From a virus: 64,000 nucleotides of DNA. Position numbers and translations under genes: made by a program. A model generated the notes under the pieces. The model saw nothing but the letters and a program-made list of their open reading frames with translations, searched no databases and was not told the DNA's origin. The first letter of the stretch is position 1, and each line of letters starts with the position of its first letter. The stretch is from IMG/VR virus record IMGVR_UViG_3300035698_022738, positions 32,852 through 96,851 of that record, one strand, 5' to 3'. Shown here piece after piece: positions 1 through 64,000 of the stretch.

Positions 1-2
1 CC

Positions 3-677
3 GTAGCAACTCACACAGGAGTAGATGTAATCCATCAGCATTTGGGGACACAGGCTGCAATTGCGGCAGCTTTCACTTACGATGATAGTGCAGCAACCTA
101 CACAGATGTGACAGCTGCTTTTGCGGCAGCGGGCGTTGACGTTCAGTTGTTTGCTGAAGACGATGATCAGGTTTTGATAGCTTCTGCTGCGAAGTTCGAT
201 CAAGTAAATGTGCTGCTTGAGATTTTAGCCAGTGTCACTGTTAGTCCAACGTTCCATTTTATAGAGGATGACGGTGACTGGATAGCATACACCCCATCTG
301 ATGATACTAATGGATTTCAGCAAAATGGGTCCATTAGATGGGATAGCGATTCTTTAGCAACATGGGGACAGAGGACAGTAAACGAAGTGACAGGTGAAGC
401 TGGAGCAGTTGATTATTACTGGATCAAGATTACAAGAACCAGGAATATTGTTGCAACTCCTCCGACGGAAGATACTGTTAAGGTTACGGTAACTGGAACG
501 TTTCATGAATGGGATAGTGCGGGAAGATTGGCAATCAAAACATACAATCAAGCGGGAGAGCCGGACACAACAGACCTGCCTGCCAGCAAGTTTTGTTTTT
601 GGAGTGACACAGATGACTCCAAGCTATACCTTTGCTATAATCATGGTGGCACTATCAAGACGGTAGAAATGACATAA
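3..677 (+). CDS. Tail-fibre/appendage-like structural protein, 5' end outside the window
   Basis: The reading frame is open from the first bases of the window to TAA at 675-677, so this is the 3' part of a longer gene (225 residues visible); a TTG at 42 is only an internal codon. The sequence is rich in Ala, Thr, Asp and Val, has no transmembrane segment and few charged clusters, as in beta-rich phage appendage proteins. It lies directly upstream of a recognisable tail-fibre-type protein, which is the main reason for the structural assignment. No enzymatic motif is visible. The specific role is inference. Confidence 0.7.
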   Translation, partial: VATHTGVDVIHQHLGTQAAIAAAFTYDDSAATYTDVTAAFAAAGVDVQLFAEDDDQVLIASAAKFDQVNVLLEILASVTVSPTFHFIEDDGDWIAYTPSDDTNGFQQNGSIRWDSDSLATWGQRTVNEVTGEAGAVDYYWIKITRTRNIVATPPTEDTVKVTVTGTFHEWDSAGRLAIKTYNQAGEPDTTDLPASKFCFWSDTDDSKLYLCYNHGGTIKTVEMT

Positions 678-701
678 TGCCGGAACAAGAGGTAAGTGAA
701 T

Positions 702-1835
702 ATGGCACAGACTAAAATAACCGAGAGACTGATTGTAGAGGACCCAACGTGGCTAGGCGATCACACCTGGCAGCCGTCTGTAGATGGTGTGGTCTGGACT
801 ATCAACGACAATGCAGCCACTGAGCAATTGACATTTGATACTACTACTGGACAGTTGGCAGTGGCTACTGAGGGGGTGGCTGCTGGTTTATTGCTTGGTG
901 GGGATGCACTGTTGTACAGAAGTGCTGTCGATGTTTTATATACACCTGGTGATTTGTATGTCGCTGGTGGTGATTTGTATGTCGGAGCTGACCATACGCA
1001 AGTGGGTACAATAGAATTTTTTGGGTCCGCCGGGGGCTCAGATGTCGGCGGACGTGTGAAGAAGTACATGGCCGCTGACTATGACGGCACAGACGATCTT
1101 TGGTGGTCTGAAGTCTATCAAGACGATTACAGATGGCGTCTTGATGATACAGGCGTGAGAATGACGCTCACCTATCAAGGCCAATTGCAACTGCCAGTGC
1201 AAGGTGATACGGGTGGTCTTCTCATTGGCGAGGATGTTCATTTGTACAGAAGTGCGGCGGATGAGCTTACAACATCAGACCAGCTAAAGGTTACAAATGC
1301 AAGTTCTGGCGCAATTGAAATAGGCGCATCTATCGCTAATGTGGACTTGGATTCATATTCCCATTTGACTATCAATAATGCATTCACAGCCAGGCTTTCC
1401 ATAGTGTCGCCAGAGCAAGGCAACTGGGAAGGAGGCATTGTTATCACAAATGTGTATGCCGACAATGACATGAGGAATTGGGGCATTGGGCAAGCCTCAG
1501 TAGCATTTGGTGGTGCCTTGCACTTTGGTTATCTCAGGAACACAACTGGGGCAGCAGTCGATACATTTGCTTCTATGTCAAATGCGCTTGTTATAGATGA
1601 TAATAGTAGAGTTGCCGTTGGTCATACCGTCCCAGCAGCTATGCTGGACGTATTACAAACAGAAAATGCTGGTGGAATCCCTGTACTTGAGTTGGACCAA
1701 GATGATATATCTGAGGGCTTTATCAATTTTGTCGGAGAAAACAGAGGTAGCATTGATGAGACAGACTCAGCTGCTAGTGTCAGGGTAGAGTTGAATGGTA
1801 CAGTATACACCATAGCACTGTATGCTAACCAGTAA
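702..1835 (+). CDS. Tail fibre / receptor-binding-type structural protein with LYRSA repeats
   Basis: 377 residues. Two copies of a repeat of the type G-LL-G-x-D-x-x-LYRSA-x-D-x-L-x-T (near residues 65-85 and 170-190) resemble the LYRSAAD..L.T.D.L beta-repeats seen in phage tail fibres and other surface proteins (from memory of such families). Otherwise it is beta-rich, without signal peptide or membrane segment. ATG 702 is preferred over GTG 696 because AGAGGT lies about 8 nt upstream and the protein then begins MAQTK, the same start as the short ORF at 1857. It probably forms part of the host-contacting tip; the receptor is unknown. Confidence 0.8.
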   Translation: MAQTKITERLIVEDPTWLGDHTWQPSVDGVVWTINDNAATEQLTFDTTTGQLAVATEGVAAGLLLGGDALLYRSAVDVLYTPGDLYVAGGDLYVGADHTQVGTIEFFGSAGGSDVGGRVKKYMAADYDGTDDLWWSEVYQDDYRWRLDDTGVRMTLTYQGQLQLPVQGDTGGLLIGEDVHLYRSAADELTTSDQLKVTNASSGAIEIGASIANVDLDSYSHLTINNAFTARLSIVSPEQGNWEGGIVITNVYADNDMRNWGIGQASVAFGGALHFGYLRNTTGAAVDTFASMSNALVIDDNSRVAVGHTVPAAMLDVLQTENAGGIPVLELDQDDISEGFINFVGENRGSIDETDSAASVRVELNGTVYTIALYANQ

Positions 1836-1856
1836 AAATAATATGTGAGGTAACAA

Positions 1857-1958
1857 GTGGCACAAACTAAAATGACAGCAAGACAGATAGTCGGCAATAG
1901 TACCAATGTGGCTTGTACTCCTGCGCCGGATGGAGCGGAGACCGTATTTACCATGTAG
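1857..1958 (+). pseudogene. 33-residue ORF resembling the 5' end of the upstream fibre gene (truncated paralogue or remnant)
   Basis: GTG start with AGGT upstream in the same arrangement as the fibre gene at 702. The product starts MAQTKMTARQIVG, matching the upstream MAQTKITERLIV, and ends after 33 codons at TAG 1956-1958. About 50 nt of non-coding sequence follow before the next ribosome binding site. The simplest reading is a duplicated fibre gene that lost most of its body. It could still be translated as a small peptide, so the pseudogene label is inference. Confidence 0.5.
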
Positions 1959-2010
1959 CAAAAAGAGACACCATGCTTGTTCAATACAGTTGTAAAAGGA
2001 GAGTATGATT

Positions 2011-2376
2011 ATGAAGATCACAGTAGGTACATTGGCAGAATCCAATGAGGCTTTGGGCTGGATGTCTGAGCAAAAGACATTGAAGTCCAAAGACAAATTT
2101 GCGCTCGCATTATTGCTTGTGCAAGTTAGTGGGTATTTGAAAGCTTTTGAAGAGACCAGACAGGCAGCGATTAACAATTACGGGGTGGTTGAAGGCGACA
2201 GGTTTCGTATCCTGCCCGAGAACCTTGAGGCGTTCACTACTGAGATGGGAGAACTGACATCACAGGAGTGTGAACTGCCAGACGTAAGTATAGACGTAGA
2301 ATCATTGATTGATGAGATGACCACGGCTCAGCTGGTCCAGTTGGATTGGTTGTTGATCAGGGATGAGAGTGAATGA
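2011..2376 (+). CDS. Small conserved phage protein, DUF1617-like
   Basis: 121 residues, all helical and acidic. ATG 2011 is preferred over ATG 2005 because AAGGAG at 1997-2002 then has normal spacing. The pattern MKITVGTL...EALG...L..K..FALALLL..V...LKAFEETR...I..YG, with an acidic C-terminal half ending ..LVQLDWLL, is reminiscent of the DUF1617 family of small proteins in phage tail/lysis regions. The family name is from memory and was not searched; no function is established. It sits between the fibre genes and the receiver-domain gene. Confidence 0.75.
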   Translation: MKITVGTLAESNEALGWMSEQKTLKSKDKFALALLLVQVSGYLKAFEETRQAAINNYGVVEGDRFRILPENLEAFTTEMGELTSQECELPDVSIDVESLIDEMTTAQLVQLDWLLIRDESE

Positions 2377-2410
2377 AAATTTTATCTGCTTTGTACGAAA
2401 GGTGAGACCA

Positions 2411-2806
2411 ATGCCAGCACCCAGAGTTTTGATAGTTGATGACGATGATTCCGTTTTGCAGTATTTGAGTATGTGGTTCGAGCAGCAGGCTATTATGCAT
2501 GAGTGCGTTTCGAGTTGTGCGGATGCCCTAGGTTTGTTGGATGACCATGTTTACGATCTCATCCTCATGGATATCCGCATGCCGGAAGAAGATGGAATTT
2601 CTTGTCGAAAGACTATTCTATCATTGCATCCCTCTGCATGTATCCGGATGATCACAGGTTTTCCGGATGACGCTTTTGAGGCTGGCATACCTCCAGTCCA
2701 AGTTGTGCGAAAACCTTTCGAGAAGGGGCAATTGTTTGATATGTCTGTACTGGCCTCTCAAAGGTATAGACATCGGGTAGGGGGGAGGGTAGTGAACTGT
2801 GCGTAG
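2411..2806 (+). CDS. Stand-alone response-regulator receiver domain protein
   Basis: 131 residues, a single CheY-type receiver domain with no output domain. The acidic pocket is D10-D13 in VLIVDDDD, the phosphoacceptor is D54 in LILMDIRMP, the switch Thr is T82 in MITG, and the conserved Lys is K101 in RKPF, so the residues needed for phosphotransfer are present. Start ATG 2411 follows AAAGGTGAG; a longer in-frame extension to 2363 lacks such a site. It overlaps the lysin gene by 8 nt, so the two are translationally linked. Stand-alone receivers usually act as phosphate sinks or by protein contact; its role in this late operon is unknown. No histidine kinase is visible in the window. Confidence 0.9.
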   Translation: MPAPRVLIVDDDDSVLQYLSMWFEQQAIMHECVSSCADALGLLDDHVYDLILMDIRMPEEDGISCRKTILSLHPSACIRMITGFPDDAFEAGIPPVQVVRKPFEKGQLFDMSVLASQRYRHRVGGRVVNCA

Positions 2807-5144
2807 GCCTGGAATGTGGACCTCAAACGGTTGGAATGATCGAGTATCAGAAATGCTCTCATGGCGGCCTGGAAGTCTTATGGGATTCTACGCTTATCTT
2901 GGATTCAATGGAGTTGCAGAATACAAAGAGCAATACCCGGAAGCCAGGATAATGATCAGATTTCAGCACCCTACGAACTGGCACGAGAACCTGATTCAGA
3001 GCTCTCAGGATCATGCCAACAACATTGCGAGCAAGTGGCCTGATATCAAGTCTTTGGACCCAGATGTGATCATATGGAATGAGTTGAACCTGCACTATGA
3101 GAATGGGGACCCAAACGTAGGAAATCAGTGGAAGTATCAGACGCCAGAATGGTATGCCAAGGTCGCAGAGTGGACTCAGATGGTAGCTCTTGAGATCAAG
3201 GATGTCGTTCCAGGCATGCGTCTTGTGCTTCCACCTTTTGCGTTTGGTCATAGTGAGGATGGGTCTCCGGACAATACAGGAGTTCCAAAGGAAGGATGGG
3301 CTGGCTATGACTTTTTTGAGGAGCGAGGTTTGTTTTCCCTTTTTGACAACATCGTATGCATGCATCCCTACTGGGGGGATGCGGGGGGAGAAAAACTTGA
3401 TAGGCTGTACGATGAGGAACTGGCAAGCTGGTATGCGTTTAGATGGCAGCGTGTTTACAATCTTTGCAAATCTCGGTATGGAAAGGACGTAAGATTCTTG
3501 CTTGACGAGTGTGGGAACATGCAAGCCGGATCGGGAACCTTTACAGACCAGGTAGTCTACTATGCAACACGCTGCTTGAAAGACAAAAGAATTCTAGCAC
3601 TTGCCATGTTCCTCTGGTTTGACCCAACAGGATCGCTCGGAAATATCATGAACAGCTGGGTCAACAACATGGTCATCGGAGGCGATGAGTCCCGCCTTAC
3701 TCAGCATGTCGAAACATTAGCCAACATGCCAGACGTAGAAATTGAGGCACCTCCCCACGAGGGGGATAATTGCATTGATGATGAATTGGTGAGAGTCCAG
3801 ATGTCGGACTCTATTTGGGAGGGGACCGTAGAGGCAGCCCTCAAGCATATAATCCCTGCTGAGATCAATGTCCATGACAATCAATGGGCATGGCCTGATG
3901 AGGCAGTTAAGGCCAATGTTACAGAGCTCAGAACTTACATTGCCCACCGATTAGAACACCCCAGAGATGGTGGTACTCACTACGATCTACGAGTGAGCGA
4001 TGTTGCCTGGAAGGTGTCCCCCAAAGACGAGGAACTTAGACGGACCACGGCAGCTATTGAGGCTACTCGGGGGATGGTTGTTACCTCAAACGGGATGGTA
4101 GTAGAATACGAGTGTGTGAGTCAGTGCGGCAGAAGGGTAATCTGCAATGATCCAGAATGCGCTGTTGGGAACGGGTATGTGAATCCCGAGCACCCCGAGT
4201 ACGGTGGCCCAGTCTGGAACACTAGATTTTGTCAGGAGGGGAGCAAGGAATGGGCGGAAGAAGGAAAAGGTTGGGAGTGGATCGTTCTCCGGTATACGGA
4301 GGGCGTTTATGAAGATGTCAAATTAGAGAGGAGATGTGAAATGGCATTAAATCCAGGAGTACCTGCCTCTCAGCTGCCAGTGTTGACAATTGAAGAGGCA
4401 AATAGTGGAATCTTTGGAGTCCGGCTTGGCCCAGATACCCACAAGTGGTTGTGGGATGATAATGGGATTAAGAGTGGTGTCGTGCGAGTGGTCGATGCAA
4501 TTACGGCGCATAAGAAGTATGGTCATGATGATGTGATTGGGCCGGATGACCTTGTGTGGATTGTTGACCGCGCTAGAATTATCACTAGTGCCGCTGGTGG
4601 TGATAACCATTTTATCGCGTTCAGTTTCATTGATGAGCGTGGCATTCCTGTTTGGAATGTTCCGCTGTTCTCGGCGTGGCCCACTGATCGTCTCAAAAAC
4701 GCATCTTGGAATGCTGAGATGTGGGATGAGTATCGCCTTGACTATATGTCACCGCAGACAAACCAGTTTGCAATGGGTGGTGGGAATTTCGGCCCGACGA
4801 ACAACAGCGACGAAGTTGGACCGTACACGTTCATGGTTTTGGATGTTGACCCGACAAGTCCATACGCGCATCCATCTGAAGTTGCTGAAGGTTGGGGAAT
4901 GCCTGGAAACTGGCATATCCCTGGTGATTGCGCGTGGATGTTGGTCAAGGCAAGGGACGCATACCCATGGATGTTTGGGGGGCCAGACCCCGATCCAGAC
5001 CCCGATCCAGACCCAGACCCCGATCCAGACCCAGACCCTGATCCTGATCCAGGACCCTGTGAGTTTGAGAGAGCTACAGGCTGCTTGGTTGGAGTTATCG
5101 AGAATCTGACTGGGGCAGAGTATTACGTCGAAAAGGCCGGTTAG
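2799..5144 (+). CDS. Modular lysin / cell-wall hydrolase: glycoside hydrolase + SpoIID-like domain + beta domain + Asp-Pro linker
   Basis: 781 residues. Residues ~30-300 look like a clan-A (TIM-barrel) glycoside hydrolase: IIWNELN gives acid/base E95 after N94, and FLLDECGN gives the likely nucleophile E237. Residues ~335-510 match the SpoIID/LytB layout: IIPAEI (E355, the position of the SpoIID catalytic Glu), DEAVKAN..ELRTYIAHRL, AIEATRGMVVTSNG and FCQEGSKEWAEEGKGWEWI. A beta-rich domain (~515-725) follows, then an Asp-Pro dipeptide run (~729-751) and a 30-residue tail. Start GTG 2799 follows GGGGGAGGG. No signal peptide, so release would need a holin, which the next gene could supply. Substrate specificity of the glycosidase is not determinable. 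Confidence 0.88.
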   Translation: MRRPGMWTSNGWNDRVSEMLSWRPGSLMGFYAYLGFNGVAEYKEQYPEARIMIRFQHPTNWHENLIQSSQDHANNIASKWPDIKSLDPDVIIWNELNLHYENGDPNVGNQWKYQTPEWYAKVAEWTQMVALEIKDVVPGMRLVLPPFAFGHSEDGSPDNTGVPKEGWAGYDFFEERGLFSLFDNIVCMHPYWGDAGGEKLDRLYDEELASWYAFRWQRVYNLCKSRYGKDVRFLLDECGNMQAGSGTFTDQVVYYATRCLKDKRILALAMFLWFDPTGSLGNIMNSWVNNMVIGGDESRLTQHVETLANMPDVEIEAPPHEGDNCIDDELVRVQMSDSIWEGTVEAALKHIIPAEINVHDNQWAWPDEAVKANVTELRTYIAHRLEHPRDGGTHYDLRVSDVAWKVSPKDEELRRTTAAIEATRGMVVTSNGMVVEYECVSQCGRRVICNDPECAVGNGYVNPEHPEYGGPVWNTRFCQEGSKEWAEEGKGWEWIVLRYTEGVYEDVKLERRCEMALNPGVPASQLPVLTIEEANSGIFGVRLGPDTHKWLWDDNGIKSGVVRVVDAITAHKKYGHDDVIGPDDLVWIVDRARIITSAAGGDNHFIAFSFIDERGIPVWNVPLFSAWPTDRLKNASWNAEMWDEYRLDYMSPQTNQFAMGGGNFGPTNNSDEVGPYTFMVLDVDPTSPYAHPSEVAEGWGMPGNWHIPGDCAWMLVKARDAYPWMFGGPDPDPDPDPDPDPDPDPDPDPDPGPCEFERATGCLVGVIENLTGAEYYVEKAG

Positions 5145-5196
5145 ACTTGAGTAGCTCACATTGTGAGTCAAACGCAATAGCGAAAGGAACCAAAAA

Positions 5197-5610
5197 ATGA
5201 AGAAGTTCGTGATACCGTTCACAATCGTCTTGGTCACATTTGTGCTTGCTGGGGCGGCCTTCGCCCAGGATACCGTGGATTTTGTTCAGTTGCCGTCCGA
5301 GCAACTGAGTGGGATTTTGGTTTTGGCTGGAGTCCCTCTGGGAGCTGTGATATTCATTTTGATTGAGATGCTGAAATTGTTCGGTAAGGCAATCGGCACC
5401 GCATTCTTTGATACCACAGCCGTCTGGTGGAATTTGGTACTATCTATACTGGCCTTTGCCTTGGTCTTTGTCTGGCAACTCGGGTATCTTCCGGAGGGTA
5501 CCACACAGACCCTGGTTGCCATCTTCACGTTCCTGACAACGTTTGCGTCGGCAGCGGGTATCTACAATCTGACAGCGCAGTCTGGGGTATTCCCATCTCG
5601 TAAAGGATAA
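5197..5610 (+). CDS. Small multi-pass membrane protein with signal sequence, holin candidate
   Basis: 137 residues. The N-terminus is a typical Sec signal or first membrane segment ending AFAQD, followed by three hydrophobic segments near residues 36-62, 76-98 and 106-126, and a short charged tail SRKG. Small size, multiple membrane spans and position immediately after the lysin and before a strong terminator suggest a holin. AAAGGAA lies upstream of ATG 5197. It could instead be a membrane-inserted virion or unrelated membrane protein; no family-specific motif was recognised. Confidence 0.75.
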   Translation: MKKFVIPFTIVLVTFVLAGAAFAQDTVDFVQLPSEQLSGILVLAGVPLGAVIFILIEMLKLFGKAIGTAFFDTTAVWWNLVLSILAFALVFVWQLGYLPEGTTQTLVAIFTFLTTFASAAGIYNLTAQSGVFPSRKG

Positions 5611-5624
5611 ATTGTTATAGCTCA

Positions 5625-5669
5625 AAAACTGCCTCGTTTTCGTTCTATGATACGAGGCAGTTTTTTTTT
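5625..5669 (+). terminator. Rho-independent terminator ending the late/lysis region
   Basis: Inverted repeat AACTGCCTCGT / ACGAGGCAGTT separated by a 13-nt loop and followed by nine T. The A-run on the left arm makes it potentially bidirectional. It lies exactly between the holin-like gene and the helicase gene, whose ATG at 5679 starts 9 nt after the T-run. Confidence 0.92.
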
Positions 5670-5678
5670 GTGGAGAAA

Positions 5679-7037
5679 ATGCTTACATTTTTGGTTGGAG
5701 ATACCTACACAAAAATAGAGGACGCTAACCTTGCGGTCAGGTCGAAGATCAAAAAAGCTGTGTCGGCCAGACCCCAGGGTTTTCAGTATATGAAGAAGTT
5801 TAGGGATGGGTTTTGGGATGGCTATATCTCATTGCTCAAAGATAGCAGGTTCCCTACGGGACTCTTGCAACAAGTCACAGATGATCTGGATGAGTCCGGC
5901 ACTGAGTATCAAATATCGAGGGTATCTGAAACTCCCTGTCCTGATATGGATGCAATTGAAATCGAGGGATTTGATCTACGACCCTACCAAAGAGATGCGG
6001 TTGAAAAATCTCTAAGGGCCGGGCGTGGTGTTTTGGAAATGGCTACAAACTCCGGTAAGACTCTTGTTGCGGCCTCGATTATCCGAGCAACTGGTATGCA
6101 GGCCATTGTCATTGTACCCAATCGTACCCTGCTTTTTCAGACAGCGGAAAGTCTGTCTAAAATGCTTGGTGCTGAGATTGGGATGTTTGGTGGAAACCAC
6201 AAAGATTTCCTGCCTGTGACTGTGACTACAATGCAGTCACTAAAAAAGATGACAAAAACAGAGGATATATCCAGCAACCAAACTCTCATCATTGATGAAT
6301 GTCATCATACTCGGGCCGGACAGATTTTTGATACAATCTTCTCCGTTCCAGGTTATTTTAGATTTGGAATGTCTGGGACCCCCATCCGAGGTGATGACTT
6401 GAGCGACCTCAAGCTGATGGCAGCTACCGGAGGTGTAATCTGCTCAGTCTCCAACATGGACCTAATTGACAGTGATTTCTCGGAGATGCCTACGGTCTTT
6501 TTTCTCTCAGTCGAGGTGCCTAACCGTGGGGGTGAGACAGACTATCAAGAGGCCTATCGAGCGTGCATTGTCCGCAACCACGTCCGCAATGATTTGATTG
6601 TCTCAATTGCAGAGAGAGAGTCAAAGAGTCGGGGGCCTGTTCTGGTTCTGGTTGACTGGATTGAGCACCTTGATTCAATACGATCTCTCTACTCAGGGGA
6701 AGGAAACTGGCTGTTTTTGAATGGCTCTATGTCACAGGCTGAGATAGTTAGTGGCCTCGAAGAGTTTAGATCAGGGACGGTAGATGCCATGGTTGCCACT
6801 GATATATTTGGTGAGGGTATCGACGTGCCTGCAATTTGTACCGTTGTCATGGCAAGCGGGGGGAAAAGTCGTATCAAGGTCCTGCAAAGGATTGGTCGGG
6901 GTATGCGTAAAGGAAAAGAGTGCGAAGGTCTGCATGTGTATGATTTTTTGGATGATACCCACGACATATTGCTATCTCATTCCGCTCAGAGATATGAGGT
7001 TTACAAGGGAGAGGGATTTGCCATTAAAAGAGCCTGA
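5679..7037 (+). CDS. Superfamily 2 DNA helicase, UvsW-like
   Basis: 452 residues. Motif I TNSGKT (~123-128), motif II DECH (206-209), motif III-like GMSGTP, and motifs V/VI DIFGEGIDVP and QRIGRGMR (~405) define an SF2 helicase. The N-terminal ~95 residues (RPQGFQYMKKFRDGFWDG) resemble the small domain before the helicase core in T4 UvsW-type enzymes. UvsW-type helicases unwind branched recombination and replication intermediates, which fits the RecA, UvsY-like and gp32-like genes further on. ATG 5679 with adjacent GGAG is likelier than GTG 5670, which directly follows the terminator T-run. Confidence 0.92.
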   Translation: MLTFLVGDTYTKIEDANLAVRSKIKKAVSARPQGFQYMKKFRDGFWDGYISLLKDSRFPTGLLQQVTDDLDESGTEYQISRVSETPCPDMDAIEIEGFDLRPYQRDAVEKSLRAGRGVLEMATNSGKTLVAASIIRATGMQAIVIVPNRTLLFQTAESLSKMLGAEIGMFGGNHKDFLPVTVTTMQSLKKMTKTEDISSNQTLIIDECHHTRAGQIFDTIFSVPGYFRFGMSGTPIRGDDLSDLKLMAATGGVICSVSNMDLIDSDFSEMPTVFFLSVEVPNRGGETDYQEAYRACIVRNHVRNDLIVSIAERESKSRGPVLVLVDWIEHLDSIRSLYSGEGNWLFLNGSMSQAEIVSGLEEFRSGTVDAMVATDIFGEGIDVPAICTVVMASGGKSRIKVLQRIGRGMRKGKECEGLHVYDFLDDTHDILLSHSAQRYEVYKGEGFAIKRA

Positions 7038-7572
7038 TCTCGTTATACAATATAAGCAAGCATGCCGGGAGGTCCTGGGGGCCTCTGTCAGGGTTGCCAA
7101 AAAACACTTCGAGAAATTTAATCTTGTGGAAGGTAGCCTGGCTCGGGAAGGTGTCTCACCCAGGCACTTTGCATTTTCTGTCGTGAAATATTGGAGACCA
7201 TTCGTAGAATCAAAGGGTTGGCGAAGTCTCCCCATCAACATTTTCCTCGGGAAGAAAGCTCGTGACAGATACTTTGATGAGATCATCGAAAAGCCATATC
7301 TCAATCTGGGGTTCTCCGAGAAAACAAGAACTGAGTCCAATGTCCTGGCCGATGAGATATGCGTTGGTCGATATGTGATTGAGAGTTACATCTACTACGA
7401 TTTGGAAGTCAGCCCAGAAGAAGCCATAGGGAATTTGAGGCTTTCAGAGGACTGGCAATTTGCCATGGAACAAGGCCAGCGACCAGTTCAAAAAGCTGCT
7501 CGGGCTCTCTGCTCTTTGTACGGGATAGACAGCAAATCATCTAACTACAATCGATTGGCGGAGGATGCATGA
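6994..7572 (+). CDS. Unknown phage protein between two helicase genes
   Basis: 192 residues from ATG 6994, overlapping the end of the UvsW-like gene; TTG 7018, preceded by AAGGGAGAGG, is an equally plausible start. The frame continues upstream to 6784 only as a shadow of the helicase gene. The product is helical with basic stretches and a central KYWRPFVESKGW, without zinc or catalytic motifs. Its stop overlaps the DnaB-like gene by 4 nt, so a role in replication such as helicase loading is suggested only by position. Confidence 0.8.
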   Translation: MRFTRERDLPLKEPDLVIQYKQACREVLGASVRVAKKHFEKFNLVEGSLAREGVSPRHFAFSVVKYWRPFVESKGWRSLPINIFLGKKARDRYFDEIIEKPYLNLGFSEKTRTESNVLADEICVGRYVIESYIYYDLEVSPEEAIGNLRLSEDWQFAMEQGQRPVQKAARALCSLYGIDSKSSNYNRLAEDA

Positions 7573-8873
7573 AAGAGCAATATGGGTGGAGCCTTGAGTT
7601 CCGGCGCAGGATTATTGCCCTATGCCTCGATCCTACATGGTTCTCAAGTTTTGGTGTGTTAGTTATCAAACCAGAATTTTTTGATCTGGAAGAGGAGCGT
7701 GAAGTTGTCACAGAAATTATTGATTTTTACGAGAAATATCAAAGGGCTCCATATGAGGACGAGCTGCTGACAATATTCGATGGAGAGGACGATATATTTT
7801 CTGACCTTGTGGAAGAATGCTTTGACCTTCTGGAAGTGGGGGACCTTGAATTTGCCAAGGACAGCTCCCTGCAATTTGCTAAAGAGCAAGCCATGAAAAA
7901 TGCGATCCTTGCCTCTGCTGATGACATTAAGGGCGGGGACTTGTCAAAGCCAATTGAACGGGTCGAAGAGGCTATGCACGTCGGCTTGGATATCAATGAT
8001 CTTGGCCTGTCCCTGAAGGATGACAGGAGTTGGGCTTATGAGGAACGGTCAGACAACAAGATGATGACTGGCTGGCATTTGGTTGACATCATGCTTGAGG
8101 GAGGTCTTGGCCCAGGTGAATTGGGAGTTATCCTGGGGTCAACAAATGTTGGCAAGACCAGAGCTCTCATCAACATCGGAGTCGGGGCCTCTGGAATTGT
8201 AGGTAGGGCAACTGTTGGACATGTGACGTTGGAGTTGTCTGCTCGAAAAGTTGCCAAGAGGTATGCAGCTCGGACGGTCTTCCGGTGGATTGGTACAGAG
8301 GACCCCGATGAGTATTTGGATGAGTTCCACGAATCTACTGCGTTCAAGATGCCGGGGAACATTTACATAAAAGAGTTCCCAACTTCATCTGCCAGTGCGC
8401 GTGAGGTAGACATTTGGATAGAGCGTCTGAAGATGTCTGGGGTTGAACTTGATCTGCTCATCGTAGACTCTCCGGATGAGATGGCACATGAATCTATCGG
8501 AGAATATCGGCACAACATCGGCCATACGTTTAAGCTGCTTCGGGCCATTGGGATCAAGTGGGATATCCCCGTGTGGGTAGCTGCCCAGGGAACCAGAGAC
8601 AGCCTATCGAAAGAAGTCGTGACCCTCAAGGATATTGCTGAGAGCTTTGACAAGGCTCGGATAGCTGATGTTGTTCTGGCCCTATGCCAAACCGTTGCTG
8701 AAGAAGAAGATGAAAAGCTACGTTTGTTTGCGGCAAAGGTCAGGGACGGCGATAAGGGTTGGATGGTAGAATGTCATACTGACAGCGATAGTCATGCAAT
8801 AATTTCTGAGAGTTTTATAACCCGGTCTGAAATGGCAGAGCGGAAAAACGAAAGAATGCAGAGTAGGATGTAG
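7569..8873 (+). CDS. Replicative DNA helicase, DnaB-like (RecA-fold)
   Basis: 434 residues. An N-terminal helical domain (~1-150) precedes a RecA-type ATPase core: Walker A GSTNVGKT (190-197), GGLGPGELGVI before it, and Walker B LLIVDSPDE (~297-305). The layout N-domain, linker, then G-x-x-x-L-D-x-x-L..GG-like sequence matches DnaB/gp41 hexameric helicases that drive the replication fork with primase. Primase lies 1.5 kb downstream in the same direction. ATGA overlap with the previous gene. Confidence 0.9.
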   Translation: MKEQYGWSLEFRRRIIALCLDPTWFSSFGVLVIKPEFFDLEEEREVVTEIIDFYEKYQRAPYEDELLTIFDGEDDIFSDLVEECFDLLEVGDLEFAKDSSLQFAKEQAMKNAILASADDIKGGDLSKPIERVEEAMHVGLDINDLGLSLKDDRSWAYEERSDNKMMTGWHLVDIMLEGGLGPGELGVILGSTNVGKTRALINIGVGASGIVGRATVGHVTLELSARKVAKRYAARTVFRWIGTEDPDEYLDEFHESTAFKMPGNIYIKEFPTSSASAREVDIWIERLKMSGVELDLLIVDSPDEMAHESIGEYRHNIGHTFKLLRAIGIKWDIPVWVAAQGTRDSLSKEVVTLKDIAESFDKARIADVVLALCQTVAEEEDEKLRLFAAKVRDGDKGWMVECHTDSDSHAIISESFITRSEMAERKNERMQSRM

Positions 8874-8882
8874 AGGAGAGAT

Positions 8883-9119
8883 ATGAGAGACATTGCACTC
8901 AGGCCGATGGTAGGCAAAAAAGAGCTTGGAGTTGACGAGCTGGGAGAAGTCTCCAAACTTTACAGCTTGTGGCAAGGCCTCTGCAAGTACGAGAGGCTGA
9001 ACCATATGATACCATTTATCATCATTACATCAGATGATAATCCATACGTTGTAGAGTACAAAAATTTGTACCGTAAACTGCACCTGGCGGCGAAGCAAAA
9101 AACACAGATTGGCCGCTAA
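8883..9119 (+). CDS. Small unknown phage protein
   Basis: 78 residues, with GAGGAGAG directly upstream of ATG 8883. Contains MIPFIIITSDDNPYVVEY centrally and a basic C-terminus. No recognised domain. It follows the DnaB-like helicase by 9 nt and is probably co-expressed with it. Confidence 0.7.
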   Translation: MRDIALRPMVGKKELGVDELGEVSKLYSLWQGLCKYERLNHMIPFIIITSDDNPYVVEYKNLYRKLHLAAKQKTQIGR

Positions 9120-9172
9120 GGCCTGTTTCAATGTGTTCAGGTCATTTCATGCCTATAACAACAAAAAACGTC

Positions 9173-9207
9173 AGGAACGGGCCTCCAGGGGCCTTAGAAG
9201 GCAGGTA
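9173..9207 (+). repeat. Intergenic repeat copy 1 (AGGGGCCTTAGAA element)
   Basis: This short stretch between 8883-9119 and 9249-9656 shares GGAACGGG and AGGGGCCTTAGAA, then a G-rich ...GGTAG, with 35036-35084. Both copies lie shortly before a start region. Function unknown. Confidence 0.4.
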
Positions 9208-9248
9208 GGGGGTATATGATGGGGGAAAAGACGAAAGAAGGAACGAAA

Positions 9249-9656
9249 ATGGCTCTCCATAAGGGTGACAGGGTGAGGATCATGGCGACTGTCGATTCTC
9301 AATACATTGGCTACTTGGAGATTCAGGAGCTTGCTAAGAGTGCAGAGAAATCAATTGTCGTGTGGCCGAATGACGCGAGCAACCTGGAAGAACTGAGAAA
9401 ATTGTGGTTGGAAAATCAGCCCAAAGTTGCTGTCAGAGAAATGCTCTCGAAGCCAGAGGTCGGGATTTTCCTTGGCTGGTCACGGAGAGCTGTTGGTCGG
9501 TATATCTCTGGCTACGATGGGGGAAATGGATTGAGTATACACAAGCTGTACCGAGTTGGGGTTGTGGCAATCCTGGATGGGACAATCAGGTATTTTATAC
9601 CTCGTTATGCTTTGCCGGATGATCTCATTCTTGTTGACCAAAGAGAGGAAACGTGA
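9249..9656 (+). CDS. Unknown phage protein
   Basis: 135 residues from ATG 9249, which has AAGGA 7 nt upstream; ATG 9216 (AGGGGG upstream) would add 11 residues. The N-terminus LHKGDRVRIMA looks like a small SH3/KOW-type beta segment, and RYISGYDGGNG..IHKLYRVGVVA follows. No catalytic motif. Function not recognised. Confidence 0.75.
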   Translation: MALHKGDRVRIMATVDSQYIGYLEIQELAKSAEKSIVVWPNDASNLEELRKLWLENQPKVAVREMLSKPEVGIFLGWSRRAVGRYISGYDGGNGLSIHKLYRVGVVAILDGTIRYFIPRYALPDDLILVDQREET

Positions 9657-9741
9657 TACCATTGAGTTGGATAGCAGCTTTCGATGTCTTCAGCGGCTGC
9701 ATCCCTTCCTCTTGCGGGGGACGGGGTACTGACAACATACC

Positions 9742-9768
9742 CTGTCCCTCGCTTTGATTCAGGGACAG
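9742..9768 (+). other. Hairpin in the 9657-9848 spacer
   Basis: Perfect 8-bp stem CTGTCCCT / AGGGACAG with an 11-nt loop and no following T-run, so probably not a simple terminator. The rest of the 192-nt spacer holds no credible ORF. CGTTATATAT at 9790-9799 lies before the next gene and resembles a motif found in several other spacers. Confidence 0.5.
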
Positions 9769-9848
9769 CCCCAGAGAGACAATCTCCTGCGTTATATATC
9801 TAAGATGGGGGAAATTTCGATGAAACTTTACAGGAAAGGGGTCGTAAA

Positions 9849-10190
9849 ATGACGAAAAAATTTGATGCACGGATTCAAGGGGAACGAAAAACGATGTCAG
9901 TCAGAGAGTTCCGTAAGCTGGGTTTTCTGCAAGAGGTCAACCGCCAAATTCTGCACCCCATTGGTCTGGCTCTTGAGGTCAGGCTGTTGGAGGATGGGAC
10001 AGAGGAATTTGGCAGGATTTGGGACAGTCGGGATGACCCGGAAGGGTTTGCCTATGTGGATGGCCCCGATCAAGAAAAAGCCATCCCCTATTTGGAGCAT
10101 TGGGTACAACATGCTCGGGCTCGGGTTAAGAGATTTGGCTGGCTCATTCAGCCTGTCGGAGAAAAGATTGAGGTAAAGGATGAGGGATGA
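9849..10190 (+). CDS. Conserved phage protein of unknown function
   Basis: 113 residues. The phrases REFRKLGFLQEVNRQ, HPIGLALEV and IWDSRDDPEGFAY look like a small protein that recurs in many unrelated phages (from memory; no function known). AAAGGGG precedes ATG 9849. It overlaps the next gene by 11 nt and belongs to the primase operon. Confidence 0.8.
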   Translation: MTKKFDARIQGERKTMSVREFRKLGFLQEVNRQILHPIGLALEVRLLEDGTEEFGRIWDSRDDPEGFAYVDGPDQEKAIPYLEHWVQHARARVKRFGWLIQPVGEKIEVKDEG

Positions 10191-10401
10191 CATGTTTCCA
10201 GGGATCGATCCCTTGATTGGTGGGGATTCTGCTTTGTACAGAAGCCACATTGCCTCAGCGATAGATATTCCTGAGTACAAATCCTATCTCTATTTGACTG
10301 AGTCTTGTTGGGTGCCATCCACAAAGACAATGCCCAACCGATGGATAAGGTTCTGGCACAAAGTCTTTTTTGGGTTCCGGTGGGAGGCACCAAAAGAATG
10401 A
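10180..10401 (+). CDS. Small unknown phage protein upstream of primase
   Basis: 73 residues from ATG 10180, with AGGTAAAGG just upstream; ATG 10192 is an alternative. The C-terminal PNRWIRFWHKVFFGFRWE is aromatic and basic, a pattern I recall from small phage proteins with ..NRF.R...R...GFRWE ends. Overlaps both neighbours by a few bases, which supports it as a real gene. Confidence 0.7.
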   Translation: MRDDMFPGIDPLIGGDSALYRSHIASAIDIPEYKSYLYLTESCWVPSTKTMPNRWIRFWHKVFFGFRWEAPKE

Positions 10402-11330
10402 TCGAAAGTTGGCTCGAACAGAACTTTGATACATTGCTGGCACGGGACGGGCAAGAGATCAGGATCAATTGCCCGTTTTGTGCTGGGGGTGATACGGATC
10501 ACCACTTGTATGTCAATGTCTATGACGCCCCTGTGGCTCATTGCTTCAAGTGTGAATGGAGAGGCAATCATTATCAGTTGCTCATGCAATGCGGGATGTT
10601 TGAGACAGCTCGTGATGTATTTGATGTCTTGGAGGGTAGAGGTACTCCAGACGTTGGAGAGTTTTCTTCTTTGGCAGATAGACTGTCTCTAACGGATAAG
10701 TTGCTTGATACCCCGCAGGACCTTGAGATGCCTGACTGGTTTGTACCCTTCAAGTATGGTGGGAAGTTGGATACTCATGCGGGTATGGTTTTTCGGTACG
10801 CTTGTAACAGAATGGACCTGTCTGACATCCTTGCTTATGGAGTTGGCTATTGCAAAGACACAACGCATCCGGCAGCTTTCAGGTTGATCCTACCTGTCGA
10901 AAGAGGGTTCTGGCAAGGCCGCTCGATATCATCTAATTCAAGGGCAAAGTATCTATCTACAAGCAGTCCCAAAGGGGATGTATTGTTCAATGCTGGTGCT
11001 TTGGATAGTCAGGGGACATTGTACATAGCTGAGGGCATACTGAGTGCTATTGCCCTTGGACCAAAAGCTCTTGCAATCCTGGGTAAGAGAGCGACACGAG
11101 GTCAGATAAAGAGGATGTTGGCACGAGCTCAGGCCCGAGAGGTCATCATAGCTTTGGATGCCGGGGAAGCATACAGTCCTGGGACAATCGAGTTGGCAAA
11201 GGCTTTTGCCAATATCGGGGCTCAAGTCAAAATCAGGAATTATGCTTTTGGGGACCCTGACAATTACACGGAATACACAGACATACCATTTACAGATCGG
11301 TATGAGATTGAGGCGGCACTGTCTTTTTAG
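10398..11330 (+). CDS. DNA primase with zinc-binding and TOPRIM domains
   Basis: 310 residues from ATG 10398, which overlaps the previous stop as ATGA and follows GGGAGG; the longer frame from 10305 is a shadow. N-terminal zinc-binding domain: C25-P-F-C28 ... C49-F-K-C52. TOPRIM-like core: IAEGILSAIAL (E near 210) and VIIALDAG (~252-258). This is the DnaG/gp61-like layout; the enzyme lays RNA primers with the DnaB-like helicase. At 310 residues it is compact and lacks an obvious helicase-binding C-domain. Confidence 0.9.
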   Translation: MIESWLEQNFDTLLARDGQEIRINCPFCAGGDTDHHLYVNVYDAPVAHCFKCEWRGNHYQLLMQCGMFETARDVFDVLEGRGTPDVGEFSSLADRLSLTDKLLDTPQDLEMPDWFVPFKYGGKLDTHAGMVFRYACNRMDLSDILAYGVGYCKDTTHPAAFRLILPVERGFWQGRSISSNSRAKYLSTSSPKGDVLFNAGALDSQGTLYIAEGILSAIALGPKALAILGKRATRGQIKRMLARAQAREVIIALDAGEAYSPGTIELAKAFANIGAQVKIRNYAFGDPDNYTEYTDIPFTDRYEIEAALSF

Positions 11331-11366
11331 ATGCCACACTTTTGTGGTGTGCGACGTTATATATAG
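11330..11366 (+). promoter_or_regulatory. Candidate phage promoter, GATGCCACACTTTT...CGTTATATATAG
   Basis: GATGCCACACTTTT followed 25 nt from its start by CGTTATATATAG. The same 14-mer and 25-nt spacing recur at 15186-15222. No good sigma-70 -35 is positioned, so a phage-encoded sigma factor is a possible reader. Inference. Confidence 0.35.
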
Positions 11367-11397
11367 TGCAGCTGGCTAAGTCAGCTGTCTCCTATGC

Positions 11398-11432
11398 GAG
11401 AGGCGATCCTTGATTGTATGGGGTCGCCTCTC
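11398..11432 (+). other. Stable hairpin in the 11331-11465 spacer
   Basis: GAGAGGCGA / TCGCCTCTC stem, extendable by three pairs, closing an ~11-nt loop. It is preceded by two copies of CAGCTG at about 11369-11387 that can also pair. No T-run follows. May stabilise or attenuate the downstream mRNA. Confidence 0.55.
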
Positions 11433-11465
11433 TGCTAAAATGAGAGGTGCAAGATAAAAATAAAA

Positions 11466-11642
11466 GTGAGTGGAAAAGTGTACGAGGTGTCATACACTAG
11501 CAAGGGAGTATGCCTCGATTGTGGTAGTCATACCACTGTGTACCATACAGTGGATACCAAGTCTTTTCGAGACTGCGATTGCTCTGATGCTCGTAATGTA
11601 ATTGAGATGGAAAGTGAGAGGCAAGTATGCCACATATTGTAG
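11466..11642 (+). CDS. Small Cys-rich, zinc-ribbon-like protein
   Basis: 58 residues, GTG start at 11466, the first start codon after an upstream in-frame stop. Cys residues occur as CLDCG, CDCSD and a final C-H, compatible with one zinc site. It overlaps the next gene by 16 nt. GAGAGGTG lies rather far upstream (~17 nt), so start and expression are uncertain. Confidence 0.5.
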   Translation: MSGKVYEVSYTSKGVCLDCGSHTTVYHTVDTKSFRDCDCSDARNVIEMESERQVCHIL

Positions 11643-11824
11643 GAGCCACAATAGCCAAAGTGGATTTTGCACGATTGGTAGCAAAGGCTACAGAGACCGG
11701 GGAACCAATCCACACTGTACGGTTCAATAAGCCGTTTGCGGTCTTAGTCAGTTGTGACACTTGGCAAGCCCTGAATGACAGGGTTGATGAGTTAGAGGAA
11801 AAATTGAAAGGGGATGTAGAATGA
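11627..11824 (+). CDS. Phd/YefM-like antitoxin-fold protein, no partner toxin
   Basis: 65 residues. The pattern DFARLVAKATETGEPI..VRFNKPFAVLVSCDTWQALND, then an acidic helix DELEEKL, matches the Phd/YefM fold and is clearly related to the protein at 26113-26373. The neighbours are a Cys-rich ORF and a lipoprotein, so no toxin is adjacent. It may act as a DNA-binding repressor or neutralise a host toxin; both are inference. Confidence 0.75.
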   Translation: MPHIVGATIAKVDFARLVAKATETGEPIHTVRFNKPFAVLVSCDTWQALNDRVDELEEKLKGDVE

Positions 11825-12180
11825 AACGTGTCTTGATAGTTGTGTTGTCGTTGGTGCTGTTGTTGGGATTTGTGATGGCCTGCGGTGGGACTGAAGATAC
11901 CGGGGGTGCTCAGTTGAGCAAGCCGTGTGAGCCGACAATGCTTGCTGGTCGTGGAGATGATATTGTAGATGTATCCGGCGTAGAGGGCTGCACCCGTGTT
12001 GTGTATACCCACAAAGGTGAGTCAAATTTCATTGTCAAACCGTATGATTCCAGCAACGAGCTGATGTCTGGCTTTATCAACGAGGTCGGGGACTACGCTG
12101 GCACAAGCAAATGGAACCAGAGAACTGCGTCCCTTGAGATAACAGCCGACGGGAGCTGGACAATCAATATCAGCAAGTAA
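11821..12180 (+). CDS. Phage-encoded lipoprotein
   Basis: 119 residues. Signal sequence with a lipobox ending V-M-A-C21, so the mature protein begins at a lipidated Cys and would be membrane-anchored outside the cytoplasm. The remaining ~95 residues are a small beta domain (VVYTHKGESNFIVKPYD, WTINIS). Phage lipoproteins of this size often act in superinfection exclusion; that is inference here. ATGA overlap with the previous gene. Confidence 0.85.
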   Translation: MKRVLIVVLSLVLLLGFVMACGGTEDTGGAQLSKPCEPTMLAGRGDDIVDVSGVEGCTRVVYTHKGESNFIVKPYDSSNELMSGFINEVGDYAGTSKWNQRTASLEITADGSWTINISK

Positions 12181-12189
12181 CCAAATCAT

Positions 12190-12220
12190 ACTGAGCTGGT
12201 GCTCTAAGTGCCAGCTCAGT
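12190..12220 (+). other. Intercistronic hairpin
   Basis: Perfect 10-bp stem ACTGAGCTGG / CCAGCTCAGT with an 11-nt loop, directly before the ribosome binding site of the MT-A70 gene. No T-run. Could limit read-through or control translation. Confidence 0.6.
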
Positions 12221-12233
12221 GTAAGGAGAAATT

Positions 12234-12776
12234 ATGATGGCTAAGGTTATTCCATTTCCAAAAGGCAAATATGATATAATTCTTGCTGACCCTCCATGGA
12301 ATGAGACAGGCGGGGATCGCCTCCGACGTGGTGCAGATAGACACTACGACCTGATGAAAACAAAGGATATAGCATGTCTCCCTGTGTCGGAGATATCTGC
12401 TGACAACGCCCACCTGTACTTATGGGTAACAAACAACTTCTTGCACGACGGCTTGCATGTGATGCAAGCATGGGGTTTCGATTACAAGACAGCAGTGACA
12501 TGGGTGAAGGACAGATTTGGTCTTGGTCAATACTTCCGAGGTCAACCTGAGCATTGTTTGTTTGGTGTACGTGGGATGCTCCCTTACAAAGTTGTTGACG
12601 GGAAAAGGCAACAGGGTGTGACTGTAATCAATGCACCACGAGGGGAGCACAGCAAAAAGCCAGAAGAGTTGCGGACAATGATTGAAAAGGTGTCTGACCG
12701 CGATGGATACAAAAAGATTGAGTTGTTTGCGAGAAATAAAGTTGCTGGTTGGGATTCGTGGGGCCTGGAAGTCTGA
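12234..12776 (+). CDS. MT-A70-family DNA adenine N6-methyltransferase
   Basis: 180 residues. YDIILADPPWNE gives the catalytic D19-P-P-W22 of MT-A70-type enzymes; LYLWVTNNFL, FDYKTAVTWVKD and PEELRTMIEKVS are typical of the family. It probably methylates adenine in phage DNA, protecting it from restriction or marking it for other phage functions. AAGGAG precedes ATG 12234, and ATG 12237 is an alternative. No cognate restriction enzyme is nearby. Confidence 0.93.
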   Translation: MMAKVIPFPKGKYDIILADPPWNETGGDRLRRGADRHYDLMKTKDIACLPVSEISADNAHLYLWVTNNFLHDGLHVMQAWGFDYKTAVTWVKDRFGLGQYFRGQPEHCLFGVRGMLPYKVVDGKRQQGVTVINAPRGEHSKKPEELRTMIEKVSDRDGYKKIELFARNKVAGWDSWGLEV

Positions 12777-12804
12777 TTGTTGCATAACTGAGAGGAACTC
12801 AAAA

Positions 12805-12951
12805 CATGGGAAGAGACAAAAAGGATTACGGAATGGGGCGGATCGGCCTGAGAACTTGCTTTGCTTATTTCCTGATGCTGTCGATAATGGTGGTGGCTAT
12901 CGGGATTACATTTTACTGCATGATCAAAGTTTTTGGAGGATAGTCCGGTTG
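12805..12951 (+). repeat. Direct duplication, copy 1
   Basis: 113 nt (12805-12917) are identical to 14435-14547, and the following ~34 nt differ at a few positions before similarity is lost. The unit is essentially the 45-codon gene and its end; the upstream sequences differ. Confidence 0.95.
12806..12943 (+). CDS. 45-residue single-span membrane protein, copy 1
   Basis: Basic N-terminus MGRDKKDYGMGRIGLR, then one membrane segment FAYFLMLSIMVVAIGITFYC and a short tail. GAGAGGAA lies upstream. An almost identical copy is encoded at 14436-14573, which strongly supports coding. The longer overlapping frame (12682-13083) is a shadow. Function unknown; small phage membrane proteins can act in lysis timing, exclusion or host membrane modulation. 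Confidence 0.75.
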   Translation: MGRDKKDYGMGRIGLRTCFAYFLMLSIMVVAIGITFYCMIKVFGG

Positions 12952-12990
12952 GTTCTTTGGTCCTCATATTTCACGAGAGGACTCGGGGAC

Positions 12991-13019
12991 TTTACGGCCC
13001 GGAATTGTAATTATATTAA
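12991..13019 (+). promoter_or_regulatory. Possible sigma-70-type promoter before the LamG-like gene
   Basis: TTTACG, 17-nt spacer, TATTAA in the 12944-13079 spacer, which has no ORF. The next gene has a perfect AGGAGG site. Moderate match only. Confidence 0.35.
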
Positions 13020-13079
13020 AGCATATTCTCTTCAATTCGTCTCACCTCTAAAGAGGGTGGGTTTCCAGGAGGTTTTAAT

Positions 13080-13769
13080 ATGATAGGGATGGGTGTGAAC
13101 TTATGGACAAAGAGTGGTGCGGGTGCTCCTGCTCCTGACCTTTGGTGGAATTTAGATGGAACCATCGTAGATCCGCAGGTAGCTTATCAGCCAAAGGGGG
13201 CATTATCATATGCAGCCAGCAAGCTTAATTTACCAGACCCTGGAACGAATGACGCCAGCGAAGGGACGGCACCAACCTGGGATAGTGTGAACGGTTGGAC
13301 ATTTGATGGTATTAACGATTTTCTACGTACTGGTGCGGTGCCAACTGTCTCAACTGGTTCTATGATTGTGCAATACGCTAATAATCCCATAGGTTCTATC
13401 GCCGATGGGCCTTGTGGTTGTCTTGCTTCGCCGTTGACGCAGGATAGATTCTATTTTTATATAGACGGCACCAGCAACCTAACACTCTACGGCAATGGCA
13501 AATATTCTGCTGGTACTTGGATGGCTGGTGGAAATATAGCAATAGCCGGATTGAAGGGGTATAAGAATGGAGCGTTTGATGTAAATATTGCAGCTGGTGG
13601 CGAAGCGACACATACAACTGTAGCCGTCGGTTGTTTACATTCTGTCTATGCTCCACCTGATGATTGGGTAAATTTTTTTGATGGAAACATTATTGCATTT
13701 GCCCTCTATGATTACACTCTGACGGGACCAAACGTGACAGCACTGGCAGCGAGAATGGCAGCGATCTAA
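13080..13769 (+). CDS. LamG/concanavalin-like beta-sandwich protein
   Basis: 229 residues with perfect AGGAGG before ATG 13080. WNGWTFDG-like text (VNGWTFDGINDFLRTG), then beta strands with YFYIDGTSNLTLYGNG, WMAGGNIAIAGLKGYKNG and FDGNIIAFALYDYTLT, is the usual LamG layout seen in phage adhesion proteins and glycan-binding modules. No signal peptide. It is isolated from the tail genes, which suggests either a late-expressed virion moron or a secreted or intracellular binding protein. Confidence 0.75.
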   Translation: MIGMGVNLWTKSGAGAPAPDLWWNLDGTIVDPQVAYQPKGALSYAASKLNLPDPGTNDASEGTAPTWDSVNGWTFDGINDFLRTGAVPTVSTGSMIVQYANNPIGSIADGPCGCLASPLTQDRFYFYIDGTSNLTLYGNGKYSAGTWMAGGNIAIAGLKGYKNGAFDVNIAAGGEATHTTVAVGCLHSVYAPPDDWVNFFDGNIIAFALYDYTLTGPNVTALAARMAAI

Positions 13770-13780
13770 CGGAGGAAACA

Positions 13781-13972
13781 ATGATGGATTCAAAAACGCA
13801 TGTGGTCGTAATATTCCCAGACAAAACTCTGACATCGAAAGAAGTGACGTCTGTATATTGGTGGATGAAACAGTGTCTAATTGATGTGTTCCATTCACAA
13901 TTTTCCTCAAACCCCGATAGTCTGACCAACGATGTCAATCCAGGTGTCCATGATGCTGTGATGGGAGGATGA
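13781..13972 (+). CDS. Small unknown protein
   Basis: 63 residues, CGGAGGAAACA before ATG 13781. VVVIFPDKTLTSKEVTSVYWWMKQCLIDVF suggests a small alpha/beta fold. It follows the LamG-like gene by 11 nt and is likely co-transcribed. No family recognised. Confidence 0.65.
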   Translation: MMDSKTHVVVIFPDKTLTSKEVTSVYWWMKQCLIDVFHSQFSSNPDSLTNDVNPGVHDAVMGG

Positions 13973-13973
13973 A

Positions 13974-14402
13974 ATGGGCTGGTGGGGATATATCGTACTA
14001 ACAAAGTCGGACAGCATCACTCAGAAGGATTGGGAAGATAAAGTCATTCCTGAACTCTGTAAGAAGTGGAATACAGCACCAAAGTCAGAGAACTGGGCGG
14101 CCAGATTATGGCCCCCAAGATTCTCGCATGATAAAACTAAGTGTATTATTGAGTCAACCTTTGATGAGAGAGATTTGGATACACAAGATTTAACACGCTT
14201 GCCAAAGTACATGGCTGATGCACTAAATGCCGAAGAATCTGTGACAACAGTAGAGATATGCAAGGACGCACTGACTGACAAAGTGACCTGCTTTGATCTG
14301 GGTCATGAGTGGTCAATGAGTGGAGACGCATGCCGGGAATACATTGCAAAAAACAACGCAGAATGGGAAAGGCCACTAGAGTTTGAAGTGTTGGATAAGT
14401 GA
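13974..14402 (+). CDS. Unknown protein
   Basis: 142 residues, GGGAGGATGAA before ATG 13974. Begins MGWWGYIVLTKSDSITQKDWEDKV, like small phage-encoded beta-alpha proteins; contains four Cys without zinc spacing. Function not recognised. Starts directly after the preceding stop. Confidence 0.7.
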   Translation: MGWWGYIVLTKSDSITQKDWEDKVIPELCKKWNTAPKSENWAARLWPPRFSHDKTKCIIESTFDERDLDTQDLTRLPKYMADALNAEESVTTVEICKDALTDKVTCFDLGHEWSMSGDACREYIAKNNAEWERPLEFEVLDK

Positions 14403-14404
14403 TC

Positions 14405-14419
14405 TCAGGGAAACCCTGA
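14405..14419 (+). other. Tight hairpin TCAGGG-AAA-CCCTGA
   Basis: Perfect 6-bp stem with a 3-nt loop immediately after the 14402 stop and before the second membrane-protein copy. Too short and without a T-run to call a terminator. Confidence 0.4.
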
Positions 14420-14434
14420 ATGAAAGGAACAGAG

Positions 14435-14581
14435 CATGGGAAGAGACAAAAAGGATTACGGAATGGGGCGGATCGGCCTGAGAACTTGCTTTGCTTATTT
14501 CCTGATGCTGTCGATAATGGTGGTGGCTATCGGGATTACATTTTACTACCTGATCAAATTCTTTGGGGGATAGTCCGGGAG
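14435..14581 (+). repeat. Direct duplication, copy 2
   Basis: Second copy of the 12805-12951 unit: 113 identical nt, then a few substitutions. The duplicated unit carries its own start and stop, so both copies remain coding. Confidence 0.95.
14436..14573 (+). CDS. 45-residue single-span membrane protein, copy 2
   Basis: Identical to the protein at 12806-12943 except in the last ten residues (FYYLIKFFGG against FYCMIKVFGG). AAAGGAAC lies upstream of ATG 14436. The overlapping frame 14420-14734 is a shadow. Keeping two intact copies suggests dosage or slightly divergent roles; function unknown. Confidence 0.75.
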   Translation: MGRDKKDYGMGRIGLRTCFAYFLMLSIMVVAIGITFYYLIKFFGG

Positions 14582-14588
14582 GGACAAG

Positions 14589-14879
14589 ATGAAATTCATA
14601 TCTGGTTGGGGTTCTGTAATTGGTTTAACGATCATAGCCATGGTGGTACTTCTGGTGCTTTTCGGGGTGACAGTCCAGTATGTAGAGGCTTCTCAGGACA
14701 CCCCAGCAACCTATCTACAGTGTATTTCATATGAGGGCTGCTGGGTGAAAGACATTCCATCAGGAACGGCCTATCCGGTAGCCTATTCTTATTGTGTGCC
14801 ATCCTACACCTCTGCTCCCCTCAAAGGAGAGTTTATCTGGAAGTATTTCTACCCAGGCCAGTATGCCCCAACAATCTGA
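14589..14879 (+). CDS. Small secreted or membrane-anchored protein
   Basis: 96 residues. A hydrophobic segment at ~8-33 is followed by VEASQDTP, which could be a signal cleavage region or an anchor. The exported part has Cys pairs (QCISYEGCWV, YCV) and is Tyr/Pro-rich. GGGAGG precedes ATG 14589. Similar in style to the proteins at 15269 and 50856. Possibly an envelope-acting factor; function unknown. Confidence 0.7.
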   Translation: MKFISGWGSVIGLTIIAMVVLLVLFGVTVQYVEASQDTPATYLQCISYEGCWVKDIPSGTAYPVAYSYCVPSYTSAPLKGEFIWKYFYPGQYAPTI

Positions 14880-14920
14880 GAGGTTACTCTACTGACTAAG
14901 TTGACATAACTGTCCCCTTC

Positions 14921-15145
14921 TCATGAGCTCATGAACTCCTCTATCATGAGCTCTTTTTTCATGAATCCATGAGCTCATGAGCTTATTGGCCCATGGGCCG
15001 ATTGAGCAAGGGCTCATGGATTCATGGAGCAAGGGCCAATTGGCCCATGAAATCATGAGATCATGAAGTCATGAATATAAGTGAAAACATGAGCTCATGA
15101 ATATAAGTGAAAACATGAGCTCATGAGCTCATGAATATAAGTGTT
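14921..15145 (+). repeat. Palindrome-rich non-coding array (CATGAGCTCATG units), origin or partition candidate
   Basis: The 14880-15268 spacer holds no gene. It contains five copies of the 12-bp palindrome CATGAGCTCATG (14922, 14968, 15088, 15114, 15122), palindromes GGCCCATGGGCC (14988) and GGGCCAATTGGCCC (15033), a 15-bp inverted repeat (14960-14974 with 15012-15026), and three copies of GAATATAAGTG. AT-rich sequence follows. Such an array could bind a replication initiator, a repressor or a partition protein; which one is unknown. Confidence 0.8.
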
Positions 15146-15185
15146 TGATGTAAAGACCATGATGTTCTTCTTGAATTTTATTTTT

Positions 15186-15222
15186 GATGCCACACTTTTA
15201 TATGTTCTTTCGTTTTATATAT
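15186..15222 (+). promoter_or_regulatory. Candidate phage promoter, second GATGCCACACTTTT...CGTTTTATATAT
   Basis: Same 14-mer and the same 25-nt distance to CGTT-TATATA as at 11330. It lies 47 nt before the start of the secreted protein gene at 15269 and next to the palindrome array. Confidence 0.35.
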
Positions 15223-15268
15223 AAAAAGCCAACGGAGAATCTTCAGAGTTGCCTACAAGGAGATCGAA

Positions 15269-15847
15269 ATGAGAGAGAAGATTGTAGTGGGTGTATTTGC
15301 GAGGTTGTGTTCAGTCTTGATGATATCTGTCTTGCTCTGCTGTCTGATTTTAGGGACGTGGATTTTTGAGGCCTCAATACATAGCCTTGAGGTCCAAGCT
15401 GATGGACCTGTATATCCCGGAAATTATATTGACAGCTCGGGTTACTGGGTTTGTGTCCGGCCTCCCTGTCAGTATGCTCTTCCAGGTGGGGGATTAAATT
15501 CAGCATATGACCCGTGGGAATCCTATGGTTCAACTCAGATTGTTCCCAGGCCATCAATTTCAATTGATGGTCAGAATGATTATATCGATATGCCATGGGC
15601 ATACTTACCTCCATATTCTCAATGGTATTCATCCGAGACACAGAATATCCCTCAAGACCAATTGCTGTATATGGAATCTACAATTCCAGGCCCCGACTAT
15701 GTAACTCCAGGACAAGCACCTGCACCAAACTTGAGCATCTATGCACACCAGGCTCAGGACTATTCTCAGGGTGTCTCACAACCTCAGCAATTAACGTCTC
15801 GGGGTTACTTCGGTCCAGGCTATGATTCATCCTGGATTCCCCAATGA
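15269..15847 (+). CDS. Secreted/membrane-anchored Pro- and Tyr-rich protein
   Basis: 192 residues. One hydrophobic segment (~8-33) with basic flank, then an exported region with GYWVCVRPPCQYALPGG and many Pro, Tyr, Ser and Gln, ending SRGYFGPGYDSSWIPQ. Low predicted order. AAGGAGAT precedes ATG 15269. It shares a G-(Y/F)-W-V-C-x(4)-C motif with the protein at 50856. No enzyme motif; probably acts at the cell envelope. Confidence 0.75.
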   Translation: MREKIVVGVFARLCSVLMISVLLCCLILGTWIFEASIHSLEVQADGPVYPGNYIDSSGYWVCVRPPCQYALPGGGLNSAYDPWESYGSTQIVPRPSISIDGQNDYIDMPWAYLPPYSQWYSSETQNIPQDQLLYMESTIPGPDYVTPGQAPAPNLSIYAHQAQDYSQGVSQPQQLTSRGYFGPGYDSSWIPQ

Positions 15848-16275
15848 GTGATTTTGAGGTATCTCTTATTGATATAGTGGGGGGTGCATTGCATCAGATT
15901 GAGAGAGAGAAGACTCCAATTGTTCGATTCTCTGGACTAAGCCGTAGGCAGCTCGTGCATTGGTTCTTTAACTCAATTGTTAGGATCAAGTCAATAGAGA
16001 TCGAAATCTATGAGCCATTTGAGGATTGTGCTGAATATTTGGTGCATTGCCGGAGTGGAAGTGAATCGTTTTTCTTAGCAATATATGAAACATATGAGCG
16101 TAGTCATAATTTGGATACAGCAGATGTAAGAATCACGATTGCTAACATTGAGAATGCAAAGAAGTATCTGAGTGAGATGTGCAGGCTTATAGATGGTTTG
16201 TTAGTTGACATGAACTCTGTTCGTGATTTCTATTGTCTTCGATCTGAGACGTGTGGAAAGGAAAAGAACGCATGA
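15844..16275 (+). CDS. Unknown protein
   Basis: 143 residues, ATGA overlap with the secreted protein gene. Mixed alpha/beta, soluble; contains IVRFSGLSRRQLVHWFFNSIV and a final Cys pair. No family recognised. Confidence 0.7.
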   Translation: MSDFEVSLIDIVGGALHQIEREKTPIVRFSGLSRRQLVHWFFNSIVRIKSIEIEIYEPFEDCAEYLVHCRSGSESFFLAIYETYERSHNLDTADVRITIANIENAKKYLSEMCRLIDGLLVDMNSVRDFYCLRSETCGKEKNA

Positions 16276-16568
16276 ACATGGTCAAGATTGATGGATGGTT
16301 TGTAGATATTTCTGACGTAGCGTCTACGGCAAAGCCGTGTGATATGGCTGAGTTGCTGAAAGATTATTCGTCTCGATCTGATCCAAGAGAGGTTGCCAAG
16401 TTTTTGGCTGCGTGGTCCTCATCTGATCAGGCACAGACTATTCGATTTCTGCGTAATTTGCTTTTGTCATATGCTGAGACGCCAGATGATCTTATTGATG
16501 ACAATACAGAGCGGGAACGACATTTCTGTCAGCGGGTGGAACAATTTTGGCAGGCAGGCATGTTATGA
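16272..16568 (+). CDS. Unknown protein
   Basis: 98 residues from ATG 16272 (ATGA overlap, AAAGGAAAAG upstream); the frame upstream to 16251 is a shadow. Helical, acidic, with DPREVAKFLAAWSSSDQAQTIRFLRNLL. No family recognised. The next 80 nt (16569-16647) hold no convincing gene. Confidence 0.7.
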   Translation: MNMVKIDGWFVDISDVASTAKPCDMAELLKDYSSRSDPREVAKFLAAWSSSDQAQTIRFLRNLLLSYAETPDDLIDDNTERERHFCQRVEQFWQAGML

Positions 16569-16647
16569 TGGGCTTATTGGATGTGGATAGTTTTGTAGTG
16601 AGTCGAAAAGTTTTTCCAGAATTCCCCAAAAATTTTCGATCCCGTAT

Positions 16648-16676
16648 TTGACTTTACATGTAACATGTGGTATACT
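16648..16676 (+). promoter_or_regulatory. Strong sigma-70-type promoter for the structured RNA locus
   Basis: TTGACT, 17-nt spacer, TATACT. The spacer contains the palindrome ACATGT twice (ACATGTAACATGT), which could serve as an operator. Expected transcription start is near 16683, in front of a long region without ORFs. Confidence 0.75.
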
Positions 16677-16682
16677 GTTTGT

Positions 16683-17182
16683 GGGTAAGGGCTCCCAGCC
16701 CAAACCCGCCACCTAGCAAGTAGTTAGGGGGTCAGTAGAATAGAATCTGGATGGGATCACTGGCAATGATGGGGGATGGTAGACGGCCTGAACCCTGAGC
16801 TCGGTCCAGATCGAGGGCAGGAAAGTCAGTAGACAGGATAGCCCTCATTGATGGCCCACCAAAAGCTTTTCTGGGCGATCTACACCACACCTTGGAACTG
16901 GCACGCAAGGGATGGTCACTGGTAAATTCCAACCTGACTGGTAAACACTCCGACGACAATGAGGGACCAGGGACCAAACTGGAAACGGGGTCAAGGCACA
17001 CCACATCTAACCTCTGGATCGACTATGAAAAGAGAACTGCCAGGGTCAAGTTTCCCCCCTCACGGTATACGACTTTTGTATCCGTGATTGCACTGATGAG
17101 TGACTAACGTCTCATCACAGCGACATCAAACGCAGGCTATCGCTGTACGCCTGAGTGCAATCACGGCTACAAAAGTCTTTTT
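16683..17182 (+). ncRNA. ~500-nt structured RNA (non-coding RNA or long leader) ending in a pseudoknot-containing terminator stem
   Basis: No credible ORF. The 5' end folds as GGGT..GGGCT/AGCCC..ACCC. Other pairings include ATCTGGA (~16745) with TCCAGAT (~16803) and GCCCA/TGGGC around AAAAGCTTTT (~16854-16876). At the 3' end, GACTTTTGTA and CCGTGATTGCACT (17071-17094) pair perfectly apart from one mismatch with 17154-17177, followed by TTTTT. Enclosed are hairpin GATGAG/CTCATC and hairpin ACAGCGA/TCGCTGT, whose loop CAGGC pairs with GCCTG at 17149-17153, an H-type pseudoknot. An alternative hairpin CACGG.ATAC/GTATCCGTG (17061-17086) excludes the terminator stem. It may be a large phage ncRNA or an attenuator for the gene at 17208. 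Family not identified. Confidence 0.75.
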
Positions 17183-17207
17183 GATTCAAAGCATAGGGGG
17201 TATGAAA

Positions 17208-17636
17208 ATGAACATGGCTAACAGGTCTTATGAGTTGGTCAAAGCGGGTCTCGATAGTATTTCACACTACACTTCTGGTGATTACGCTGCGGTGACCATG
17301 TGGCAGGGGATGTCTCGGTTTGCGTTTGTCGATGACCTGATGCAAAAAATGGGGTTGGATTGCTTTACCAATCACATTACGGTTTACGGGGAACGCTCGT
17401 GGATCGTAGAGTTATACAGCATCCTGGACAGGGAAAAACGCCTTGATGCCTCAGTGTATCTCAGTTTGGACGTGGGCACAGCTGATGTCAATTCTAAGGT
17501 CTGTGTCTCAATAATGATGTCGGACGATGGTTTTGGTCGTTTCATCTATCGAGCCAAGGTAACTCAGAAGCAACTGGAAGCTGAGATTGCTGTCATCAAA
17601 GAGGCAGCCATTCGATTTGAAATGGGGGAAAAATGA
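17208..17636 (+). CDS. Unknown protein downstream of the structured RNA
   Basis: 142 residues from ATG 17208, 7 nt after AGGGGG; ATG 17202 and 17214 are alternatives, and the frame upstream to 17100 runs through the RNA stem and is not credible. Mixed alpha/beta, with FVDDLMQKMGLDCF and a final helix QLEAEIAVIKEAAIRF. ATGA overlap with the GHKL ATPase gene implies coupled translation. No family recognised. Confidence 0.75.
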   Translation: MNMANRSYELVKAGLDSISHYTSGDYAAVTMWQGMSRFAFVDDLMQKMGLDCFTNHITVYGERSWIVELYSILDREKRLDASVYLSLDVGTADVNSKVCVSIMMSDDGFGRFIYRAKVTQKQLEAEIAVIKEAAIRFEMGEK

Positions 17637-19234
17637 GCTGGGAAAAAGAGGACCTGATCCAGACCCGTTACGGCTGGTATCGGCTTGATACCAGTCACAA
17701 AACAAATGTTCATGAGGACTACCTCAGCACGGAGCTTTTCTGGAACGAGTGGGCGGCATTGAGAGAGTGCATCCAGAACGCTCTCGATGAGGCAGATATT
17801 ATGTCTCAGTTGCAGGGTGGGGAAATCCACGATTACATTAGCATCAAACGTCGTGGGGAACGAGTTATCCTGGCTGATCGTGGTCGGGGTGTTGACGTTG
17901 AGAGTATCCTCTTAATTGGCAAGTCCGGAAAACGTGGGGCTGGCCTTCGAGGGGATAAGGGTGAGGGTCAGTTGATGTCTTTTCTGGTGTTCACTCGTCT
18001 TGGGATTGACATTGAAATGTTTTCACGAGACTGGCTGGCCCGTCCTCGTTTCGAGAATTTCAACGGTAGCGATGCCAACACCAATAAGGTGTTGGTTGTG
18101 GACTTTTACCGATGCACTGATACCGACAGCCAAAAGGCTCTCAAAGAGGGTTCGGTCTGGCATATCGAGCGGACATCAGAAATTGATGAGATGGTAGCAA
18201 CCATCGGGGATTATTTCCCTGAAATCTCACCAGCTGCCAAACGACAGGCCAAACGTCGGAAAGAGCAAGAGCAAGAGGAACGCTGGCGGGAACAGGATGC
18301 TCATAGCAGAAAACAACAAAGTCGAGAGCGGAATGAAATCCGTCGGAAATCAACGACGGTCAACAAGCCAGTGTTCCGGCCTCGAAAAGGAACTCCCGCT
18401 CGGTTGTACTTGAGAGGGATTTACGTCAAGGACCTGACCGACAGCCAAAAGGCTCTCTGGTCTTACAACCTTGTGGATGCCTCGATTGACAGGGACCGCA
18501 AGATGGTCAACGAGCTTGAGTTGCTCGATGACATAGCCGAGAAAATGGGGTCTGAGTACGTGACTCCTTCGATGGCTCGGGAGTATTGGGAGCACGCCAA
18601 AGCTCAGGACAGGGCGTTGTATCTTGAGTTCAGAGTGGTCCCCCGACCTCAGAACGACGAAGTGTTTGAAATGTGGGCCAAGGCGTTCTGGAAAGTCTTT
18701 GGCCCGAAGACTTGTATCTACACCAACAGCTATGCCGCTGGTGACGCTGCGCGTGAGGGGTGGAACGTGATACCCCTTGACAATATTCAGTTGCGGTTTG
18801 CTCTTGACTCGTTGGGGGTCAAGACTGATAAGCAAGCCGCTGGTTTCACCTCTGGCGACTTCAAGCTGGTTGACAAGGTGACACAGCGGGAAACCGATAT
18901 GATAACCAAGACCTTGGAGATTTTCGATCTGCTGGGTCTCGCTCAGAGCTTCTCTCGGTTCCATGTTGTTGGAACCATACTTGGTGATGAGGAGACAGAG
19001 GCCTTTGCTTATGCGGGTGAGATATACGTCACTCGTAAGGCCTTCAAGCGAGGGGGCTTGCATGTCTTGGAGTGTGCCCTGCACGAAAAGGGGCATATTG
19101 AAACTCTGACGCAGGACTTTACGCGGGGATTTACTCACTGGTTCCTGCACAACTGGGTGCAGGCGTTACGTGGAACCGATCTCAATCGTCAAGTTGAGAT
19201 CGCTCAGAAAATTGCAGAACTAGAATCAATCTAA
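17633..19234 (+). CDS. GHKL (Hsp90/gyrase-type) ATPase with C-terminal HExxH motif, rIIA-like in overall type
   Basis: 533 residues. N-terminal ATPase: N-box RECIQNALDEAD (E45, N49, D52), G1 box ADRGRG (D82-G86), G2 box GDKGEGQ (107-113). A charged, Arg/Lys/Glu-rich linker spans ~200-245. The C-terminal region carries ECALHEKGHIETL (H484, E485, H488) with a downstream acidic/aromatic helix, matching a zinc-metalloprotease HExxH signature. Phage rIIA-type proteins have GHKL-like ATPase domains; the HExxH region is less usual. It could remodel or cleave host targets; activity is unproven. Sits in an operon of small unknown genes. Confidence 0.88.
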   Translation: MSWEKEDLIQTRYGWYRLDTSHKTNVHEDYLSTELFWNEWAALRECIQNALDEADIMSQLQGGEIHDYISIKRRGERVILADRGRGVDVESILLIGKSGKRGAGLRGDKGEGQLMSFLVFTRLGIDIEMFSRDWLARPRFENFNGSDANTNKVLVVDFYRCTDTDSQKALKEGSVWHIERTSEIDEMVATIGDYFPEISPAAKRQAKRRKEQEQEERWREQDAHSRKQQSRERNEIRRKSTTVNKPVFRPRKGTPARLYLRGIYVKDLTDSQKALWSYNLVDASIDRDRKMVNELELLDDIAEKMGSEYVTPSMAREYWEHAKAQDRALYLEFRVVPRPQNDEVFEMWAKAFWKVFGPKTCIYTNSYAAGDAAREGWNVIPLDNIQLRFALDSLGVKTDKQAAGFTSGDFKLVDKVTQRETDMITKTLEIFDLLGLAQSFSRFHVVGTILGDEETEAFAYAGEIYVTRKAFKRGGLHVLECALHEKGHIETLTQDFTRGFTHWFLHNWVQALRGTDLNRQVEIAQKIAELESI

Positions 19235-19245
19235 AGGAGATTTCA

Positions 19246-19485
19246 ATGCCACGGATCGTAAGAAATTTTTTCATCTCTGGTGAGGTGGATGGACGCAAGA
19301 CAGCGATTTCGGTCGGACCCGCCTCGAAAGAGGGGGGGTTTGATGTGCAGTTCCTCATTCGGAGTGCGGGTGAGGTAGCTCAGTCGGTGAGGGTTATCGG
19401 TGAGGCCTTCGAGGGGGGTGATCTCAAGCTCACTGTTCTCGATGAGAACGGAAATGACATTCATGTACACCGGACTGTCCGGTAA
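19246..19485 (+). CDS. Small unknown beta-rich protein
   Basis: 79 residues, AAAGGAG before ATG 19246. Predicted beta: NFFISGEVDGRKTAISVGP, VQFLIRSAGEVAQSVRV. Resembles small single-domain proteins common in phages, but no name can be given. Follows the GHKL ATPase by 11 nt. Confidence 0.7.
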   Translation: MPRIVRNFFISGEVDGRKTAISVGPASKEGGFDVQFLIRSAGEVAQSVRVIGEAFEGGDLKLTVLDENGNDIHVHRTVR

Positions 19486-19494
19486 CGTCGTTTG

Positions 19495-19519
19495 GGCGAC
19501 GTAAAATAGCCGTCAAGCC
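19495..19519 (+). repeat. Intergenic repeat element, copy 1 (GGCGACGTAAAATAGCC...)
   Basis: 25-nt segment matching 21705-21729 at 22 of 25 positions. In both places it sits at the 3' end of a gene, is followed by a strong hairpin, and then by an AGCAT(A/G)GGA-type leader of the next gene. Confidence 0.6.
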
Positions 19520-19527
19520 CAAAGCGT

Positions 19528-19559
19528 AGAGAGCTCCGAGTTGGAAGTTGGAGCTCTCT
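19528..19559 (+). other. Strong hairpin following repeat copy 1
   Basis: 10-bp stem AGAGAGCTCC / GGAGCTCTCT with a 12-nt loop, no T-run. Probable mRNA-stabilising or processing element between 19246-19485 and 19598-19903. Confidence 0.6.
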
Positions 19560-19597
19560 GGTCGGGGATAAGCCCGAGCATAGGATGGGAGTGAAAA

Positions 19598-19903
19598 ATG
19601 AATGAATTTCTGGAACGTCACATTGTAGTATGTCCGATGGAAAGACCGACATTTGTGGTACGTTGTCCCCTCTGTGGTTTCGAGACAGAGGTCGATGACC
19701 ATCTGTCGGAGCACATCCTCGAAAAGCATGAGCTTGAAGCTCGTGATGGGACAGTTGATCTCAGCTCTCTGAGTGAGGATGTCAGAGAGAACATCAAAGA
19801 GACCCTGGCTGATTGGGATTTGGATGCGTCTCTCTGCGAGGAAAGTACACAAGAATATGATGATTGGTGTCAGGGGATGGCGGAAAAGGAGTGCAAGAAA
19901 TGA
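19598..19903 (+). CDS. C2H2-type zinc-finger protein
   Basis: 101 residues. VRCPLCGFETEVDDHLSEHILEKH gives a C-x2-C ... H-x(3-4)-H finger (residues ~27-50); the rest is acidic. GGGAG precedes the start. Likely a small DNA-, RNA- or protein-binding regulator. ATGA overlap with the next gene. Confidence 0.8.
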   Translation: MNEFLERHIVVCPMERPTFVVRCPLCGFETEVDDHLSEHILEKHELEARDGTVDLSSLSEDVRENIKETLADWDLDASLCEESTQEYDDWCQGMAEKECKK

Positions 19904-20187
19904 GCAAAGACATATATGAACTTGTTTTAACGGACTGTAATTTCGAGCGGCTGATAGATGCCTATGAGGCGTTTTGTACATTGTTCTTGGTACAGCCTGA
20001 AGTGTATGTACGAGGGGTTTTCAAGAACAACGAGGGCGGAGAAATAGTTGCTCTTTCGTCGGATATCAAGGTCTTGAATGTGAATCCTTTGGTTGGACTT
20101 GTGAACAATGGGAACCTTGAACTTGTTCCAAGTAGCCAATGTGAGTGGTCTATGTATCTCAATCGAAAGAGAGGGTTACAAAAATGA
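19900..20187 (+). CDS. Small unknown protein
   Basis: 95 residues from ATG 19900 (ATGA overlap). Alpha/beta, with LTDCNFERLIDAYEAFCTLF and VFKNNEGGEIVALSSDIKVL. No family recognised. Part of a run of four genes joined by overlaps (19598-20850). Confidence 0.65.
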   Translation: MSKDIYELVLTDCNFERLIDAYEAFCTLFLVQPEVYVRGVFKNNEGGEIVALSSDIKVLNVNPLVGLVNNGNLELVPSSQCEWSMYLNRKRGLQK

Positions 20188-20462
20188 AATATAAGTGGCT
20201 GGCAGAGGCAGGTATCGCTGGGTGCCTGCCTGGGTTTACTTCCATCTGTGATACCAAGGCAGATGCTATTCAGACTGTTACAGACCTTTTCGACCTTTCA
20301 CGTTATGGACGTGTTGCCAAGGACCTGTCACAGGCTGGTGATACCGTTTCGGATCGTGATGAGTCGGAACATGATCTGATGCGTTTTCAGGTTTACAAGG
20401 TAGTCCCGGCTGACCTGAATGTGGAGAGCTGGGATGAATTGGAGTTCAATGATGATCTCTAA
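20184..20462 (+). CDS. Small unknown protein
   Basis: 92 residues from ATG 20184 (ATGA overlap). WLAEAGIAGCLPGFTSICDTKADAI and an acidic C-terminus. No family recognised. Confidence 0.65.
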   Translation: MKYKWLAEAGIAGCLPGFTSICDTKADAIQTVTDLFDLSRYGRVAKDLSQAGDTVSDRDESEHDLMRFQVYKVVPADLNVESWDELEFNDDL

Positions 20463-20850
20463 TCGGATAGACAGGGCGCGGAAAGCTGTCGAGTTTTGCC
20501 ACGTTGGTACTGAGCGGAAAGGGATCATCCAGACTGTGTTTGTCCCAGGTCACGAGGGTCGGAAATATCGAGTGATCCTCAAGCGCGGAAAGGGATTGGT
20601 CACTCTGGAATGTCAGCGGATGTTGCCCTATGACACGTCTGTCCTATGTCCAGGGGGCTGTAAGACGGTTTGTTACCATTGTATGGCAGCTCTCATCTTT
20701 ACGGCTCACCAGGCTGGATTTGATACCTCGTTCTGTGAGTCGAAAGAGGATGCTCTCAGGCTCAAGAATTTGCACGAGGGTGCGCTGATGATGCGAGTGG
20801 TGAGCAAGCATGCACCATCAAACGGATGTTTTGCTGTATTCGGCAAATAG
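20449..20850 (+). CDS. SWIM-type zinc-finger-like protein
   Basis: 133 residues from ATG 20449 (GGAG upstream; ATG 20452 equally possible), overlapping the previous gene by 14 nt. VTLECQRML...LCPGGCKTVCYHCMAAL contains a C-x-C/C-x-H-like arrangement reminiscent of SWIM fingers, which bind nucleic acid or protein. Followed by a 164-nt spacer (20851-21014) with no ORF. Confidence 0.7.
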   Translation: MMISNRIDRARKAVEFCHVGTERKGIIQTVFVPGHEGRKYRVILKRGKGLVTLECQRMLPYDTSVLCPGGCKTVCYHCMAALIFTAHQAGFDTSFCESKEDALRLKNLHEGALMMRVVSKHAPSNGCFAVFGK

Positions 20851-21014
20851 GGTAGTTCCGGCGACTTTGGAAGTCACGTCCAGGGGACAATACCTCATTG
20901 ACGCTATGAAGCCTAACTAGCAGACGTGGATATGGGGCTGGCATAGAATGGTCGTAAGGAGTCCGGCTAGTGTACAGCCGTCGCCGTCAATCAATTCAAG
21001 CATGGGAGATTAAA

Positions 21015-21719
21015 ATGGAAAAATTGTTTCCGACATGGGATGAAAAGCCAACAGATTCTGGGCGTATGATTGCTTATGTTTCCGGACATTTCCGGTACTG
21101 GACTGGGAACTCGTGGAACCAATCCACGAGCTACGCGCATAACGTCAAGATTCCGAGGCTGGGTCTTGACAGTGAGACACGGGACAAGTGCTATGCTGCA
21201 CTGGATATTCCACAGGCTTTTGATGAGGTAAATGAAATTCTTGAAGACTTCGCTGTCCGGCACAACTACGCCTGGAAGATTTCGTTTAATGACCGCTCTG
21301 GGGGCTACCTTGTACTCTATCAGGGTGGGGTGAAAGACAACAAGTCATTTGTCTATCCAGTTCGAGGAGTGGGAGAGATGGACTGGGTGGACGGTGATTT
21401 TCTGACGGACTTGGTTGATGTGATATGGGATTTCGATGAGACTTGTCAGAGGGCTGTCGAAGTCTTTGTCGAATTTGCAGTGTCACATACCGTAGTGGAA
21501 GAAGAGATTATGGTTTCCAAAACAGTCCTTGTGGCAATCTCAAATGAGGATGCAAACCGCAGGGAGTCCAACAGGCTTTGGGAGTCGGCCTGTCAGTTCG
21601 ATGGGTACGATCCGGATGAAAAGTTTGTATGCTTTTCGGATGAAAATCCGTTCACCTCTGAGTACAACGCACGTATGATCGAGCGTCTGGAATACAGTCG
21701 GCAAGGCGACGTTAAATAG
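21015..21719 (+). CDS. Conserved-type phage protein of unknown function
   Basis: 234 residues from ATG 21015, preceded by AAGCATGGGAGATTAAA. SFNDRSGGYLVLYQ is a phrase I recall from hypothetical proteins of diverse phages. The protein is mixed alpha/beta with an acidic C-terminus. The frame upstream to 20970 is a shadow. No function known. Confidence 0.75.
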   Translation: MEKLFPTWDEKPTDSGRMIAYVSGHFRYWTGNSWNQSTSYAHNVKIPRLGLDSETRDKCYAALDIPQAFDEVNEILEDFAVRHNYAWKISFNDRSGGYLVLYQGGVKDNKSFVYPVRGVGEMDWVDGDFLTDLVDVIWDFDETCQRAVEVFVEFAVSHTVVEEEIMVSKTVLVAISNEDANRRESNRLWESACQFDGYDPDEKFVCFSDENPFTSEYNARMIERLEYSRQGDVK

Positions 21720-21729
21720 CCATCAGGCC
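21705..21729 (+). repeat. Intergenic repeat element, copy 2 (GGCGACGTTAAATAGCC...)
   Basis: 22 of 25 positions match 19495-19519. Here it overlaps the stop codon of the 21015 gene. Followed at once by a GC-rich hairpin. Confidence 0.6.
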
Positions 21730-21737
21730 TTGCGCGT

Positions 21738-21758
21738 CAGGCCCCCTCTCGGGGCCTG
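21738..21758 (+). other. GC-rich hairpin following repeat copy 2
   Basis: 8-bp stem CAGGCCCC / GGGGCCTG with a 5-nt loop and no T-run, between genes 21015-21719 and 21792-22313. Confidence 0.6.
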
Positions 21759-21791
21759 GGTTGGAACACAAATCAAGCATGGGAGACTAAA

Positions 21792-22313
21792 ATGGCAAAT
21801 GTGTTGATTTTCACAAAGGAAGAATTTGAGGCTGCTTTGCCTTGTCACAAAGATACAAGCAAGCAGCTATGGACTTATGAGGGGATCGAGAACAATGAGC
21901 ACTGCTATTCGATAAACATTCCGGGGGGGAAACCTCATCGGGTGTTTATCCGGTCCTCTGTGGGTCTTTCAGGTTTGTCAGCTACGTGTGGAGAGGATAG
22001 CATTCGTATCTGGCTCGAAGAGAAACGGCCTATCGGTATCGGGAATCGAGAGGCCTGGGCCGGTGTTAAGAAAAAACAACGCTGGGTGACACGAGTCACA
22101 GGCTGGCAAGAGCGTGTTGTGAATGTTTGTCGGGAGACATACCGGCTTGGAGTCAACAAAGTGAATCTGGAAAGTGCAGCTCCACTTTGTCCGAAGTGTC
22201 AAACAGAGATGCGGATCAGGTTCCGCAAATCTGATGACAATCCCTTTTGGGGATGCCCTGGGTTCCCAGCTTGCAGGGGGACCGCAAATGTTAAAGTTTC
22301 AGCGGGTCTTTGA
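21792..22313 (+). CDS. Unknown protein with C-terminal topoisomerase-type zinc ribbon
   Basis: 173 residues, AAGCATGGGAGACTAAA leader before ATG 21792. The C-terminus CPKCQTEMRIRF ... FWGCPGFPACRGT is a four-Cys ribbon of the type found at the end of bacterial topoisomerase I and in single-stranded-DNA-binding repair proteins. The N-terminal ~125 residues are unrecognised. Upstream of the UvrD-family helicase, which carries a similar ribbon at its N-terminus; a DNA role is likely. Confidence 0.8.
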   Translation: MANVLIFTKEEFEAALPCHKDTSKQLWTYEGIENNEHCYSINIPGGKPHRVFIRSSVGLSGLSATCGEDSIRIWLEEKRPIGIGNREAWAGVKKKQRWVTRVTGWQERVVNVCRETYRLGVNKVNLESAAPLCPKCQTEMRIRFRKSDDNPFWGCPGFPACRGTANVKVSAGL

Positions 22314-22320
22314 GTTGTCC

Positions 22321-22349
22321 TTGATGGATTTTGCGGGTTGTGGTACAAT
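22321..22349 (+). promoter_or_regulatory. Sigma-70-type promoter before the UvrD-family helicase
   Basis: TTGATG, 17-nt spacer, TACAAT with TGTGG immediately upstream of the -10. The start would fall about 40 nt before the helicase ATG at 22397. GTGGTACAATTGA is closely repeated as GCGGTACAATTGA at 35247-35259. Confidence 0.65.
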
Positions 22350-22396
22350 TGACCCTAGACTCAAGTAGAGTTAGCACAAGCATAGGAGAGTGTAAA

Positions 22397-24103
22397 ATGT
22401 CTAGTAAGACAATGGTATGCCCCGCTTGCGGAGCAGAGATGGTTCTGCGGAATGGCCGCCGTGGCAAATTCTTTGGCTGTTCCACATTCCCCAAATGTCG
22501 CAAGACCGTGGATGCGGCAAACGGAGCATCTGGGATATTCCCAGTCAAAAAAGAGGTGCCAGCTGTAATGCACCCCCCTACTCCTCAGCAAGAGGAAATC
22601 TTTCAGGCCATAGCCAGTGATGATTGCGACGATATTGTCATTGAGGCTGGCCCCGGTTCTGGAAAGACCTACACGATTGTCCAGTCCCTCCAAAAAACGG
22701 CTGGTCGTGGAAAGGTGGTCGTGGTTGCATTCAACAAGGCCATTCAGCTAGTCCTTAACCGACTAGCACCTGACCACGTTCTCACAAGCACGTTCCACAG
22801 CCTGGGGTTCTCAATTTGCCGCAACGCAGCAAGCGGTCAGATTTCTGTAGACCAGAACAAAAAATACGGGATTGCGAAGAATATTCTGTTCCCCAATGAT
22901 GCCGACAAGGCAGCTAGGGGAGCTGTCGTGAAACTGGCGAGTATCTGTCAGAACACACTGGCTGACCCGACAGACCAGGCCCTGATGTACCACCTGATGG
23001 ATGAATACGACATTGGGGATGTCTTGAAAGAAAAACACCAGCCAGCTATGGTTGTCGATGCTGTCCCCACGTTGTTGGCTCACAGTGCAAGCTTGGAACT
23101 TTTAATCGACTTTGATGACATGATCTGGATGCCTGTCATCAAGGGTATGAAACCAACTGTGTTTGATTGGGTCAATGTCGATGAGGCGCAGGACTGCAAT
23201 GCGTGCCAGATCGAGTTGATTAAGATGATCACTTCCCCCTATGGGCGGGTCAATGCAGTAGGGGATCGACACCAGTCGATCTATGGGTTCCGTGGGGCTG
23301 ACTCGCACGCCATTCCCCGGCTCATATCTGAGTTGAACAACACCTCGGTGCTACCCCTGAATATTACTTTCAGGTGTCCAACATCTCACGTTGCTCTGAT
23401 CCAGCAGCTGGTTCCAGAAATCACTGCTCGGGACGGAGCTCCGGAAGGAATCATCAATGAGGGCGTGCGTTTGCACGAGATGTATGATCAGGCAAAGCCA
23501 GGGGACTTGATCCTGAGTCGGATCAATGCCCCTCTGGCTGGGGATTGCCTTGAATTTCTCCGCAGGGGGAAAAAGGCAGTCGTGATGGGTCGGGACATCG
23601 GCAAAAATCTTATCACCTTGATGGATCGGGTTGATACGGAAAAAACCGATGACATGATCAAGGGCCTTGCTGATCACCTTGATGTGGAACGTACTCGGTT
23701 TGCTTTGGCTGGCAAAGAGCACAAGATAGCTGCTCTTGAGGACAAGGTGGAAACCATTTTCGTGCTGGCTGAGGGGACAAAGTTGGTCAGTGAAATCGTC
23801 CAGAAAATCAATGCGATATACAGCGACACTGCTGAGGGCATTGTGCTCTCGACAGTTCACCGGGCCAAGGGACTGGAAGCTGAGGATGGTTACATTCGTA
23901 AGCCGTCCCTCTTTCCTCACCCACGAGCTAAGAGTGAAAAAGACATCATCCAGGAGCGCAACATTCTGTACGTTGCTCTTTCCCGGTTCAAAAAATCACT
24001 CTCATTTGTCGAAGGAAAATCACCCATTTCGATCTCATCAGAATTAGTGACAACAGAGGCAGCTGATCCAGTAGCTGCCTCTGAGGCGCAGGGGCTGCTA
24101 TGA
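22397..24103 (+). CDS. UvrD/Rep-family superfamily 1 helicase with N-terminal zinc ribbon
   Basis: 568 residues from ATG 22397 (leader AGCATAGGAGAGTGTAAA). Residues ~7-41: CPACGAEMVLRN..GKFFGCSTFPKC, a topoisomerase-type ribbon. Helicase motifs: I EAGPGSGKTYT, II VNVDEAQDCN, III GDRHQSIYGFRGAD, IV region NITFRCP, V/VI STVHRAKGLEAE and LYVALSRF. A DNA helicase for replication, repair or recombination; the ribbon may direct it to single strands. ATGA overlap with the sigma-like gene. Confidence 0.93.
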   Translation: MSSKTMVCPACGAEMVLRNGRRGKFFGCSTFPKCRKTVDAANGASGIFPVKKEVPAVMHPPTPQQEEIFQAIASDDCDDIVIEAGPGSGKTYTIVQSLQKTAGRGKVVVVAFNKAIQLVLNRLAPDHVLTSTFHSLGFSICRNAASGQISVDQNKKYGIAKNILFPNDADKAARGAVVKLASICQNTLADPTDQALMYHLMDEYDIGDVLKEKHQPAMVVDAVPTLLAHSASLELLIDFDDMIWMPVIKGMKPTVFDWVNVDEAQDCNACQIELIKMITSPYGRVNAVGDRHQSIYGFRGADSHAIPRLISELNNTSVLPLNITFRCPTSHVALIQQLVPEITARDGAPEGIINEGVRLHEMYDQAKPGDLILSRINAPLAGDCLEFLRRGKKAVVMGRDIGKNLITLMDRVDTEKTDDMIKGLADHLDVERTRFALAGKEHKIAALEDKVETIFVLAEGTKLVSEIVQKINAIYSDTAEGIVLSTVHRAKGLEAEDGYIRKPSLFPHPRAKSEKDIIQERNILYVALSRFKKSLSFVEGKSPISISSELVTTEAADPVAASEAQGLL

Positions 24104-24741
24104 ATGAGTTGGGTGAAAGAGTTCATGGCGATCTCAAGAATCTGGTGCACTGGATGGGGGCAAACAGCAAGATGTCCGGTTGGCGCATGCAGCCGGATGA
24201 GCTTGAGGGTGAGTGTTGGTTGGCTGTTGCACGCTGTCTTGATCGGTATGGGAAGTCCATAGAATACCCAGAGCTGCTCAGGGCATGCCGACAGTCGATG
24301 AAATTTGCCGTGATAGACGCCTCACGTTTATCTGGGCGTGAGACTGAAATGTACTTAGAAGACGCATTAGATACACAAGGGGAGGAAAGTTGGGATGAAT
24401 CAATTCCAGACGATCTCATCTATACCCCTGAGTTACACCTTGAGGCAATGGAACTGGTAACATCTCTGTCTGGTTCTCTTTCAGATACTGACAGAGATGT
24501 TCTGGACGCCATTTTGGGAAAGAATAAAAGGGTTCCTATCTATCTTGACCTGTGGATCAAGCGGTCAAGAGCTGCATTTTCGGGTAGGTCTGTGTCGACG
24601 AATATCTACGTTATTTCAAGGGCATTGTGCCTGTCGGAGTGGACCATCCGGAGAAGTTTGAGGCGTATAAAAGCCTCGTCAGAGGCGCATAGGGGGAGAA
24701 GGAGAAATGGATCTGACAGACCATGTATCGAAGGAGTTTAA
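24100..24741 (+). CDS. Sigma-70-like RNA polymerase sigma factor
   Basis: 213 residues. Residues ~27-75 (DELEGECWLAVARCLDRYG ... RACRQSMKFAVIDASR) resemble sigma region 2. The C-terminal part LSDTDRDVLDAIL followed by ISRALCLSEWTIRRSLRRIK is a region-4-type helix-turn-helix. Compact, like ECF or phage sigma factors. It may direct host RNA polymerase to phage middle or late promoters. ATGA overlap with the helicase gene. Confidence 0.75.
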   Translation: MNELGERVHGDLKNLVHWMGANSKMSGWRMQPDELEGECWLAVARCLDRYGKSIEYPELLRACRQSMKFAVIDASRLSGRETEMYLEDALDTQGEESWDESIPDDLIYTPELHLEAMELVTSLSGSLSDTDRDVLDAILGKNKRVPIYLDLWIKRSRAAFSGRSVSTNIYVISRALCLSEWTIRRSLRRIKASSEAHRGRRRNGSDRPCIEGV

Positions 24742-25162
24742 TCACGGGGAGTTGGTCAAGGTAGCTGAAATGATGGGCCTGGCTCCCACCTCTAGGTGGG
24801 GAGAACGCAAGCTCGTTGATTCCATCTTTGCCAAATGCAAAAAGGATGGGGTTCCGGAGCTTTCCCTTCGGGATGACGATCAAAGGCTTTTCACTGATTT
24901 TCTGTTCGTTGCTGAGCTCATTGATGAGCCAGAGGATGCTAAGAAATCAAAGTCAGATGAGGATGCGTTTGACCAAGAGTCTAAGCCGGATTGCTTTATG
25001 TTTGCAGATGATAAAGACCCGGCCTGTGGTCGGTGCAAGGTCTATAAGTTTTGTGTCGATGCCCGGCTCAGGAACCTCCCAGATTGCTTTGGTCACAGGT
25101 TTGATTTGGAGACACCGGAATGTCAGCTGTGCATCTATGCACCTGACTGTAAGATGGCATAG
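24707..25162 (+). CDS. Unknown protein with Cys-rich C-terminus
   Basis: 151 residues, GGGAGAAGGAGAA before ATG 24707, overlapping the sigma-like gene by 35 nt. The N-terminal ~45 residues (HGELVKVAEMMGLAPTSRWGERKLVDSIF) have a SAP/HeH-like helix pattern. The C-terminus has CGRCKVYKFC and CQLCIYAPDC, enough for zinc or an Fe-S cluster. An anti-sigma role is conceivable from position only. Confidence 0.7.
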   Translation: MDLTDHVSKEFNHGELVKVAEMMGLAPTSRWGERKLVDSIFAKCKKDGVPELSLRDDDQRLFTDFLFVAELIDEPEDAKKSKSDEDAFDQESKPDCFMFADDKDPACGRCKVYKFCVDARLRNLPDCFGHRFDLETPECQLCIYAPDCKMA

Positions 25163-25171
25163 GAGAGTAAA

Positions 25172-25666
25172 ATGATTAGAGAACTGAAGTACACTGTGAA
25201 GGCGTTTAGGTCCATCTTGTCGGGACCTTTGGGTTGGGTAGTTGCCACAGAGGATGAGTGGCGACCAGCTGAATTGATGGATTGGTCGTTTAGCTCGTGG
25301 TACATCTGTGCTGAGTACCAGAACGGGCGGCACATCCCGTTTCCTGTTCTGGACGGGGTAAGTGGTAGCTGGTTCCAGAGACGGGCCATTCGAGCAGCTG
25401 AGTGGTTGTCAGGAAATTCAGCTTTCCCAAGTGATCCCCCAGACACCTCAAACTCCGGCATGTGCGTTGTAAGTCCGGGAGCTTTGGGCCTTGAGTCCAG
25501 TATTTTGGCGGGTTTGGTAAGGGACACCATTGCTGAGGATTGTCATCAGCGTGATGCGGGTGTCCGTAGATACAGACATCCAAATATGCAGAGCTTGCAT
25601 GAGAATACTAAGCTCGGAACAGAAGTCAAAGAGTCTCTGTACAGACATATGTACGGCGGGAAGTGA
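25172..25666 (+). CDS. Unknown protein
   Basis: 164 residues, GGCATAGGAGAGTAAA before ATG 25172. Contains GPLGWVVATEDEWRPAELMDWSFSSWYI and a C-terminal DAGVRRYRHPNMQSLHENTK region. No family recognised. Last gene before the terminator at 25685. Confidence 0.7.
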   Translation: MIRELKYTVKAFRSILSGPLGWVVATEDEWRPAELMDWSFSSWYICAEYQNGRHIPFPVLDGVSGSWFQRRAIRAAEWLSGNSAFPSDPPDTSNSGMCVVSPGALGLESSILAGLVRDTIAEDCHQRDAGVRRYRHPNMQSLHENTKLGTEVKESLYRHMYGGK

Positions 25667-25684
25667 GTTGACAGGCAGGACAAT

Positions 25685-25719
25685 GGCACACATCCTAAAT
25701 CGGGTGTGTGCCTTTTTTT
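25685..25719 (+). terminator. Rho-independent terminator
   Basis: GGCACACATCC / GGGTGTGTGCC stem with a short loop and seven T. Ends the 17-25.7 kb transcription unit. AT-rich CGTTTAATATAG (25744-25755) just downstream may mark the next start. Confidence 0.93.
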
Positions 25720-25768
25720 GTTGCTCAAAAAATGGTGTGATTCCGTTTAATATAGTAGGAGAGATTGA

Positions 25769-26113
25769 ATGGAAATTAAAGTGAATGTTGGGGATGTCAA
25801 TACATACCTCGTCGTGGTGTTTGGGGAGGTAGATATCATGACCAATGCTCTCAGGGCTATTGCTCGTTTTAGGTCTGTAACAGGGGCACTCTGGCCGTCT
25901 GAGGTTGTGGTGCATGAAAACAATCGCATGTGTTTGTCATTGCCGACAACACAGCGGAAAGCTCCCTGGAATTTGCGGGATGCCTTGTATATGCTCACGG
26001 CATATCCCATCAAAGGGGATGAGGAAAGTGAACGAGTTCCCGTTGTTTTTGACGGGGAACGTAAGCCTGTTGGCAAGGCTTTTAGAGACAGACCACTGAG
26101 GAAAGGGATATAA
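25769..26113 (+). CDS. Unknown protein
   Basis: 114 residues, TAGGAGAG before ATG 25769. Beta-rich N-terminus MEIKVNVGDVNTYLVVVFG, basic C-terminus. No family recognised. First gene of the polymerase operon, overlapping the Phd-like gene by one base. Confidence 0.7.
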   Translation: MEIKVNVGDVNTYLVVVFGEVDIMTNALRAIARFRSVTGALWPSEVVVHENNRMCLSLPTTQRKAPWNLRDALYMLTAYPIKGDEESERVPVVFDGERKPVGKAFRDRPLRKGI

Positions 26114-26373
26114 TGAAAACAATGGGGATTACGAAAGCTCGTGAAAATTTCACACACCTTGTGACTGAGGCAGCTCAAGAATGTCCGGTTGTCCTGACCA
26201 GCCTCAAGGTGCCAAAGGCTGTATTGATTAGCTATAATGCGTGGGTCAGATTGAATGATCAGGTGGATGACTTGGAGGATTTGGTCACATATGTTAATCG
26301 ACGCAATGAGTCATCGACACCATTTGAGAGGTTTGTGAAGGATCACGCAATAGAGGGTGAAGATGCTACCTGA
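26113..26373 (+). CDS. Phd/YefM-like antitoxin-fold protein, no partner toxin
   Basis: 86 residues. MGITKARENFTHLVTEAAQ..PVVLT....PKAVLISYNAWVRLNDQVDDLED matches the Phd/YefM DNA-binding fold, with a C-terminal tail that in true antitoxins binds a toxin. No toxin gene is adjacent: the next gene is DNA polymerase, overlapping by 11 nt. Related to 11627-11824. Could autoregulate the polymerase operon or counter a host toxin. Confidence 0.8.
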   Translation: MKTMGITKARENFTHLVTEAAQECPVVLTSLKVPKAVLISYNAWVRLNDQVDDLEDLVTYVNRRNESSTPFERFVKDHAIEGEDAT

Positions 26374-28945
26374 TCCCTGCAAAGAGTGCGGGTTACACAA
26401 GACTTGCAAAACGCACATGGTGCCGGGATCGGGTTCTGATCATCCGTTAGTTCTTTTTGTAGGGGAGGCCCCTGGAGCGGAAGAGGATGAAACAGGGGTG
26501 GTGTTTATGGGTAAGGCTGGTCAGGTTCTCAGAGAGGCTATCAATCAGTTGGGCCTCTCTGATGACCAGTATCGTATCACAAATGTTGTACGGTGTCGGC
26601 CCCCCAAAAATCGGACACCTCGGGCCAGAGAGATAGAGCTGTGCTCTGAGTTCCTTTTTGAGGAAATTAAACAGCATCCCCCCAAAGTTATTGTGTTGCT
26701 GGGTAACACCCCACTCAAAGCTGTTTTGGGGGAAAACAAGATTAGTGAGTGGAACGGGCTTGCAGTTCAACGGGGAGATTTTGTGTATGCTCCGGCTTTT
26801 CATCCATCAGCGTTCAACTATGGGAACCGGGATCGCCTTGAGGATTGGTACGATGCTCTGGAACAAGCGGTGCGTATTGCTCACGGAGAAAAGGTTCCCG
26901 ATAGGAATGCTGGCTGGGAGTACATCTACCCCAAATCGTATGATGACCTAGTGGCTATGGAACGCGAGCTGGCAAAAAGTGAGACCATCACCTATGACGT
27001 AGAGACTCGATTTCTCAATATTCATGATCCGGAGAACACTGTGATATCTGTCTCATTTGGGATGGATGGTGTGGCCTGGTCGTTCCCCTTGTATCACACT
27101 GAAGGGTCGGAATGGTGGAAGGGAACTCGAATATTGTCGGTGGTTGGTATGGTTTTGAACATACTTAGTAAGTCACAAGTAGTAGGGCATAACGTCAAGT
27201 TTGATAGGTCAGCTACTCGGAAGTTGTTGGGGCAGGACTTTGTTCCATTTGGGGACACAATGCGTATCTCTCAGCTGATCGACAGCCAGCCAGGAATACA
27301 CGGCCTGAAGAGATTGGCTGGCATGAAATTAGGGATGTTTGATTATGACCAGGAGTTGACTGATTACACCGACGCTCACCCAGAGGCTAATCCCAAAAAA
27401 GGTGGGGACTTCGGGCTGGTTCCACTGAAGAAGTTGCTTCCCTATGGGGCCATGGATTCAGCGGCAACTTACAGGCTGTATCATTTGTTGTTGTCTGAGT
27501 TGACACCGGAACAAACTGTCTTGTACAAGCAGCTCATTATGCCAGCTGATGACGCGCTAGCTGAAATGGAATATCGAGGTATTCTGTTGGATACCTATAT
27601 GGCAGAGCGGTATGAGCGGATATATAAGTTTGTTCGGGAAGAGAAGTATAGGGCGGCTATCTTGCAGGACCCCGACGTGCAGAGGTTTATAGCACGTAAG
27701 CAAAAGATTGTGGATATTGAGCTCAAAAAACGTCGGGAAAAGAGTACACGTAAGCTCAAGGACAGAAAATTCTCATTCAACGCAAACAGCACAGAAATGA
27801 TGGGGGAAGTGTTTTTTACGATCAAGGATCACGTCCCCCCCGCACTGACAAAAACTGGAAAGCCCTCAATGGATGCCGGACTGTTGGCTCAGAGTCCAGT
27901 TGCGGATGATCCACTATTTCAGCTCTATCGCAAGTATCGGCTCTATGGGTCGATGCTGTCCAAGTATCTTGGTCCTGCCTCTAAAGGGCTAAGGGATTGG
28001 CGGACTTGTGTCGATGGGCGGATACACACTCATTTCAATGTCGGGGGTGCAACAACTGGCCGATTATCTTCGAGTCAGCCAAACCTCCAGAACATTCCGT
28101 CTCCGGAAAAAGAGCAAGGGACCCTGCTTGAGAGCTTGCCTATTCGTAACTTGTTCAAGCATACCCATCCCGGTGGATGTCTGGCCTCAGTTGACTTTTC
28201 TGGTATGGAATTGAGGATCATGGCCTCAATGTCTGAGTGCCTACCCATGATCAAGGTATTCAGGGAAAACGGGGACCTGCATAGGTTTGTTACCTCAGCT
28301 GCGTTTTCCATCCCTGAAAAAGATGTAACAAAGACAAAGCGACGTACTGGGAAGTCGATCAATTTTTTAATCATCTACGGGGGCGGACCTGAGTCTTTGC
28401 ACAGAAAATATGGGGTCCCTTTGAGTCAAAGCAAGCGTCTAATGAAAAACTACTTCAAGAGGTTCCCCGAAGTCCATGAGTTTCACAATAAGGTTATTGA
28501 CTTTGCAGAACGAAATGGCTATGTAGAGACACCCTTTGGGCGTCGCAGGTATCTCAGGAATATCAACTCTGTGATCTCTTACAAAAAAGAGGCGGATGAG
28601 AGGGCGGCTATCAATATGCCTATCCAGTCTCTGGCCTCTGATATATTGTTGTGCTGTATTGCAATCCTGGAGCGTAAGCTGATAAAAGGTGGGTTCAAGT
28701 CTCGGATGGTCAACACGGTACACGACTCCATCACCTTTGATGTATACCCAGGTGAGTTGGATACGATCTTGGTTATGGCAAGAGACATCATGGTCAATAT
28801 CAAATACTATGCCAAGCGGTACTTCCCTGGTCTTGATTTTAGCTGGCTGAAAGTGCCTCTCAATGTGGATGCTGAGGTAGGGTCCCATTACGGGAGCATG
28901 AGCGATTATGAGATACCTGGGGTGGTGAGAGGGAGAGGAAAATGA
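26363..28945 (+). CDS. Uracil-DNA glycosylase / DNA polymerase I fusion
   Basis: 860 residues from ATG 26363 (AGAGGG upstream; GTG 26357 possible). Residues 1-~180 are a family-4-type UDG: C6-x2-C9, GEAPGAEED, RCRPPKNRTP and ELC supply the four Fe-S Cys and motif A; HPSA is motif B. Residues ~195-380 are a DnaQ-like 3'-5' exonuclease (D212-V-E214). Residues ~380-860 are family A polymerase: VDFSGMELR (D611), KSINFLIIYGGG and TVHDSI (H787-D788). No 5'-3' exonuclease domain. UDG-polymerase fusions are known from SPO1-type phages. Likely the main replicase with built-in uracil recognition. Confidence 0.95.
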   Translation: MLPDPCKECGLHKTCKTHMVPGSGSDHPLVLFVGEAPGAEEDETGVVFMGKAGQVLREAINQLGLSDDQYRITNVVRCRPPKNRTPRAREIELCSEFLFEEIKQHPPKVIVLLGNTPLKAVLGENKISEWNGLAVQRGDFVYAPAFHPSAFNYGNRDRLEDWYDALEQAVRIAHGEKVPDRNAGWEYIYPKSYDDLVAMERELAKSETITYDVETRFLNIHDPENTVISVSFGMDGVAWSFPLYHTEGSEWWKGTRILSVVGMVLNILSKSQVVGHNVKFDRSATRKLLGQDFVPFGDTMRISQLIDSQPGIHGLKRLAGMKLGMFDYDQELTDYTDAHPEANPKKGGDFGLVPLKKLLPYGAMDSAATYRLYHLLLSELTPEQTVLYKQLIMPADDALAEMEYRGILLDTYMAERYERIYKFVREEKYRAAILQDPDVQRFIARKQKIVDIELKKRREKSTRKLKDRKFSFNANSTEMMGEVFFTIKDHVPPALTKTGKPSMDAGLLAQSPVADDPLFQLYRKYRLYGSMLSKYLGPASKGLRDWRTCVDGRIHTHFNVGGATTGRLSSSQPNLQNIPSPEKEQGTLLESLPIRNLFKHTHPGGCLASVDFSGMELRIMASMSECLPMIKVFRENGDLHRFVTSAAFSIPEKDVTKTKRRTGKSINFLIIYGGGPESLHRKYGVPLSQSKRLMKNYFKRFPEVHEFHNKVIDFAERNGYVETPFGRRRYLRNINSVISYKKEADERAAINMPIQSLASDILLCCIAILERKLIKGGFKSRMVNTVHDSITFDVYPGELDTILVMARDIMVNIKYYAKRYFPGLDFSWLKVPLNVDAEVGSHYGSMSDYEIPGVVRGRGK

Positions 28946-29658
28946 AATCGAGACTTAGAATTGATGGAGTTCCTTGCACTGTGTTTGAGGGATTGTTTCA
29001 TACGTGCAAGCTAGACTCGGTTGTTGTTGAAGCCGGACAGATTCTAGTTCCATTTGAAGTTGAAACATCAGAGGGAACCTGTCTGACAGGGGATGCTGGT
29101 GATTGGCTGATACGTGTTGATGGGGAATTGTACCCGTGTACGGACAGCAAGTTTAGAGACGCTTGTGGGGTGGTGGAGAACAAAGAATGGATGTTCAAGA
29201 CATCTATCAAAGGTTATGACATGGGTAAGGGAAGTCAAATGAGTGAACTAACACCCGTATCATTTGTTCAGGATGATGGTGATCACCGATGGCCGCCAAC
29301 ATGTGAAGTTTGCAAAAAAGAGATGGAGTGCGACCATGCTGAAGAATGGAAAGATGGAACTCTGGTCGAGCGTGTACCGTTTGCTACGGGCTATTCTATC
29401 CATGCGTCATCTTTCGACTTGGCAACTTGGCCGGAAGGCCGTCGTATTGATGTAACAGACGAAGGGTGGGAAGAAGGCCCAATCTGCTTCGAGTGCTTTA
29501 AGAAAATGTTGCATGCCCATGAGATGTATAAAGCTCTGGAATGGATAATTAACGTGGAAGGTGGTGCAGGGCTGGCGGGGGGTGAGCCGCAGATAGGTGA
29601 AATGTCGACTGCGATAGATGCTGGCAAGGCCGCTATTGACAAAGTGGGAGTGAGATGA
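28942..29658 (+). CDS. Unknown two-part protein, N-terminal GDWLIR-type domain and C-terminal Cys-pair region
   Basis: 238 residues, GAGGAAA before ATG 28942, overlapping the polymerase stop. DAGDWLIRVDGELYPC resembles a small domain frequent in phage hypothetical proteins (..GDW/YL.R..DGE.YPC). The C-terminal half has CEVCKKEMEC and CFECFKK, a possible zinc site. May be two ancestral genes joined. Function unknown. Confidence 0.7.
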   Translation: MKSRLRIDGVPCTVFEGLFHTCKLDSVVVEAGQILVPFEVETSEGTCLTGDAGDWLIRVDGELYPCTDSKFRDACGVVENKEWMFKTSIKGYDMGKGSQMSELTPVSFVQDDGDHRWPPTCEVCKKEMECDHAEEWKDGTLVERVPFATGYSIHASSFDLATWPEGRRIDVTDEGWEEGPICFECFKKMLHAHEMYKALEWIINVEGGAGLAGGEPQIGEMSTAIDAGKAAIDKVGVR

Positions 29659-29688
29659 AAAAAATGAATAGCAGAACGGGAGAGAGTG

Positions 29689-29925
29689 ATGGGTGATTGG
29701 CTGACGTGGTGTAACGTACTTGACAACGAACAGGTTGCGCGGTTGGAGGCAATCGAGGCGCGAGCGAAGGCTGTGGCTGACAACGAAACAGGTATTGCTG
29801 GCGATGCTGAGATACGACTGGAAATCAATGCTCGACCCGACATACCTTGGCTGCTGGAACTGGTCAGCGATTTGGTAGCCAGTATCGAAAGCGAAGTTGA
29901 AAATTCAATGGGGGATGATATCTGA
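29689..29925 (+). CDS. Small helical phage protein
   Basis: 78 residues, GGGAGAGAGTG before ATG 29689; GTG 29686 is an alternative. RLEAIEARAKAVAD ... ARPDIPWLLELV is a pattern common in small proteins of diverse phages; no function known. Confidence 0.7.
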   Translation: MGDWLTWCNVLDNEQVARLEAIEARAKAVADNETGIAGDAEIRLEINARPDIPWLLELVSDLVASIESEVENSMGDDI

Positions 29926-30206
29926 TGAGTAATGGAGTAGCAAAGGCAATGATGGAGCGTATTGATCAGCTGGTAGCAGAGCGGGATACACTACTAGCAG
30001 ATGGGCGGACTGTAATTCGTGAGCGCGACAAAGCCTTGGCCGAGTTGGATACCCAGGCTGCCGAGATTGAGCGACTGCGAGGTATCATCAACGAGGCGCA
30101 CGGCCTGTTTAGCACGATTGCATTCGACTGCGAGGATGAGGACGTGTCCGAGCAGGCTGCCAGTTATGCGGTGCACGTAATTGAGCAAATGGAGGCTTCT
30201 CTATGA
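29925..30206 (+). CDS. Small coiled-coil protein
   Basis: 93 residues. Heptad-like MMERIDQLVAERDTLL...RDKALAELDTQAAEIERL is a coiled coil (residues ~8-52), followed by an acidic, Cys-containing helix. Overlaps both neighbours by a few bases. Function unknown. Confidence 0.7.
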   Translation: MSNGVAKAMMERIDQLVAERDTLLADGRTVIRERDKALAELDTQAAEIERLRGIINEAHGLFSTIAFDCEDEDVSEQAASYAVHVIEQMEASL

Positions 30207-30832
30207 GTGAATGTCGGGCGGCAATCGTTGGAGCAGATTTGAAGGGTGAGCGGAGTCCACAAGATTTCTACCGGACACCCTCAGAGGCCGTTACGTCTCT
30301 CATGAAGAGAGAGACCTTTCCCGGTCTTGTTTGGGAACCAGCGTGTGGTGACGGGGCAATCAGTGAAGTCCTTTTAGATTACAAGGGGCATGAGTATGTA
30401 CCAAACGGAGGGAAGGGGCCAAAAGACGGGGTATACAGCTCTGACAAGTATGATTGGGGATATGGCGTTCCAGGAGTTGATTTCCTGGGGTCAGTGGATG
30501 CTCTTCCGCTGAATACAGTGGATCATGTGGTGACAAATCCCCCTTACGGTGTGGCAAAAGAATTTGTCCAACGAGCGTTGTATGTGACAACAGGCAAGGT
30601 TGCCATGTTCCTGAAGCTCACTTTCCTGGAGGGCAAGGGGCGTCATGTGTTCCTGGACCATAGTCCTCTGAGATCGGTCTATGTTTTCTCGGGGCGTGTC
30701 AAGGTCTACCGTCATGACATCGAAAATTTAGACTCTAGGCCGACTGGTTATTTTTGTTACGCATGGTTCATTTGGGAGCATGGCTACCGAGGAAAGCCTG
30801 AGATTGACTGGATATATGAGGCAGGGATGTAA
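30203..30832 (+). CDS. DNA N6-adenine methyltransferase-like protein (NPPY)
   Basis: 209 residues. SAM-binding motif WEPACGDG (44-51) precedes catalytic TNPPYG (111-116), the order of gamma-type adenine methyltransferases. No separate target-recognition domain is evident, so a low-specificity enzyme is possible. GGAGG upstream. Likely modifies phage DNA. Confidence 0.88.
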   Translation: MSECRAAIVGADLKGERSPQDFYRTPSEAVTSLMKRETFPGLVWEPACGDGAISEVLLDYKGHEYVPNGGKGPKDGVYSSDKYDWGYGVPGVDFLGSVDALPLNTVDHVVTNPPYGVAKEFVQRALYVTTGKVAMFLKLTFLEGKGRHVFLDHSPLRSVYVFSGRVKVYRHDIENLDSRPTGYFCYAWFIWEHGYRGKPEIDWIYEAGM

Positions 30833-30835
30833 GGC

Positions 30836-31099
30836 ATGAGAAATTTTATCAAGAATTTGTTTTCTCCATCTCGTTGCTACATGTTCTTTTTTTCCTACAC
30901 TTATGATGCAGATGGCTTCTCTGGTCAGGGGTTTGGAAATGATCGGTTTTGGATTCGAGGGAAGATAACACATGAAAAAATAAGGGAGATAGAGAATCTT
31001 TTGAAGTATTCGATTCCGGAAATTGTACTGCCAGAGAACCATGACAATCTCGATTATTTCAATATTGTCTCTCTTGGATGGGAACGTATTTGGGAGTAA
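30836..31099 (+). CDS. Small unknown protein
   Basis: 87 residues starting 3 nt after the previous stop. Aromatic N-terminus CYMFFFSYTYDADGFSG and helix THEKIREIENLL. Soluble alpha/beta, not recognised. Confidence 0.6.
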   Translation: MRNFIKNLFSPSRCYMFFFSYTYDADGFSGQGFGNDRFWIRGKITHEKIREIENLLKYSIPEIVLPENHDNLDYFNIVSLGWERIWE

Positions 31100-31103
31100 A
31101 TGC

Positions 31104-31484
31104 ATGAAACTGAGTGTCTCCATTAACCAGCCGGATGAAAAATATTTGGCAAACGGCGACTTTGCTGATGTTCTCTTTTCAGACATACGTGAAGAATTTC
31201 TCAATACCCTGGAAGAGCATGGGTTTGTGGATTGCGATCTGCCGTGGGAGCTGCTTGAGTTGACTGCTTGGACTGACTATGGAGCAGGCAAGTACCGTGG
31301 AATTATCCGTTGTAGTGATGGGGAATTCAGGGAATTTGAGGCGCAGTATTCCAGTGATTGGTATGAATATTCAAGGGAGTGCGATTTTTGGGCTTCTGTA
31401 GGGGATGTTGCACGTTTTCCGTTCCTATTTCGTTATTATGAGTATGACAAGAAAGGTAGGTTAGTTAATGAGCAAGCATCTTGA
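31104..31484 (+). CDS. Unknown protein
   Basis: 126 residues from ATG 31104, with GGGAG 7 nt upstream; the frame upstream to 31023 is a shadow. Contains FVDCDLPWELLELTAWTDYG, suggesting an alpha/beta fold. No family recognised. Overlaps the UvsY-like gene by 17 nt. Confidence 0.65.
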   Translation: MKLSVSINQPDEKYLANGDFADVLFSDIREEFLNTLEEHGFVDCDLPWELLELTAWTDYGAGKYRGIIRCSDGEFREFEAQYSSDWYEYSRECDFWASVGDVARFPFLFRYYEYDKKGRLVNEQAS

Positions 31485-32091
31485 TGATCAGGAATTGGGT
31501 GAGCACGATGATGATGATGATGAAGTTCTCGAAAATTTAGATGGTGATTTCGACGAAGGGGATGATTTTCTCGAAGACCTGAATGAGTTTGATTTCACGG
31601 TCTCCCAATCCATTGTTACCCTGGGAACCAAGGAATATACTTTCGAGGAGCTTTTTATCATCCACCCCGAGACGATCTCTGAGGCCTTTTCCACACAAGC
31701 CGCCAGACTGGCTTATCTTGGCATGGTACTGGCTCGATCAGAGGCAAGTTGGAATGAGGCCAAGACCGACAAAGAGGCTGTCTATGCTACCCTGGATATT
31801 AGGACCAGGGAATTGTTTGCAGAGACCGGAGAAAAAGTAACAGAGGGAAAAATAAAATCCACTGTGGCCATGGATGGGGCGTACATAGACATCATGCGGA
31901 AAGAGAACGACGCCTTGCTCCAGATGAGAACCCTGAAAGCTCTGGTTGATGCCATGCGCCAGAGAGGGGATATGATGATCTCTCTGGGGGCTACGCTCCG
32001 CCAGGAATGGGATATGACTGACGTATCCATGAAAATTGCGGAAGAGGTCAAGAAGGACATCCGGAGGGTTTACGATGAGTCGAGCGAGTGA
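31468..32091 (+). CDS. UvsY-like recombination mediator candidate
   Basis: 207 residues. A very acidic N-terminus (~1-45) is followed by a helical region AARLAYLGMVLARSEASWNEAKTD and KALVDAMRQRGDMMISLG, similar in pattern to phage UvsY-type mediators that load recombinase onto SSB-covered DNA. Context fits: gp32-like SSB 1 kb and RecA 4 kb downstream. Assignment rests on pattern and neighbourhood, not a strict motif. Confidence 0.65.
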   Translation: MSKHLDDQELGEHDDDDDEVLENLDGDFDEGDDFLEDLNEFDFTVSQSIVTLGTKEYTFEELFIIHPETISEAFSTQAARLAYLGMVLARSEASWNEAKTDKEAVYATLDIRTRELFAETGEKVTEGKIKSTVAMDGAYIDIMRKENDALLQMRTLKALVDAMRQRGDMMISLGATLRQEWDMTDVSMKIAEEVKKDIRRVYDESSE

Positions 32092-32311
32092 TGAGGAACT
32101 TCAGGCGATAATCGAGTATATCCAAGCCAATTATCCAGGGGTAACTGGTTTGTGCAGACATGCCGATGTTATTGCTCAAATTGTCTATGCCATGTCAGCA
32201 GGTGAGATTCCTGGGAGCGGTGTGAAAATTCTTGAGCTTAGTGTCACTGAAGAGCGGCCAATGGTCGTTAAGGTGCAACTTGATATCTCAGTTGAACCTA
32301 TGAGGGGCTAG
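32075..32311 (+). CDS. Small unknown protein
   Basis: 78 residues from ATG 32075 (GGAGGG upstream), overlapping the UvsY-like gene by 17 nt. Helical N-terminal half, beta C-terminal half ending KVQLDISVEPMRG. Not recognised. Confidence 0.65.
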   Translation: MSRASDEELQAIIEYIQANYPGVTGLCRHADVIAQIVYAMSAGEIPGSGVKILELSVTEERPMVVKVQLDISVEPMRG

Positions 32312-33070
32312 ATGACAAAAAAACGACTGACGTATGAGAACCCTGCCAAGTATGGCAGGATCGACCCAAAGAAGTGGCGGAAGTATCCCGATTATTTTAC
32401 ACAAGTTCTCTGGCCTTCTGAGTTGCCCTCACGGCCTGCCCAATATGGGTCAAATGATTTTCATGGTCGTACTCACCCTGAGATAGCTTTTGTATCTTTG
32501 GAGCGTTACACCGAGCGAGCTGAGACTGTTTGGGATGTCTTTGCAGGTTCGGGTACGATTGCAGATGTCTGCAAGGAAATGGGCAATCCGTGTATCTCTA
32601 CCGACATCAATCCAGTTCGGGAAGATATAGTCAAGGTCGATGTACGTTACTGGAAACCGTCTGGGACTGTCCAAATGGCTGTCGTACACCCACCCTATCT
32701 GGACATCGTTAAGTATGGCCCAGAGCCAGGGTTGACCACGGGGGATGTTTTTGATTACACCTGGGACATGGGCCGGGTTCTAAAGAATGTTGACAAAGCA
32801 CTTGATCCTGGCAGAGTTGTCGTTCTGATTGTGGGTCAGGTGTACAATGATAAACAGGTTGTGATGTTGGATGCTCAATTACATCCTCTGCTTCGTTCTA
32901 TGGAATATAGGCTATTGGGTCGAGTTGTGAGGAGCTATGGGGAAACTAAAGGGGGTGAGACAGCCGGAAATCGTAATGAAAATTTGTGGAAGTACCGGAG
33001 ACTGAAAACTGGTTTATGGTCTCTGGCGTTTGAGACAGTTCTGTTTTATCAAAAGCCAAATACCAAATAG
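32312..33070 (+). CDS. DNA methyltransferase-like protein (HPPY)
   Basis: 252 residues. WDVFAGSGTIADVC (motif I, ~74-87) precedes VVHPPYLD (126-129), a variant of the (D/N/S)PPY catalytic motif. DINPVREDI follows motif I as the SAM-ribose acidic region. The first residue of the catalytic tetrad is His, so activity or specificity may be altered, though HPPY is seen in some phage and host homologues. Starts directly after the previous stop. Confidence 0.85.
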   Translation: MTKKRLTYENPAKYGRIDPKKWRKYPDYFTQVLWPSELPSRPAQYGSNDFHGRTHPEIAFVSLERYTERAETVWDVFAGSGTIADVCKEMGNPCISTDINPVREDIVKVDVRYWKPSGTVQMAVVHPPYLDIVKYGPEPGLTTGDVFDYTWDMGRVLKNVDKALDPGRVVVLIVGQVYNDKQVVMLDAQLHPLLRSMEYRLLGRVVRSYGETKGGETAGNRNENLWKYRRLKTGLWSLAFETVLFYQKPNTK

Positions 33071-33107
33071 TCGTAGGCCAATACGGGCCAAGACAAGGAA
33101 AGGAATC

Positions 33108-33983
33108 ATGGCAATTAGCAGAGATGAGCAGTTGGAAGCCCTTCGGAAAAAAATGGGGGGCATTGACATGGGGGGTTCCTCTGGTTTTTGGAGACCTCCC
33201 AAAGGTGAACGCTCGACTATCCGTATCCTGCCTCCAGTTGGGGAAATGGATTTCTTTTTCCAAGAGGTCGGGCGTCATTACGGGCTGGCTGATTTTGGGC
33301 CTATCGTGTGCCCGAAGTTCACAACGGGGGGTGAGATGGAATGCCCCATTTGTGAACTGAATAGCAGACTCTGGAAAGGCTCAAAGGCGGACAAGGCTTT
33401 GGCGGGTAAGTTGCGGGTCAGCAAAAGTTTCTGGATGAATATCGTGGTGCGTGACCCTGACGACGAAGAAGGTACTGCGATTTTAGGGGACCCTGCAATT
33501 TACACTCCGGGGACAACGGTCCTGACTGCAATACAGTCCTTGATCAATGATCCTGAATACGGTCTCATCTACGAGATCGAGGAAAAAGAGGGCAAGGACC
33601 TACAAATTGAGCGCATAGGTGACGGGATTGACACCAAATACCATGTCAATCCACGCCGGATGGATTGTGCGCTTCACTCCGATCCTGATGTTGTAGATGA
33701 TCTCCTTGAAAAAGCCAAGGACCTCAGTATTGTCTACCTCACTGACGATTCCGATGAGGATGCTGAGCTGCTTCAGGGCGCGGTGGTTGTGGTCAAGTCA
33801 TATGACAGGATCGTGAGCGAGTACGGGATTGACCCGGCTGCATCCACGGATGAGTTGGAGAGCCTGATGACCAATGATGACGAAGAGGACGAAAAGCCCT
33901 CCCGGACCTCAAGGTCACGACGCTCATCCTCATCTGATGACGTTGGTAGTGACATCAGTCGTAGGCGACGGCGACGTAAGTAG
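33108..33983 (+). CDS. gp32-like single-stranded DNA-binding protein
   Basis: 291 residues from ATG 33108 (AAGGAAAGGAA upstream). H57 ... C68 ... C79-P-I-C82 matches the zinc site of T4 gp32-type SSBs, embedded in an OB-like core with WRPPKGERSTIRILPPVG. C-terminus: acidic stretch then Arg/Ser-rich tail with RRRRRRK, unlike the purely acidic tail of most SSBs. Works with polymerase, RecA and the UvsY-like protein. Confidence 0.9.
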   Translation: MAISRDEQLEALRKKMGGIDMGGSSGFWRPPKGERSTIRILPPVGEMDFFFQEVGRHYGLADFGPIVCPKFTTGGEMECPICELNSRLWKGSKADKALAGKLRVSKSFWMNIVVRDPDDEEGTAILGDPAIYTPGTTVLTAIQSLINDPEYGLIYEIEEKEGKDLQIERIGDGIDTKYHVNPRRMDCALHSDPDVVDDLLEKAKDLSIVYLTDDSDEDAELLQGAVVVVKSYDRIVSEYGIDPAASTDELESLMTNDDEEDEKPSRTSRSRRSSSSDDVGSDISRRRRRRK

Positions 33984-34002
33984 AGAACAAAGGGGAAGTT
34001 GC

Positions 34003-34881
34003 ATGTGGTCTTTTACGAGTTCGGGGCAAGCTGATTTGTACAATTGTGATTGCCTGAAAATGCGAGAGTATTTGGCAGACGACTCGGTGTCGCTCACTGT
34101 GACTTCCCCTCCCTACTGGAATGCGATTGACTACGGGCGGTATAGTCCTGACACAGAAGAGGATTACAGGACCCGTAGTGATGAGCCCCGTGATTACTGT
34201 AATTTCTTGAATTTCCTCAAGGGGGTTTTTGCAACTGTTGGTCGTGTCACCAAGAGCGGGGGGTTTGCAGCTGTGGTAGTGGGGACTGTCTTGAGCAATG
34301 GGACCCACTACCCGCTCCCATATAATCTGGTTGCAGCTTTGGATGGGATGGGGGATTGGGAGTTCCATCAGGATATCATCTGGCACAAGTGCACGGCTGG
34401 GGTGAAACGAGCTGGGGTAGCAATTCAGCATCCTTACCCAGGCTACTATTATCCCAACATCATGACTGAGTATATCATGGTGTTCCGGAAAAAGGGGCCA
34501 AAAATTTTTGAGCACCGGAGTGCAGGGGAAAAGTCTCTGTCGGAGTTCCCGGTAGATGATTTGTTCAAGAAGGATACCGCCAACAACGTTTGGCATATTG
34601 CTCCGGTTCCACCAAGGCACTTGGCTCACCCCTGCCCGTTTCCAGAGGAAATTCCATACAGGCTGATCCAGTTGTATTCGTACCCTGATGATCTGATCCT
34701 CGATCCATTTGCTGGGTCTGGACAGACGCTGAAGGTAGCAAATCATTTGGGACGGCGTTCCGTAGGCTTTGAGACGGATTATGAGTTCTATAAGTATGCC
34801 AGCAGCCGACTAAAATCTCCGTCGAAGATCAGGAAACAACAGCTCGTGGTAGGGTTTGACAAGGTGGATTTCGATGCGTGA
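34003..34881 (+). CDS. Beta-class DNA methyltransferase (TSPPYW), probably N4-cytosine or N6-adenine
   Basis: 292 residues from ATG 34003 (AGGGGAAG upstream); the frame upstream to 33874 is a shadow of the SSB gene. Catalytic TSPPYW (34-39) comes before SAM motif DPFAGSGQT (~234-242), the beta-class order. SPPY is the usual N4-cytosine signature. Protects or marks phage DNA; no endonuclease partner. Confidence 0.92.
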   Translation: MWSFTSSGQADLYNCDCLKMREYLADDSVSLTVTSPPYWNAIDYGRYSPDTEEDYRTRSDEPRDYCNFLNFLKGVFATVGRVTKSGGFAAVVVGTVLSNGTHYPLPYNLVAALDGMGDWEFHQDIIWHKCTAGVKRAGVAIQHPYPGYYYPNIMTEYIMVFRKKGPKIFEHRSAGEKSLSEFPVDDLFKKDTANNVWHIAPVPPRHLAHPCPFPEEIPYRLIQLYSYPDDLILDPFAGSGQTLKVANHLGRRSVGFETDYEFYKYASSRLKSPSKIRKQQLVVGFDKVDFDA

Positions 34882-34981
34882 GTTCCTAAAGGCAATTTTT
34901 ATTGTGGGTTGTGCGATTGTCGTTGGACTCACGACCTGGGCAATCATTTTTATCCTAATTTTTGGAAGTCCGTGCCTTTGA
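34874..34981 (+). CDS. 35-residue single-span membrane protein
   Basis: MREFLKAIFIVGCAIVVGL then TWAIIFILIFGSPCL: one long hydrophobic segment after a charged start. AAGGTGG upstream; overlaps the methyltransferase stop by 8 nt. Function unknown. Confidence 0.6.
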   Translation: MREFLKAIFIVGCAIVVGLTTWAIIFILIFGSPCL

Positions 34982-35340
34982 CGGCCTCCCTAAGGCCTCA
35001 TTTATGCCCTCTGTGACGTTTTATATCATGAGGGTAGGAACGGGTCTTAGAAAGGCTTCTAGGGGCCTTAGAACGGAAGGTAGCATTCATCCAGTGCATA
35101 AGTACCTGTTTTTGGGGTAGTAGTGCCGGGAAGATGCTGCTCGATAGCAGGGGGCTGTGACTGTCGATCCTGCGGTTGCAGTCCCCCTGCATACGGGGTT
35201 TACGCTGATGAGCGGTCAAGCCATCAGCTATACCTATCGCCCGGATGCGGTACAATTGAATAGTTTGGTAGACAACAAGTGATTTGGCGTTCCTGTGTCA
35301 GTTCCCAGGCCCCCTGATCCGGCAGGGGGCGAAGGAAAAA
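34982..35340 (+). other. Structured non-coding spacer with three strong hairpins
   Basis: No ORF. Contains CGTTTTATAT (35017-35026), the AGGGGCCTTAGAA repeat (35061-35073), hairpin GCAGGGGG/CCCCCTGC (35147-35154 with 35183-35190, inner GACTG/CAGTC), hairpin GCTGATG/CATCAGC (35204-35228), an isolated -10-like TACAAT (35251-35256) and hairpin GCCCCCTG/CAGGGGGC (35309-35330) just before the next ribosome binding site. May be a leader RNA or small ncRNA. Confidence 0.6.
35036..35084 (+). repeat. Intergenic repeat copy 2 (AGGGGCCTTAGAA element)
   Basis: Shares GGAACGGG and AGGGGCCTTAGAA, then GGTAG, with 9173-9207. Function unknown. Confidence 0.4.
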
Positions 35341-35517
35341 ATGAAAAAGCGCACGGTGTCATTTATCATCCAGGGATGTCTGGCGATTGATTTGGTCTTA
35401 CTGCTTGTTATTGTTGTATTGGGAAGCCCAGTTGCTGTTGTGACATCGGTAATTATTTTTCTTGCTTTACTTCTGGCCTATGCTTTGTACCTCAATTTGC
35501 CCGTCTCCCCTCTGTGA
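35341..35517 (+). CDS. Small two-span membrane protein
   Basis: 58 residues from ATG 35341, with GAAGGA upstream. Two hydrophobic segments (IIQGCLAIDLVLLLVIVVLG and VAVVTSVIIFLALLLAYALY) follow a basic start MKKRT. A holin-like, exclusion or unrelated membrane role is possible; nothing specific is visible. Confidence 0.7.
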   Translation: MKKRTVSFIIQGCLAIDLVLLLVIVVLGSPVAVVTSVIIFLALLLAYALYLNLPVSPL

Positions 35518-35664
35518 TGCCCATTTGGGTGACATGCTCAAACTGAGGGGGTGACTCTAAGACATCCTCTCGGACAGCACAAAAGTTAGATTTGGGGGTA
35601 GTTAAGGTAGTCAGGGTAGTTGGGTAGAGCTTGACTCAGGTGGGTGTCACAGAGGAGAGAAAAA

Positions 35665-35889
35665 ATGAAGGTCAGGGTATCTGTTGGAGCAACACTCAAG
35701 GTTGGGGATGATTATGTGAAAGCGGTTGTCGATATTGAAGATGAGGTGGATGCCGGGGAATTTAGTATGGTCGCTGAAAGGCTTGACCAGGTCAGAGAGC
35801 ACTCTGATACACTGGCTAAGGTTGCAGAGAATGCTCTCGTTGAACGTTTGAACGAGGTCATCGAGATAGTGGAAGGTGAAATAGGATGA
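35665..35889 (+). CDS. Small unknown protein upstream of RecA
   Basis: 74 residues from ATG 35665, with GAGGAGAG upstream. Beta start MKVRVSVGATLKVGDDYVKA then a long helix. ATGA overlap with recA-like gene; may be a recombinase cofactor by position only. The 35518-35664 spacer shows no gene. Confidence 0.7.
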   Translation: MKVRVSVGATLKVGDDYVKAVVDIEDEVDAGEFSMVAERLDQVREHSDTLAKVAENALVERLNEVIEIVEGEIG

Positions 35890-36998
35890 CAGAGAAAAAT
35901 GTGATTGGTGAGATAGCCAAGGACCTGATCCCAAAGGATGGGAGCTTTCAGGTTGCTACCCTGGCAGATGATGATTTGCGGTGTCAGGTGAACAGTTGGA
36001 TACCATCCGGCTGCTTGCCTGTCGATCTCGCTTTGAGTCTGGGATATGGGTGGCCTGTTGGCAGGCTTGTCGAAGTCTATGGGGAAAACTCCACTGGAAA
36101 GACCCTGTTGGCTGTAGAGGCGATTGTAGCAGCTCAGGCGATGGGAGCCTTGTGCGTCTTGGCAGATGTAGAGACGGCTATCTCAAAGCCGTTGTTGGAA
36201 ACGTTGGGGGTGGATAGTGATAAATTGATCTATTTCAATCCGTCCACAATTGCTGATGTCTTCTCCGTGCTTGGAAAGACCATGAAATCCAAGGAAAAAC
36301 GTATGAGTCGAGAGACACCCATGCTTTTTGTTTGGGATTCAGTTGCTTCTAGCACCACAGAAGAGGAGATTTCGACACTGGAAGAAAATCTGGAAAAGCG
36401 TTATTTCTCTCCGGCAGCCCGTCAAATATCGGCAGCTTTTCGGGGGGGATTGTGCGGAGAATTTGCTCATCACAATGTTTGCGCCATGTTCATAAACCAG
36501 ACCAGAACCAACGTTGGTGTGATGTTTGGGGACAAGGTTGTGACTTTTGGGGGCAAGGCCATTGGGTTCTATTCTACAATGAGGGTTGAACTTAACTCGA
36601 AGGGTTTGATCAAGGATACCAAGCGCAAGTTGAATAAGACTGTCGGGGTTAATCTGTCGATGACGGTCAAGAAAAACAAGGTTGCACCCCCATACCAGAC
36701 TGCCAAGTTTCCTGTGTATTTCGGGGAAGGAATTGACAACGCTGAGGCAATTTTTGATTTGGCGTCTGTTTTGGGGGTTATCCGGACATCTGGCAGCTTC
36801 CGGAAGATTGATCTGGCAGGGGAAGAGAAAACGTTTCGGACATCGGAGTGGTCAAGCATCTACGATGAAAATTGGGAAGAGATCGACAGCCTTGTGACGG
36901 AAACCTATTTGAATCAAGAGGTAGGAAATTCCTCAGTTGAATCTATGAAAAGAGAGGATGAAAATAATGGCGAAGAAGAAGGTAGTGAGTCCGACTGA
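35886..36998 (+). CDS. recA: RecA-family recombinase
   Basis: 370 residues. Walker A GENSTGKT (66-73), LFVWDSVASST as Walker B, MFINQTRTNVG as the glutamine switch/L2-flank region, and an acidic C-terminal tail. Between bacterial RecA and T4 UvsX in character. Performs strand exchange with the gp32-like SSB and UvsY-like protein, supporting recombination-dependent replication and repair. Confidence 0.93.
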   Translation: MTEKNVIGEIAKDLIPKDGSFQVATLADDDLRCQVNSWIPSGCLPVDLALSLGYGWPVGRLVEVYGENSTGKTLLAVEAIVAAQAMGALCVLADVETAISKPLLETLGVDSDKLIYFNPSTIADVFSVLGKTMKSKEKRMSRETPMLFVWDSVASSTTEEEISTLEENLEKRYFSPAARQISAAFRGGLCGEFAHHNVCAMFINQTRTNVGVMFGDKVVTFGGKAIGFYSTMRVELNSKGLIKDTKRKLNKTVGVNLSMTVKKNKVAPPYQTAKFPVYFGEGIDNAEAIFDLASVLGVIRTSGSFRKIDLAGEEKTFRTSEWSSIYDENWEEIDSLVTETYLNQEVGNSSVESMKREDENNGEEEGSESD

Positions 36999-37227
36999 AG
37001 AAGAGAATAGAATCAGAAACACACAAGAGGCCAGGATAGATAATGCAGTCTGGTGTGCCAGGGCAATCCTTCAGGGCCGTCCGGCGGAGTATACGTTGGA
37101 GCAAGCTGCCCATGATATTATGTTCCTGGTCGATGTATTCCAAGAGTTGGAGGTACGGAAGGTTCCGATTGCCGATCAGGTTGTCTCAGGGGGCGTAGCC
37201 CTTACAGCGGAGTTCATGAGTGTCTGA
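36967..37227 (+). CDS. Small unknown protein
   Basis: 86 residues from ATG 36967 (AGAGAGG upstream), overlapping the recA-like gene by 32 nt. Basic start MAKKKVVSP, then helices including LEQAAHDIMFLVDVFQELEV. Not recognised. Confidence 0.65.
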   Translation: MAKKKVVSPTEEENRIRNTQEARIDNAVWCARAILQGRPAEYTLEQAAHDIMFLVDVFQELEVRKVPIADQVVSGGVALTAEFMSV

Positions 37228-37555
37228 AATCGTAGGGATATATGTTCTGCACATGAATCGAGATGGCATTGATTCACAGGCACCTGGGGGGCGGGTGGAT
37301 AATCATTCAATCTACTACCCATCTTTTCGGAAAGCAGAGAGTCGACTTAGCTCTGTGTTTGGGGACAAGCACGACTTTGCGTTGTTGAACCAGCCTGAGA
37401 TTGGTTGGCTTCCGGATGAGGCTGATATTGATGTTCTGGTTATCCCAGATACTGCCAGTTGGCAAGACATCAAGTTTGGTCAGATGTGGCAACAAACTCA
37501 TCCTGATACCCTTGTGATGTTTAATGGGAGAGGGTGGGGGATTGATGGCAGATAG
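37220..37555 (+). CDS. Unknown protein
   Basis: 111 residues, GTG start overlapping the previous stop. Alpha/beta; NRDGIDSQAPGGRVDNHSIYYPSFRKAE. No family recognised. Confidence 0.6.
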   Translation: MSEIVGIYVLHMNRDGIDSQAPGGRVDNHSIYYPSFRKAESRLSSVFGDKHDFALLNQPEIGWLPDEADIDVLVIPDTASWQDIKFGQMWQQTHPDTLVMFNGRGWGIDGR

Positions 37556-37850
37556 TCTTGATGCTGTGGAGCTAGCCAGACTGATTAAGGAAATGAAAGA
37601 CACCAGGACCCCGACATTTGGGCGTCAGACAATTGTGGGGGTCCCTATTGCGAGTCATCTGAAGGTTATTAAAGAGAGAGACGAAGCTCGGAAGTTGGCG
37701 GCTTATTTCTACAGCGCGTTGGAAGAGATCGAGAATGTGACCCCAGGCGCGTGTCCCGGTCCTGGGGTGGATGAGGAGTCTTGCTTTGGGGATACTTGGA
37801 ATATCTTAGACCGAGTTTTGGGGAGAAAAAGCGACGTTGGGGAGATATGA
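37545..37850 (+). CDS. Unknown protein
   Basis: 101 residues from ATG 37545 (GAGGGTGGGGG upstream). Helical, with LARLIKEMKDTRTPTFGRQTIVGV and a Cys pair near the C-terminus. Not recognised. ATGA overlap with the next gene. Confidence 0.65.
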   Translation: MADSLDAVELARLIKEMKDTRTPTFGRQTIVGVPIASHLKVIKERDEARKLAAYFYSALEEIENVTPGACPGPGVDEESCFGDTWNILDRVLGRKSDVGEI

Positions 37851-38188
37851 CTGAACAGGGCAACAATTTGATTGGGGGGCCTTCAGAGGGGTCTATCTTT
37901 ATGGGATACACAGACAGTGCAAACACCTCGGATGGTAGTATTGGCCGTGAGGTTGGGATGCAGCGCAGACTGGATGAGACACGTGCGTTGGCGTCTCGGT
38001 TTTACCGTGACCGCAAAGATGCCCGACATCTGGCGTTTAGATTGTCCAGGGAGTGTGATAGGTTACGCTTCCAGTTAGAGCTGGCTACTTGGACCGACCC
38101 GATGGACGCTCCGCAATTCTGCGCTCGCTGTGGCTTACTGAAGGACATTGTGCGGCCCGGCAAGTGGCAATGCCCAGAGTGTGACTAA
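37847..38188 (+). CDS. Unknown protein with C-terminal zinc ribbon
   Basis: 113 residues from ATG 37847. A helical middle DETRALASRFYRDRKDARHLAFRLSR is followed by FCARCGLLK ... WQCPECD, a C-x2-C ... C-x2-C ribbon at the extreme C-terminus. Probably nucleic-acid or protein binding. Confidence 0.7.
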   Translation: MTEQGNNLIGGPSEGSIFMGYTDSANTSDGSIGREVGMQRRLDETRALASRFYRDRKDARHLAFRLSRECDRLRFQLELATWTDPMDAPQFCARCGLLKDIVRPGKWQCPECD

Positions 38189-38232
38189 GCTCGCTTGAAA
38201 AGGCAATGGAAGGGAGAGTCGAAGAGGGTATG

Positions 38233-38430
38233 ATGGAAAATGTATTTGTACTTATGCACATTGTCTTTGATGACATCAAAGTGTTGGGGGTGTACACCAC
38301 CAAGGACAAGTTGGCGGAGGCAAAGAGCGAGTATGCAAAGGTCAATGGGGATCGTAATGCCTATACGACTCTTGTCGTTATTGAACGCCAAGTTGATGAT
38401 ATGGAATTGGCGCGGCAGGATTACTGCTGA
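38233..38430 (+). CDS. Small unknown protein
   Basis: 65 residues from ATG 38233 (GAGG upstream; ATG 38206 would add nine residues). VFVLMHIVFDDIKVLGVYTTKDKLAEA resembles small phage proteins of the ..V...D..V.GVY.....A.. kind. Overlaps the next gene by one base. Confidence 0.6.
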   Translation: MENVFVLMHIVFDDIKVLGVYTTKDKLAEAKSEYAKVNGDRNAYTTLVVIERQVDDMELARQDYC

Positions 38431-39980
38431 TGACTGATGTGACGTTGTACCATGGAGACTGCGGTGAATATCAGCAACCACAAGGCCGTTGGCCCGCCAA
38501 CCTGATACTGGAATGTTCTTGTGATTCTGAACAAGGTGAAACTCATTCACCAGATTGTGTATGTGGTATGCTGGACGCGCAAACAGGTGAGTTGAAGACC
38601 GGAGATGTAAAACCACACAAAAATGCCGGAAGTTGGAAACAGGGAAGTGAATTCATAACTGGAAGTCATAAAGGTGACACCGGCGGCGCGTCACGATTCT
38701 TTTATTGTGCAAAGGCGTCAAAAGCTGAGCGAAATGCGGGCCTGGATGATAATGTCAACGGGCATCCGACCATTAAGCCGCTAAAACTTATGGAATACCT
38801 TTGCAGACTAACAGCCCCCCCGACTGGGGGAGTTGTGCTTGACCCATTCATGGGGTCGGGGTCAACGGGTATCGCAGCCGTGAATGAGGGTCGAGATTTT
38901 ATTGGTATTGAAATCGACCGCGACTACTTCGAGATTGCCAAAAAAAGAGTTGCTACGGTTGCACCGGAAATAAAAACTCCAAACTTGCAGGTAACTGAAA
39001 TGACAGAAAAAATCCTGGTGGTAGATGGTGGAAATTTGGGACACCAGAGCAAGCATGCCTATTCTGATGTGCAGTTCAAGGGCATGTCTACTTCTGTGCT
39101 GTTTGGGTTCATGAAAATCTTGATGGGTCTGATACGGAAACATAATCCTACCTCTGTTATCGTATGTTGGGATGGTGGGGTTCCGTCTGAGCGTCGGAGG
39201 CTGATGCCTCAGTACAAAGCCAATCGAGATCATGGAGACGAAGAGGAGTATAAGAGTTTCCTGTCTCAGGTGGATATCCTGCACCGTGTTCTCCCAGAGA
39301 GATTTGGGATTACTTCTGTCAGGCGAGCTGGGATCGAGGCAGATGATCTTATGGCGGCCTGCTGCGATCTGCTGGATGTAGAGACCATCCTGGTCACAGC
39401 TGACAAGGACCTCTACCAGCTGATAAACACTCAAGTCTCCCTTTACGATCCTCGTAAACGAGCCCTCATTACGCTCCAAAACTTTGAGAAGGCAAGCGAC
39501 GGAGTCGGAGCTCTCAGTTGGCTCTCGTATAAGGCTATGATAGGCGATCCCTCAGATAATATTCCAGGGGTTGCCGGTGTGGGTCCGGTCACTGCCAAGA
39601 AAATACTCAAAGAAGCGGGTCCTGACCTGGGCTTGATTATTAAACGGGCAAAAGAGGGGGAGCTCACAGTGAACAAACGTGTCATAGAATCTCTCCGAGA
39701 GTTCGACTCACAAAAGGAAAATACACTGGCTGCTATTTCTCTCTCATCTGATATCTCAGGGGCTCGGATGGCTTTGTTGTCTAGCTTGAGGCAAGGGACA
39801 GGGTTTGATCTGACTGAGTCCCAGAAGTTTTTTAGGGGATATGGTATAATCTCCTTGTCAGGGGAAGACATCAGCGGGGCCTTTTCTTCTCTGGTTGATC
39901 CTGCACGTTTTCAGTCTGAGTCACGTTTGGAGGCTGTCAGGGTCCCGGCAATACCTCCGGAAAGGAGACCTGTGCTTTGA
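38430..39980 (+). CDS. Truncated DNA methyltransferase fused to 5'-3' exonuclease (FEN/Pol I N-domain type)
   Basis: 516 residues. Residues 1-~175 are the start (VTLYHGDC) and the C-terminal half (GRWPANLI, SRFFYCAKASKAERN, HPTIKPL, DPFMGSGSTG) of a beta-class methyltransferase, joined without the middle part that carries the (D/S)PPY catalytic motif. Residues 191-516 are a flap endonuclease-like exonuclease: WDGGVPSERRRLMPQYKANR, GIEADDLMA, VTADKDLYQL and GDPSDNIPGVAGVGPVTAKK. ATG 39000 (residue 191, AGGT upstream) could start a free exonuclease. It supplies the 5'-3' exonuclease missing from the polymerase. Confidence 0.88.
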   Translation: MTDVTLYHGDCGEYQQPQGRWPANLILECSCDSEQGETHSPDCVCGMLDAQTGELKTGDVKPHKNAGSWKQGSEFITGSHKGDTGGASRFFYCAKASKAERNAGLDDNVNGHPTIKPLKLMEYLCRLTAPPTGGVVLDPFMGSGSTGIAAVNEGRDFIGIEIDRDYFEIAKKRVATVAPEIKTPNLQVTEMTEKILVVDGGNLGHQSKHAYSDVQFKGMSTSVLFGFMKILMGLIRKHNPTSVIVCWDGGVPSERRRLMPQYKANRDHGDEEEYKSFLSQVDILHRVLPERFGITSVRRAGIEADDLMAACCDLLDVETILVTADKDLYQLINTQVSLYDPRKRALITLQNFEKASDGVGALSWLSYKAMIGDPSDNIPGVAGVGPVTAKKILKEAGPDLGLIIKRAKEGELTVNKRVIESLREFDSQKENTLAAISLSSDISGARMALLSSLRQGTGFDLTESQKFFRGYGIISLSGEDISGAFSSLVDPARFQSESRLEAVRVPAIPPERRPVL

Positions 39981-40573
39981 ATTCCAAGGCAAAGGGAAAC
40001 AGGTTTGAGAGGGAAATTGCTCAGGAGTTGACCGAATGGACCGGAATGAAGATGGTCAGAACACCTATGTCAGGGGCCTGGTCTGGTTGTGATGTCGATA
40101 TATGGCCCGACTCCCAGGCCATGTATTTCCCGTTTGCAGTTGAATGCAAAAAATCAGAGGGCTGGGACCTGTCTGGGGTTCTGACTGGGGGTGCCTTGTT
40201 CCAGGATTGGTGGACCCAGGCCGTCACGCAGGCAATGAGACTCTCTGAGAAGGATGGTCGTAAGTTCCATCCTATGCTTTTCTTTGCACGGAATAGATAC
40301 CCCGTCATGGTTTGTTTTGATTATTATCTCTTTGGCCCAGAAGAGGGAATGGTTTCTCAAATTCTTTGTCGCGAGTATGTGGGAGAGAGCGGCCTAAAAC
40401 CCTTCTCGATTGTTCCTCATATTGTGTCCAGTTTGAGCCCCCCTTGTGTTATTTTCCCATGGGAGGCATTTCGTGATTGGCTATCCTATGCTGAGGTCAA
40501 GATAGCTCTGGATCACGCTAAAGTGGGCAGGGTTCAGTCTTGGTATCCAGAGTCGCTTTACTGGTTTGAATAG
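39977..40573 (+). CDS. PD-(D/E)XK-type nuclease, Holliday-junction-resolvase-like
   Basis: 198 residues. TTG start at 39977, 8 nt after AAAGGAG and overlapping the previous stop as TTGA. GNRFEREIAQEL (E residues), RTPMSGAWSGCDVDIW (D) and PFAVECKKSEGWDL (E-x-K) form the nuclease active-site pattern seen in archaeal-Hjc-like and phage resolvases. Likely cuts branched DNA before packaging or in recombination. Confidence 0.75.
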   Translation: MNSKAKGNRFEREIAQELTEWTGMKMVRTPMSGAWSGCDVDIWPDSQAMYFPFAVECKKSEGWDLSGVLTGGALFQDWWTQAVTQAMRLSEKDGRKFHPMLFFARNRYPVMVCFDYYLFGPEEGMVSQILCREYVGESGLKPFSIVPHIVSSLSPPCVIFPWEAFRDWLSYAEVKIALDHAKVGRVQSWYPESLYWFE

Positions 40574-40584
40574 GATAATTTAGG

Positions 40585-41304
40585 GTGATCTTTGACAATG
40601 CTCTAGCTGAAAACTTATTACGAGAATACAGCATACTCAATGACTCTAACGTTTTAGATGCGTTACATTCAGAGGCAGAATCTTTAATCGAGGTTCTTGC
40701 CTCTTCTATAAATTATTGTCCGAGAGAGGACCTCATTCAGGTTGGGCATTTGAAAATGCAAGAGTTGGTCGAAAATGATATGTTTGATCCCAAACGAGGG
40801 AGCATGCATTCATTTCTCACGGTGTCCTTGAGACGTGCTATGCTCGACTACACAAAGTGGTTTCAGCTTGGAGCTCCCAGTGAGTATTGTGAGGGGGAAG
40901 ATGGTGCAGAGTACATGAGTGAAATCATGTCCTTCTGCGATATCCCCCCTTTTGAGGCCAGTCGATTTTCGTCGTTGGATCGCTATGTTGTGTCAGAGGC
41001 CAGCTGGTACATAATTGAGGCTGTATGTGAACAGGCCAGGGAAGGCTATCGAGGTATACTGAGGACACTGATTACAGTCTACCCAATCAAGCGTGATCTA
41101 GGTACATCCTTGTTTCATTCAATTTCTGCTGTGATGCGGATGGAAGTGTCCGGAGTTCAATGGCGGGACAACATAGAGGATGCCCTTGGATTGGCAGTTA
41201 TTCACGGAGAAAAGTCATTGATCCCTGAAGTTTGTCTGCTGTTTGGCAAGGAAATGTCAACTGCAATAAGTGTCGCTTTTCGAGGGGCCTACGTCAAGTT
41301 CTGA
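40585..41304 (+). CDS. Second sigma-70-like protein, region 2 only
   Basis: 239 residues, GTG start. PREDLIQVGHLKMQELVENDMFDPKRGSMHSFLTVSLRRAMLDYTKW (read in two overlapping parts, ~47-93) is a clear region-2 pattern: DLIQVG, FDPKRG, LRRAMLDY. The C-terminal half has no recognisable region-4 helix-turn-helix. Sits at the junction between recombination genes and the terminase/head genes, so control of late transcription is a reasonable guess. Confidence 0.75.
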   Translation: MIFDNALAENLLREYSILNDSNVLDALHSEAESLIEVLASSINYCPREDLIQVGHLKMQELVENDMFDPKRGSMHSFLTVSLRRAMLDYTKWFQLGAPSEYCEGEDGAEYMSEIMSFCDIPPFEASRFSSLDRYVVSEASWYIIEAVCEQAREGYRGILRTLITVYPIKRDLGTSLFHSISAVMRMEVSGVQWRDNIEDALGLAVIHGEKSLIPEVCLLFGKEMSTAISVAFRGAYVKF

Positions 41305-41331
41305 TGTAGTATTTATTTATAGGGGGTTTGT

Positions 41332-41682
41332 ATGTGGCCTTTTGGGGTTTTTGCTTTCGTAATGGTTCTGATGCTCGTTTGTTCATCTTACAGGAATATC
41401 CAGGCAGCGAAGGAATTTATTGAACGTAGGGAACAAACAGATATTTGTTCTAAGTGTGGCTACCCTTACCCCAAAGATGAGATGATGCATGATCCGTTCT
41501 CTTCGTCTGGTCAAAAAGTATGCTGTTCATGCCTGACCGGAATGATAGCCTTGGACGCACTGATAGGCAGTGTTGGGGTCGAAGAGGCTGAAAATCTCAT
41601 GAGCAAGAGGATTTGGACCGTGGGTTTACTAAGTGGAAGTGGAAAGGTAGAGTCTGATGGGGTTGCCAGTCAACGACGTTAA
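41332..41682 (+). CDS. Membrane-anchored zinc-binding protein
   Basis: 116 residues, AGGGGG before ATG 41332. One N-terminal membrane segment (FGVFAFVMVLMLVCSSY) then CSKCGYPYPKDE ... VCCSCL, a four-Cys zinc site on the cytoplasmic or external side. Overlaps the small terminase gene by 26 nt. Function unknown. Confidence 0.7.
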   Translation: MWPFGVFAFVMVLMLVCSSYRNIQAAKEFIERREQTDICSKCGYPYPKDEMMHDPFSSSGQKVCCSCLTGMIALDALIGSVGVEEAENLMSKRIWTVGLLSGSGKVESDGVASQRR

Positions 41683-42310
41683 AGAAAAAGTTATCCTCTA
41701 CGTCCCAGGAACGGTGGGCGGCGGGACCTACTATATCGAGAGCAAACCACTATGCTTGAGTCCCATATCTGAGCTGGGGAAAGAGGATCAATTGTGCTCT
41801 CGGGGGGCTGGCTATGGAACCGACCACCAGGGTACAGGACGTTGTATGTACCATGGGGGGCGTCGGGGTGTGACAATTAAACATGGCAGGTATGCCGACG
41901 TTACAAAGAAGCAGCTCAGGGCTCAGATGTCCAAGTTTGAAGAAGAGGATGCCCAGGTCAAACTCAATCTGCTGCCTGAGTTGGATGTGCAGAGAGCTTT
42001 GCTGGCTGACATGATGATCATGTACCAAGAGGGAGGCCGTCGTAATCCTGATATGGTGCGTGTTTTGCAGAGTATGATAAACGATATCGGGAAGATGGTC
42101 GATAGAGTCGAAAAAATGCAGGATCGCAGGGTCCTGACCATTTCGACTGCCAAGCTCATGATGTCAAGGGCCTTGGAGGTAGCTGCTCGATTCATCCCCA
42201 AAGAGCAAATGCAAGAATTTATCTTTGCCTGGCGGGAAGAGGTTACTACGCCCCTGTCTCCATCTGGGGAAAATGGCAGGCAAAAGCAGTTGGAGCGTAT
42301 ACACGAATGA
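41657..42310 (+). CDS. Terminase small subunit candidate
   Basis: 217 residues. An N-terminal Cys/His motif LCSRGAGYGTDHQGTGRCMYHGG (read in parts: CSRGAG, GTDH, GRC, HGG) resembles the motif found in many phage small terminase-type proteins; a long helical region follows. Immediately upstream of, and overlapping by ATGA, the large terminase. Would recognise the packaging site. Assignment by motif and position. Confidence 0.75.
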   Translation: MGLPVNDVKEKVILYVPGTVGGGTYYIESKPLCLSPISELGKEDQLCSRGAGYGTDHQGTGRCMYHGGRRGVTIKHGRYADVTKKQLRAQMSKFEEEDAQVKLNLLPELDVQRALLADMMIMYQEGGRRNPDMVRVLQSMINDIGKMVDRVEKMQDRRVLTISTAKLMMSRALEVAARFIPKEQMQEFIFAWREEVTTPLSPSGENGRQKQLERIHE

Positions 42311-43791
42311 GCTCTGAACTGACCCTCGATGATCTTTTTGAGTTTGCCTCTGAGTCTGTTTCAGAAGACCAGGCACCGGAAGTTGCGGTGACTTGGATAT
42401 GCGAGAATTTTATTGACCCCATAGCAAATACGCATATCAAACTTCAGCCATTCCAAAAACAAATATTGCACCATGCCCTCCAGATTGATCCAGACGGTTA
42501 CAGCAAATACGACACCGTTGTCTGGAGTCAAATTAAAAAGTCGGGGAAAACTGCTATCGCAGGTGCAGTCGGGGCCTGGATTGCTGAATGCGTAGAGGCT
42601 CCAAATGAGGTTGCCTGCGTAGCCAATGACCAGGAACAAAGTGCAGGTCGTATTTTTGCTGCCATGCTCCCTACTTTGGAACGTGTAGGTTGGACAGTGC
42701 CTTCGTCTCCAAAGGGGACAATGGCCTACAATTCCAGGGGCTCCTTGGTCAAGGCCATCACCACAAACTATAAGGGAGAGGCTGGCGGCAACCAGGGGAT
42801 TAGCCTGTGGTCAGAGTTGTGGGCTTACCAGGGGGAAAGATTGAATCGGCTCTGGGAAGAGATGACACCCCCTCCGACCCGTAAGTTCCGCATGAGATGG
42901 GTAGAGACATACGCTGGATTCCTGAATGAGTCAGACCAACTTTTTGGACTCTATTCACGGATATTCAAGGACCCAAAGACCGAAGAGTTACAAGACAATG
43001 TTGCCAAGCTTTGGGATGATCTTCCGGTCTATGAGGTCATGGATGAGAAGACTCTTGTGTTTTGGGACCACGAGCCACGCATGCCCTGGCAGACAGAAGA
43101 GTATTACGACAGCCAGAAGAGGCTTATTCGAGCATCTGCTTTCACTCGCTTGCACAAAAACATGTGGGTGCAGGCGTCTGATGAGTTCATTACAAACGAC
43201 ATGTGGGAAAACTCCCTGCGCCGCGATGGTCCTATGAATGTCAAAGCAACATACGCTCTGGACGGGTCTAAGTCGGGGGACAGCACCGTTCTGGTTGGTA
43301 CGGTCAGAGTTGGGGATACTGTGCATACCACCCATGTCAAGGTGTGGATACCAAAGGATGGGAAAGAGATAAAGCAAAAGGATGTCATGGAGTACATTCT
43401 GGCTTTGAACAAAAAACATCTTATAAGGCAGCCGCTCTACTATGATCCCTATCAAATGGTCAAGCTTGCCCAGGATTTGAGGGAAAGAGGCCTCAAGTGT
43501 GAGGAGTTCTCTCAAGGGGTGGAACGAGTTCGAGCTGATACATTTTTGCACCACCTGTATGCAAACGGATATATTGTCAATTGGCCGCATCCGGTAATGA
43601 AGAGCAATATATTGGCGGCCTCAGCTACGCAAGAGGGGAAAGATGACGCAGCCTATCGGATTGTTAAGCCCAGCGGGTTGGTATCCGAGTTGAACGCAAG
43701 GAAAGTAGATGCCGCTGTGGCTCAATCAATGTCTGCTTACAGAGCCTACCATGATAAACGAGGTGGGGGGTGGGCGTCCGTTGGAATATAA
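42307..43791 (+). CDS. terL: Terminase large subunit
   Basis: 494 residues. ATPase Walker A QIKKSGKT (K81), Walker B SLWSELWAY, and coupling region following. Nuclease domain: ALDGSKSGD (D319) and a late Asp in RKVDAAVAQSMSAY. Drives ATP-powered genome packaging through the portal and cuts the concatemer. First residues follow the small subunit directly. Confidence 0.95.
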   Translation: MSSELTLDDLFEFASESVSEDQAPEVAVTWICENFIDPIANTHIKLQPFQKQILHHALQIDPDGYSKYDTVVWSQIKKSGKTAIAGAVGAWIAECVEAPNEVACVANDQEQSAGRIFAAMLPTLERVGWTVPSSPKGTMAYNSRGSLVKAITTNYKGEAGGNQGISLWSELWAYQGERLNRLWEEMTPPPTRKFRMRWVETYAGFLNESDQLFGLYSRIFKDPKTEELQDNVAKLWDDLPVYEVMDEKTLVFWDHEPRMPWQTEEYYDSQKRLIRASAFTRLHKNMWVQASDEFITNDMWENSLRRDGPMNVKATYALDGSKSGDSTVLVGTVRVGDTVHTTHVKVWIPKDGKEIKQKDVMEYILALNKKHLIRQPLYYDPYQMVKLAQDLRERGLKCEEFSQGVERVRADTFLHHLYANGYIVNWPHPVMKSNILAASATQEGKDDAAYRIVKPSGLVSELNARKVDAAVAQSMSAYRAYHDKRGGGWASVGI

Positions 43792-43834
43792 GATGAGAGG
43801 ATCGTAGAGTTTGTGGTCTGGAGGGGAGATAGCA

Positions 43835-44410
43835 ATGTTGATTTTTAGCCTTTTGGGACTGAGCACTCCCAGGCTTGATATTGTGAATGAGGTGGACGTT
43901 GCGGTTATCGGGGCCGTCGTTGCTATTTCAACAGCATTGTGCACTGCTTTAATTCAAGCCATCAAATATTTTCTGGAAAAGGAAAAGAACAAAGCCTCTA
44001 CAGATGTCAGTCTTTTGCAAGAGGCGGCAAATATACGGGCCTCTCAAGCGGACCGTATTTTAGAGTTTGACGTGCGGGTAGATAACAAGGACAGGGAAAT
44101 AGATAGCTGGCAGGCATTATTTTATGAGGCGGACAAACGAGCCTCCAGGAGTGAGTTTGAGATAGATTCATTGAAAGGGAGGTTGGCGGGTCTTGAGGCA
44201 GCCATAGTAGACATAGATGCCATCCGTCAAGAAAATATTGCCATGAATCTTGAGATTTCTAGTTTTGCGAGTATCCGCAGTGAGGTAGAGAAGTTGAAAG
44301 GAGAAAATCTTGATCTCAGAAAGGAAAATGCACACCTGGCGGGAGAGATTGAATTTCTGAAGGAAAAGGTTATCGAGTTGGAAAAGGGGCGGGATGCCAG
44401 AGAAAATTAG
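43835..44410 (+). CDS. Membrane-anchored coiled-coil protein
   Basis: 191 residues from ATG 43835 (GGAGGGGAG upstream). One membrane segment (VAVIGAVVAISTALCTALI) then a long coiled coil (~60-190: LEAAIVDIDAIRQEN, SEVEKLKGENLDLRKE, LKEKVIELEKG). Topology suits a holin-like or spanin-like protein or a membrane-tethered head-assembly factor. Position between terminase and portal gives no clear answer. Confidence 0.7.
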   Translation: MLIFSLLGLSTPRLDIVNEVDVAVIGAVVAISTALCTALIQAIKYFLEKEKNKASTDVSLLQEAANIRASQADRILEFDVRVDNKDREIDSWQALFYEADKRASRSEFEIDSLKGRLAGLEAAIVDIDAIRQENIAMNLEISSFASIRSEVEKLKGENLDLRKENAHLAGEIEFLKEKVIELEKGRDAREN

Positions 44411-44657
44411 AGCAATATATAAACGGGTGTTGAGCTGGTTTGCAAAACCAGAAAAACCAGAAGAGGAATCATATTTTTTGGCTTTCAAGTGTGAGGAGTG
44501 CGACTCACAACTTTTGTTGAAATCAGAAATTGATTATGGACAGGTAGCTGTCATAGAGTGTGAAAATTGCGGGGAGAATTGGGTCGTGTACTCACCCCCA
44601 CTCGAAGTGCATAAGGTTAAAGAGTTTGAGCCCGTTTGGTCTCATCTTCCACAGTAA
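44394..44657 (+). CDS. Small zinc-ribbon protein
   Basis: 87 residues. FKCEECDSQLLLKSEIDYGQ ... IECENCGENW is a C-x2-C / C-x2-C ribbon (residues ~33-66). Overlaps the coiled-coil gene by 17 nt. Function unknown. Confidence 0.7.
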   Translation: MPEKIRAIYKRVLSWFAKPEKPEEESYFLAFKCEECDSQLLLKSEIDYGQVAVIECENCGENWVVYSPPLEVHKVKEFEPVWSHLPQ

Positions 44658-44668
44658 GGAGTTGAATC

Positions 44669-46174
44669 ATGGCACCAAAAAAGCCAAAAGTTTATAGTGT
44701 GCAGCCACGGTACAAAAGAGGTGGGGTTCCCCGAGGCTGGTATGTCATTGATGCGATCACTCGTTTGGGGGAAGACTTGCCAGCCTATGGATCCGTGCAT
44801 CGGGATTCCTATCTGTCAACTCAGTGGATGAATGAGCCTCTGCTGGCAGGGGTTTTTAGTACCTGGGTGGAACGAGTTCAAACTGTCAACTGGAAAATCA
44901 CTGGGGGACGGAACACAGCCAACTACTATGCCAACTTATTGAACGAGGCGGATGGGGGGTTGGGCTGGTCGTATCATGAGGGCATGTGTGCGATTGATTA
45001 TCTGTCAACAGACAAAGGTGGTTTTGAGGAGTTGGGTCGATCCAAAGCCAGGTCAACCACAGGCCGGGTCATGGGTATTCAGCATATCGACTCGGTGCGC
45101 CTGGTCATGATCGGTGAGGTTGGACAGCGTTGGAGATATTTCCCGGAAGTTGGTCGGGGGGGTGAGCCTTTCAATATTCCGGACGCAAATATTATCCAGT
45201 TGGTAAGCTTGCCCTCTGGCAGGGAGCATTATGCCGGGAATGGTGTTTGTGCACTGTCCAGGCTGGTCGAGTCCAAGACCTTAATGTTGGGCTACTTGGT
45301 CTACTTCCGGCAAGAGATTGGCAACCTTCCGCCAGAACTGGTAGCTATCATCAATGGCCTACCACAGACTGTTGTAGAGGACAGTCTGAAAAAATACCGC
45401 ATGGAATTGAAAAAGAAAAACCTGGACACCTATGGCAGGGTGTGGTGGTTGGGTTCTGATGACGAAGCAGTTCCGGTGACGTTGGACATCAAGAGTCTGA
45501 CGGTCCCCAACAAGTCGTTTGATTATAGAGTCATGACTGAGTGGTGGGCTAAGCTGCTGGCATTGAACACTGGGGAAGATGTTGGGGAATATTGGCTCAT
45601 TCAGCACTCTGGCAGCACCAAAGCAGTTCAAAGCGTGCAGGCCATGAAGTCCAGGGGCAAGGGTACAGCCAAATATTTGCAGGAAAAAGAACGGCTCTAC
45701 AACTTTAGGGTTCTACCGTATGGTGTTGTTTTCCAGTATGACAATAAGGATGATGATCAGGATAGGGCGGTAGCTGAGATTCTGTCTCAAAAGGTATCTA
45801 CACTCTACCAGCTGGCCTCTGTGGGAGTCGAGCAACAGGATTTTGCTTACACAATCGAAGAAATCCGGAGGTTGGCGGTTGAATGGGAAATCGTGCCTTC
45901 CGAGTTTGGGGCGGAAGAGGTCCCGAGGTTGGTTGGATCGGCCTACAAACATTTGGTAGACGAAGACACTTATGTAGTGGATCGCTCCATGAAGATGTAC
46001 AAAGTCAATCCAGTTCTGAGAGGGCGCGAGGGTCGGGAGGCAGAGCATATCTACCATGCTTTCCAGGACCTGGTGTCTGGTAAGAATAGGGAAAGTGCTA
46101 TGCAGCATAAGGCAGATGGGTTGGAGGGTGGAAATGGAGTCCAAAAGGTCACAGAGAGCCAAGTCGTATCCTAA
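44669..46174 (+). CDS. Portal protein
   Basis: 501 residues, AAGGAG before ATG 44669. Position between terminase and minor head protein, size, and typical portal phrases (PLLAGVFSTWVERVQTVNWKITGG, GYLVYFRQEIGNLPPELV, LALNTGEDVGEYWLI, SGSTKAVQSVQAM) support a dodecameric portal. The C-terminal ~60 residues are charged and overlap the next gene by 41 nt. Confidence 0.85.
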   Translation: MAPKKPKVYSVQPRYKRGGVPRGWYVIDAITRLGEDLPAYGSVHRDSYLSTQWMNEPLLAGVFSTWVERVQTVNWKITGGRNTANYYANLLNEADGGLGWSYHEGMCAIDYLSTDKGGFEELGRSKARSTTGRVMGIQHIDSVRLVMIGEVGQRWRYFPEVGRGGEPFNIPDANIIQLVSLPSGREHYAGNGVCALSRLVESKTLMLGYLVYFRQEIGNLPPELVAIINGLPQTVVEDSLKKYRMELKKKNLDTYGRVWWLGSDDEAVPVTLDIKSLTVPNKSFDYRVMTEWWAKLLALNTGEDVGEYWLIQHSGSTKAVQSVQAMKSRGKGTAKYLQEKERLYNFRVLPYGVVFQYDNKDDDQDRAVAEILSQKVSTLYQLASVGVEQQDFAYTIEEIRRLAVEWEIVPSEFGAEEVPRLVGSAYKHLVDEDTYVVDRSMKMYKVNPVLRGREGREAEHIYHAFQDLVSGKNRESAMQHKADGLEGGNGVQKVTESQVVS

Positions 46175-47885
46175 TCCTGGTCATGAGGGTTTGGATGAAA
46201 AATGGGGGGGCTCGAAACCACGTAGCTCTGGGGATGAGTCCAGTTCTGCCTCTGTGGATGGAGAGGATCGTAAAGTCTCGGTAGCTGACCTGGCTGACAG
46301 GGATAGTGAGGTCAACAAGCTCGGAAGAGAAAATTGGGACGATCTGTCTGATGCAGAGAGAATGTCTCTGATGGACCCAGATGCTATCGACATGTCGATG
46401 CAAGATGAGCTTGATCGGTATCGACAGCCCTACAGCTCCCAGGTTAAATTCCAGGGGAAAAAGCTGACCTCGAAGGGCATTGAGGATATTGGGAAAAACG
46501 CAGATGCTTACATAGAATCTCTCGATGACGCCTTGACTCCAATCACTCGTGAAAAATTGAACAAGTTTGTCCACGATTTCTATCTTCCCGCTGTGGATGC
46601 CTCTGTCTCGGACGGGTCGTTGGAGTTGACAGACAAAGAGATGGATGTGATCATGCGGGGTAACATTGACAAGCTTGTCTTCCAAGAGATTGAATCAAGG
46701 AAAAGACAGATGGGTGATCATGGTATCCGACATGTTGTTGGCAATATTGAAAGATCATTCCAAATGATAGATGAGTTGGAGTCGGTGCCGTCGTTGGACC
46801 GTCTCATGGTTGCTCAGGCTATGGTGGATCATGATATCGGTTTGACAGCTGGTGTTGCGACTCAATCCTTTACAGCAACCAATTATCACCCTCAGTATTC
46901 TGAAAAATTTGTAAGGGCACAAGACTATCCAAACAGGCTTTTTCCTGGGCAAGAGGATAGATTGTACGATATGGTTTTGACTCACTCCGATCCTGACATG
47001 GATTGGGAGGGTGAGCCAGCTAGATCAGCTTTGAGGGTATCCGACAACACAGCTCTTTTTCAAGAGGATAAACTCCCAACTCTTTTTGTTGAGATTCCAG
47101 GAGCAACCACTGAGTTGTACAGGTTGCAGCTGGCAAAGCAAGCCGGGATGGAACAGGATTATTTGCCAGAGACAAAAAGAAGGTTGAAAGAGTTGGTTGG
47201 TGAGTCGGACTTTGACCCACGGATCAAAGCGGAATTGGTCTCAGCAGCTGATGAGGTGTTTTTTCTGACACCTAAATTCAATCTTGGTATGTTGGCAGGT
47301 GAGGTGTCTGAGTTTGATTATGATCCAGAAGCGGTTCGGATGGATATTTACCTTACTTCCACCCCAGAGCGTGAGCCATTGAATGGGATATTTGACATGG
47401 GTGAGCGTCAGTTCGAGAAATTTATGAAATCTTACGATTCTGAGGGGAGTCCAGATGAGGGTTTGCTGTTGCGGGAAAGGAACTCAGGGGACGCCGTGCT
47501 CAGCTTTACATACAATGAGAGCGAGGCTGGTACTTCCCAGGAGCTGAGTAACTTGAACGCCATGAGTATTCGGCCTGTTCTGTCGGCAATGGAACGTCAA
47601 CTGGGGCCGTCTCCAACGCCGGAGCGTAGGCAGGCTGTTTGGGATGAGTTTTCACCAGAGGTATCAAGACGGTTAACAGATTCAGAGATTGGGGCTATGA
47701 AGGCTCTCTATGGTGAGGGGGTTAATTTGACTGGTTTCCCGCTCACTAAGAGGGAGAGAACTTTCATGCAGTTGGAAAGCTTGAAGAGTCTGAAGATACT
47801 CGTTAATCTAATGGAAGGAAACCCAGGTCACGCCGACAATTTGCTGCGTTCCTACTTTGGGCGTAGCACAATAAGAGGTATGTGA
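46134..47885 (+). CDS. Virion-module HD-domain phosphohydrolase-like protein with N-terminal GHEG...WGGS tag
   Basis: 583 residues from ATG 46134 (TTGGAGGG upstream). Residues ~10-27 read SYPNPGHEGLDEKWGGSKP, a Gly/His/Trp motif comparable to tags on other head-module proteins here. An HD-type centre: H200 (GIRHVVG), H233-D234 (MVDHDIG) and D304 (SDNTALF), the H...HD...D pattern of metal-dependent phosphohydrolases. The remainder is acidic and unrecognised. Being between portal and minor head genes it may be packaged in the head. Substrate unknown. Confidence 0.8.
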   Translation: MESKRSQRAKSYPNPGHEGLDEKWGGSKPRSSGDESSSASVDGEDRKVSVADLADRDSEVNKLGRENWDDLSDAERMSLMDPDAIDMSMQDELDRYRQPYSSQVKFQGKKLTSKGIEDIGKNADAYIESLDDALTPITREKLNKFVHDFYLPAVDASVSDGSLELTDKEMDVIMRGNIDKLVFQEIESRKRQMGDHGIRHVVGNIERSFQMIDELESVPSLDRLMVAQAMVDHDIGLTAGVATQSFTATNYHPQYSEKFVRAQDYPNRLFPGQEDRLYDMVLTHSDPDMDWEGEPARSALRVSDNTALFQEDKLPTLFVEIPGATTELYRLQLAKQAGMEQDYLPETKRRLKELVGESDFDPRIKAELVSAADEVFFLTPKFNLGMLAGEVSEFDYDPEAVRMDIYLTSTPEREPLNGIFDMGERQFEKFMKSYDSEGSPDEGLLLRERNSGDAVLSFTYNESEAGTSQELSNLNAMSIRPVLSAMERQLGPSPTPERRQAVWDEFSPEVSRRLTDSEIGAMKALYGEGVNLTGFPLTKRERTFMQLESLKSLKILVNLMEGNPGHADNLLRSYFGRSTIRGM

Positions 47886-47916
47886 ACGTTATATTGAATG
47901 AAGGGAGTCAAGTGAG

Positions 47917-48117
47917 ATGGCTGAGAGAAAAAGGATCGTGTTGGATGCCAGTCCGGAAGAGGCAGACTGGATCAAGACCATAGTTGGGCCGGATGGAAAG
48001 ACTGCAAGGGAGCGCGATTTGGAGGCGCATGATGAGGCGTCTCGGATGCATGCTGAAGAGGTAGGTCTCTCCGAGTTGGCTGAAGTTCTGGAGGAGTCCG
48101 ATGAGCCATCTGATTGA
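47917..48117 (+). CDS. Small acidic protein
   Basis: 66 residues, GAAGGGAG before ATG 47917. ASPEEADWIKTIVGPDGKTARERDLEAHDEAS; helical and acidic. Overlaps the tagged gene at 48101. CGTTATATT (47887-47895) lies upstream. Possible scaffold or chaperone; not recognised. Confidence 0.65.
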   Translation: MAERKRIVLDASPEEADWIKTIVGPDGKTARERDLEAHDEASRMHAEEVGLSELAEVLEESDEPSD

Positions 48118-48640
48118 TTTGATTGAGAGCGCAAAGGTTCTGGTCAAGGAAAAACATCTCCCTGGTCAGCATAATCAAGATGATCATGGAAACTGGGCGG
48201 ATGGGGGTGAGAGTGGGATGCTTGGCCCTCGGGGTTCTAAAGCAGAGGCCCAAAAGATCAGACACCTGTTAGATTTGTTGGAAAAGGAGAAGGGGTTCTC
48301 AATTGATGTTGTTGGTTGGAAGCCCCCGGTCTCTGGGAGCATGGTCTCGATTTACCCAGATCGAGAGAAGCAGATTGTTGACCTTGGAAAGTCCAGTTTT
48401 GAAGAGCAGCAGGACTTGATTGGTGATTACGTTGCCGATAACTCTGATTTGTTGGAATTGCCCGATCACTATTTGGGTGGGTGGTTGGAAAAGGGAGTTG
48501 TATTTTTGGATGTGTCGGTCAATATCGCCAGCCAAGAGAAGGCAATGAAATTGGGGATTGAGCATAACCAGTATGCAATCTTTGATGTTAAATCCTGTAC
48601 TGTAATCAAAACCGGGTATGAGGGTGCCAGAGAGGAATGA
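48101..48640 (+). CDS. Head-module protein with HLPGQH...HGNWA tag
   Basis: 179 residues. K18-HLPGQHNQDDHGNWA tag, a 15-residue Gly linker, then a domain with IYPDREKQIVDLGKSS, VFLDVSVNIASQEKAMKLG and NQYAIFDVKSCTVIKTG, a C-terminal pattern I recall from phage hypothetical proteins (..V.LD.S..V....A...G...NQ.AIFD). The same tag recurs three times in the 62517 polyprotein. Function unknown. Confidence 0.8.
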   Translation: MSHLIDLIESAKVLVKEKHLPGQHNQDDHGNWADGGESGMLGPRGSKAEAQKIRHLLDLLEKEKGFSIDVVGWKPPVSGSMVSIYPDREKQIVDLGKSSFEEQQDLIGDYVADNSDLLELPDHYLGGWLEKGVVFLDVSVNIASQEKAMKLGIEHNQYAIFDVKSCTVIKTGYEGAREE

Positions 48641-48738
48641 GTGTTTTTGATGCAGTTGTTTGTGTTGTCGCTCTGATCTCAGCAGTTGCGTTGGTATATG
48701 CAATATACCAGGTGCTCTACCCCCGCAAAATAAAGTAG
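48637..48738 (+). CDS. 33-residue single-span membrane protein
   Basis: MSVFDAVVCVVALISAVALV then YAIYQVLYPRKIK: one membrane segment with a basic C-terminus. AGAGG upstream; ATGA overlap with the previous gene. Function unknown. Confidence 0.6.
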   Translation: MSVFDAVVCVVALISAVALVYAIYQVLYPRKIK

Positions 48739-48761
48739 TTTGTGAAAAGGAGAACGTTAGA

Positions 48762-48950
48762 ATGGCAAAGAAAAAGTTGGTCTATTCCAGGGGAAAGGTT
48801 AAGTCCTTGGAAGAGTTCAAAGAAATGGTGATCGGAACGGTGTCAGCTCTGACAGGTGCCCCTAAACGGGATGCTCTGACACCAGAAGCCTGGGAAGAGA
48901 AGTATACCAGGTACGTTAAGAACGCTCAGAAGGCCCCTAAAGACCTGTAA
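48762..48950 (+). CDS. Small basic protein
   Basis: 62 residues from ATG 48762 (AAAAGGAG upstream). MAKKKLVYSRGKVKSLEEF, then WEEKYTRYVKNAQKAPKDL. Basic and helical; could bind nucleic acid or a head protein. Not recognised. Confidence 0.65.
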   Translation: MAKKKLVYSRGKVKSLEEFKEMVIGTVSALTGAPKRDALTPEAWEEKYTRYVKNAQKAPKDL

Positions 48951-49008
48951 GATGGATGTAGGTCATTTGATACCTAATTGGCTGTAAAACGCCGTAGCGA
49001 GGCCCTGG

Positions 49009-49953
49009 ATGTGTTCTGATTGCTCAAACGATATCTCAAAAACATTTGCCAGCCTATTGCCGTGGTATGCTGTTCTGGTTTTCAAGGAGTCGAAAGAGGA
49101 GCTTGAGAAAAAGGCCCTTGATGACCTGCCAGAGTATATCACGGCAATTGCAGAGGGGACGCTTGGCTATGAGCAAGCTATTCGTGTTGCATGGGACAAG
49201 CTGAAAGCTCTTCCAAGTGATAAGGCAGCTCGTGAGTTCATAGAGACCCTCAAGCGAGAGTCCAAGCAGCGGTATGAAGAGGTTTTGAAGGCTGTTTTGG
49301 AGCTTGATGAGCTCTATCCTGTGCAGATAGAATTCCTGGAAAAGTATCTGAGAGAGCATTATGAGTATCTGGAAGATGCCTTGTTGCCAGATATCATGAC
49401 AGCCATGTCAATAGGCACCCCAGTTGACGTGAAATCTAAGCTGGGTTCTATGGACTACCGGGTGATTGTGATGTATGCCGGGGCTTTGTGGGGTTTTGGC
49501 ATGTTGTCTACTATAGTGTTTGATGGTATCCAGTTGCGTGATGCCCTGTCCTTATTCATGTTTTCTGGCCCCAATGATGAGCGGACCTGCACTGGACCTC
49601 GGGGATGTGCCCAGCATGTTGGTCAGGTCTATACGGTTGCCCAGATATTGCTCTATGATATTATTCCTGGGCATATGAAGTGCGGGGGGAATTGCAGGCA
49701 CATGCTATTTCCGATTTTACTTTGGCCTGATTTCAAGGGCAAAACCAAAGTGGCATGTCTTGAGAGAGGATGTATCCGCTATCGGGGTGCAGTTGACAAT
49801 CCGTTTGGTAAAGGTCTTGATTATGTTTGTGATGCCTATCCTTTTGGAATTCCCTCAGTGATCGTATCAGGAAAGGATAAGCATATGGTATCTCGGGGGG
49901 ATGATATGGGGATTACATATCTCGGGCCGGAGCTGTGGAGTCCGGGGACCTAG
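49009..49953 (+). CDS. Minor head protein, Mu gpF-like head morphogenesis type
   Basis: 314 residues. ATG 49009 is the only start after an in-frame stop; the ribosome binding site is weak. A helical N-terminal two-thirds is followed by DERTCTGPRGCAQHVGQVYTV and PGHMKCGGNCRHMLFPI, the Cys/His-rich C-terminal signature of gpF-type minor capsid proteins. An extra Cys-rich tail (ACLERGCIRYRG) follows. Attaches at the portal vertex in related phages. Confidence 0.8.
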   Translation: MCSDCSNDISKTFASLLPWYAVLVFKESKEELEKKALDDLPEYITAIAEGTLGYEQAIRVAWDKLKALPSDKAAREFIETLKRESKQRYEEVLKAVLELDELYPVQIEFLEKYLREHYEYLEDALLPDIMTAMSIGTPVDVKSKLGSMDYRVIVMYAGALWGFGMLSTIVFDGIQLRDALSLFMFSGPNDERTCTGPRGCAQHVGQVYTVAQILLYDIIPGHMKCGGNCRHMLFPILLWPDFKGKTKVACLERGCIRYRGAVDNPFGKGLDYVCDAYPFGIPSVIVSGKDKHMVSRGDDMGITYLGPELWSPGT

Positions 49954-49962
49954 GGAGGTAGG

Positions 49963-50451
49963 ATGAGATTTTTGGCTTATGCTCGTTACGTTTTTATTCA
50001 CAAGTGGTACGTGTTTTGGGCCTGTTTGAAGCTTGGAGTTCCTATTTGGCTGGCAATTTTTCATGACGCATCAAAGTTCCTGCCCAGGGAGTTTATTCCT
50101 TACGCATATCAGTTCTATGACTCGAAGGGTGCTCCTAAAGATGTAAGAGATTCGAGTGGTGCCTATGACCCGAATTCTCAGTCGGATTCGTTCAAAAAAG
50201 CTTGGATATCTCATCAAAAAAATTGTCATCATTGGCAGGCATGGGTATCTATTGGGAATTTCGGGACCCTGGAGCCCTCCCCATTTCCGGAGAGATATGT
50301 CCGTGAGATGGTGGCAGACTGGATAGGGGCTGGGAAAGCTCGTGGGCAATCTGACCCGTCCGGTTGGTTTGAAAAGAACAGAAGTAGCATGGTGATCCAT
50401 CCGGAAACGGAAAAAAGAATTGATGAGATACTTGAGGGACTCGGTGAGTAG
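49963..50451 (+). CDS. DUF5662-like conserved phage protein
   Basis: 162 residues, GGGAGGTAGG before ATG 49963. Pattern HKWYVFWAC, AIFHDASKF.PREFIPYA..FY, F..AW..HQ..CHHWQAW, VREMVADWIGAGKARG and NRSSMVIHPET matches a widespread phage family (DUF5662, from memory). Conserved His/Asp residues suggest a metal site, perhaps an HD-like hydrolase, but no function is established. Confidence 0.8.
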   Translation: MRFLAYARYVFIHKWYVFWACLKLGVPIWLAIFHDASKFLPREFIPYAYQFYDSKGAPKDVRDSSGAYDPNSQSDSFKKAWISHQKNCHHWQAWVSIGNFGTLEPSPFPERYVREMVADWIGAGKARGQSDPSGWFEKNRSSMVIHPETEKRIDEILEGLGE

Positions 50452-50478
50452 AATCTTTGAGTAAAAGAAGAGGCAGAT

Positions 50479-50820
50479 ATGCAAGAGCACGAGAACGTCC
50501 AGTATGGACGGGTGAGAATTTTAGCATTGGGTCAGATGGTGCAGAACCTTTTGGGAGACGATCCCAATACTGTTATCCAGTTGACATACCAGTTGGATGA
50601 TAGTGGGAATCAAGGCTATCCTCGGTTTATTGAAGTTACTTGCTCAACACCGCTTGCTGTCAGTATGGAAAAGATAAGGCAGGCAGTGGAACAGACCATG
50701 GAGGGGAACTGGTTATTTTTGGGGTCAGTTCCGAGAGAGGGAACGGCTGCTGAGGGGGTATTCATCACGGCTACATTCCAACGGCTTGTGACTATAGTTG
50801 GGAATACCCAACATATTTGA
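50479..50820 (+). CDS. Small unknown protein
   Basis: 113 residues, AAGAGGCAGAT before ATG 50479. Beta-rich: RFIEVTCSTPLAVSMEKIRQ, GVFITATFQRLVTIVG. Possibly a small structural protein; not recognised. Confidence 0.65.
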   Translation: MQEHENVQYGRVRILALGQMVQNLLGDDPNTVIQLTYQLDDSGNQGYPRFIEVTCSTPLAVSMEKIRQAVEQTMEGNWLFLGSVPREGTAAEGVFITATFQRLVTIVGNTQHI

Positions 50821-50845
50821 TACATTTTTCGTTCTATCCTATAGG
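50817..50845 (+). promoter_or_regulatory. Sigma-70-type promoter before secreted protein gene
   Basis: TTGATA, 17-nt spacer, TATAGG, within the end of the previous gene and overlapping the ribosome binding site TAGGAGAG. If the -10 is real, the transcript would start very close to ATG 50856, so it is only a candidate. Confidence 0.35.
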
Positions 50846-50855
50846 AGAGTTTTAC

Positions 50856-51137
50856 ATGAAATTGCTAGGAGTTGTCGTAATTCTGCTGATTGCTATTTTC
50901 TTGCTGGTGAGTCCGACCTTTGCCCAGAATACAGATCGCCCTCCGCAAATGCAGGGGTTTTGGGTGTGTCAGGATACTTGGTGTCTTGCTTTGCAGTGGA
51001 CAACTTCATGCCCACCAAGCGGCTGTCCTGTCGTTTATCCCTTTGGTTCCATAGTTTACGATTGGGAGCCAGTGATTGTGAAGGCACCCGCATGGATACA
51101 CTATTCCCTTCCACCTGGGCCGCATCGAGCGAGTTGA
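50856..51137 (+). CDS. Small secreted Cys-pair protein
   Basis: 93 residues from ATG 50856. Signal peptide ending SPTFAQ, then GFWVCQDTWCLALQ, SCPPSGCPVVYP and a Pro/Trp-rich tail. Four Cys could form two disulphides. Shares G-(Y/F)-W-V-C-x(4)-C with the protein at 15269. The frame at 50798-51187 is a shadow. Probably envelope-acting; function unknown. Confidence 0.7.
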   Translation: MKLLGVVVILLIAIFLLVSPTFAQNTDRPPQMQGFWVCQDTWCLALQWTTSCPPSGCPVVYPFGSIVYDWEPVIVKAPAWIHYSLPPGPHRAS

Positions 51138-51190
51138 TAAGAATACTGATTGAGTCAAAATGGAACAAAAAAGAGAGGAGCCAGTAGGCT

Positions 51191-51751
51191 ATGGGAAAGA
51201 CGTTTACAAGCAGGGGAAGTGATCTCAGACAGGCGTTGGAAGCTGTTCGAGAGCAAGAGCAAAAATCTGTGGGTGACCGGGAGCTAATTTCTCGTGACGT
51301 TGGAGAATTGGTATGGGAGTATGTGCGAGAGCGGCTCTGGCACCTGAGATGGTCGTCCAGTGTCCAAAAGTACGATGAGAGGATTTCATTTACAATCTCA
51401 GAATCATCGAATAGTTCTAGCAACCTGGCCCAGAGAAGGTCAATTATGGCTCGCATGTTTGATCTGAGCGGAGAGTGTACTCTCGGTCCTGGTGTGCTTT
51501 TCCTGTGGAACGGGCGTGATTTCGAGGTCGTTGCTCAGTTCACTGATGATGCCTCTTCCACCCTGGCAACGTTAGTGAGTGAGGGGATGATACTGGACAG
51601 GTTTCAATTGGGTTTGTGCACGATGGCTCTGAGTAAGAAAGCTGATGGGCATAGCAAATTGCTCCATAGAGTCGATGAGAAAATCATCTACTTGAATGGT
51701 ATCCAAATGTTTCAGGCAAAGATTATAGACTCTGGTAAGAGCCCTGAGTAA
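51191..51751 (+). CDS. Unknown protein
   Basis: 186 residues, GAGAGGAG about 15 nt before ATG 51191. Helical N-terminus, beta C-terminal half (GPGVLFLWNGRDFEVVAQFT). Not recognised. Confidence 0.65.
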   Translation: MGKTFTSRGSDLRQALEAVREQEQKSVGDRELISRDVGELVWEYVRERLWHLRWSSSVQKYDERISFTISESSNSSSNLAQRRSIMARMFDLSGECTLGPGVLFLWNGRDFEVVAQFTDDASSTLATLVSEGMILDRFQLGLCTMALSKKADGHSKLLHRVDEKIIYLNGIQMFQAKIIDSGKSPE

Positions 51752-51768
51752 GGGAAAGGAAAAGGAAA

Positions 51769-52329
51769 ATGACTGAATTGATAAGTGAGATCAAGCTGTT
51801 GGATATTGAGGATGAGGTCAAGCTGGCTGGGTCACTTTTGGTTGTGGCTCAAGATATTTTGAAGGGTGTGCAAACTCTTTCCATAGGCATAACTCGGGTC
51901 CTGGTAGGCTCAGATGACCTTGCTCGTGAGCTGGACGGGGAAGCTGCCCACAAGAAGATTTCGAGTCTGATGGAGTCGGCAAAGAAGTCTGGTAGTATTC
52001 TTAATTTCATTGAGGGTCTACCTGCTGATGACCTCAAAAACTTCGGAGACATGAGTGCCAGGGCAATCAATGCCATTATGCTCGATGAGCAAGTCATGGG
52101 AACCAAGCTGGCTATTCAGAGCATCATTGAAGCTGAGCGAGCTTTGAAGGCTGCTTGCTCCGAGCTGAAAAAGTCTCAGAGTCTTTTGGAGGCAGTGGCA
52201 GAGGTTCCAGGAGAGTTGGAAGTGACAGCGGAGTCCATGAGCTCCGTGCTAGATGAGGTTTCTGAGATACTCTGCAAGAATTGTGATAGAAACGGAGAGC
52301 GCGTTGGAGAATCTTATGGAGAGTGCTGA
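51769..52329 (+). CDS. Unknown helical protein
   Basis: 186 residues, AAGGAAAAGGAAA before ATG 51769. All helical with coiled-coil potential (ERALKAACSELKKSQSLLEAV) and two C-terminal Cys. One GAAGCTGA motif encodes IEAE near residue 121. Overlaps the nucleotidyltransferase gene by 14 nt. Could be an internal head or assembly protein. Confidence 0.65.
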   Translation: MTELISEIKLLDIEDEVKLAGSLLVVAQDILKGVQTLSIGITRVLVGSDDLARELDGEAAHKKISSLMESAKKSGSILNFIEGLPADDLKNFGDMSARAINAIMLDEQVMGTKLAIQSIIEAERALKAACSELKKSQSLLEAVAEVPGELEVTAESMSSVLDEVSEILCKNCDRNGERVGESYGEC

Positions 52330-52969
52330 GGTCAAGCCCCAGGTTTTCATTTTAGCTGCGGGTGCTGGTGAACGTTGGCGAAGATCTGTCAGTGGCGGCA
52401 ATCCAAAGCAGACAATGAAGCTGGATGGTACTACCTCCATCATATCCAGGATCGAGGGGCAGTGCATCAGTCTCGGGTACACTCCGATTGTTGTAACCAA
52501 TTCAGACCAAATACGGGAATGCACGGGGCATAGTATGCAAGTGTCTCCACAGAATGATAAGTTCACTGTGGAGACACTTCTTTCATGTGAGTCCTGGTTT
52601 ATACATAGAAATGTCGTGTTGCTGGGGGACGTTGTTTATTCTCCGCAAGCTATCCGTAAGATATTGACCAGTCAGAGCAGCCTAAAATTCTTCGGAAGCA
52701 AGGATGAGATATTTGGACTCATATTTGAATATAGTCCCGAGCTCATGGACAAGTTGAAAGCTGTCTGGCAGGTTGCGGAGGCTGGTAAATGCTCTGGAAT
52801 CCTATGGTGTCTGTACAGGTTTTTAGAGGGCTTTGGCTACCAGGACTATAAATTTGGATCACTCTATGAGTTCATAGAGGACGGGACAGATGACATTGAT
52901 GAGTGGGTGGATTTCAATCGGATGCGGCATGCCTATCAATCCTTACGTGTGAAGTGGGGTGAGGTATGA
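52316..52969 (+). CDS. Nucleotidyltransferase (NTP-transferase/MobA-like fold)
   Basis: 217 residues from ATG 52316 (TTGGAGA upstream). FILAAGAGERWRRS...GNPKQTMKLDG is the signature G-x-G-x-R and downstream Lys of sugar-phosphate or molybdopterin nucleotidyltransferases; LLGDVVYS supplies the metal-binding Asp. Would activate a sugar or small molecule with NTP. Presence among head genes suggests virion or DNA glycan decoration, but no glycosyltransferase is seen. Confidence 0.82.
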   Translation: MESAEVKPQVFILAAGAGERWRRSVSGGNPKQTMKLDGTTSIISRIEGQCISLGYTPIVVTNSDQIRECTGHSMQVSPQNDKFTVETLLSCESWFIHRNVVLLGDVVYSPQAIRKILTSQSSLKFFGSKDEIFGLIFEYSPELMDKLKAVWQVAEAGKCSGILWCLYRFLEGFGYQDYKFGSLYEFIEDGTDDIDEWVDFNRMRHAYQSLRVKWGEV

Positions 52970-53178
52970 TTGTAAACGAAGATCGTACAAATCCAGTTCA
53001 AGTAAAACAGGCTGAATGGCGAGGCCAGAGACGGCTTGATATTCGTCATATTTTCTACCGTGAGGATGGGGAAGTATTTCCAACCAAAAAGGGGGTAGCA
53101 ATCCCTGAAGAGGATATACCCTCGTTCATCGAAGCTATCCAAGGGGTTGTAGACGAAATGGGGACGCCCGATGAGTGA
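52966..53178 (+). CDS. PC4/YdbC-like ssDNA-binding protein
   Basis: 70 residues. VKQAEWRGQRRLDIRHIFYREDGEVFPTKKGVAIP (read in parts) matches the PC4 coactivator fold: ..E.RG..RLDIR..Y...GE..PTKKGV.I. PC4-like proteins bind single-stranded DNA as dimers and can modulate transcription or recombination. ATGA overlap with the nucleotidyltransferase. Confidence 0.8.
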   Translation: MIVNEDRTNPVQVKQAEWRGQRRLDIRHIFYREDGEVFPTKKGVAIPEEDIPSFIEAIQGVVDEMGTPDE

Positions 53179-53229
53179 GGCTGGTAGAGTTGGGGATTTA
53201 GAGGTACAATAACAGAGGAGGTACAAAAC

Positions 53230-53622
53230 ATGGTTATCGCAATAGGACCAAGGAGTCAGCAGGGACCAGGTGGGGGCATTGTGAGGTTGGACGTGCCACT
53301 TGCGACAGGCGCGGCTGTTTCTGATGTCATAGACCTGGAAGAGATGATGGCCGTTGGAGTTATGGTTCCTGTGGGTTTTGTGGGGAATGAGTTGTATTTT
53401 GAAGCTGGTTTTGGGCGTACAGGTGCTTACATGCATCCGCTCTATGATGATGCCGGGAATCGGATGATTGTAACCTGCGGAGCAGACAGGTATGTCGACT
53501 TTGAGCATGATGCTTTTGATGGTGTGCGTTTTCTGCGTATTCTGACAATGGCCCAGGGTTCTGAGCAGGTCCAGACATCTGATATTGTCCTTCAGCTTGC
53601 TTTGAGACGAGCTTTGTCATAG
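53230..53622 (+). CDS. Small virion structural protein candidate
   Basis: 130 residues, GAGGAGG before ATG 53230. Beta-rich with RLDVPLATGAAVSDVIDLEE, HPLYDDAGNRMIV and SDIVLQLALRRAL. The paired layout with the next gene is one I recall from many phages (..G..VG...P....G..L.F......PLYD..G). Likely a head decoration or spike component; inference. Confidence 0.7.
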   Translation: MVIAIGPRSQQGPGGGIVRLDVPLATGAAVSDVIDLEEMMAVGVMVPVGFVGNELYFEAGFGRTGAYMHPLYDDAGNRMIVTCGADRYVDFEHDAFDGVRFLRILTMAQGSEQVQTSDIVLQLALRRALS

Positions 53623-53638
53623 TTCATGGAGGTGATCT

Positions 53639-53881
53639 ATGTTACTACGAAATCAAGACGCGAGTTCATTTTCCAATGGGTTTAGCATTACGCCCTCAGA
53701 TGTTGCGGAGATCACAGAGACTCGTGGAATCTTTGTTGGGGTGTCTGGAAATTTGAGGGTACAGACAGCTGGCGGAGATGACCTGACATTTGCAACAGTT
53801 CCTGTCGGGATATTTCCCGTCAAAGCTATAATGGTGTACGCCACCAGCACAACTGCCTCCAGTCTTGTGGGTGTGTACTAA
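53639..53881 (+). CDS. Small virion structural protein candidate
   Basis: 80 residues, GGAGG before ATG 53639. GFSITPSDVAEITETRGIFVG, LRVQTAGGDDLTFATVPVG and YATSTTASSLVGVY form a pattern seen in small conserved phage structural proteins. Partner of the preceding gene. Confidence 0.7.
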   Translation: MLLRNQDASSFSNGFSITPSDVAEITETRGIFVGVSGNLRVQTAGGDDLTFATVPVGIFPVKAIMVYATSTTASSLVGVY

Positions 53882-53905
53882 TGAGATCACGTAGGGGGGA
53901 ATAGT

Positions 53906-54514
53906 ATGATTCAAATGGATAGCGCACAAATCAAAAATTACATTGAAGCTATCGGTCCCTGGCATTACTGTTGGAAGCTGCCCTCCAACCATTTGACGGG
54001 TGATAGTGCACCAAACCTGATCCCGGAGAAGATGCCCATGATGATTGAATCTGGGGCGTTTGCCAGGGACAGCTACCCAGAAGTCTTGGACCTGGGGGCC
54101 AACTCAGGCTATATTTCCAAGTGGTTCGTAGAGAACAAGGATAGTCACGTCCTGGCTGTTGAGCGTGGTGAGAAGTTCTGGCTTCAGCTGAATTTCATTG
54201 TAGAAGTCTATGGGCTTGAGTCCAGGATTGCAACAATGAACGCACCCATTGAAGCTTGTGCATGGATGATCTCTGCGCCCTATGACTTGATCATATTCCT
54301 GGGGACTTTACACCATATTCAGCGCAAGCATCATGACAAGATTTTCGAGCACTGCTTTCAGGCACTTCGGCCTGGGGGTGAGATTGTAATCCAGACCAAG
54401 CGGGAAGAGGATGTCATTCAGAAGTTTGAAGCTGCTGGCTTTGAGGACGCAGACCTGCTTTACTGGAGTGACAAACAGGAAAGAGGCGCATGGGTAGCAA
54501 AAAGACCAAAGTAA
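53906..54514 (+). CDS. Class I SAM-dependent methyltransferase (small-molecule, RNA or glycan type)
   Basis: 202 residues, GGGGGGA before ATG 53906. VLDLGANSGYISKWF is SAM motif I, VLAVERGEKF motif II, and IIFLGTLHHIQRKH and LRPGGEIVIQTK motifs IV-VI. No PPY catalytic motif, so not a DNA adenine or N4-cytosine enzyme. The DLGANSGYIS...LGTLHHI text resembles sugar or tRNA-wobble methyltransferases. With the nucleotidyltransferase it may decorate a virion glycan. Confidence 0.82.
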   Translation: MIQMDSAQIKNYIEAIGPWHYCWKLPSNHLTGDSAPNLIPEKMPMMIESGAFARDSYPEVLDLGANSGYISKWFVENKDSHVLAVERGEKFWLQLNFIVEVYGLESRIATMNAPIEACAWMISAPYDLIIFLGTLHHIQRKHHDKIFEHCFQALRPGGEIVIQTKREEDVIQKFEAAGFEDADLLYWSDKQERGAWVAKRPK

Positions 54515-54933
54515 GTGCCAAGGAATTGAGAGTCTTGTTGGGCATTGAAGATGATGATGAGTTGGCAGTCCTTATGATGTCAATTCTATCCCGGCAAGTT
54601 GTCATGCTTCATTATTTGAGAGGCATGTTCCATCTGCTGGAGTTCTACAACCACGCTTTCGACACCGAGCATAACATGACTCATTCCTACAACGGCTTGC
54701 GTGGTCTCCTGGATGGGCTTGAGGAGACTCTATGGAAGCATGTTCCACCTCGGGCTGCGATCACGCCCCTCTTTAACTGGATTGAAGAGGGAGAGTTGCC
54801 GGAGGATATGCTTGAGATATTGAAGTGTGATCGACATGGCAGGAAATTTGGACCCAATGATCAAGAGGGAGAGCTCGGGAATGACTCATTTCGAGCTGCC
54901 ATGGGTATGGAGGCAACGAAGAAAAAGCCCTGA
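54490..54933 (+). CDS. Unknown helical protein
   Basis: 147 residues, AGAGGCGC before ATG 54490, overlapping the methyltransferase by 25 nt. Helical with HYLRGMFHLLEFYNHAFDTEH. Not recognised. Confidence 0.65.
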   Translation: MGSKKTKVSAKELRVLLGIEDDDELAVLMMSILSRQVVMLHYLRGMFHLLEFYNHAFDTEHNMTHSYNGLRGLLDGLEETLWKHVPPRAAITPLFNWIEEGELPEDMLEILKCDRHGRKFGPNDQEGELGNDSFRAAMGMEATKKKP

Positions 54934-54993
54934 TTCTAAGCCTTCTTTCGTTCTATAGAGTAGGAGTTCATTAAATCTTACAAGGAGACAAAT

Positions 54994-55311
54994 ATGTTAA
55001 AGCGACTAGCTTTGAAGCTCTTCGTGGCGTTAGGTCTCGAAGAGATTGTGTTGGAAAAGACACAAGAAAACGTCAAGGACTGGGCATACCGCGCACTTTG
55101 GGGGTATGCCGGGGGTGAGAACAACTATTTCCTGGCGGATGACATTCTGGCCCGTTATGCTCTTCAGATGCTATTGGAGCTGGAAACTAAGGCACTGTTT
55201 GAGAAAAGATATCAGGAACCCATTTCACCAGGATCATTGGCAGAGAGTGCTCAAGGGGGGATTGACGTTTGGGATTTGAAGAGGGGGAGGGTCGAGGATG
55301 ATGAGGACTAA
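54994..55311 (+). CDS. Unknown protein
   Basis: 105 residues, CAAGGAGACAAAT leader before ATG 54994, very similar to the leader of the next gene (CAAGGAGACAGT). Helical with acidic end. TTCTTTCGTTCTATAGAGTAGGAG at 54943-54966 is an upstream promoter-like stretch. Not recognised. Confidence 0.65.
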   Translation: MLKRLALKLFVALGLEEIVLEKTQENVKDWAYRALWGYAGGENNYFLADDILARYALQMLLELETKALFEKRYQEPISPGSLAESAQGGIDVWDLKRGRVEDDED

Positions 55312-55367
55312 AGCCAAGTCAATTGACAGTGATTGAAGTAGACGGCCCGGTAGGGCAAGGAGACAGT

Positions 55368-56069
55368 ATGTCAAATTTACATGCGTTAAAAAATCTGGTA
55401 CATGAGGATGAGGCATTCATGTTGTTTGAGTCGTTTGCGGTGTCCTCACATTTGGTCAAAGAAAACGTATACCGTTTCCGTGGTTTTCAGTTTGATACCA
55501 TGGAGAATCGAGAGCTCTTTTCTCCGCATGGTGATGATCTGATGCTGGTTTTCCGCCAGCCCTGGAACACGACAGAGCCCGTCAGTACAGTGGCTTTCAT
55601 GAAGTTGCCGTACAATTGCAGTCCCGAGTCGGATGAACTACAGTATTTGGGCAGCTACCCGCTCAATATAACAGACGTGGTAAGACAGGCCCATATGAAG
55701 CTGGTTCCAGATGAGTTCATCGGCAAGGTCAAATTCATTGATCGGAATGAAGGCCAGCTGGGTACGATTGCCCGCTATGAGTTGGAAAAGGACTCATTGC
55801 CGACAGTCAAAGAACGACGCATTTCAGTGGTGAGTTTTTTCACACCAGGATCGGGGAGCGACGGAGAGCCTACTATCAATCGAGTCGAGCTTTGGACCGG
55901 AGAGGGAACCTACGCGCTCCAGAACGAAGAGAGGTCCCCATTGCAGCTGGCTTTGATCCTGGAATATGCTGTAAGCAACACAGAGGCCTTATCGTATTTG
56001 ATGTGTCGAACAGCGTTTCCGATTTATGATGAGCACTGCAAGTCGCTTGGACTTGATAGCATGGCGTAG
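55368..56069 (+). CDS. Unknown protein
   Basis: 233 residues from ATG 55368; the frame from 55323 lacks a ribosome binding site. Mixed alpha/beta, with FRFRGFQF-type aromatic strands (VYRFRGFQFDTMENRE). No family recognised. Last gene before the prohead gene spacer. Confidence 0.7.
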   Translation: MSNLHALKNLVHEDEAFMLFESFAVSSHLVKENVYRFRGFQFDTMENRELFSPHGDDLMLVFRQPWNTTEPVSTVAFMKLPYNCSPESDELQYLGSYPLNITDVVRQAHMKLVPDEFIGKVKFIDRNEGQLGTIARYELEKDSLPTVKERRISVVSFFTPGSGSDGEPTINRVELWTGEGTYALQNEERSPLQLALILEYAVSNTEALSYLMCRTAFPIYDEHCKSLGLDSMA

Positions 56070-56117
56070 CTTAGAATCAAAGCCTCGTAGGGTCAGGGGA
56101 GTACCCCAGCTCATGCA

Positions 56118-56152
56118 GTATTTATATGTAGGTGTGACACGCATATAAATAC
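56118..56152 (+). other. Inverted repeat in the 56070-56216 spacer
   Basis: GTATTTATATG / CATATAAATAC, perfect 11-bp arms with a 13-nt loop, no T-run. AGTATTTAT(A/T)T recurs at about 41307. Could be an operator or mRNA hairpin before the prohead gene. Confidence 0.55.
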
Positions 56153-56216
56153 ATGTTATGTCAACAATGAAGCTGCTCCAAGGAACCGATAGTGGAGGGG
56201 GTACACTAAGGAACCT

Positions 56217-59200
56217 ATGAGGCTTTCAATTCTTTCATGCGGTTCAATCGTTGTAGATGGATCAAATGGCAACAGCAGGTTGCTATTTGGAGTCCCCGAT
56301 GGTGTCATTCATTCCCTCAAAGAGAGTGGCATGGATCACCCGACCATGGCGTTCACTACTTCCATGAGAGCCCCAGGTGTCGGGTCGATGGAACAAGCTA
56401 TCCCCATTTTTCGAGAGAGCCCTTACAGCAACGGAGAGCTCAGTGCATCCCTCATAAGACACAAACATGGCAGCGACTATTGTATTGAAGCTGACGGCGC
56501 AAAGCTCCTTTTCTCCGAGAGGGGCGATGTCTCAGTTTTGGATACCGCGAATTATGACCTGGCAATCATCAAAAACAAACATAGAGCTGACGCCCTGGGT
56601 GAGCACGTTATCACATGGCCCTGGCCGGATAGCGAGGTATCAATCGTGGATCACGACGTTCATTTTAGTTCCACGGAAAAGGTTTGGGGAAGGCTATCAG
56701 AGGTCCCCAGCAATTTGAAAAAAGTAGACGGCAAACCCTTGACTCTTTCCCAGGCCAATTGGCTGGCAAGTGCAGCGGATAGCATTGAAGCTGACGGAGA
56801 TGCCAAAGAGCCGTGGGCAATCGCCATGTCTCAATTCAAAAAAACCTTTGAGAAAACAGAGGATGGTTGGCAGAGAACCGAGTGCCTAACCGGACAGAGA
56901 GATAAGGAAACCGTCGGAACTGAAGCTGACTTGCAAGAGACAAACGTAGAGAGTGAAGGAACCTACGAGACAGAGCAATTTGGAAAAGTCTCAGTTGACA
57001 ACGTGCGCCGGGTAGAGATGGGAACCAAGCGCGGTATGACTGAAGCTAAGATTTTCTCAAGAGACGGTAGAACAACCACGACTCTTGTTGGAGGCGAAGC
57101 TGAGAATTTCCTGGACTGGTGGAACCAAAACAAACCAGAAGGACCCCAGAGTTCAAGAACCAATACCCTGCCGCCAGCCCCTACCGTAGTTTCGTCTCAA
57201 CCAAGCCCGTCTCAAAAGGGAGTCAGGCCAAAACCCCTAAGAAAAGCGGTTGCTGATTCTCAGGGAGCCCAGCAACTTGAAACAAAGCCAGAGAGTGAAG
57301 TTGGTGTTGAAGATGAAACAACGCCGCAAGAGGAGCCAGAGCAAATGAAAAAGGATCCAAAAGACAAATCAGAAGAGGCCCTGGCAGAAATGGCAGACGA
57401 AGAGGAACCTGATTTCAAAAAGGATTCCAAACCAGATCAATCAAATGAAGCTGACACAAAGCCCTCAGACGAAGAGAAGCCTGTAAATGACACAGAAGAA
57501 AATCAAGATCAATCAGTGGATAACACCGAAGAGAAGCCAACAGAATCAAATGAAGCTGATGAACCTCAGCCAAAGAAGTCAGCTAAGCCTACTGAGAGGC
57601 CCTCAGACGAAGAGAAGCCTAATCCTGAAGGGAATTCCTCTGAAGAGGATCAAGAGAATGAAGCTGACAGAGAGCCTAATCCCAAAGAGGATAAGAACAG
57701 CAATCAATCAGGCAAACCAAAAGTCCCGGCTTATCTTACAGAGGGAGAGACACCTGAAGCGCAACCACTACCAAAAGATACAGATGAGGACCCAGATCAG
57801 TCAAAGGGAAAGAAGTCCCCTGAGAATGAAGCTGACACAAAGGCAGATAGTGAGCCAGAGGATGAAGACATAGCAGATAGAGATCAAGAGAAAAAGGATC
57901 AATCAGAAGAAGAGGATTCAAGTAAGAAAAAACCCACAAAGAAAAAAGCAAAGGAACTACAGGCTAAGGAAAGACTAGAGAGAGCCTGGGTAGACAGAGA
58001 CTTTGAAAGCATTGAAGCTGAGAGAGTAGCAGAGAAGGCAGTAAGGGAAGTACAGGAAACAGTAGGGGAAAGCATTGGAGCTGAGAACGTAGGGGAAGTA
58101 CAGAGAGTAGGGAAGGCAGAAGGAGTCACGGAGCAGGGAACAGAGAGAACAGAAGAGAACACGGAGCATGGAACAGAGAGAGTAGGGAAAACAGAAGGAA
58201 AAGAAGAGAAAACAGAAGGAATCACGGAGCATGTAAAAATCAAAACAGAAGAGAACACGGAGCATGTAAAAATCAAAACAGAAGAATCCCGCCCCGCAGG
58301 GCGTGTGCAAAAATTCACAAACGCCAATCCGGAACACATCGCTCAAAAAGAGGGGCTCCAGGCTACAATGGATCGCTTTGCAGCCACCCTCCGGCAACAG
58401 TTCTGGGCCTCCGACATTGAAGCTGACACCGTTGACTGCTCTGGCACTTACAGGCCCTGGCTGGTAGAGTTGGAGCCTGGTCTGGCCTACGTGGAATTGA
58501 ATGGGGGCTACTTTGCGGTCCCCTACACAATAGAGGGATCAAAGAGAGAAGATATCAAGTTTGCTCCCAGAGAGCTTTGGTTGGATGCCGCCAGAACGTG
58601 GGGCATTGAAGCTGATGAGGCCCAGATCGACGCACTTTTGACATTCTACGCGCCCACAGGTGAGATACCTAAAATGGGCGCAGTGATGCTTGGAAAAGGT
58701 GAAATAACCAAAAACAAGGCAGGCCTGACTGCTACAGACTACCTGGCAGTTGAAGACCCAGACAAGCCTGCCACCTGGAGGCTGCCTGTGGCCGTTAAAC
58801 ACGGGCAACCAAGCCCTAGACTAATGAAGGCGGCTGCGGACGCTCTAGCAGCCCCAGGGGGCTTCAGGGGCAAATCCTATGAAGGTCCTAAAGCAGAGGG
58901 AGCACGAAAGAAGCTCCTGGCAATCTACAACAAGCTTGAGTTGGACGCGCCGGGGAGCCTGGCCCAGTTCAAGAGTATTTGGGAGAACGCTCCCAGTTAT
59001 GAAGACTGGCAGGCAAGCAAAAAGGGCTTTTCAGACATTGAAGCTCCCAGTTATCTTGAATGGGGAGCTGAGCATGGGGACCTCATGGCCCTGGCATTCT
59101 ACCCAGACCTCATGGACGTGAGTCGCACGCTTGAAGAAAAAACGGTAAAAGAATGGACAGAAGAAGGCCCCGAGAGACGTTTGGGAGACGTGCTAACCTC

Positions 59201-60557
59201 AAGTATCCACAAGGCGTTTACCACTGAAGCTGACAACCTATACGGAGAGGGCTTTATGAATGAAGAGGAGAGGATCGCCCTCAGTTCCGCCATAGGCGAT
59301 ATGTTAGGGCTATTTAGGGAAAAGGCAGACAAAAAAGTGCTAGAGAGGCCGCTCATGACCACGACCAAGATTCCATTGAAGTTGAAAGAATATTGCCCAC
59401 AGGCCCCAGATGAAATAGAGGGTATTTGGACTTCAGTTTGGAAAGAAGACGGTAAGTGGAAATGGGCAGCGATTACAGCTGTTTCCATGTGGGATCGCCA
59501 GGGTGAGTTTTTGACCCACAAAGCGATTGACTGGGCTTTGGCTATGTCAAAAGTAATTGGCCCTGGCCCATTGCGATATAAGCATATTCCCGGCCTGGAC
59601 GGAGGAGATTGTGACCGTCAAATTAGAGTCGGGGATTATCTGTTTGAAGCTGGGACATTCCGTGACAGCCCCATAGGACTGGCTATGAGGACTAAAATGC
59701 AGAGTGACCCTACATGGCAAATATCGCCCGGACTGGCCTTCAGAGCTAGTGACCTACAGAGAGGGGTGTATCAGAGAGCCTCGATATTTGAAAGGTCGAT
59801 TACACAATCCCCAGCTATTCCGGCGACAGCCATCCTATCTATCACGCAAGGAAATGAGGACATTGAAATGGCCGTTAAGGAGTTGGATCAGAACGCTATT
59901 CAAGCGGTTGCAAAAGAGCTTGGCCTGGACGTAGGCTACGTGGAAGAGCTCCACAAACGCAGCCTGGCAGGCACGGGTGATCCTCTAGGATTGTCTGAAT
60001 TCAAGGAGTTTGTGGCCTATAAGGCAGGTAAGAAGGCAGACCCGCCAGCAGCCATACCCCCTGAAGAAGAGGACATGGAAGAGGACGAAGATGAAGAGGA
60101 TACCAAAAAGAAGCCCTCCAAGGAGAGTGAATTCTCCAAGGTAGTAGGCTCCATGAAGAGCGTGGCCCCGAAGCTCACACGCGCACAACGTGAGCAGTTG
60201 GCTAACGTGCTTGACCCACGGCATACAGCTACCAAGCACGAAGAGGACGGAGACCTGGCAGAAATCAAGCAAGTGCTCAAGCAGCAGGCAGCTGTGATGG
60301 GCAGCCTGGTATCAGCCGTATCCGACCTCCAAGAGGTAGCAGGGACGCAGGCAGGCCTACCACGCAGCCAGGCCGCACAATTCATGGTAGCCGCCAAAGA
60401 GGACGCACCGGCAACGCAAGCAACCGACCAAGAAATCCTCGCAAAGCTGGATCAAATCCAGCAGGCCGTAAAGGCCGTCGAGGCTAATCCCCTGGCAGCA
60501 GGGGGTAACGTGTACGAATTGTTTACCAGCGACAAGCTGAACCAGCGTGGGGCGTAG
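56217..60557 (+). CDS. Giant prohead protease/scaffold fusion protein with repeated Glu-Ala-Asp motif
   Basis: 1446 residues. Parts: an unassigned N-terminal domain (~1-200); a long acidic low-complexity region (~350-690, runs of E/D/K/P/S); a region with DYLAVEDPDKPATWRLPV and GGFRGKSYEGPKA (~840-900) and RLGDVLTSSIHKAF..ADNLYGEGF..EERIALSSAIGD (~985-1030), both familiar from phage prohead proteins; an XkdF/prohead-protease-like region DRQGEFLTHKAIDWA..LRYKHIPGLDGGD..SITQSPAIPATAILS (~1085-1215); and a coiled-coil scaffold-like C-terminus. (I/N/T)EAD recurs, always encoded GAAGCTGA, perhaps as maturation cleavage sites. Located just before the major capsid gene. Confidence 0.8.
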   Translation: MRLSILSCGSIVVDGSNGNSRLLFGVPDGVIHSLKESGMDHPTMAFTTSMRAPGVGSMEQAIPIFRESPYSNGELSASLIRHKHGSDYCIEADGAKLLFSERGDVSVLDTANYDLAIIKNKHRADALGEHVITWPWPDSEVSIVDHDVHFSSTEKVWGRLSEVPSNLKKVDGKPLTLSQANWLASAADSIEADGDAKEPWAIAMSQFKKTFEKTEDGWQRTECLTGQRDKETVGTEADLQETNVESEGTYETEQFGKVSVDNVRRVEMGTKRGMTEAKIFSRDGRTTTTLVGGEAENFLDWWNQNKPEGPQSSRTNTLPPAPTVVSSQPSPSQKGVRPKPLRKAVADSQGAQQLETKPESEVGVEDETTPQEEPEQMKKDPKDKSEEALAEMADEEEPDFKKDSKPDQSNEADTKPSDEEKPVNDTEENQDQSVDNTEEKPTESNEADEPQPKKSAKPTERPSDEEKPNPEGNSSEEDQENEADREPNPKEDKNSNQSGKPKVPAYLTEGETPEAQPLPKDTDEDPDQSKGKKSPENEADTKADSEPEDEDIADRDQEKKDQSEEEDSSKKKPTKKKAKELQAKERLERAWVDRDFESIEAERVAEKAVREVQETVGESIGAENVGEVQRVGKAEGVTEQGTERTEENTEHGTERVGKTEGKEEKTEGITEHVKIKTEENTEHVKIKTEESRPAGRVQKFTNANPEHIAQKEGLQATMDRFAATLRQQFWASDIEADTVDCSGTYRPWLVELEPGLAYVELNGGYFAVPYTIEGSKREDIKFAPRELWLDAARTWGIEADEAQIDALLTFYAPTGEIPKMGAVMLGKGEITKNKAGLTATDYLAVEDPDKPATWRLPVAVKHGQPSPRLMKAAADALAAPGGFRGKSYEGPKAEGARKKLLAIYNKLELDAPGSLAQFKSIWENAPSYEDWQASKKGFSDIEAPSYLEWGAEHGDLMALAFYPDLMDVSRTLEEKTVKEWTEEGPERRLGDVLTSSIHKAFTTEADNLYGEGFMNEEERIALSSAIGDMLGLFREKADKKVLERPLMTTTKIPLKLKEYCPQAPDEIEGIWTSVWKEDGKWKWAAITAVSMWDRQGEFLTHKAIDWALAMSKVIGPGPLRYKHIPGLDGGDCDRQIRVGDYLFEAGTFRDSPIGLAMRTKMQSDPTWQISPGLAFRASDLQRGVYQRASIFERSITQSPAIPATAILSITQGNEDIEMAVKELDQNAIQAVAKELGLDVGYVEELHKRSLAGTGDPLGLSEFKEFVAYKAGKKADPPAAIPPEEEDMEEDEDEEDTKKKPSKESEFSKVVGSMKSVAPKLTRAQREQLANVLDPRHTATKHEEDGDLAEIKQVLKQQAAVMGSLVSAVSDLQEVAGTQAGLPRSQAAQFMVAAKEDAPATQATDQEILAKLDQIQQAVKAVEANPLAAGGNVYELFTSDKLNQRGA
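58223..58288 (+). repeat. 33-nt tandem repeat within the acidic region
   Basis: CACGGAGCATGTAAAAATCA... is repeated with a 33-nt period (58223 and 58256), giving two 11-residue units TEHVKIKTEEN / TEHVKIKTEES. Related TEH/TERTEE units precede it. Suggests recent expansion of the low-complexity region. Confidence 0.8.
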
Positions 60558-60873
60558 GGGGTAGAACGTGCAGGGTATACAGGTAAGGGTGAGCGATAGC
60601 AGGGGTAAGGGGGTCACAGCTGGGCGTAAGGCAGGATACCAGCTAAGCCACCACCCAGGCCCAAATCGCAAATCTCGTGGAAAAAGTGGACCCCCTTACC
60701 TACCGCACGGATTTCTCTCAAATTGCGAGAGGGATGAAAATGTGTAAGAGACTTTACATAACACACGGTTCTCTCCCACATTGCGAGAGGGGCAGTAATG
60801 AGCAAGGCACATAACACACATCCCCCCCACGCAAGCAACGGTAAACTTAGCATATAACGCAACGAGGTGAAAG
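60558..60873 (+). other. Structured leader before the major capsid gene, with tandem hairpin repeats
   Basis: No gene in 316 nt. GGTAAGGGGGTC (60604-60615) pairs with GACCCCCTTACC (60689-60700) around AGCTGG/CCAGCT. Two similar hairpins follow, CTCTC-7 nt-GAGAG (60715-60731) and CTCTC-9 nt-GAGAG (60771-60789), each followed by ACATAACACAC (60756, 60809), i.e. an imperfect ~55-nt tandem repeat. GAGGTGAAAG precedes the ATG. Likely controls capsid mRNA stability or translation. Confidence 0.65.
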
Positions 60874-62403
60874 ATGCCTGGACAGGGTTTTAACAGTAAT
60901 CCGATGGTAGACAGTTCGTTCATTCAGTTCATGAAACAGTTCATTGCTGAGTCAGAAGGCAGTGATCCGTTTGCGACTACCATCCCCAACGATCCGGCTC
61001 GGACCATGACCTGGACTGAGTACCAGAAATTGCGAGACCTGGGTCGCCTGAAAGAAGTCAGAATCAAAGAATCGGCCTTGACCCCCACGGGCAATACACT
61101 CTACGGGACAGGTGGACTCTTCGGCCTTTGTGGTCCTGATGACATAATCGGCCTGGTCATGCAGGATGACCCGCTGGTACCGTGGATTGGCTTTGAGCCT
61201 GATACGGCCCAGGAGAAGTTCGTCAAGATGTGGACCTACATGGATGTCTCAGGGACAGCGGCTGGCTCAATTGGCACCACTGTCTACGGGGATGCCTGTG
61301 ATGATCCTCCAACTTCTGAGAAGGGTGTTTGTGAAGTGTACCAGGGCGACTTTGGTACCTTGCGTGCCTGCGGTGAGGCAGTGAAGGTTGCTGACTTGGC
61401 TTTGCGGAAATGCGACAAACAACCGACTTACACCGTGCCGCTCGAAGGCGTCGGCAAAGTCCGGATTGACAACGATCTCGATCTGGAAACAATTGCAGCC
61501 GCCCAGGTAGTCAAGCACGAAGTCAGTCGTGAGTTGATCACAGGCGACAAGAACACCACCGGCCAGTTCGACGGCCTGACCAATCTGGTCAAGAGTGGCT
61601 GGGCTTCCATCAATGGAGATCGCTGCTACGGCATGGACTCCGTTATTCAGGATTGGGAGAACGACACTCTGACTGGCGCGGTCAACGGCCACGGCTCGAT
61701 CATCGGCAAGGTCAGAGACATCTGGCGACGTATCAAATGGCGGATTCAACAGACTGGCATGGGGCTTCCGAGTGAGGGTGATGTTGTTCTTATGATGCCC
61801 TCGTGGATGGCCTGGCAGTTCTTGGATGAGTGGGCGTGGTGGACAATCCGCACAGGAGCTCAGTACAATGAGGTCTTCCGTGATAACTACGCAATGCGCG
61901 AATTCCGAGAAAAGCATGCCAATGGACGCTTTGGTGGTGGATACATTACCATCGACGGGTTCAACATCCATATCATGCCGCATGACTGGATGGCAGTTGA
62001 CCAGACTGCTCCCTACTTCTGCTCTGACATCTACCTTTTGGTAAGAGGATTTGGTGGAAGACGAGTGATGCAGGGTCAGTTCGTTCCAGCAGATGTCGGT
62101 TCAAGTGCTGTAGCAGATGTGGCTGGTTACAGGTACTTCAATGTCGAGAGTATGCAGAGTGGTCGTGCATTGCGCTGGACAAAGTTTGACAATGCCTGTG
62201 TCAGTCCTTGTTTGCTGATCCGACCTCGTTTGTTCATGGAATGTCCATGGGCTCAGGGAAAAATCGAGAACGTGTGTGTAAGCACCCAGTTCGATCCTCA
62301 AACTCTTGATCCTCAGTCGGACTACTTCATCGAGCAGAATCCAGTAGTCTCGACACACCATACTCAATACTGGTACGAAGAGGGTTCTGGCTGGTTCCAT
62401 TGA
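60874..62403 (+). CDS. Major capsid protein
   Basis: 509 residues. Position directly after the prohead protease/scaffold fusion, own structured leader and own terminator are typical of the most abundant head protein. Features such as PLVPWIGFEPDTAQEKFVKMWTY, RELITGDKNTTGQFDGL, VVLMMPSWMAWQFLDEWAWW and YNEVFRDNYAMREFREKHANG suit an HK97-type capsid fold. Nine or more Cys is unusual for a capsid protein. Choice of codons appears smoother than in neighbours (impression only). Confidence 0.85.
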   Translation: MPGQGFNSNPMVDSSFIQFMKQFIAESEGSDPFATTIPNDPARTMTWTEYQKLRDLGRLKEVRIKESALTPTGNTLYGTGGLFGLCGPDDIIGLVMQDDPLVPWIGFEPDTAQEKFVKMWTYMDVSGTAAGSIGTTVYGDACDDPPTSEKGVCEVYQGDFGTLRACGEAVKVADLALRKCDKQPTYTVPLEGVGKVRIDNDLDLETIAAAQVVKHEVSRELITGDKNTTGQFDGLTNLVKSGWASINGDRCYGMDSVIQDWENDTLTGAVNGHGSIIGKVRDIWRRIKWRIQQTGMGLPSEGDVVLMMPSWMAWQFLDEWAWWTIRTGAQYNEVFRDNYAMREFREKHANGRFGGGYITIDGFNIHIMPHDWMAVDQTAPYFCSDIYLLVRGFGGRRVMQGQFVPADVGSSAVADVAGYRYFNVESMQSGRALRWTKFDNACVSPCLLIRPRLFMECPWAQGKIENVCVSTQFDPQTLDPQSDYFIEQNPVVSTHHTQYWYEEGSGWFH

Positions 62404-62426
62404 GTTAGCTGAAGTATCCAGCTAAC
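62404..62426 (+). other. Hairpin directly after the major capsid gene
   Basis: GTTAGCTG / CAGCTAAC, perfect 8-bp stem with 7-nt loop, starting at the capsid stop codon and preceding the terminator. Possibly protects the 3' end of the capsid mRNA. Confidence 0.6.
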
Positions 62427-62437
62427 CACCGCTCAAA

Positions 62438-62474
62438 GAGGGGGATGGGGAGTAAATCCCCTCCCCCTTTTCTT
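62438..62474 (+). terminator. Rho-independent terminator after the major capsid gene
   Basis: GGGGGATGGGGA / TCCCCTCCCCC stem with a small internal mismatch and 5-nt loop, followed by TTTTCTT. Confidence 0.88.
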
Positions 62475-62516
62475 ACAGATTTTAGGGGTATTCTCTGAGT
62501 TTTGACGGGGTTTTCT

Positions 62517-64000
62517 ATGATTGCTACTACTTTACATAAGAGTTCTGCGCTAAAACACCTGCCTGGTCAGCACGAACAGATTTCACACGGGAATTGGGCG
62601 GAGGGAAGTGCGAGTAAATACATCACAAACGCAGATTCAATGGATGACGCCCTCCGTCAAAAGGATGTATTGTGGAATCCAAACCCAGATGGACCGGGAG
62701 TGTATATAAATCCTCCCTCGATTGAATCCTTGCTCAACAAACCAATGGAAAGAGGTGTATTATCGAGCAAAGGAAAGACAGTCAAGGACTACTTGAGAGA
62801 TTTCCTGCCGTTGAAGATCATCTATGATCCAGTCACTAATTCAATAATTGCTCCAACCTCCGGTGAGCAGACCACTCATTATGACGTTGCTGCGGGTGTA
62901 GTTGGACACACCCCAGGACGTGTGCTTGATGTAGAGGACAATGAGACGTATGCAGCAATAGTCGGTCTTGTGTCTGAGTTGGAAGACAGGTCTGTGAGAT
63001 TGGTCCTGACAGGGAACTCAGCTGGAACTCCTGATTTCATCCAAGTCAACATTGAGTCAGCTGGAGCTGTGGGCGACAAGGATAAGGCCCTCAAGAATAT
63101 CTATGAGGCACTGGACAAGATGTCAGAGTTGGGTCTTCCAAATGACCTGGAAGTTGAAATAGAGGATAGGTCTGGAGATACAATCCAGACTTCCATCAAA
63201 CATCTCCCAGGCCAGCATGAGCAAGAATCTCATGGAAACTGGGCCTCTGGAACAATAGAGCACCCCTCCTCAGAGCTGCCAATTCAGTCTGAAGTGAGTG
63301 ATGCCGCCAGAAAAGCTTTGACAACCGTTGCTGACAACATCCGAGACAAGGAATGGGAAGAGTTCTACTCTATTGATCCTGAGACAGGGCGCAATCGGTA
63401 CAATGCTATCGGAACAAGGCTCAGCTGTAACATTGGGCAGGACCTTCTATCATTTGAAGGCACCCTTGCGATTCACAACCACCCGCTGGGCAGCTACACG
63501 TTTTCAGCTGATGACCTCTTGGTGTTTGCAAAAGCGGGAGTAGCCGAAGGAATCGTCGTAGGCCGGGACTACTTTGGGAATGAGGTTTTTGCCAGCATCG
63601 CGCCCAGTGATGGTGATATAGCATCGTGGCCTGACCCGTATCGGCTTATGGAGAAGTATCAAGACCTCAATCATTCTATTCATTCTGAGCTTGAAAGAGA
63701 GTTGAAAGGAAAGGGGTACTCTTTCCCCGAGATCAGGGGTGCTGTTGCAGACGAATCAGCAAGACAGGTGGCCGACTATTTTGGTCTGAGTTACGTGTCA
63801 CATGGATTTCCAGATTTGGATGCCATGAGAAGTAGGGGTCCGGCCTCCAACGAAGGACAAGAATACTTTGATAAGATGGCAGAGTCCAGAGATGCGTACC
63901 TTGCCCGAAGACCAGAAATCACAGCTGAGCTGCAAGAGGCCCGTCAAGCACTATTACAAAACAAATACAGCGTTATCAAACATCTTCCAGGCCAGCATGA
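62517..64000 (+). CDS. Polyprotein-like virion protein with three HLPGQH...HGNWA tags and a JAB/MPN-like domain, 3' end outside the window
   Basis: Open from ATG 62517 to the window end (494 residues visible). K13-HLPGQHEQISHGNWA, K228-HLPGQHEQESHGNWA and K488-HLPGQHE (cut off) divide it into modules of ~215 and ~260 residues. Module 2 contains IHNHPLGSYTFSADD (H320, H322, D332), the H-x-H-P ... S-x-x-D arrangement of JAB/MPN metalloproteases and RadC-like proteins. Module 1 is unrecognised. Ribosome binding site is weak (GACGGGG). The repeated tag suggests targeting or proteolytic separation of modules. Confidence 0.85.
   Translation, partial: MIATTLHKSSALKHLPGQHEQISHGNWAEGSASKYITNADSMDDALRQKDVLWNPNPDGPGVYINPPSIESLLNKPMERGVLSSKGKTVKDYLRDFLPLKIIYDPVTNSIIAPTSGEQTTHYDVAAGVVGHTPGRVLDVEDNETYAAIVGLVSELEDRSVRLVLTGNSAGTPDFIQVNIESAGAVGDKDKALKNIYEALDKMSELGLPNDLEVEIEDRSGDTIQTSIKHLPGQHEQESHGNWASGTIEHPSSELPIQSEVSDAARKALTTVADNIRDKEWEEFYSIDPETGRNRYNAIGTRLSCNIGQDLLSFEGTLAIHNHPLGSYTFSADDLLVFAKAGVAEGIVVGRDYFGNEVFASIAPSDGDIASWPDPYRLMEKYQDLNHSIHSELERELKGKGYSFPEIRGAVADESARQVADYFGLSYVSHGFPDLDAMRSRGPASNEGQEYFDKMAESRDAYLARRPEITAELQEARQALLQNKYSVIKHLPGQH

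What the first reader, a model, noticed from the sequence alone, without database searches (positions are those of the whole stretch)
46134..64000. Recurring HLPGQH-x-Q-xx-HGNWA peptide tag on head-module proteins, repeated between domains of one polyprotein
The motif appears at residues 18-33 of 48101-48640 and at residues 13, 228 and 488 of the ORF from 62517, where it separates a module of unknown fold from a JAB/MPN-like module. A looser Gly/His/Trp form (NPGHEGLDEKWGGS) starts the HD-domain protein at 46134. The tagged proteins are otherwise unrelated and all lie in the head module. One shared address label with interchangeable cargo suggests a system for loading effector domains into the capsid, or cleavage sites for the prohead protease. 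I recall similar motifs in other phage head proteins but know of no assigned function. Function is inference.
Basis: partly seen in the sequence, partly recalled or inferred. Interest (0 to 1): 0.85.

Follow-up and report, generated by a model that had tools for sequence, protein, structure and literature searches.

The report
Shared address tag on phage effectors
Many environmental phages carry strings of enzyme and toxin-like domains next to their head genes, each domain preceded by the same flexible 16-residue tag, which most likely marks them as cargo to be loaded into the virus head and delivered to the bacterium; the tag is real and appears undescribed, but what it does is still inferred.

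Summary
The virus record behind the window (96,851 bp) carries 13 copies of KHLPGQH[DEN]QxxH[GE][NS]WA in five genes. Seven lie in one polyprotein of about 2023 aa that runs across the record ends; the rest are on four smaller proteins. Copies are about 84% identical while their flanks are near random, and synonymous codons are close to free, so selection acts on the peptide. AlphaFold2 leaves the tags disordered on either side of a folded module.

IMG/VR holds 111 stretches with the tag; 26 records searched carry 1-19 copies each. In 18 of 18 with both markers, the listed tags sit between the MuF head protein and the XkdF prohead protease. Cargo includes ADP-ribosyltransferase, zeta-toxin, GNAT-like and ParB-like domains, the same families being N-terminal in one phage and internal in another. 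A second tag (KYSxDQxRDDHGR[FW]) precedes homologous cargo. A relative lacks all tagged genes but keeps the head genes, so the tagged set is accessory.

Best reading: a modular head-loading label on ejected effectors, perhaps also cut by a protease. The untagged HD protein does not fit. Function is inference. New variant of a known kind (T4/P1 capsid targeting sequences; polyvalent and MuF effectors).

The parts
42307..43791 (+). terminase large subunit (context)
   Evidence: phrog_9, E 5.5e-32
44669..46174 (+). portal-like protein (context), by position and by eye; about 40% identical to the homologue in relative G027
   Evidence: no PHROG, NCBIfam or PDB match
46134..47885 (+). HD-domain-like protein (by eye), no tag; lies in a segment absent from relative G027
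48101..48640 (+). tagged protein pE, 179 aa; cargo of the phrog_17808 type, found with the tag in other phages
48152..48199 (+). tag 1 in window: KHLPGQHNQDDHGNWA
49009..49953 (+). MuF-like head morphogenesis protein (C-terminal pattern read by eye; no Pfam match)
56217..60557 (+). 1446-aa protease/scaffold-like protein, no tag; residues 1056-1446 conserved in G027; assignment by position and eye
60874..62403 (+). major-capsid-like protein (by position and eye), no tag; 61% identical in G027
62502..64000 (+). first 499 aa of tagged polyprotein pA (about 2023 aa; continues in record bases 1-4587)
   Evidence: synteny
62553..62600 (+). tag 2: KHLPGQHEQISHGNWA
62601..63197 (+). module A, copy 1 of 5 in this genome; folded model, no clear structural match
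63198..63245 (+). tag 3: KHLPGQHEQESHGNWA
63246..63977 (+). JAB/MPN-like module (HNHP..S..D pattern by eye; no Pfam match)
63978..64000 (+). tag 4, cut by the window end: KHLPGQH..., completed at record base 1

Best explanation
The 16-residue peptide is an exposed linear label on accessory effector proteins of tailed phages, and most likely a head-loading (capsid-targeting) signal. Each unit is a short leader, the tag, a flexible linker and one cargo domain; units occur as single genes or fused head to tail into polyproteins. A component of the immature head (scaffold, protease, portal or MuF protein) would bind the tag, bring the cargo into the prohead, and the cargo would leave with the DNA and act on the host. 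Shown: the tag's repetition, selection on the peptide, interchangeable cargo, linkage to head genes, absence of the tagged genes from a relative. Predicted: disorder of the tag. Inferred: packaging, the receptor, ejection, and whether the tag is also cut.
For: Within genomes tags are 77-88% identical and flanks about 3-13% (one exception, G018, with a 38% 3' flank), and codon choice is close to expectation in the largest set (G001 0.49 vs 0.46; G000 0.50 vs 0.39). N-terminal and internal tags have the same profile; of positions not fixed by the search, K1 is 97% and H2 99%. AlphaFold2: module A is folded, with both flanking tags below pLDDT 50; the tag of the L025 protein is also of low confidence. 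In 18 of 18 records with both markers the listed tags lie between MuF and XkdF. Cargo families recur N-terminal and internal, and with both tag types: 223 cross-pairs. Pfam above cut-off: ADPrib_exo_Tox, Zeta_toxin, DRAT (pB); GNAT weakly. Relative G027 has portal-MuF and capsid-glycosyltransferase adjacent, without the tagged genes. Precedents: the N-terminal 30 residues of P1 DarB suffice to direct a foreign protein to the head (PMC9024508); T4 internal proteins and Alt carry a capsid targeting sequence (PMC7411985), and ipI-III start alike.
Against: No virion proteomics. One tag per domain in a polyprotein is redundant for a pure address. Two Tudor-like proteins carry the tag after their domain. 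No receptor identified. In this phage the tagged genes lie mostly after the capsid gene, not between MuF and a protease.
Confidence: 0.5

Rival explanations
1. The tag is a processing site: the prohead protease (or a cargo metallopeptidase) cuts at each tag, removing leaders and separating the polyprotein's domains inside the head so that each can pass the tail.
For: Tags stand at the domain junctions of polyproteins; arrays end next to the XkdF protease gene; in L025 and G016 a tag lies in the protease ORF itself. T4 capsid targeting sequences are both address and cleaved.
Against: The conserved stretch is 16 residues, far longer than the cleavage motif quoted for SPN3US (AXE); no tag in scaffold, capsid, portal or MuF proteins of the fully read genomes, whereas all eight SPN3US propeptides share one motif; tags of the second type at the very start of an ORF would release almost nothing unless the tag itself is removed.
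Confidence: 0.27
2. The tag binds something else common to all cargo, for example DNA, a chaperone, a metal ion or the tail channel, and acts at ejection rather than at loading.
For: Three conserved histidines, Gln and Trp suit a binding peptide; each domain has its own copy, as a per-domain function would need.
Against: The second tag type keeps only one of the histidines yet precedes homologous cargo, so metal binding through the three histidines is unlikely to be essential.
Confidence: 0.13
3. The tag is an evolutionary linker or DNA-level exchange site with no peptide function.
For: Cargo is shuffled between tags across phages.
Against: Synonymous codons are near free while the peptide is kept, so DNA homology is not what is conserved; neutral linkers would diverge like the flanks.
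Confidence: 0.05

Closest known systems
Capsid targeting sequences of T4 internal proteins and Alt
   Same: A short shared N-terminal leader on otherwise unrelated head-packaged, ejected proteins, one of them an ADP-ribosyltransferase (PMC7411985; for ipI-III).
   Different: T4 leaders are N-terminal propeptides of about 10-20 residues with no sequence likeness to the tag; here the tag recurs inside polyproteins, up to 19 per genome.
P1 DarB N-terminal packaging signal
   Same: An N-terminal stretch that directs a very large effector to the head (PMC9024508).
   Different: None of DarA, DarB, DdrA, DdrB, Ulx or Hdf carries the tag.
Phage polyvalent proteins (Iyer et al. 2017, PMC5512222)
   Same: Several effector domains in one head-linked polypeptide, ART domains among them.
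   Different: No shared short tag between domains came up in the passages read; here one tag type precedes most domains.
MuF polymorphic toxins (PMC5576092)
   Same: Effector domains encoded at the MuF position of head operons.
   Different: Those effectors are fused to MuF; these are mostly separate tagged genes downstream of MuF (L032 is a MuF fusion).
PHROG 2859
   Same: Its 740-column profile covers the architecture N-domain, tag, ParB-like, tag, RelA/SpoT-like domain and matches these proteins.
   Different: Unknown function; the tag is not set apart as a unit.

Membership tests
T4-type capsid targeting sequence | N-terminal position on packaged proteins | tested here: inconclusive
   First tag within 60 residues in 141 of 233 proteins; many tags are internal
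T4-type capsid targeting sequence | Sequence likeness to T4 IP or P1 Dar leaders | tested here: not met
   Tag profile does not match P1 DarA, DarB, DdrA, DdrB, Ulx, Hdf or T4 ipI-III
T4-type capsid targeting sequence | Sufficient to package a reporter | not testable with these tools
   needs experiment
Prohead-protease cleavage site | Same motif in scaffold, capsid or other protease substrates | tested here: not met
   No profile hit in scaffold, capsid, portal or MuF ORFs of the fully read genomes
Prohead-protease cleavage site | Observed cleavage at the tag | not testable with these tools
   no virion proteomics
Phage polyvalent proteins | Multiple distinct effector domains in one polypeptide | tested here: met
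   pA: module A x4, JAB-like, ART and another; G003 GNAT-like plus ART
Phage polyvalent proteins | Linkage to head genes | tested here: met
MuF polymorphic toxins | Effector fused to a MuF domain | tested here: inconclusive
   Met in L032/G021 (MuF and tag in one 1571-aa frame) but most tagged genes are separate
Single conserved globular domain containing the tag | Tag ordered within the fold | tested here: not met
   Tags at low confidence beside a folded module; also in L025

The most novel reading that the evidence does not exclude
A general cargo-delivery code in phage heads: one short peptide, or a small set of interchangeable peptides, read by a dedicated prohead receptor, lets phages load and separately release a dozen or more swappable effectors, with polyproteins cut tag by tag.
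Probability: 0.3. Interest if true: 0.92.

Novelty: new variant of a known kind. Interest (0 to 1): 0.78.

Why it matters
How phages select which proteins to inject with their DNA is known only for a few (T4, P1, SPN3US). A short, recognisable label would allow injected effectors to be found in metagenomes by one pattern, including domains with no known homologue such as module A, and would give a portable signal for loading chosen proteins into phage heads in laboratory systems. It makes the open question of cargo selection directly testable.

Tried and rejected
Tag as part of a fold: disfavoured by predicted disorder and by unrelated cargo. Recent DNA copying or gene conversion: rejected for the larger sets by codon use; the three G018 tags do look recently copied. 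Tag in cellular genomes: six matches, chance-like where readable. Tag in isolated phages and plasmids: no near-exact match. By eye, portals and other head-region proteins of isolates carry [FW][DNE]E.[KD]HPR...G[KRQ]F (Orisa01 between portal and ART; FP_Brigit; PhiXhv; H. pametensis prophage; Boopy gp78), and Predator gp14 and Nocardia P3.1 have FNPRQPRD..GRW, but neither profile scores these significantly, so kinship is not claimed. Fold search of module A: no match with E below 0.001. The L025 model was meant to show whether the tag docks in the XkdF site, but the protease part was of low confidence. A search for more module A relatives returned only two loci, apparently through the tag. Literal-sequence paper search: none.

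Full report
What is there. The window is bases 32852-96851 of a 96,851-bp virus record, and the whole record has 13 copies in five proteins: pE (window 48101-48640), pA (from window 62502), and pB, pC and pD at record 4587-6872, 7590-8453 and 9727-11397. The record's ends overlap by 14 bases inside one tag, and the frame continues, giving pA about 2023 aa with seven tags. Fourteen bases alone is weak evidence for closure, but relative G027 has the same gene order across that point: capsid gene, then the glycosyltransferase-like gene that in our record starts at base 8470. The pA length remains an inference.

Anatomy. pA reads tag-A-tag-JAB-tag-A-tag-ART-tag-A-tag-A-tag-X; pB tag-A-tag-ART; pC tag-JAB; pD two tags with two domains, the second with a GNAT-like YAW...GF pattern by eye. 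Module A copies are about 30% identical in pairwise BLAST. The ARTs match Pfam DRAT, above cut-off for pB only. JAB is by motif only.

Selection on the peptide. Tags in the larger sets are 82-84% identical, flanks 7-13%, and identical residues share codons hardly more often than codon usage predicts in the largest set (G001 0.49 vs 0.46). G000 (0.50 vs 0.39) is somewhat above expectation, and G018 (0.77 vs 0.41, three tags, similar 3' flanks) looks like recent duplication. Most invariant positions were fixed by the search pattern (G5, Q6, H7, Q9, H12, G13, W15); K1 (97%) and H2 (99%) were not. N-terminal and internal tags have the same profile, with a hydrophobic preference at -2 and a Gly at +18.

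Linear motif. In an AlphaFold2 model of tag-A-tag (mean pLDDT 76, pTM 0.77) the module is folded and both tags are below 50. The alignment had only five rows, so this is support and not proof.

Distribution. 111 stretches of IMG/VR match, against 6 in the collection of 84,980 bacterial and archaeal species genomes, where the three that could be read were chance matches. Twenty-six records carry 1-19 copies. MuF was found in 24 and XkdF in 20 of them; several records are fragments. In all 18 records with both families over the cut-off, the tags listed lie between them (17 by coordinates and G001 across its ends). Those coordinates were typed, whose tag list was cut, so tags not listed there were not checked. 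One tag each in G009 and G010, on a Tudor-like protein, lies just past the protease.

Cargo. 363 tag-cargo segments from 237 proteins form about 20 recurrent families; most occur both N-terminal and internal (single-linkage clusters, so large ones may be chains of domains). Pfam confirms ADP-ribosyltransferase and zeta-toxin domains; GNAT is below cut-off; ParB-like domains match PHROGs. RelA/SpoT-like and metallopeptidase assignments are by eye.

Second tag. K[YF][SND]xDQxRDDHGR[FW] occurs in 78 stretches, and one ORF (L014) has both kinds. Homologous cargo follows either tag (223 cross-pairs, for example L022 and L168 at 43% over 180 aa; the second-tag pattern used there was looser). In several ORFs this tag begins within the first few residues (L157, L167, L183, L184, if the starts are right), where there is nothing upstream to separate.

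Accessory nature. G027 is 61% identical in the capsid protein and has portal and MuF-like genes adjacent, with no HD gene and no pE between; capsid and glycosyltransferase are adjacent, without pA-pC; pD's place is also empty. No tag was found in its record, although the record may be incomplete.

Mechanism. Head linkage, effector-like cargo, a free linear label and dispensability together fit proteins packaged for ejection. T4 and P1 show that short N-terminal peptides can direct packaging. Address versus cleavage is not settled: absence of the tag from scaffold and capsid genes and the extreme N-terminal cases favour address; the junction positions favour processing; both may be true, as in T4.

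Novelty. No literal hit in the paper library, and the polyvalent, NAD-ADPr and MuF papers searched for motifs, linkers or tags showed no such tag in the passages returned. Subscription papers and preprints were not searchable, so 'undescribed' means not found here.

Noticed in passing
26357-28945: ORF reading as a uracil-DNA-glycosylase-like domain fused to a family A DNA polymerase (by eye).
   Followed up: no
38430-39980: ORF reading as a DNA methyltransferase fused to a 5'-3' exonuclease-like domain (by eye).
   Followed up: no
12234-12776, 32312-33070, 33874-34881: Several separate DNA methyltransferase-like genes in one phage (by eye).
   Followed up: no
G000 record 8470-17670 (L009): Sugar-pathway-like genes (glycosyltransferases, epimerase, aminotransferase) just after the capsid and tagged genes, conserved in G027.
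   Followed up: partly
L134:9168-9665 (G003 29168-29665): Dps-like gene between the XkdF protease and scaffold genes of a tag-array phage (by eye).
   Followed up: no
L134:8402-9178: PHROG families labelled RNA ligase (14859) and DNA methyltransferase (1530) match an XkdF protease strongly, so those labels look wrong or come from fusions.
   Followed up: no
L226 2270-4381 (Pseudomonas phage Orisa01): Annotated hypothetical protein reads as a portal with a C-terminal ART joined through DFDENKHPRSDDGKFGSNG.
   Followed up: partly
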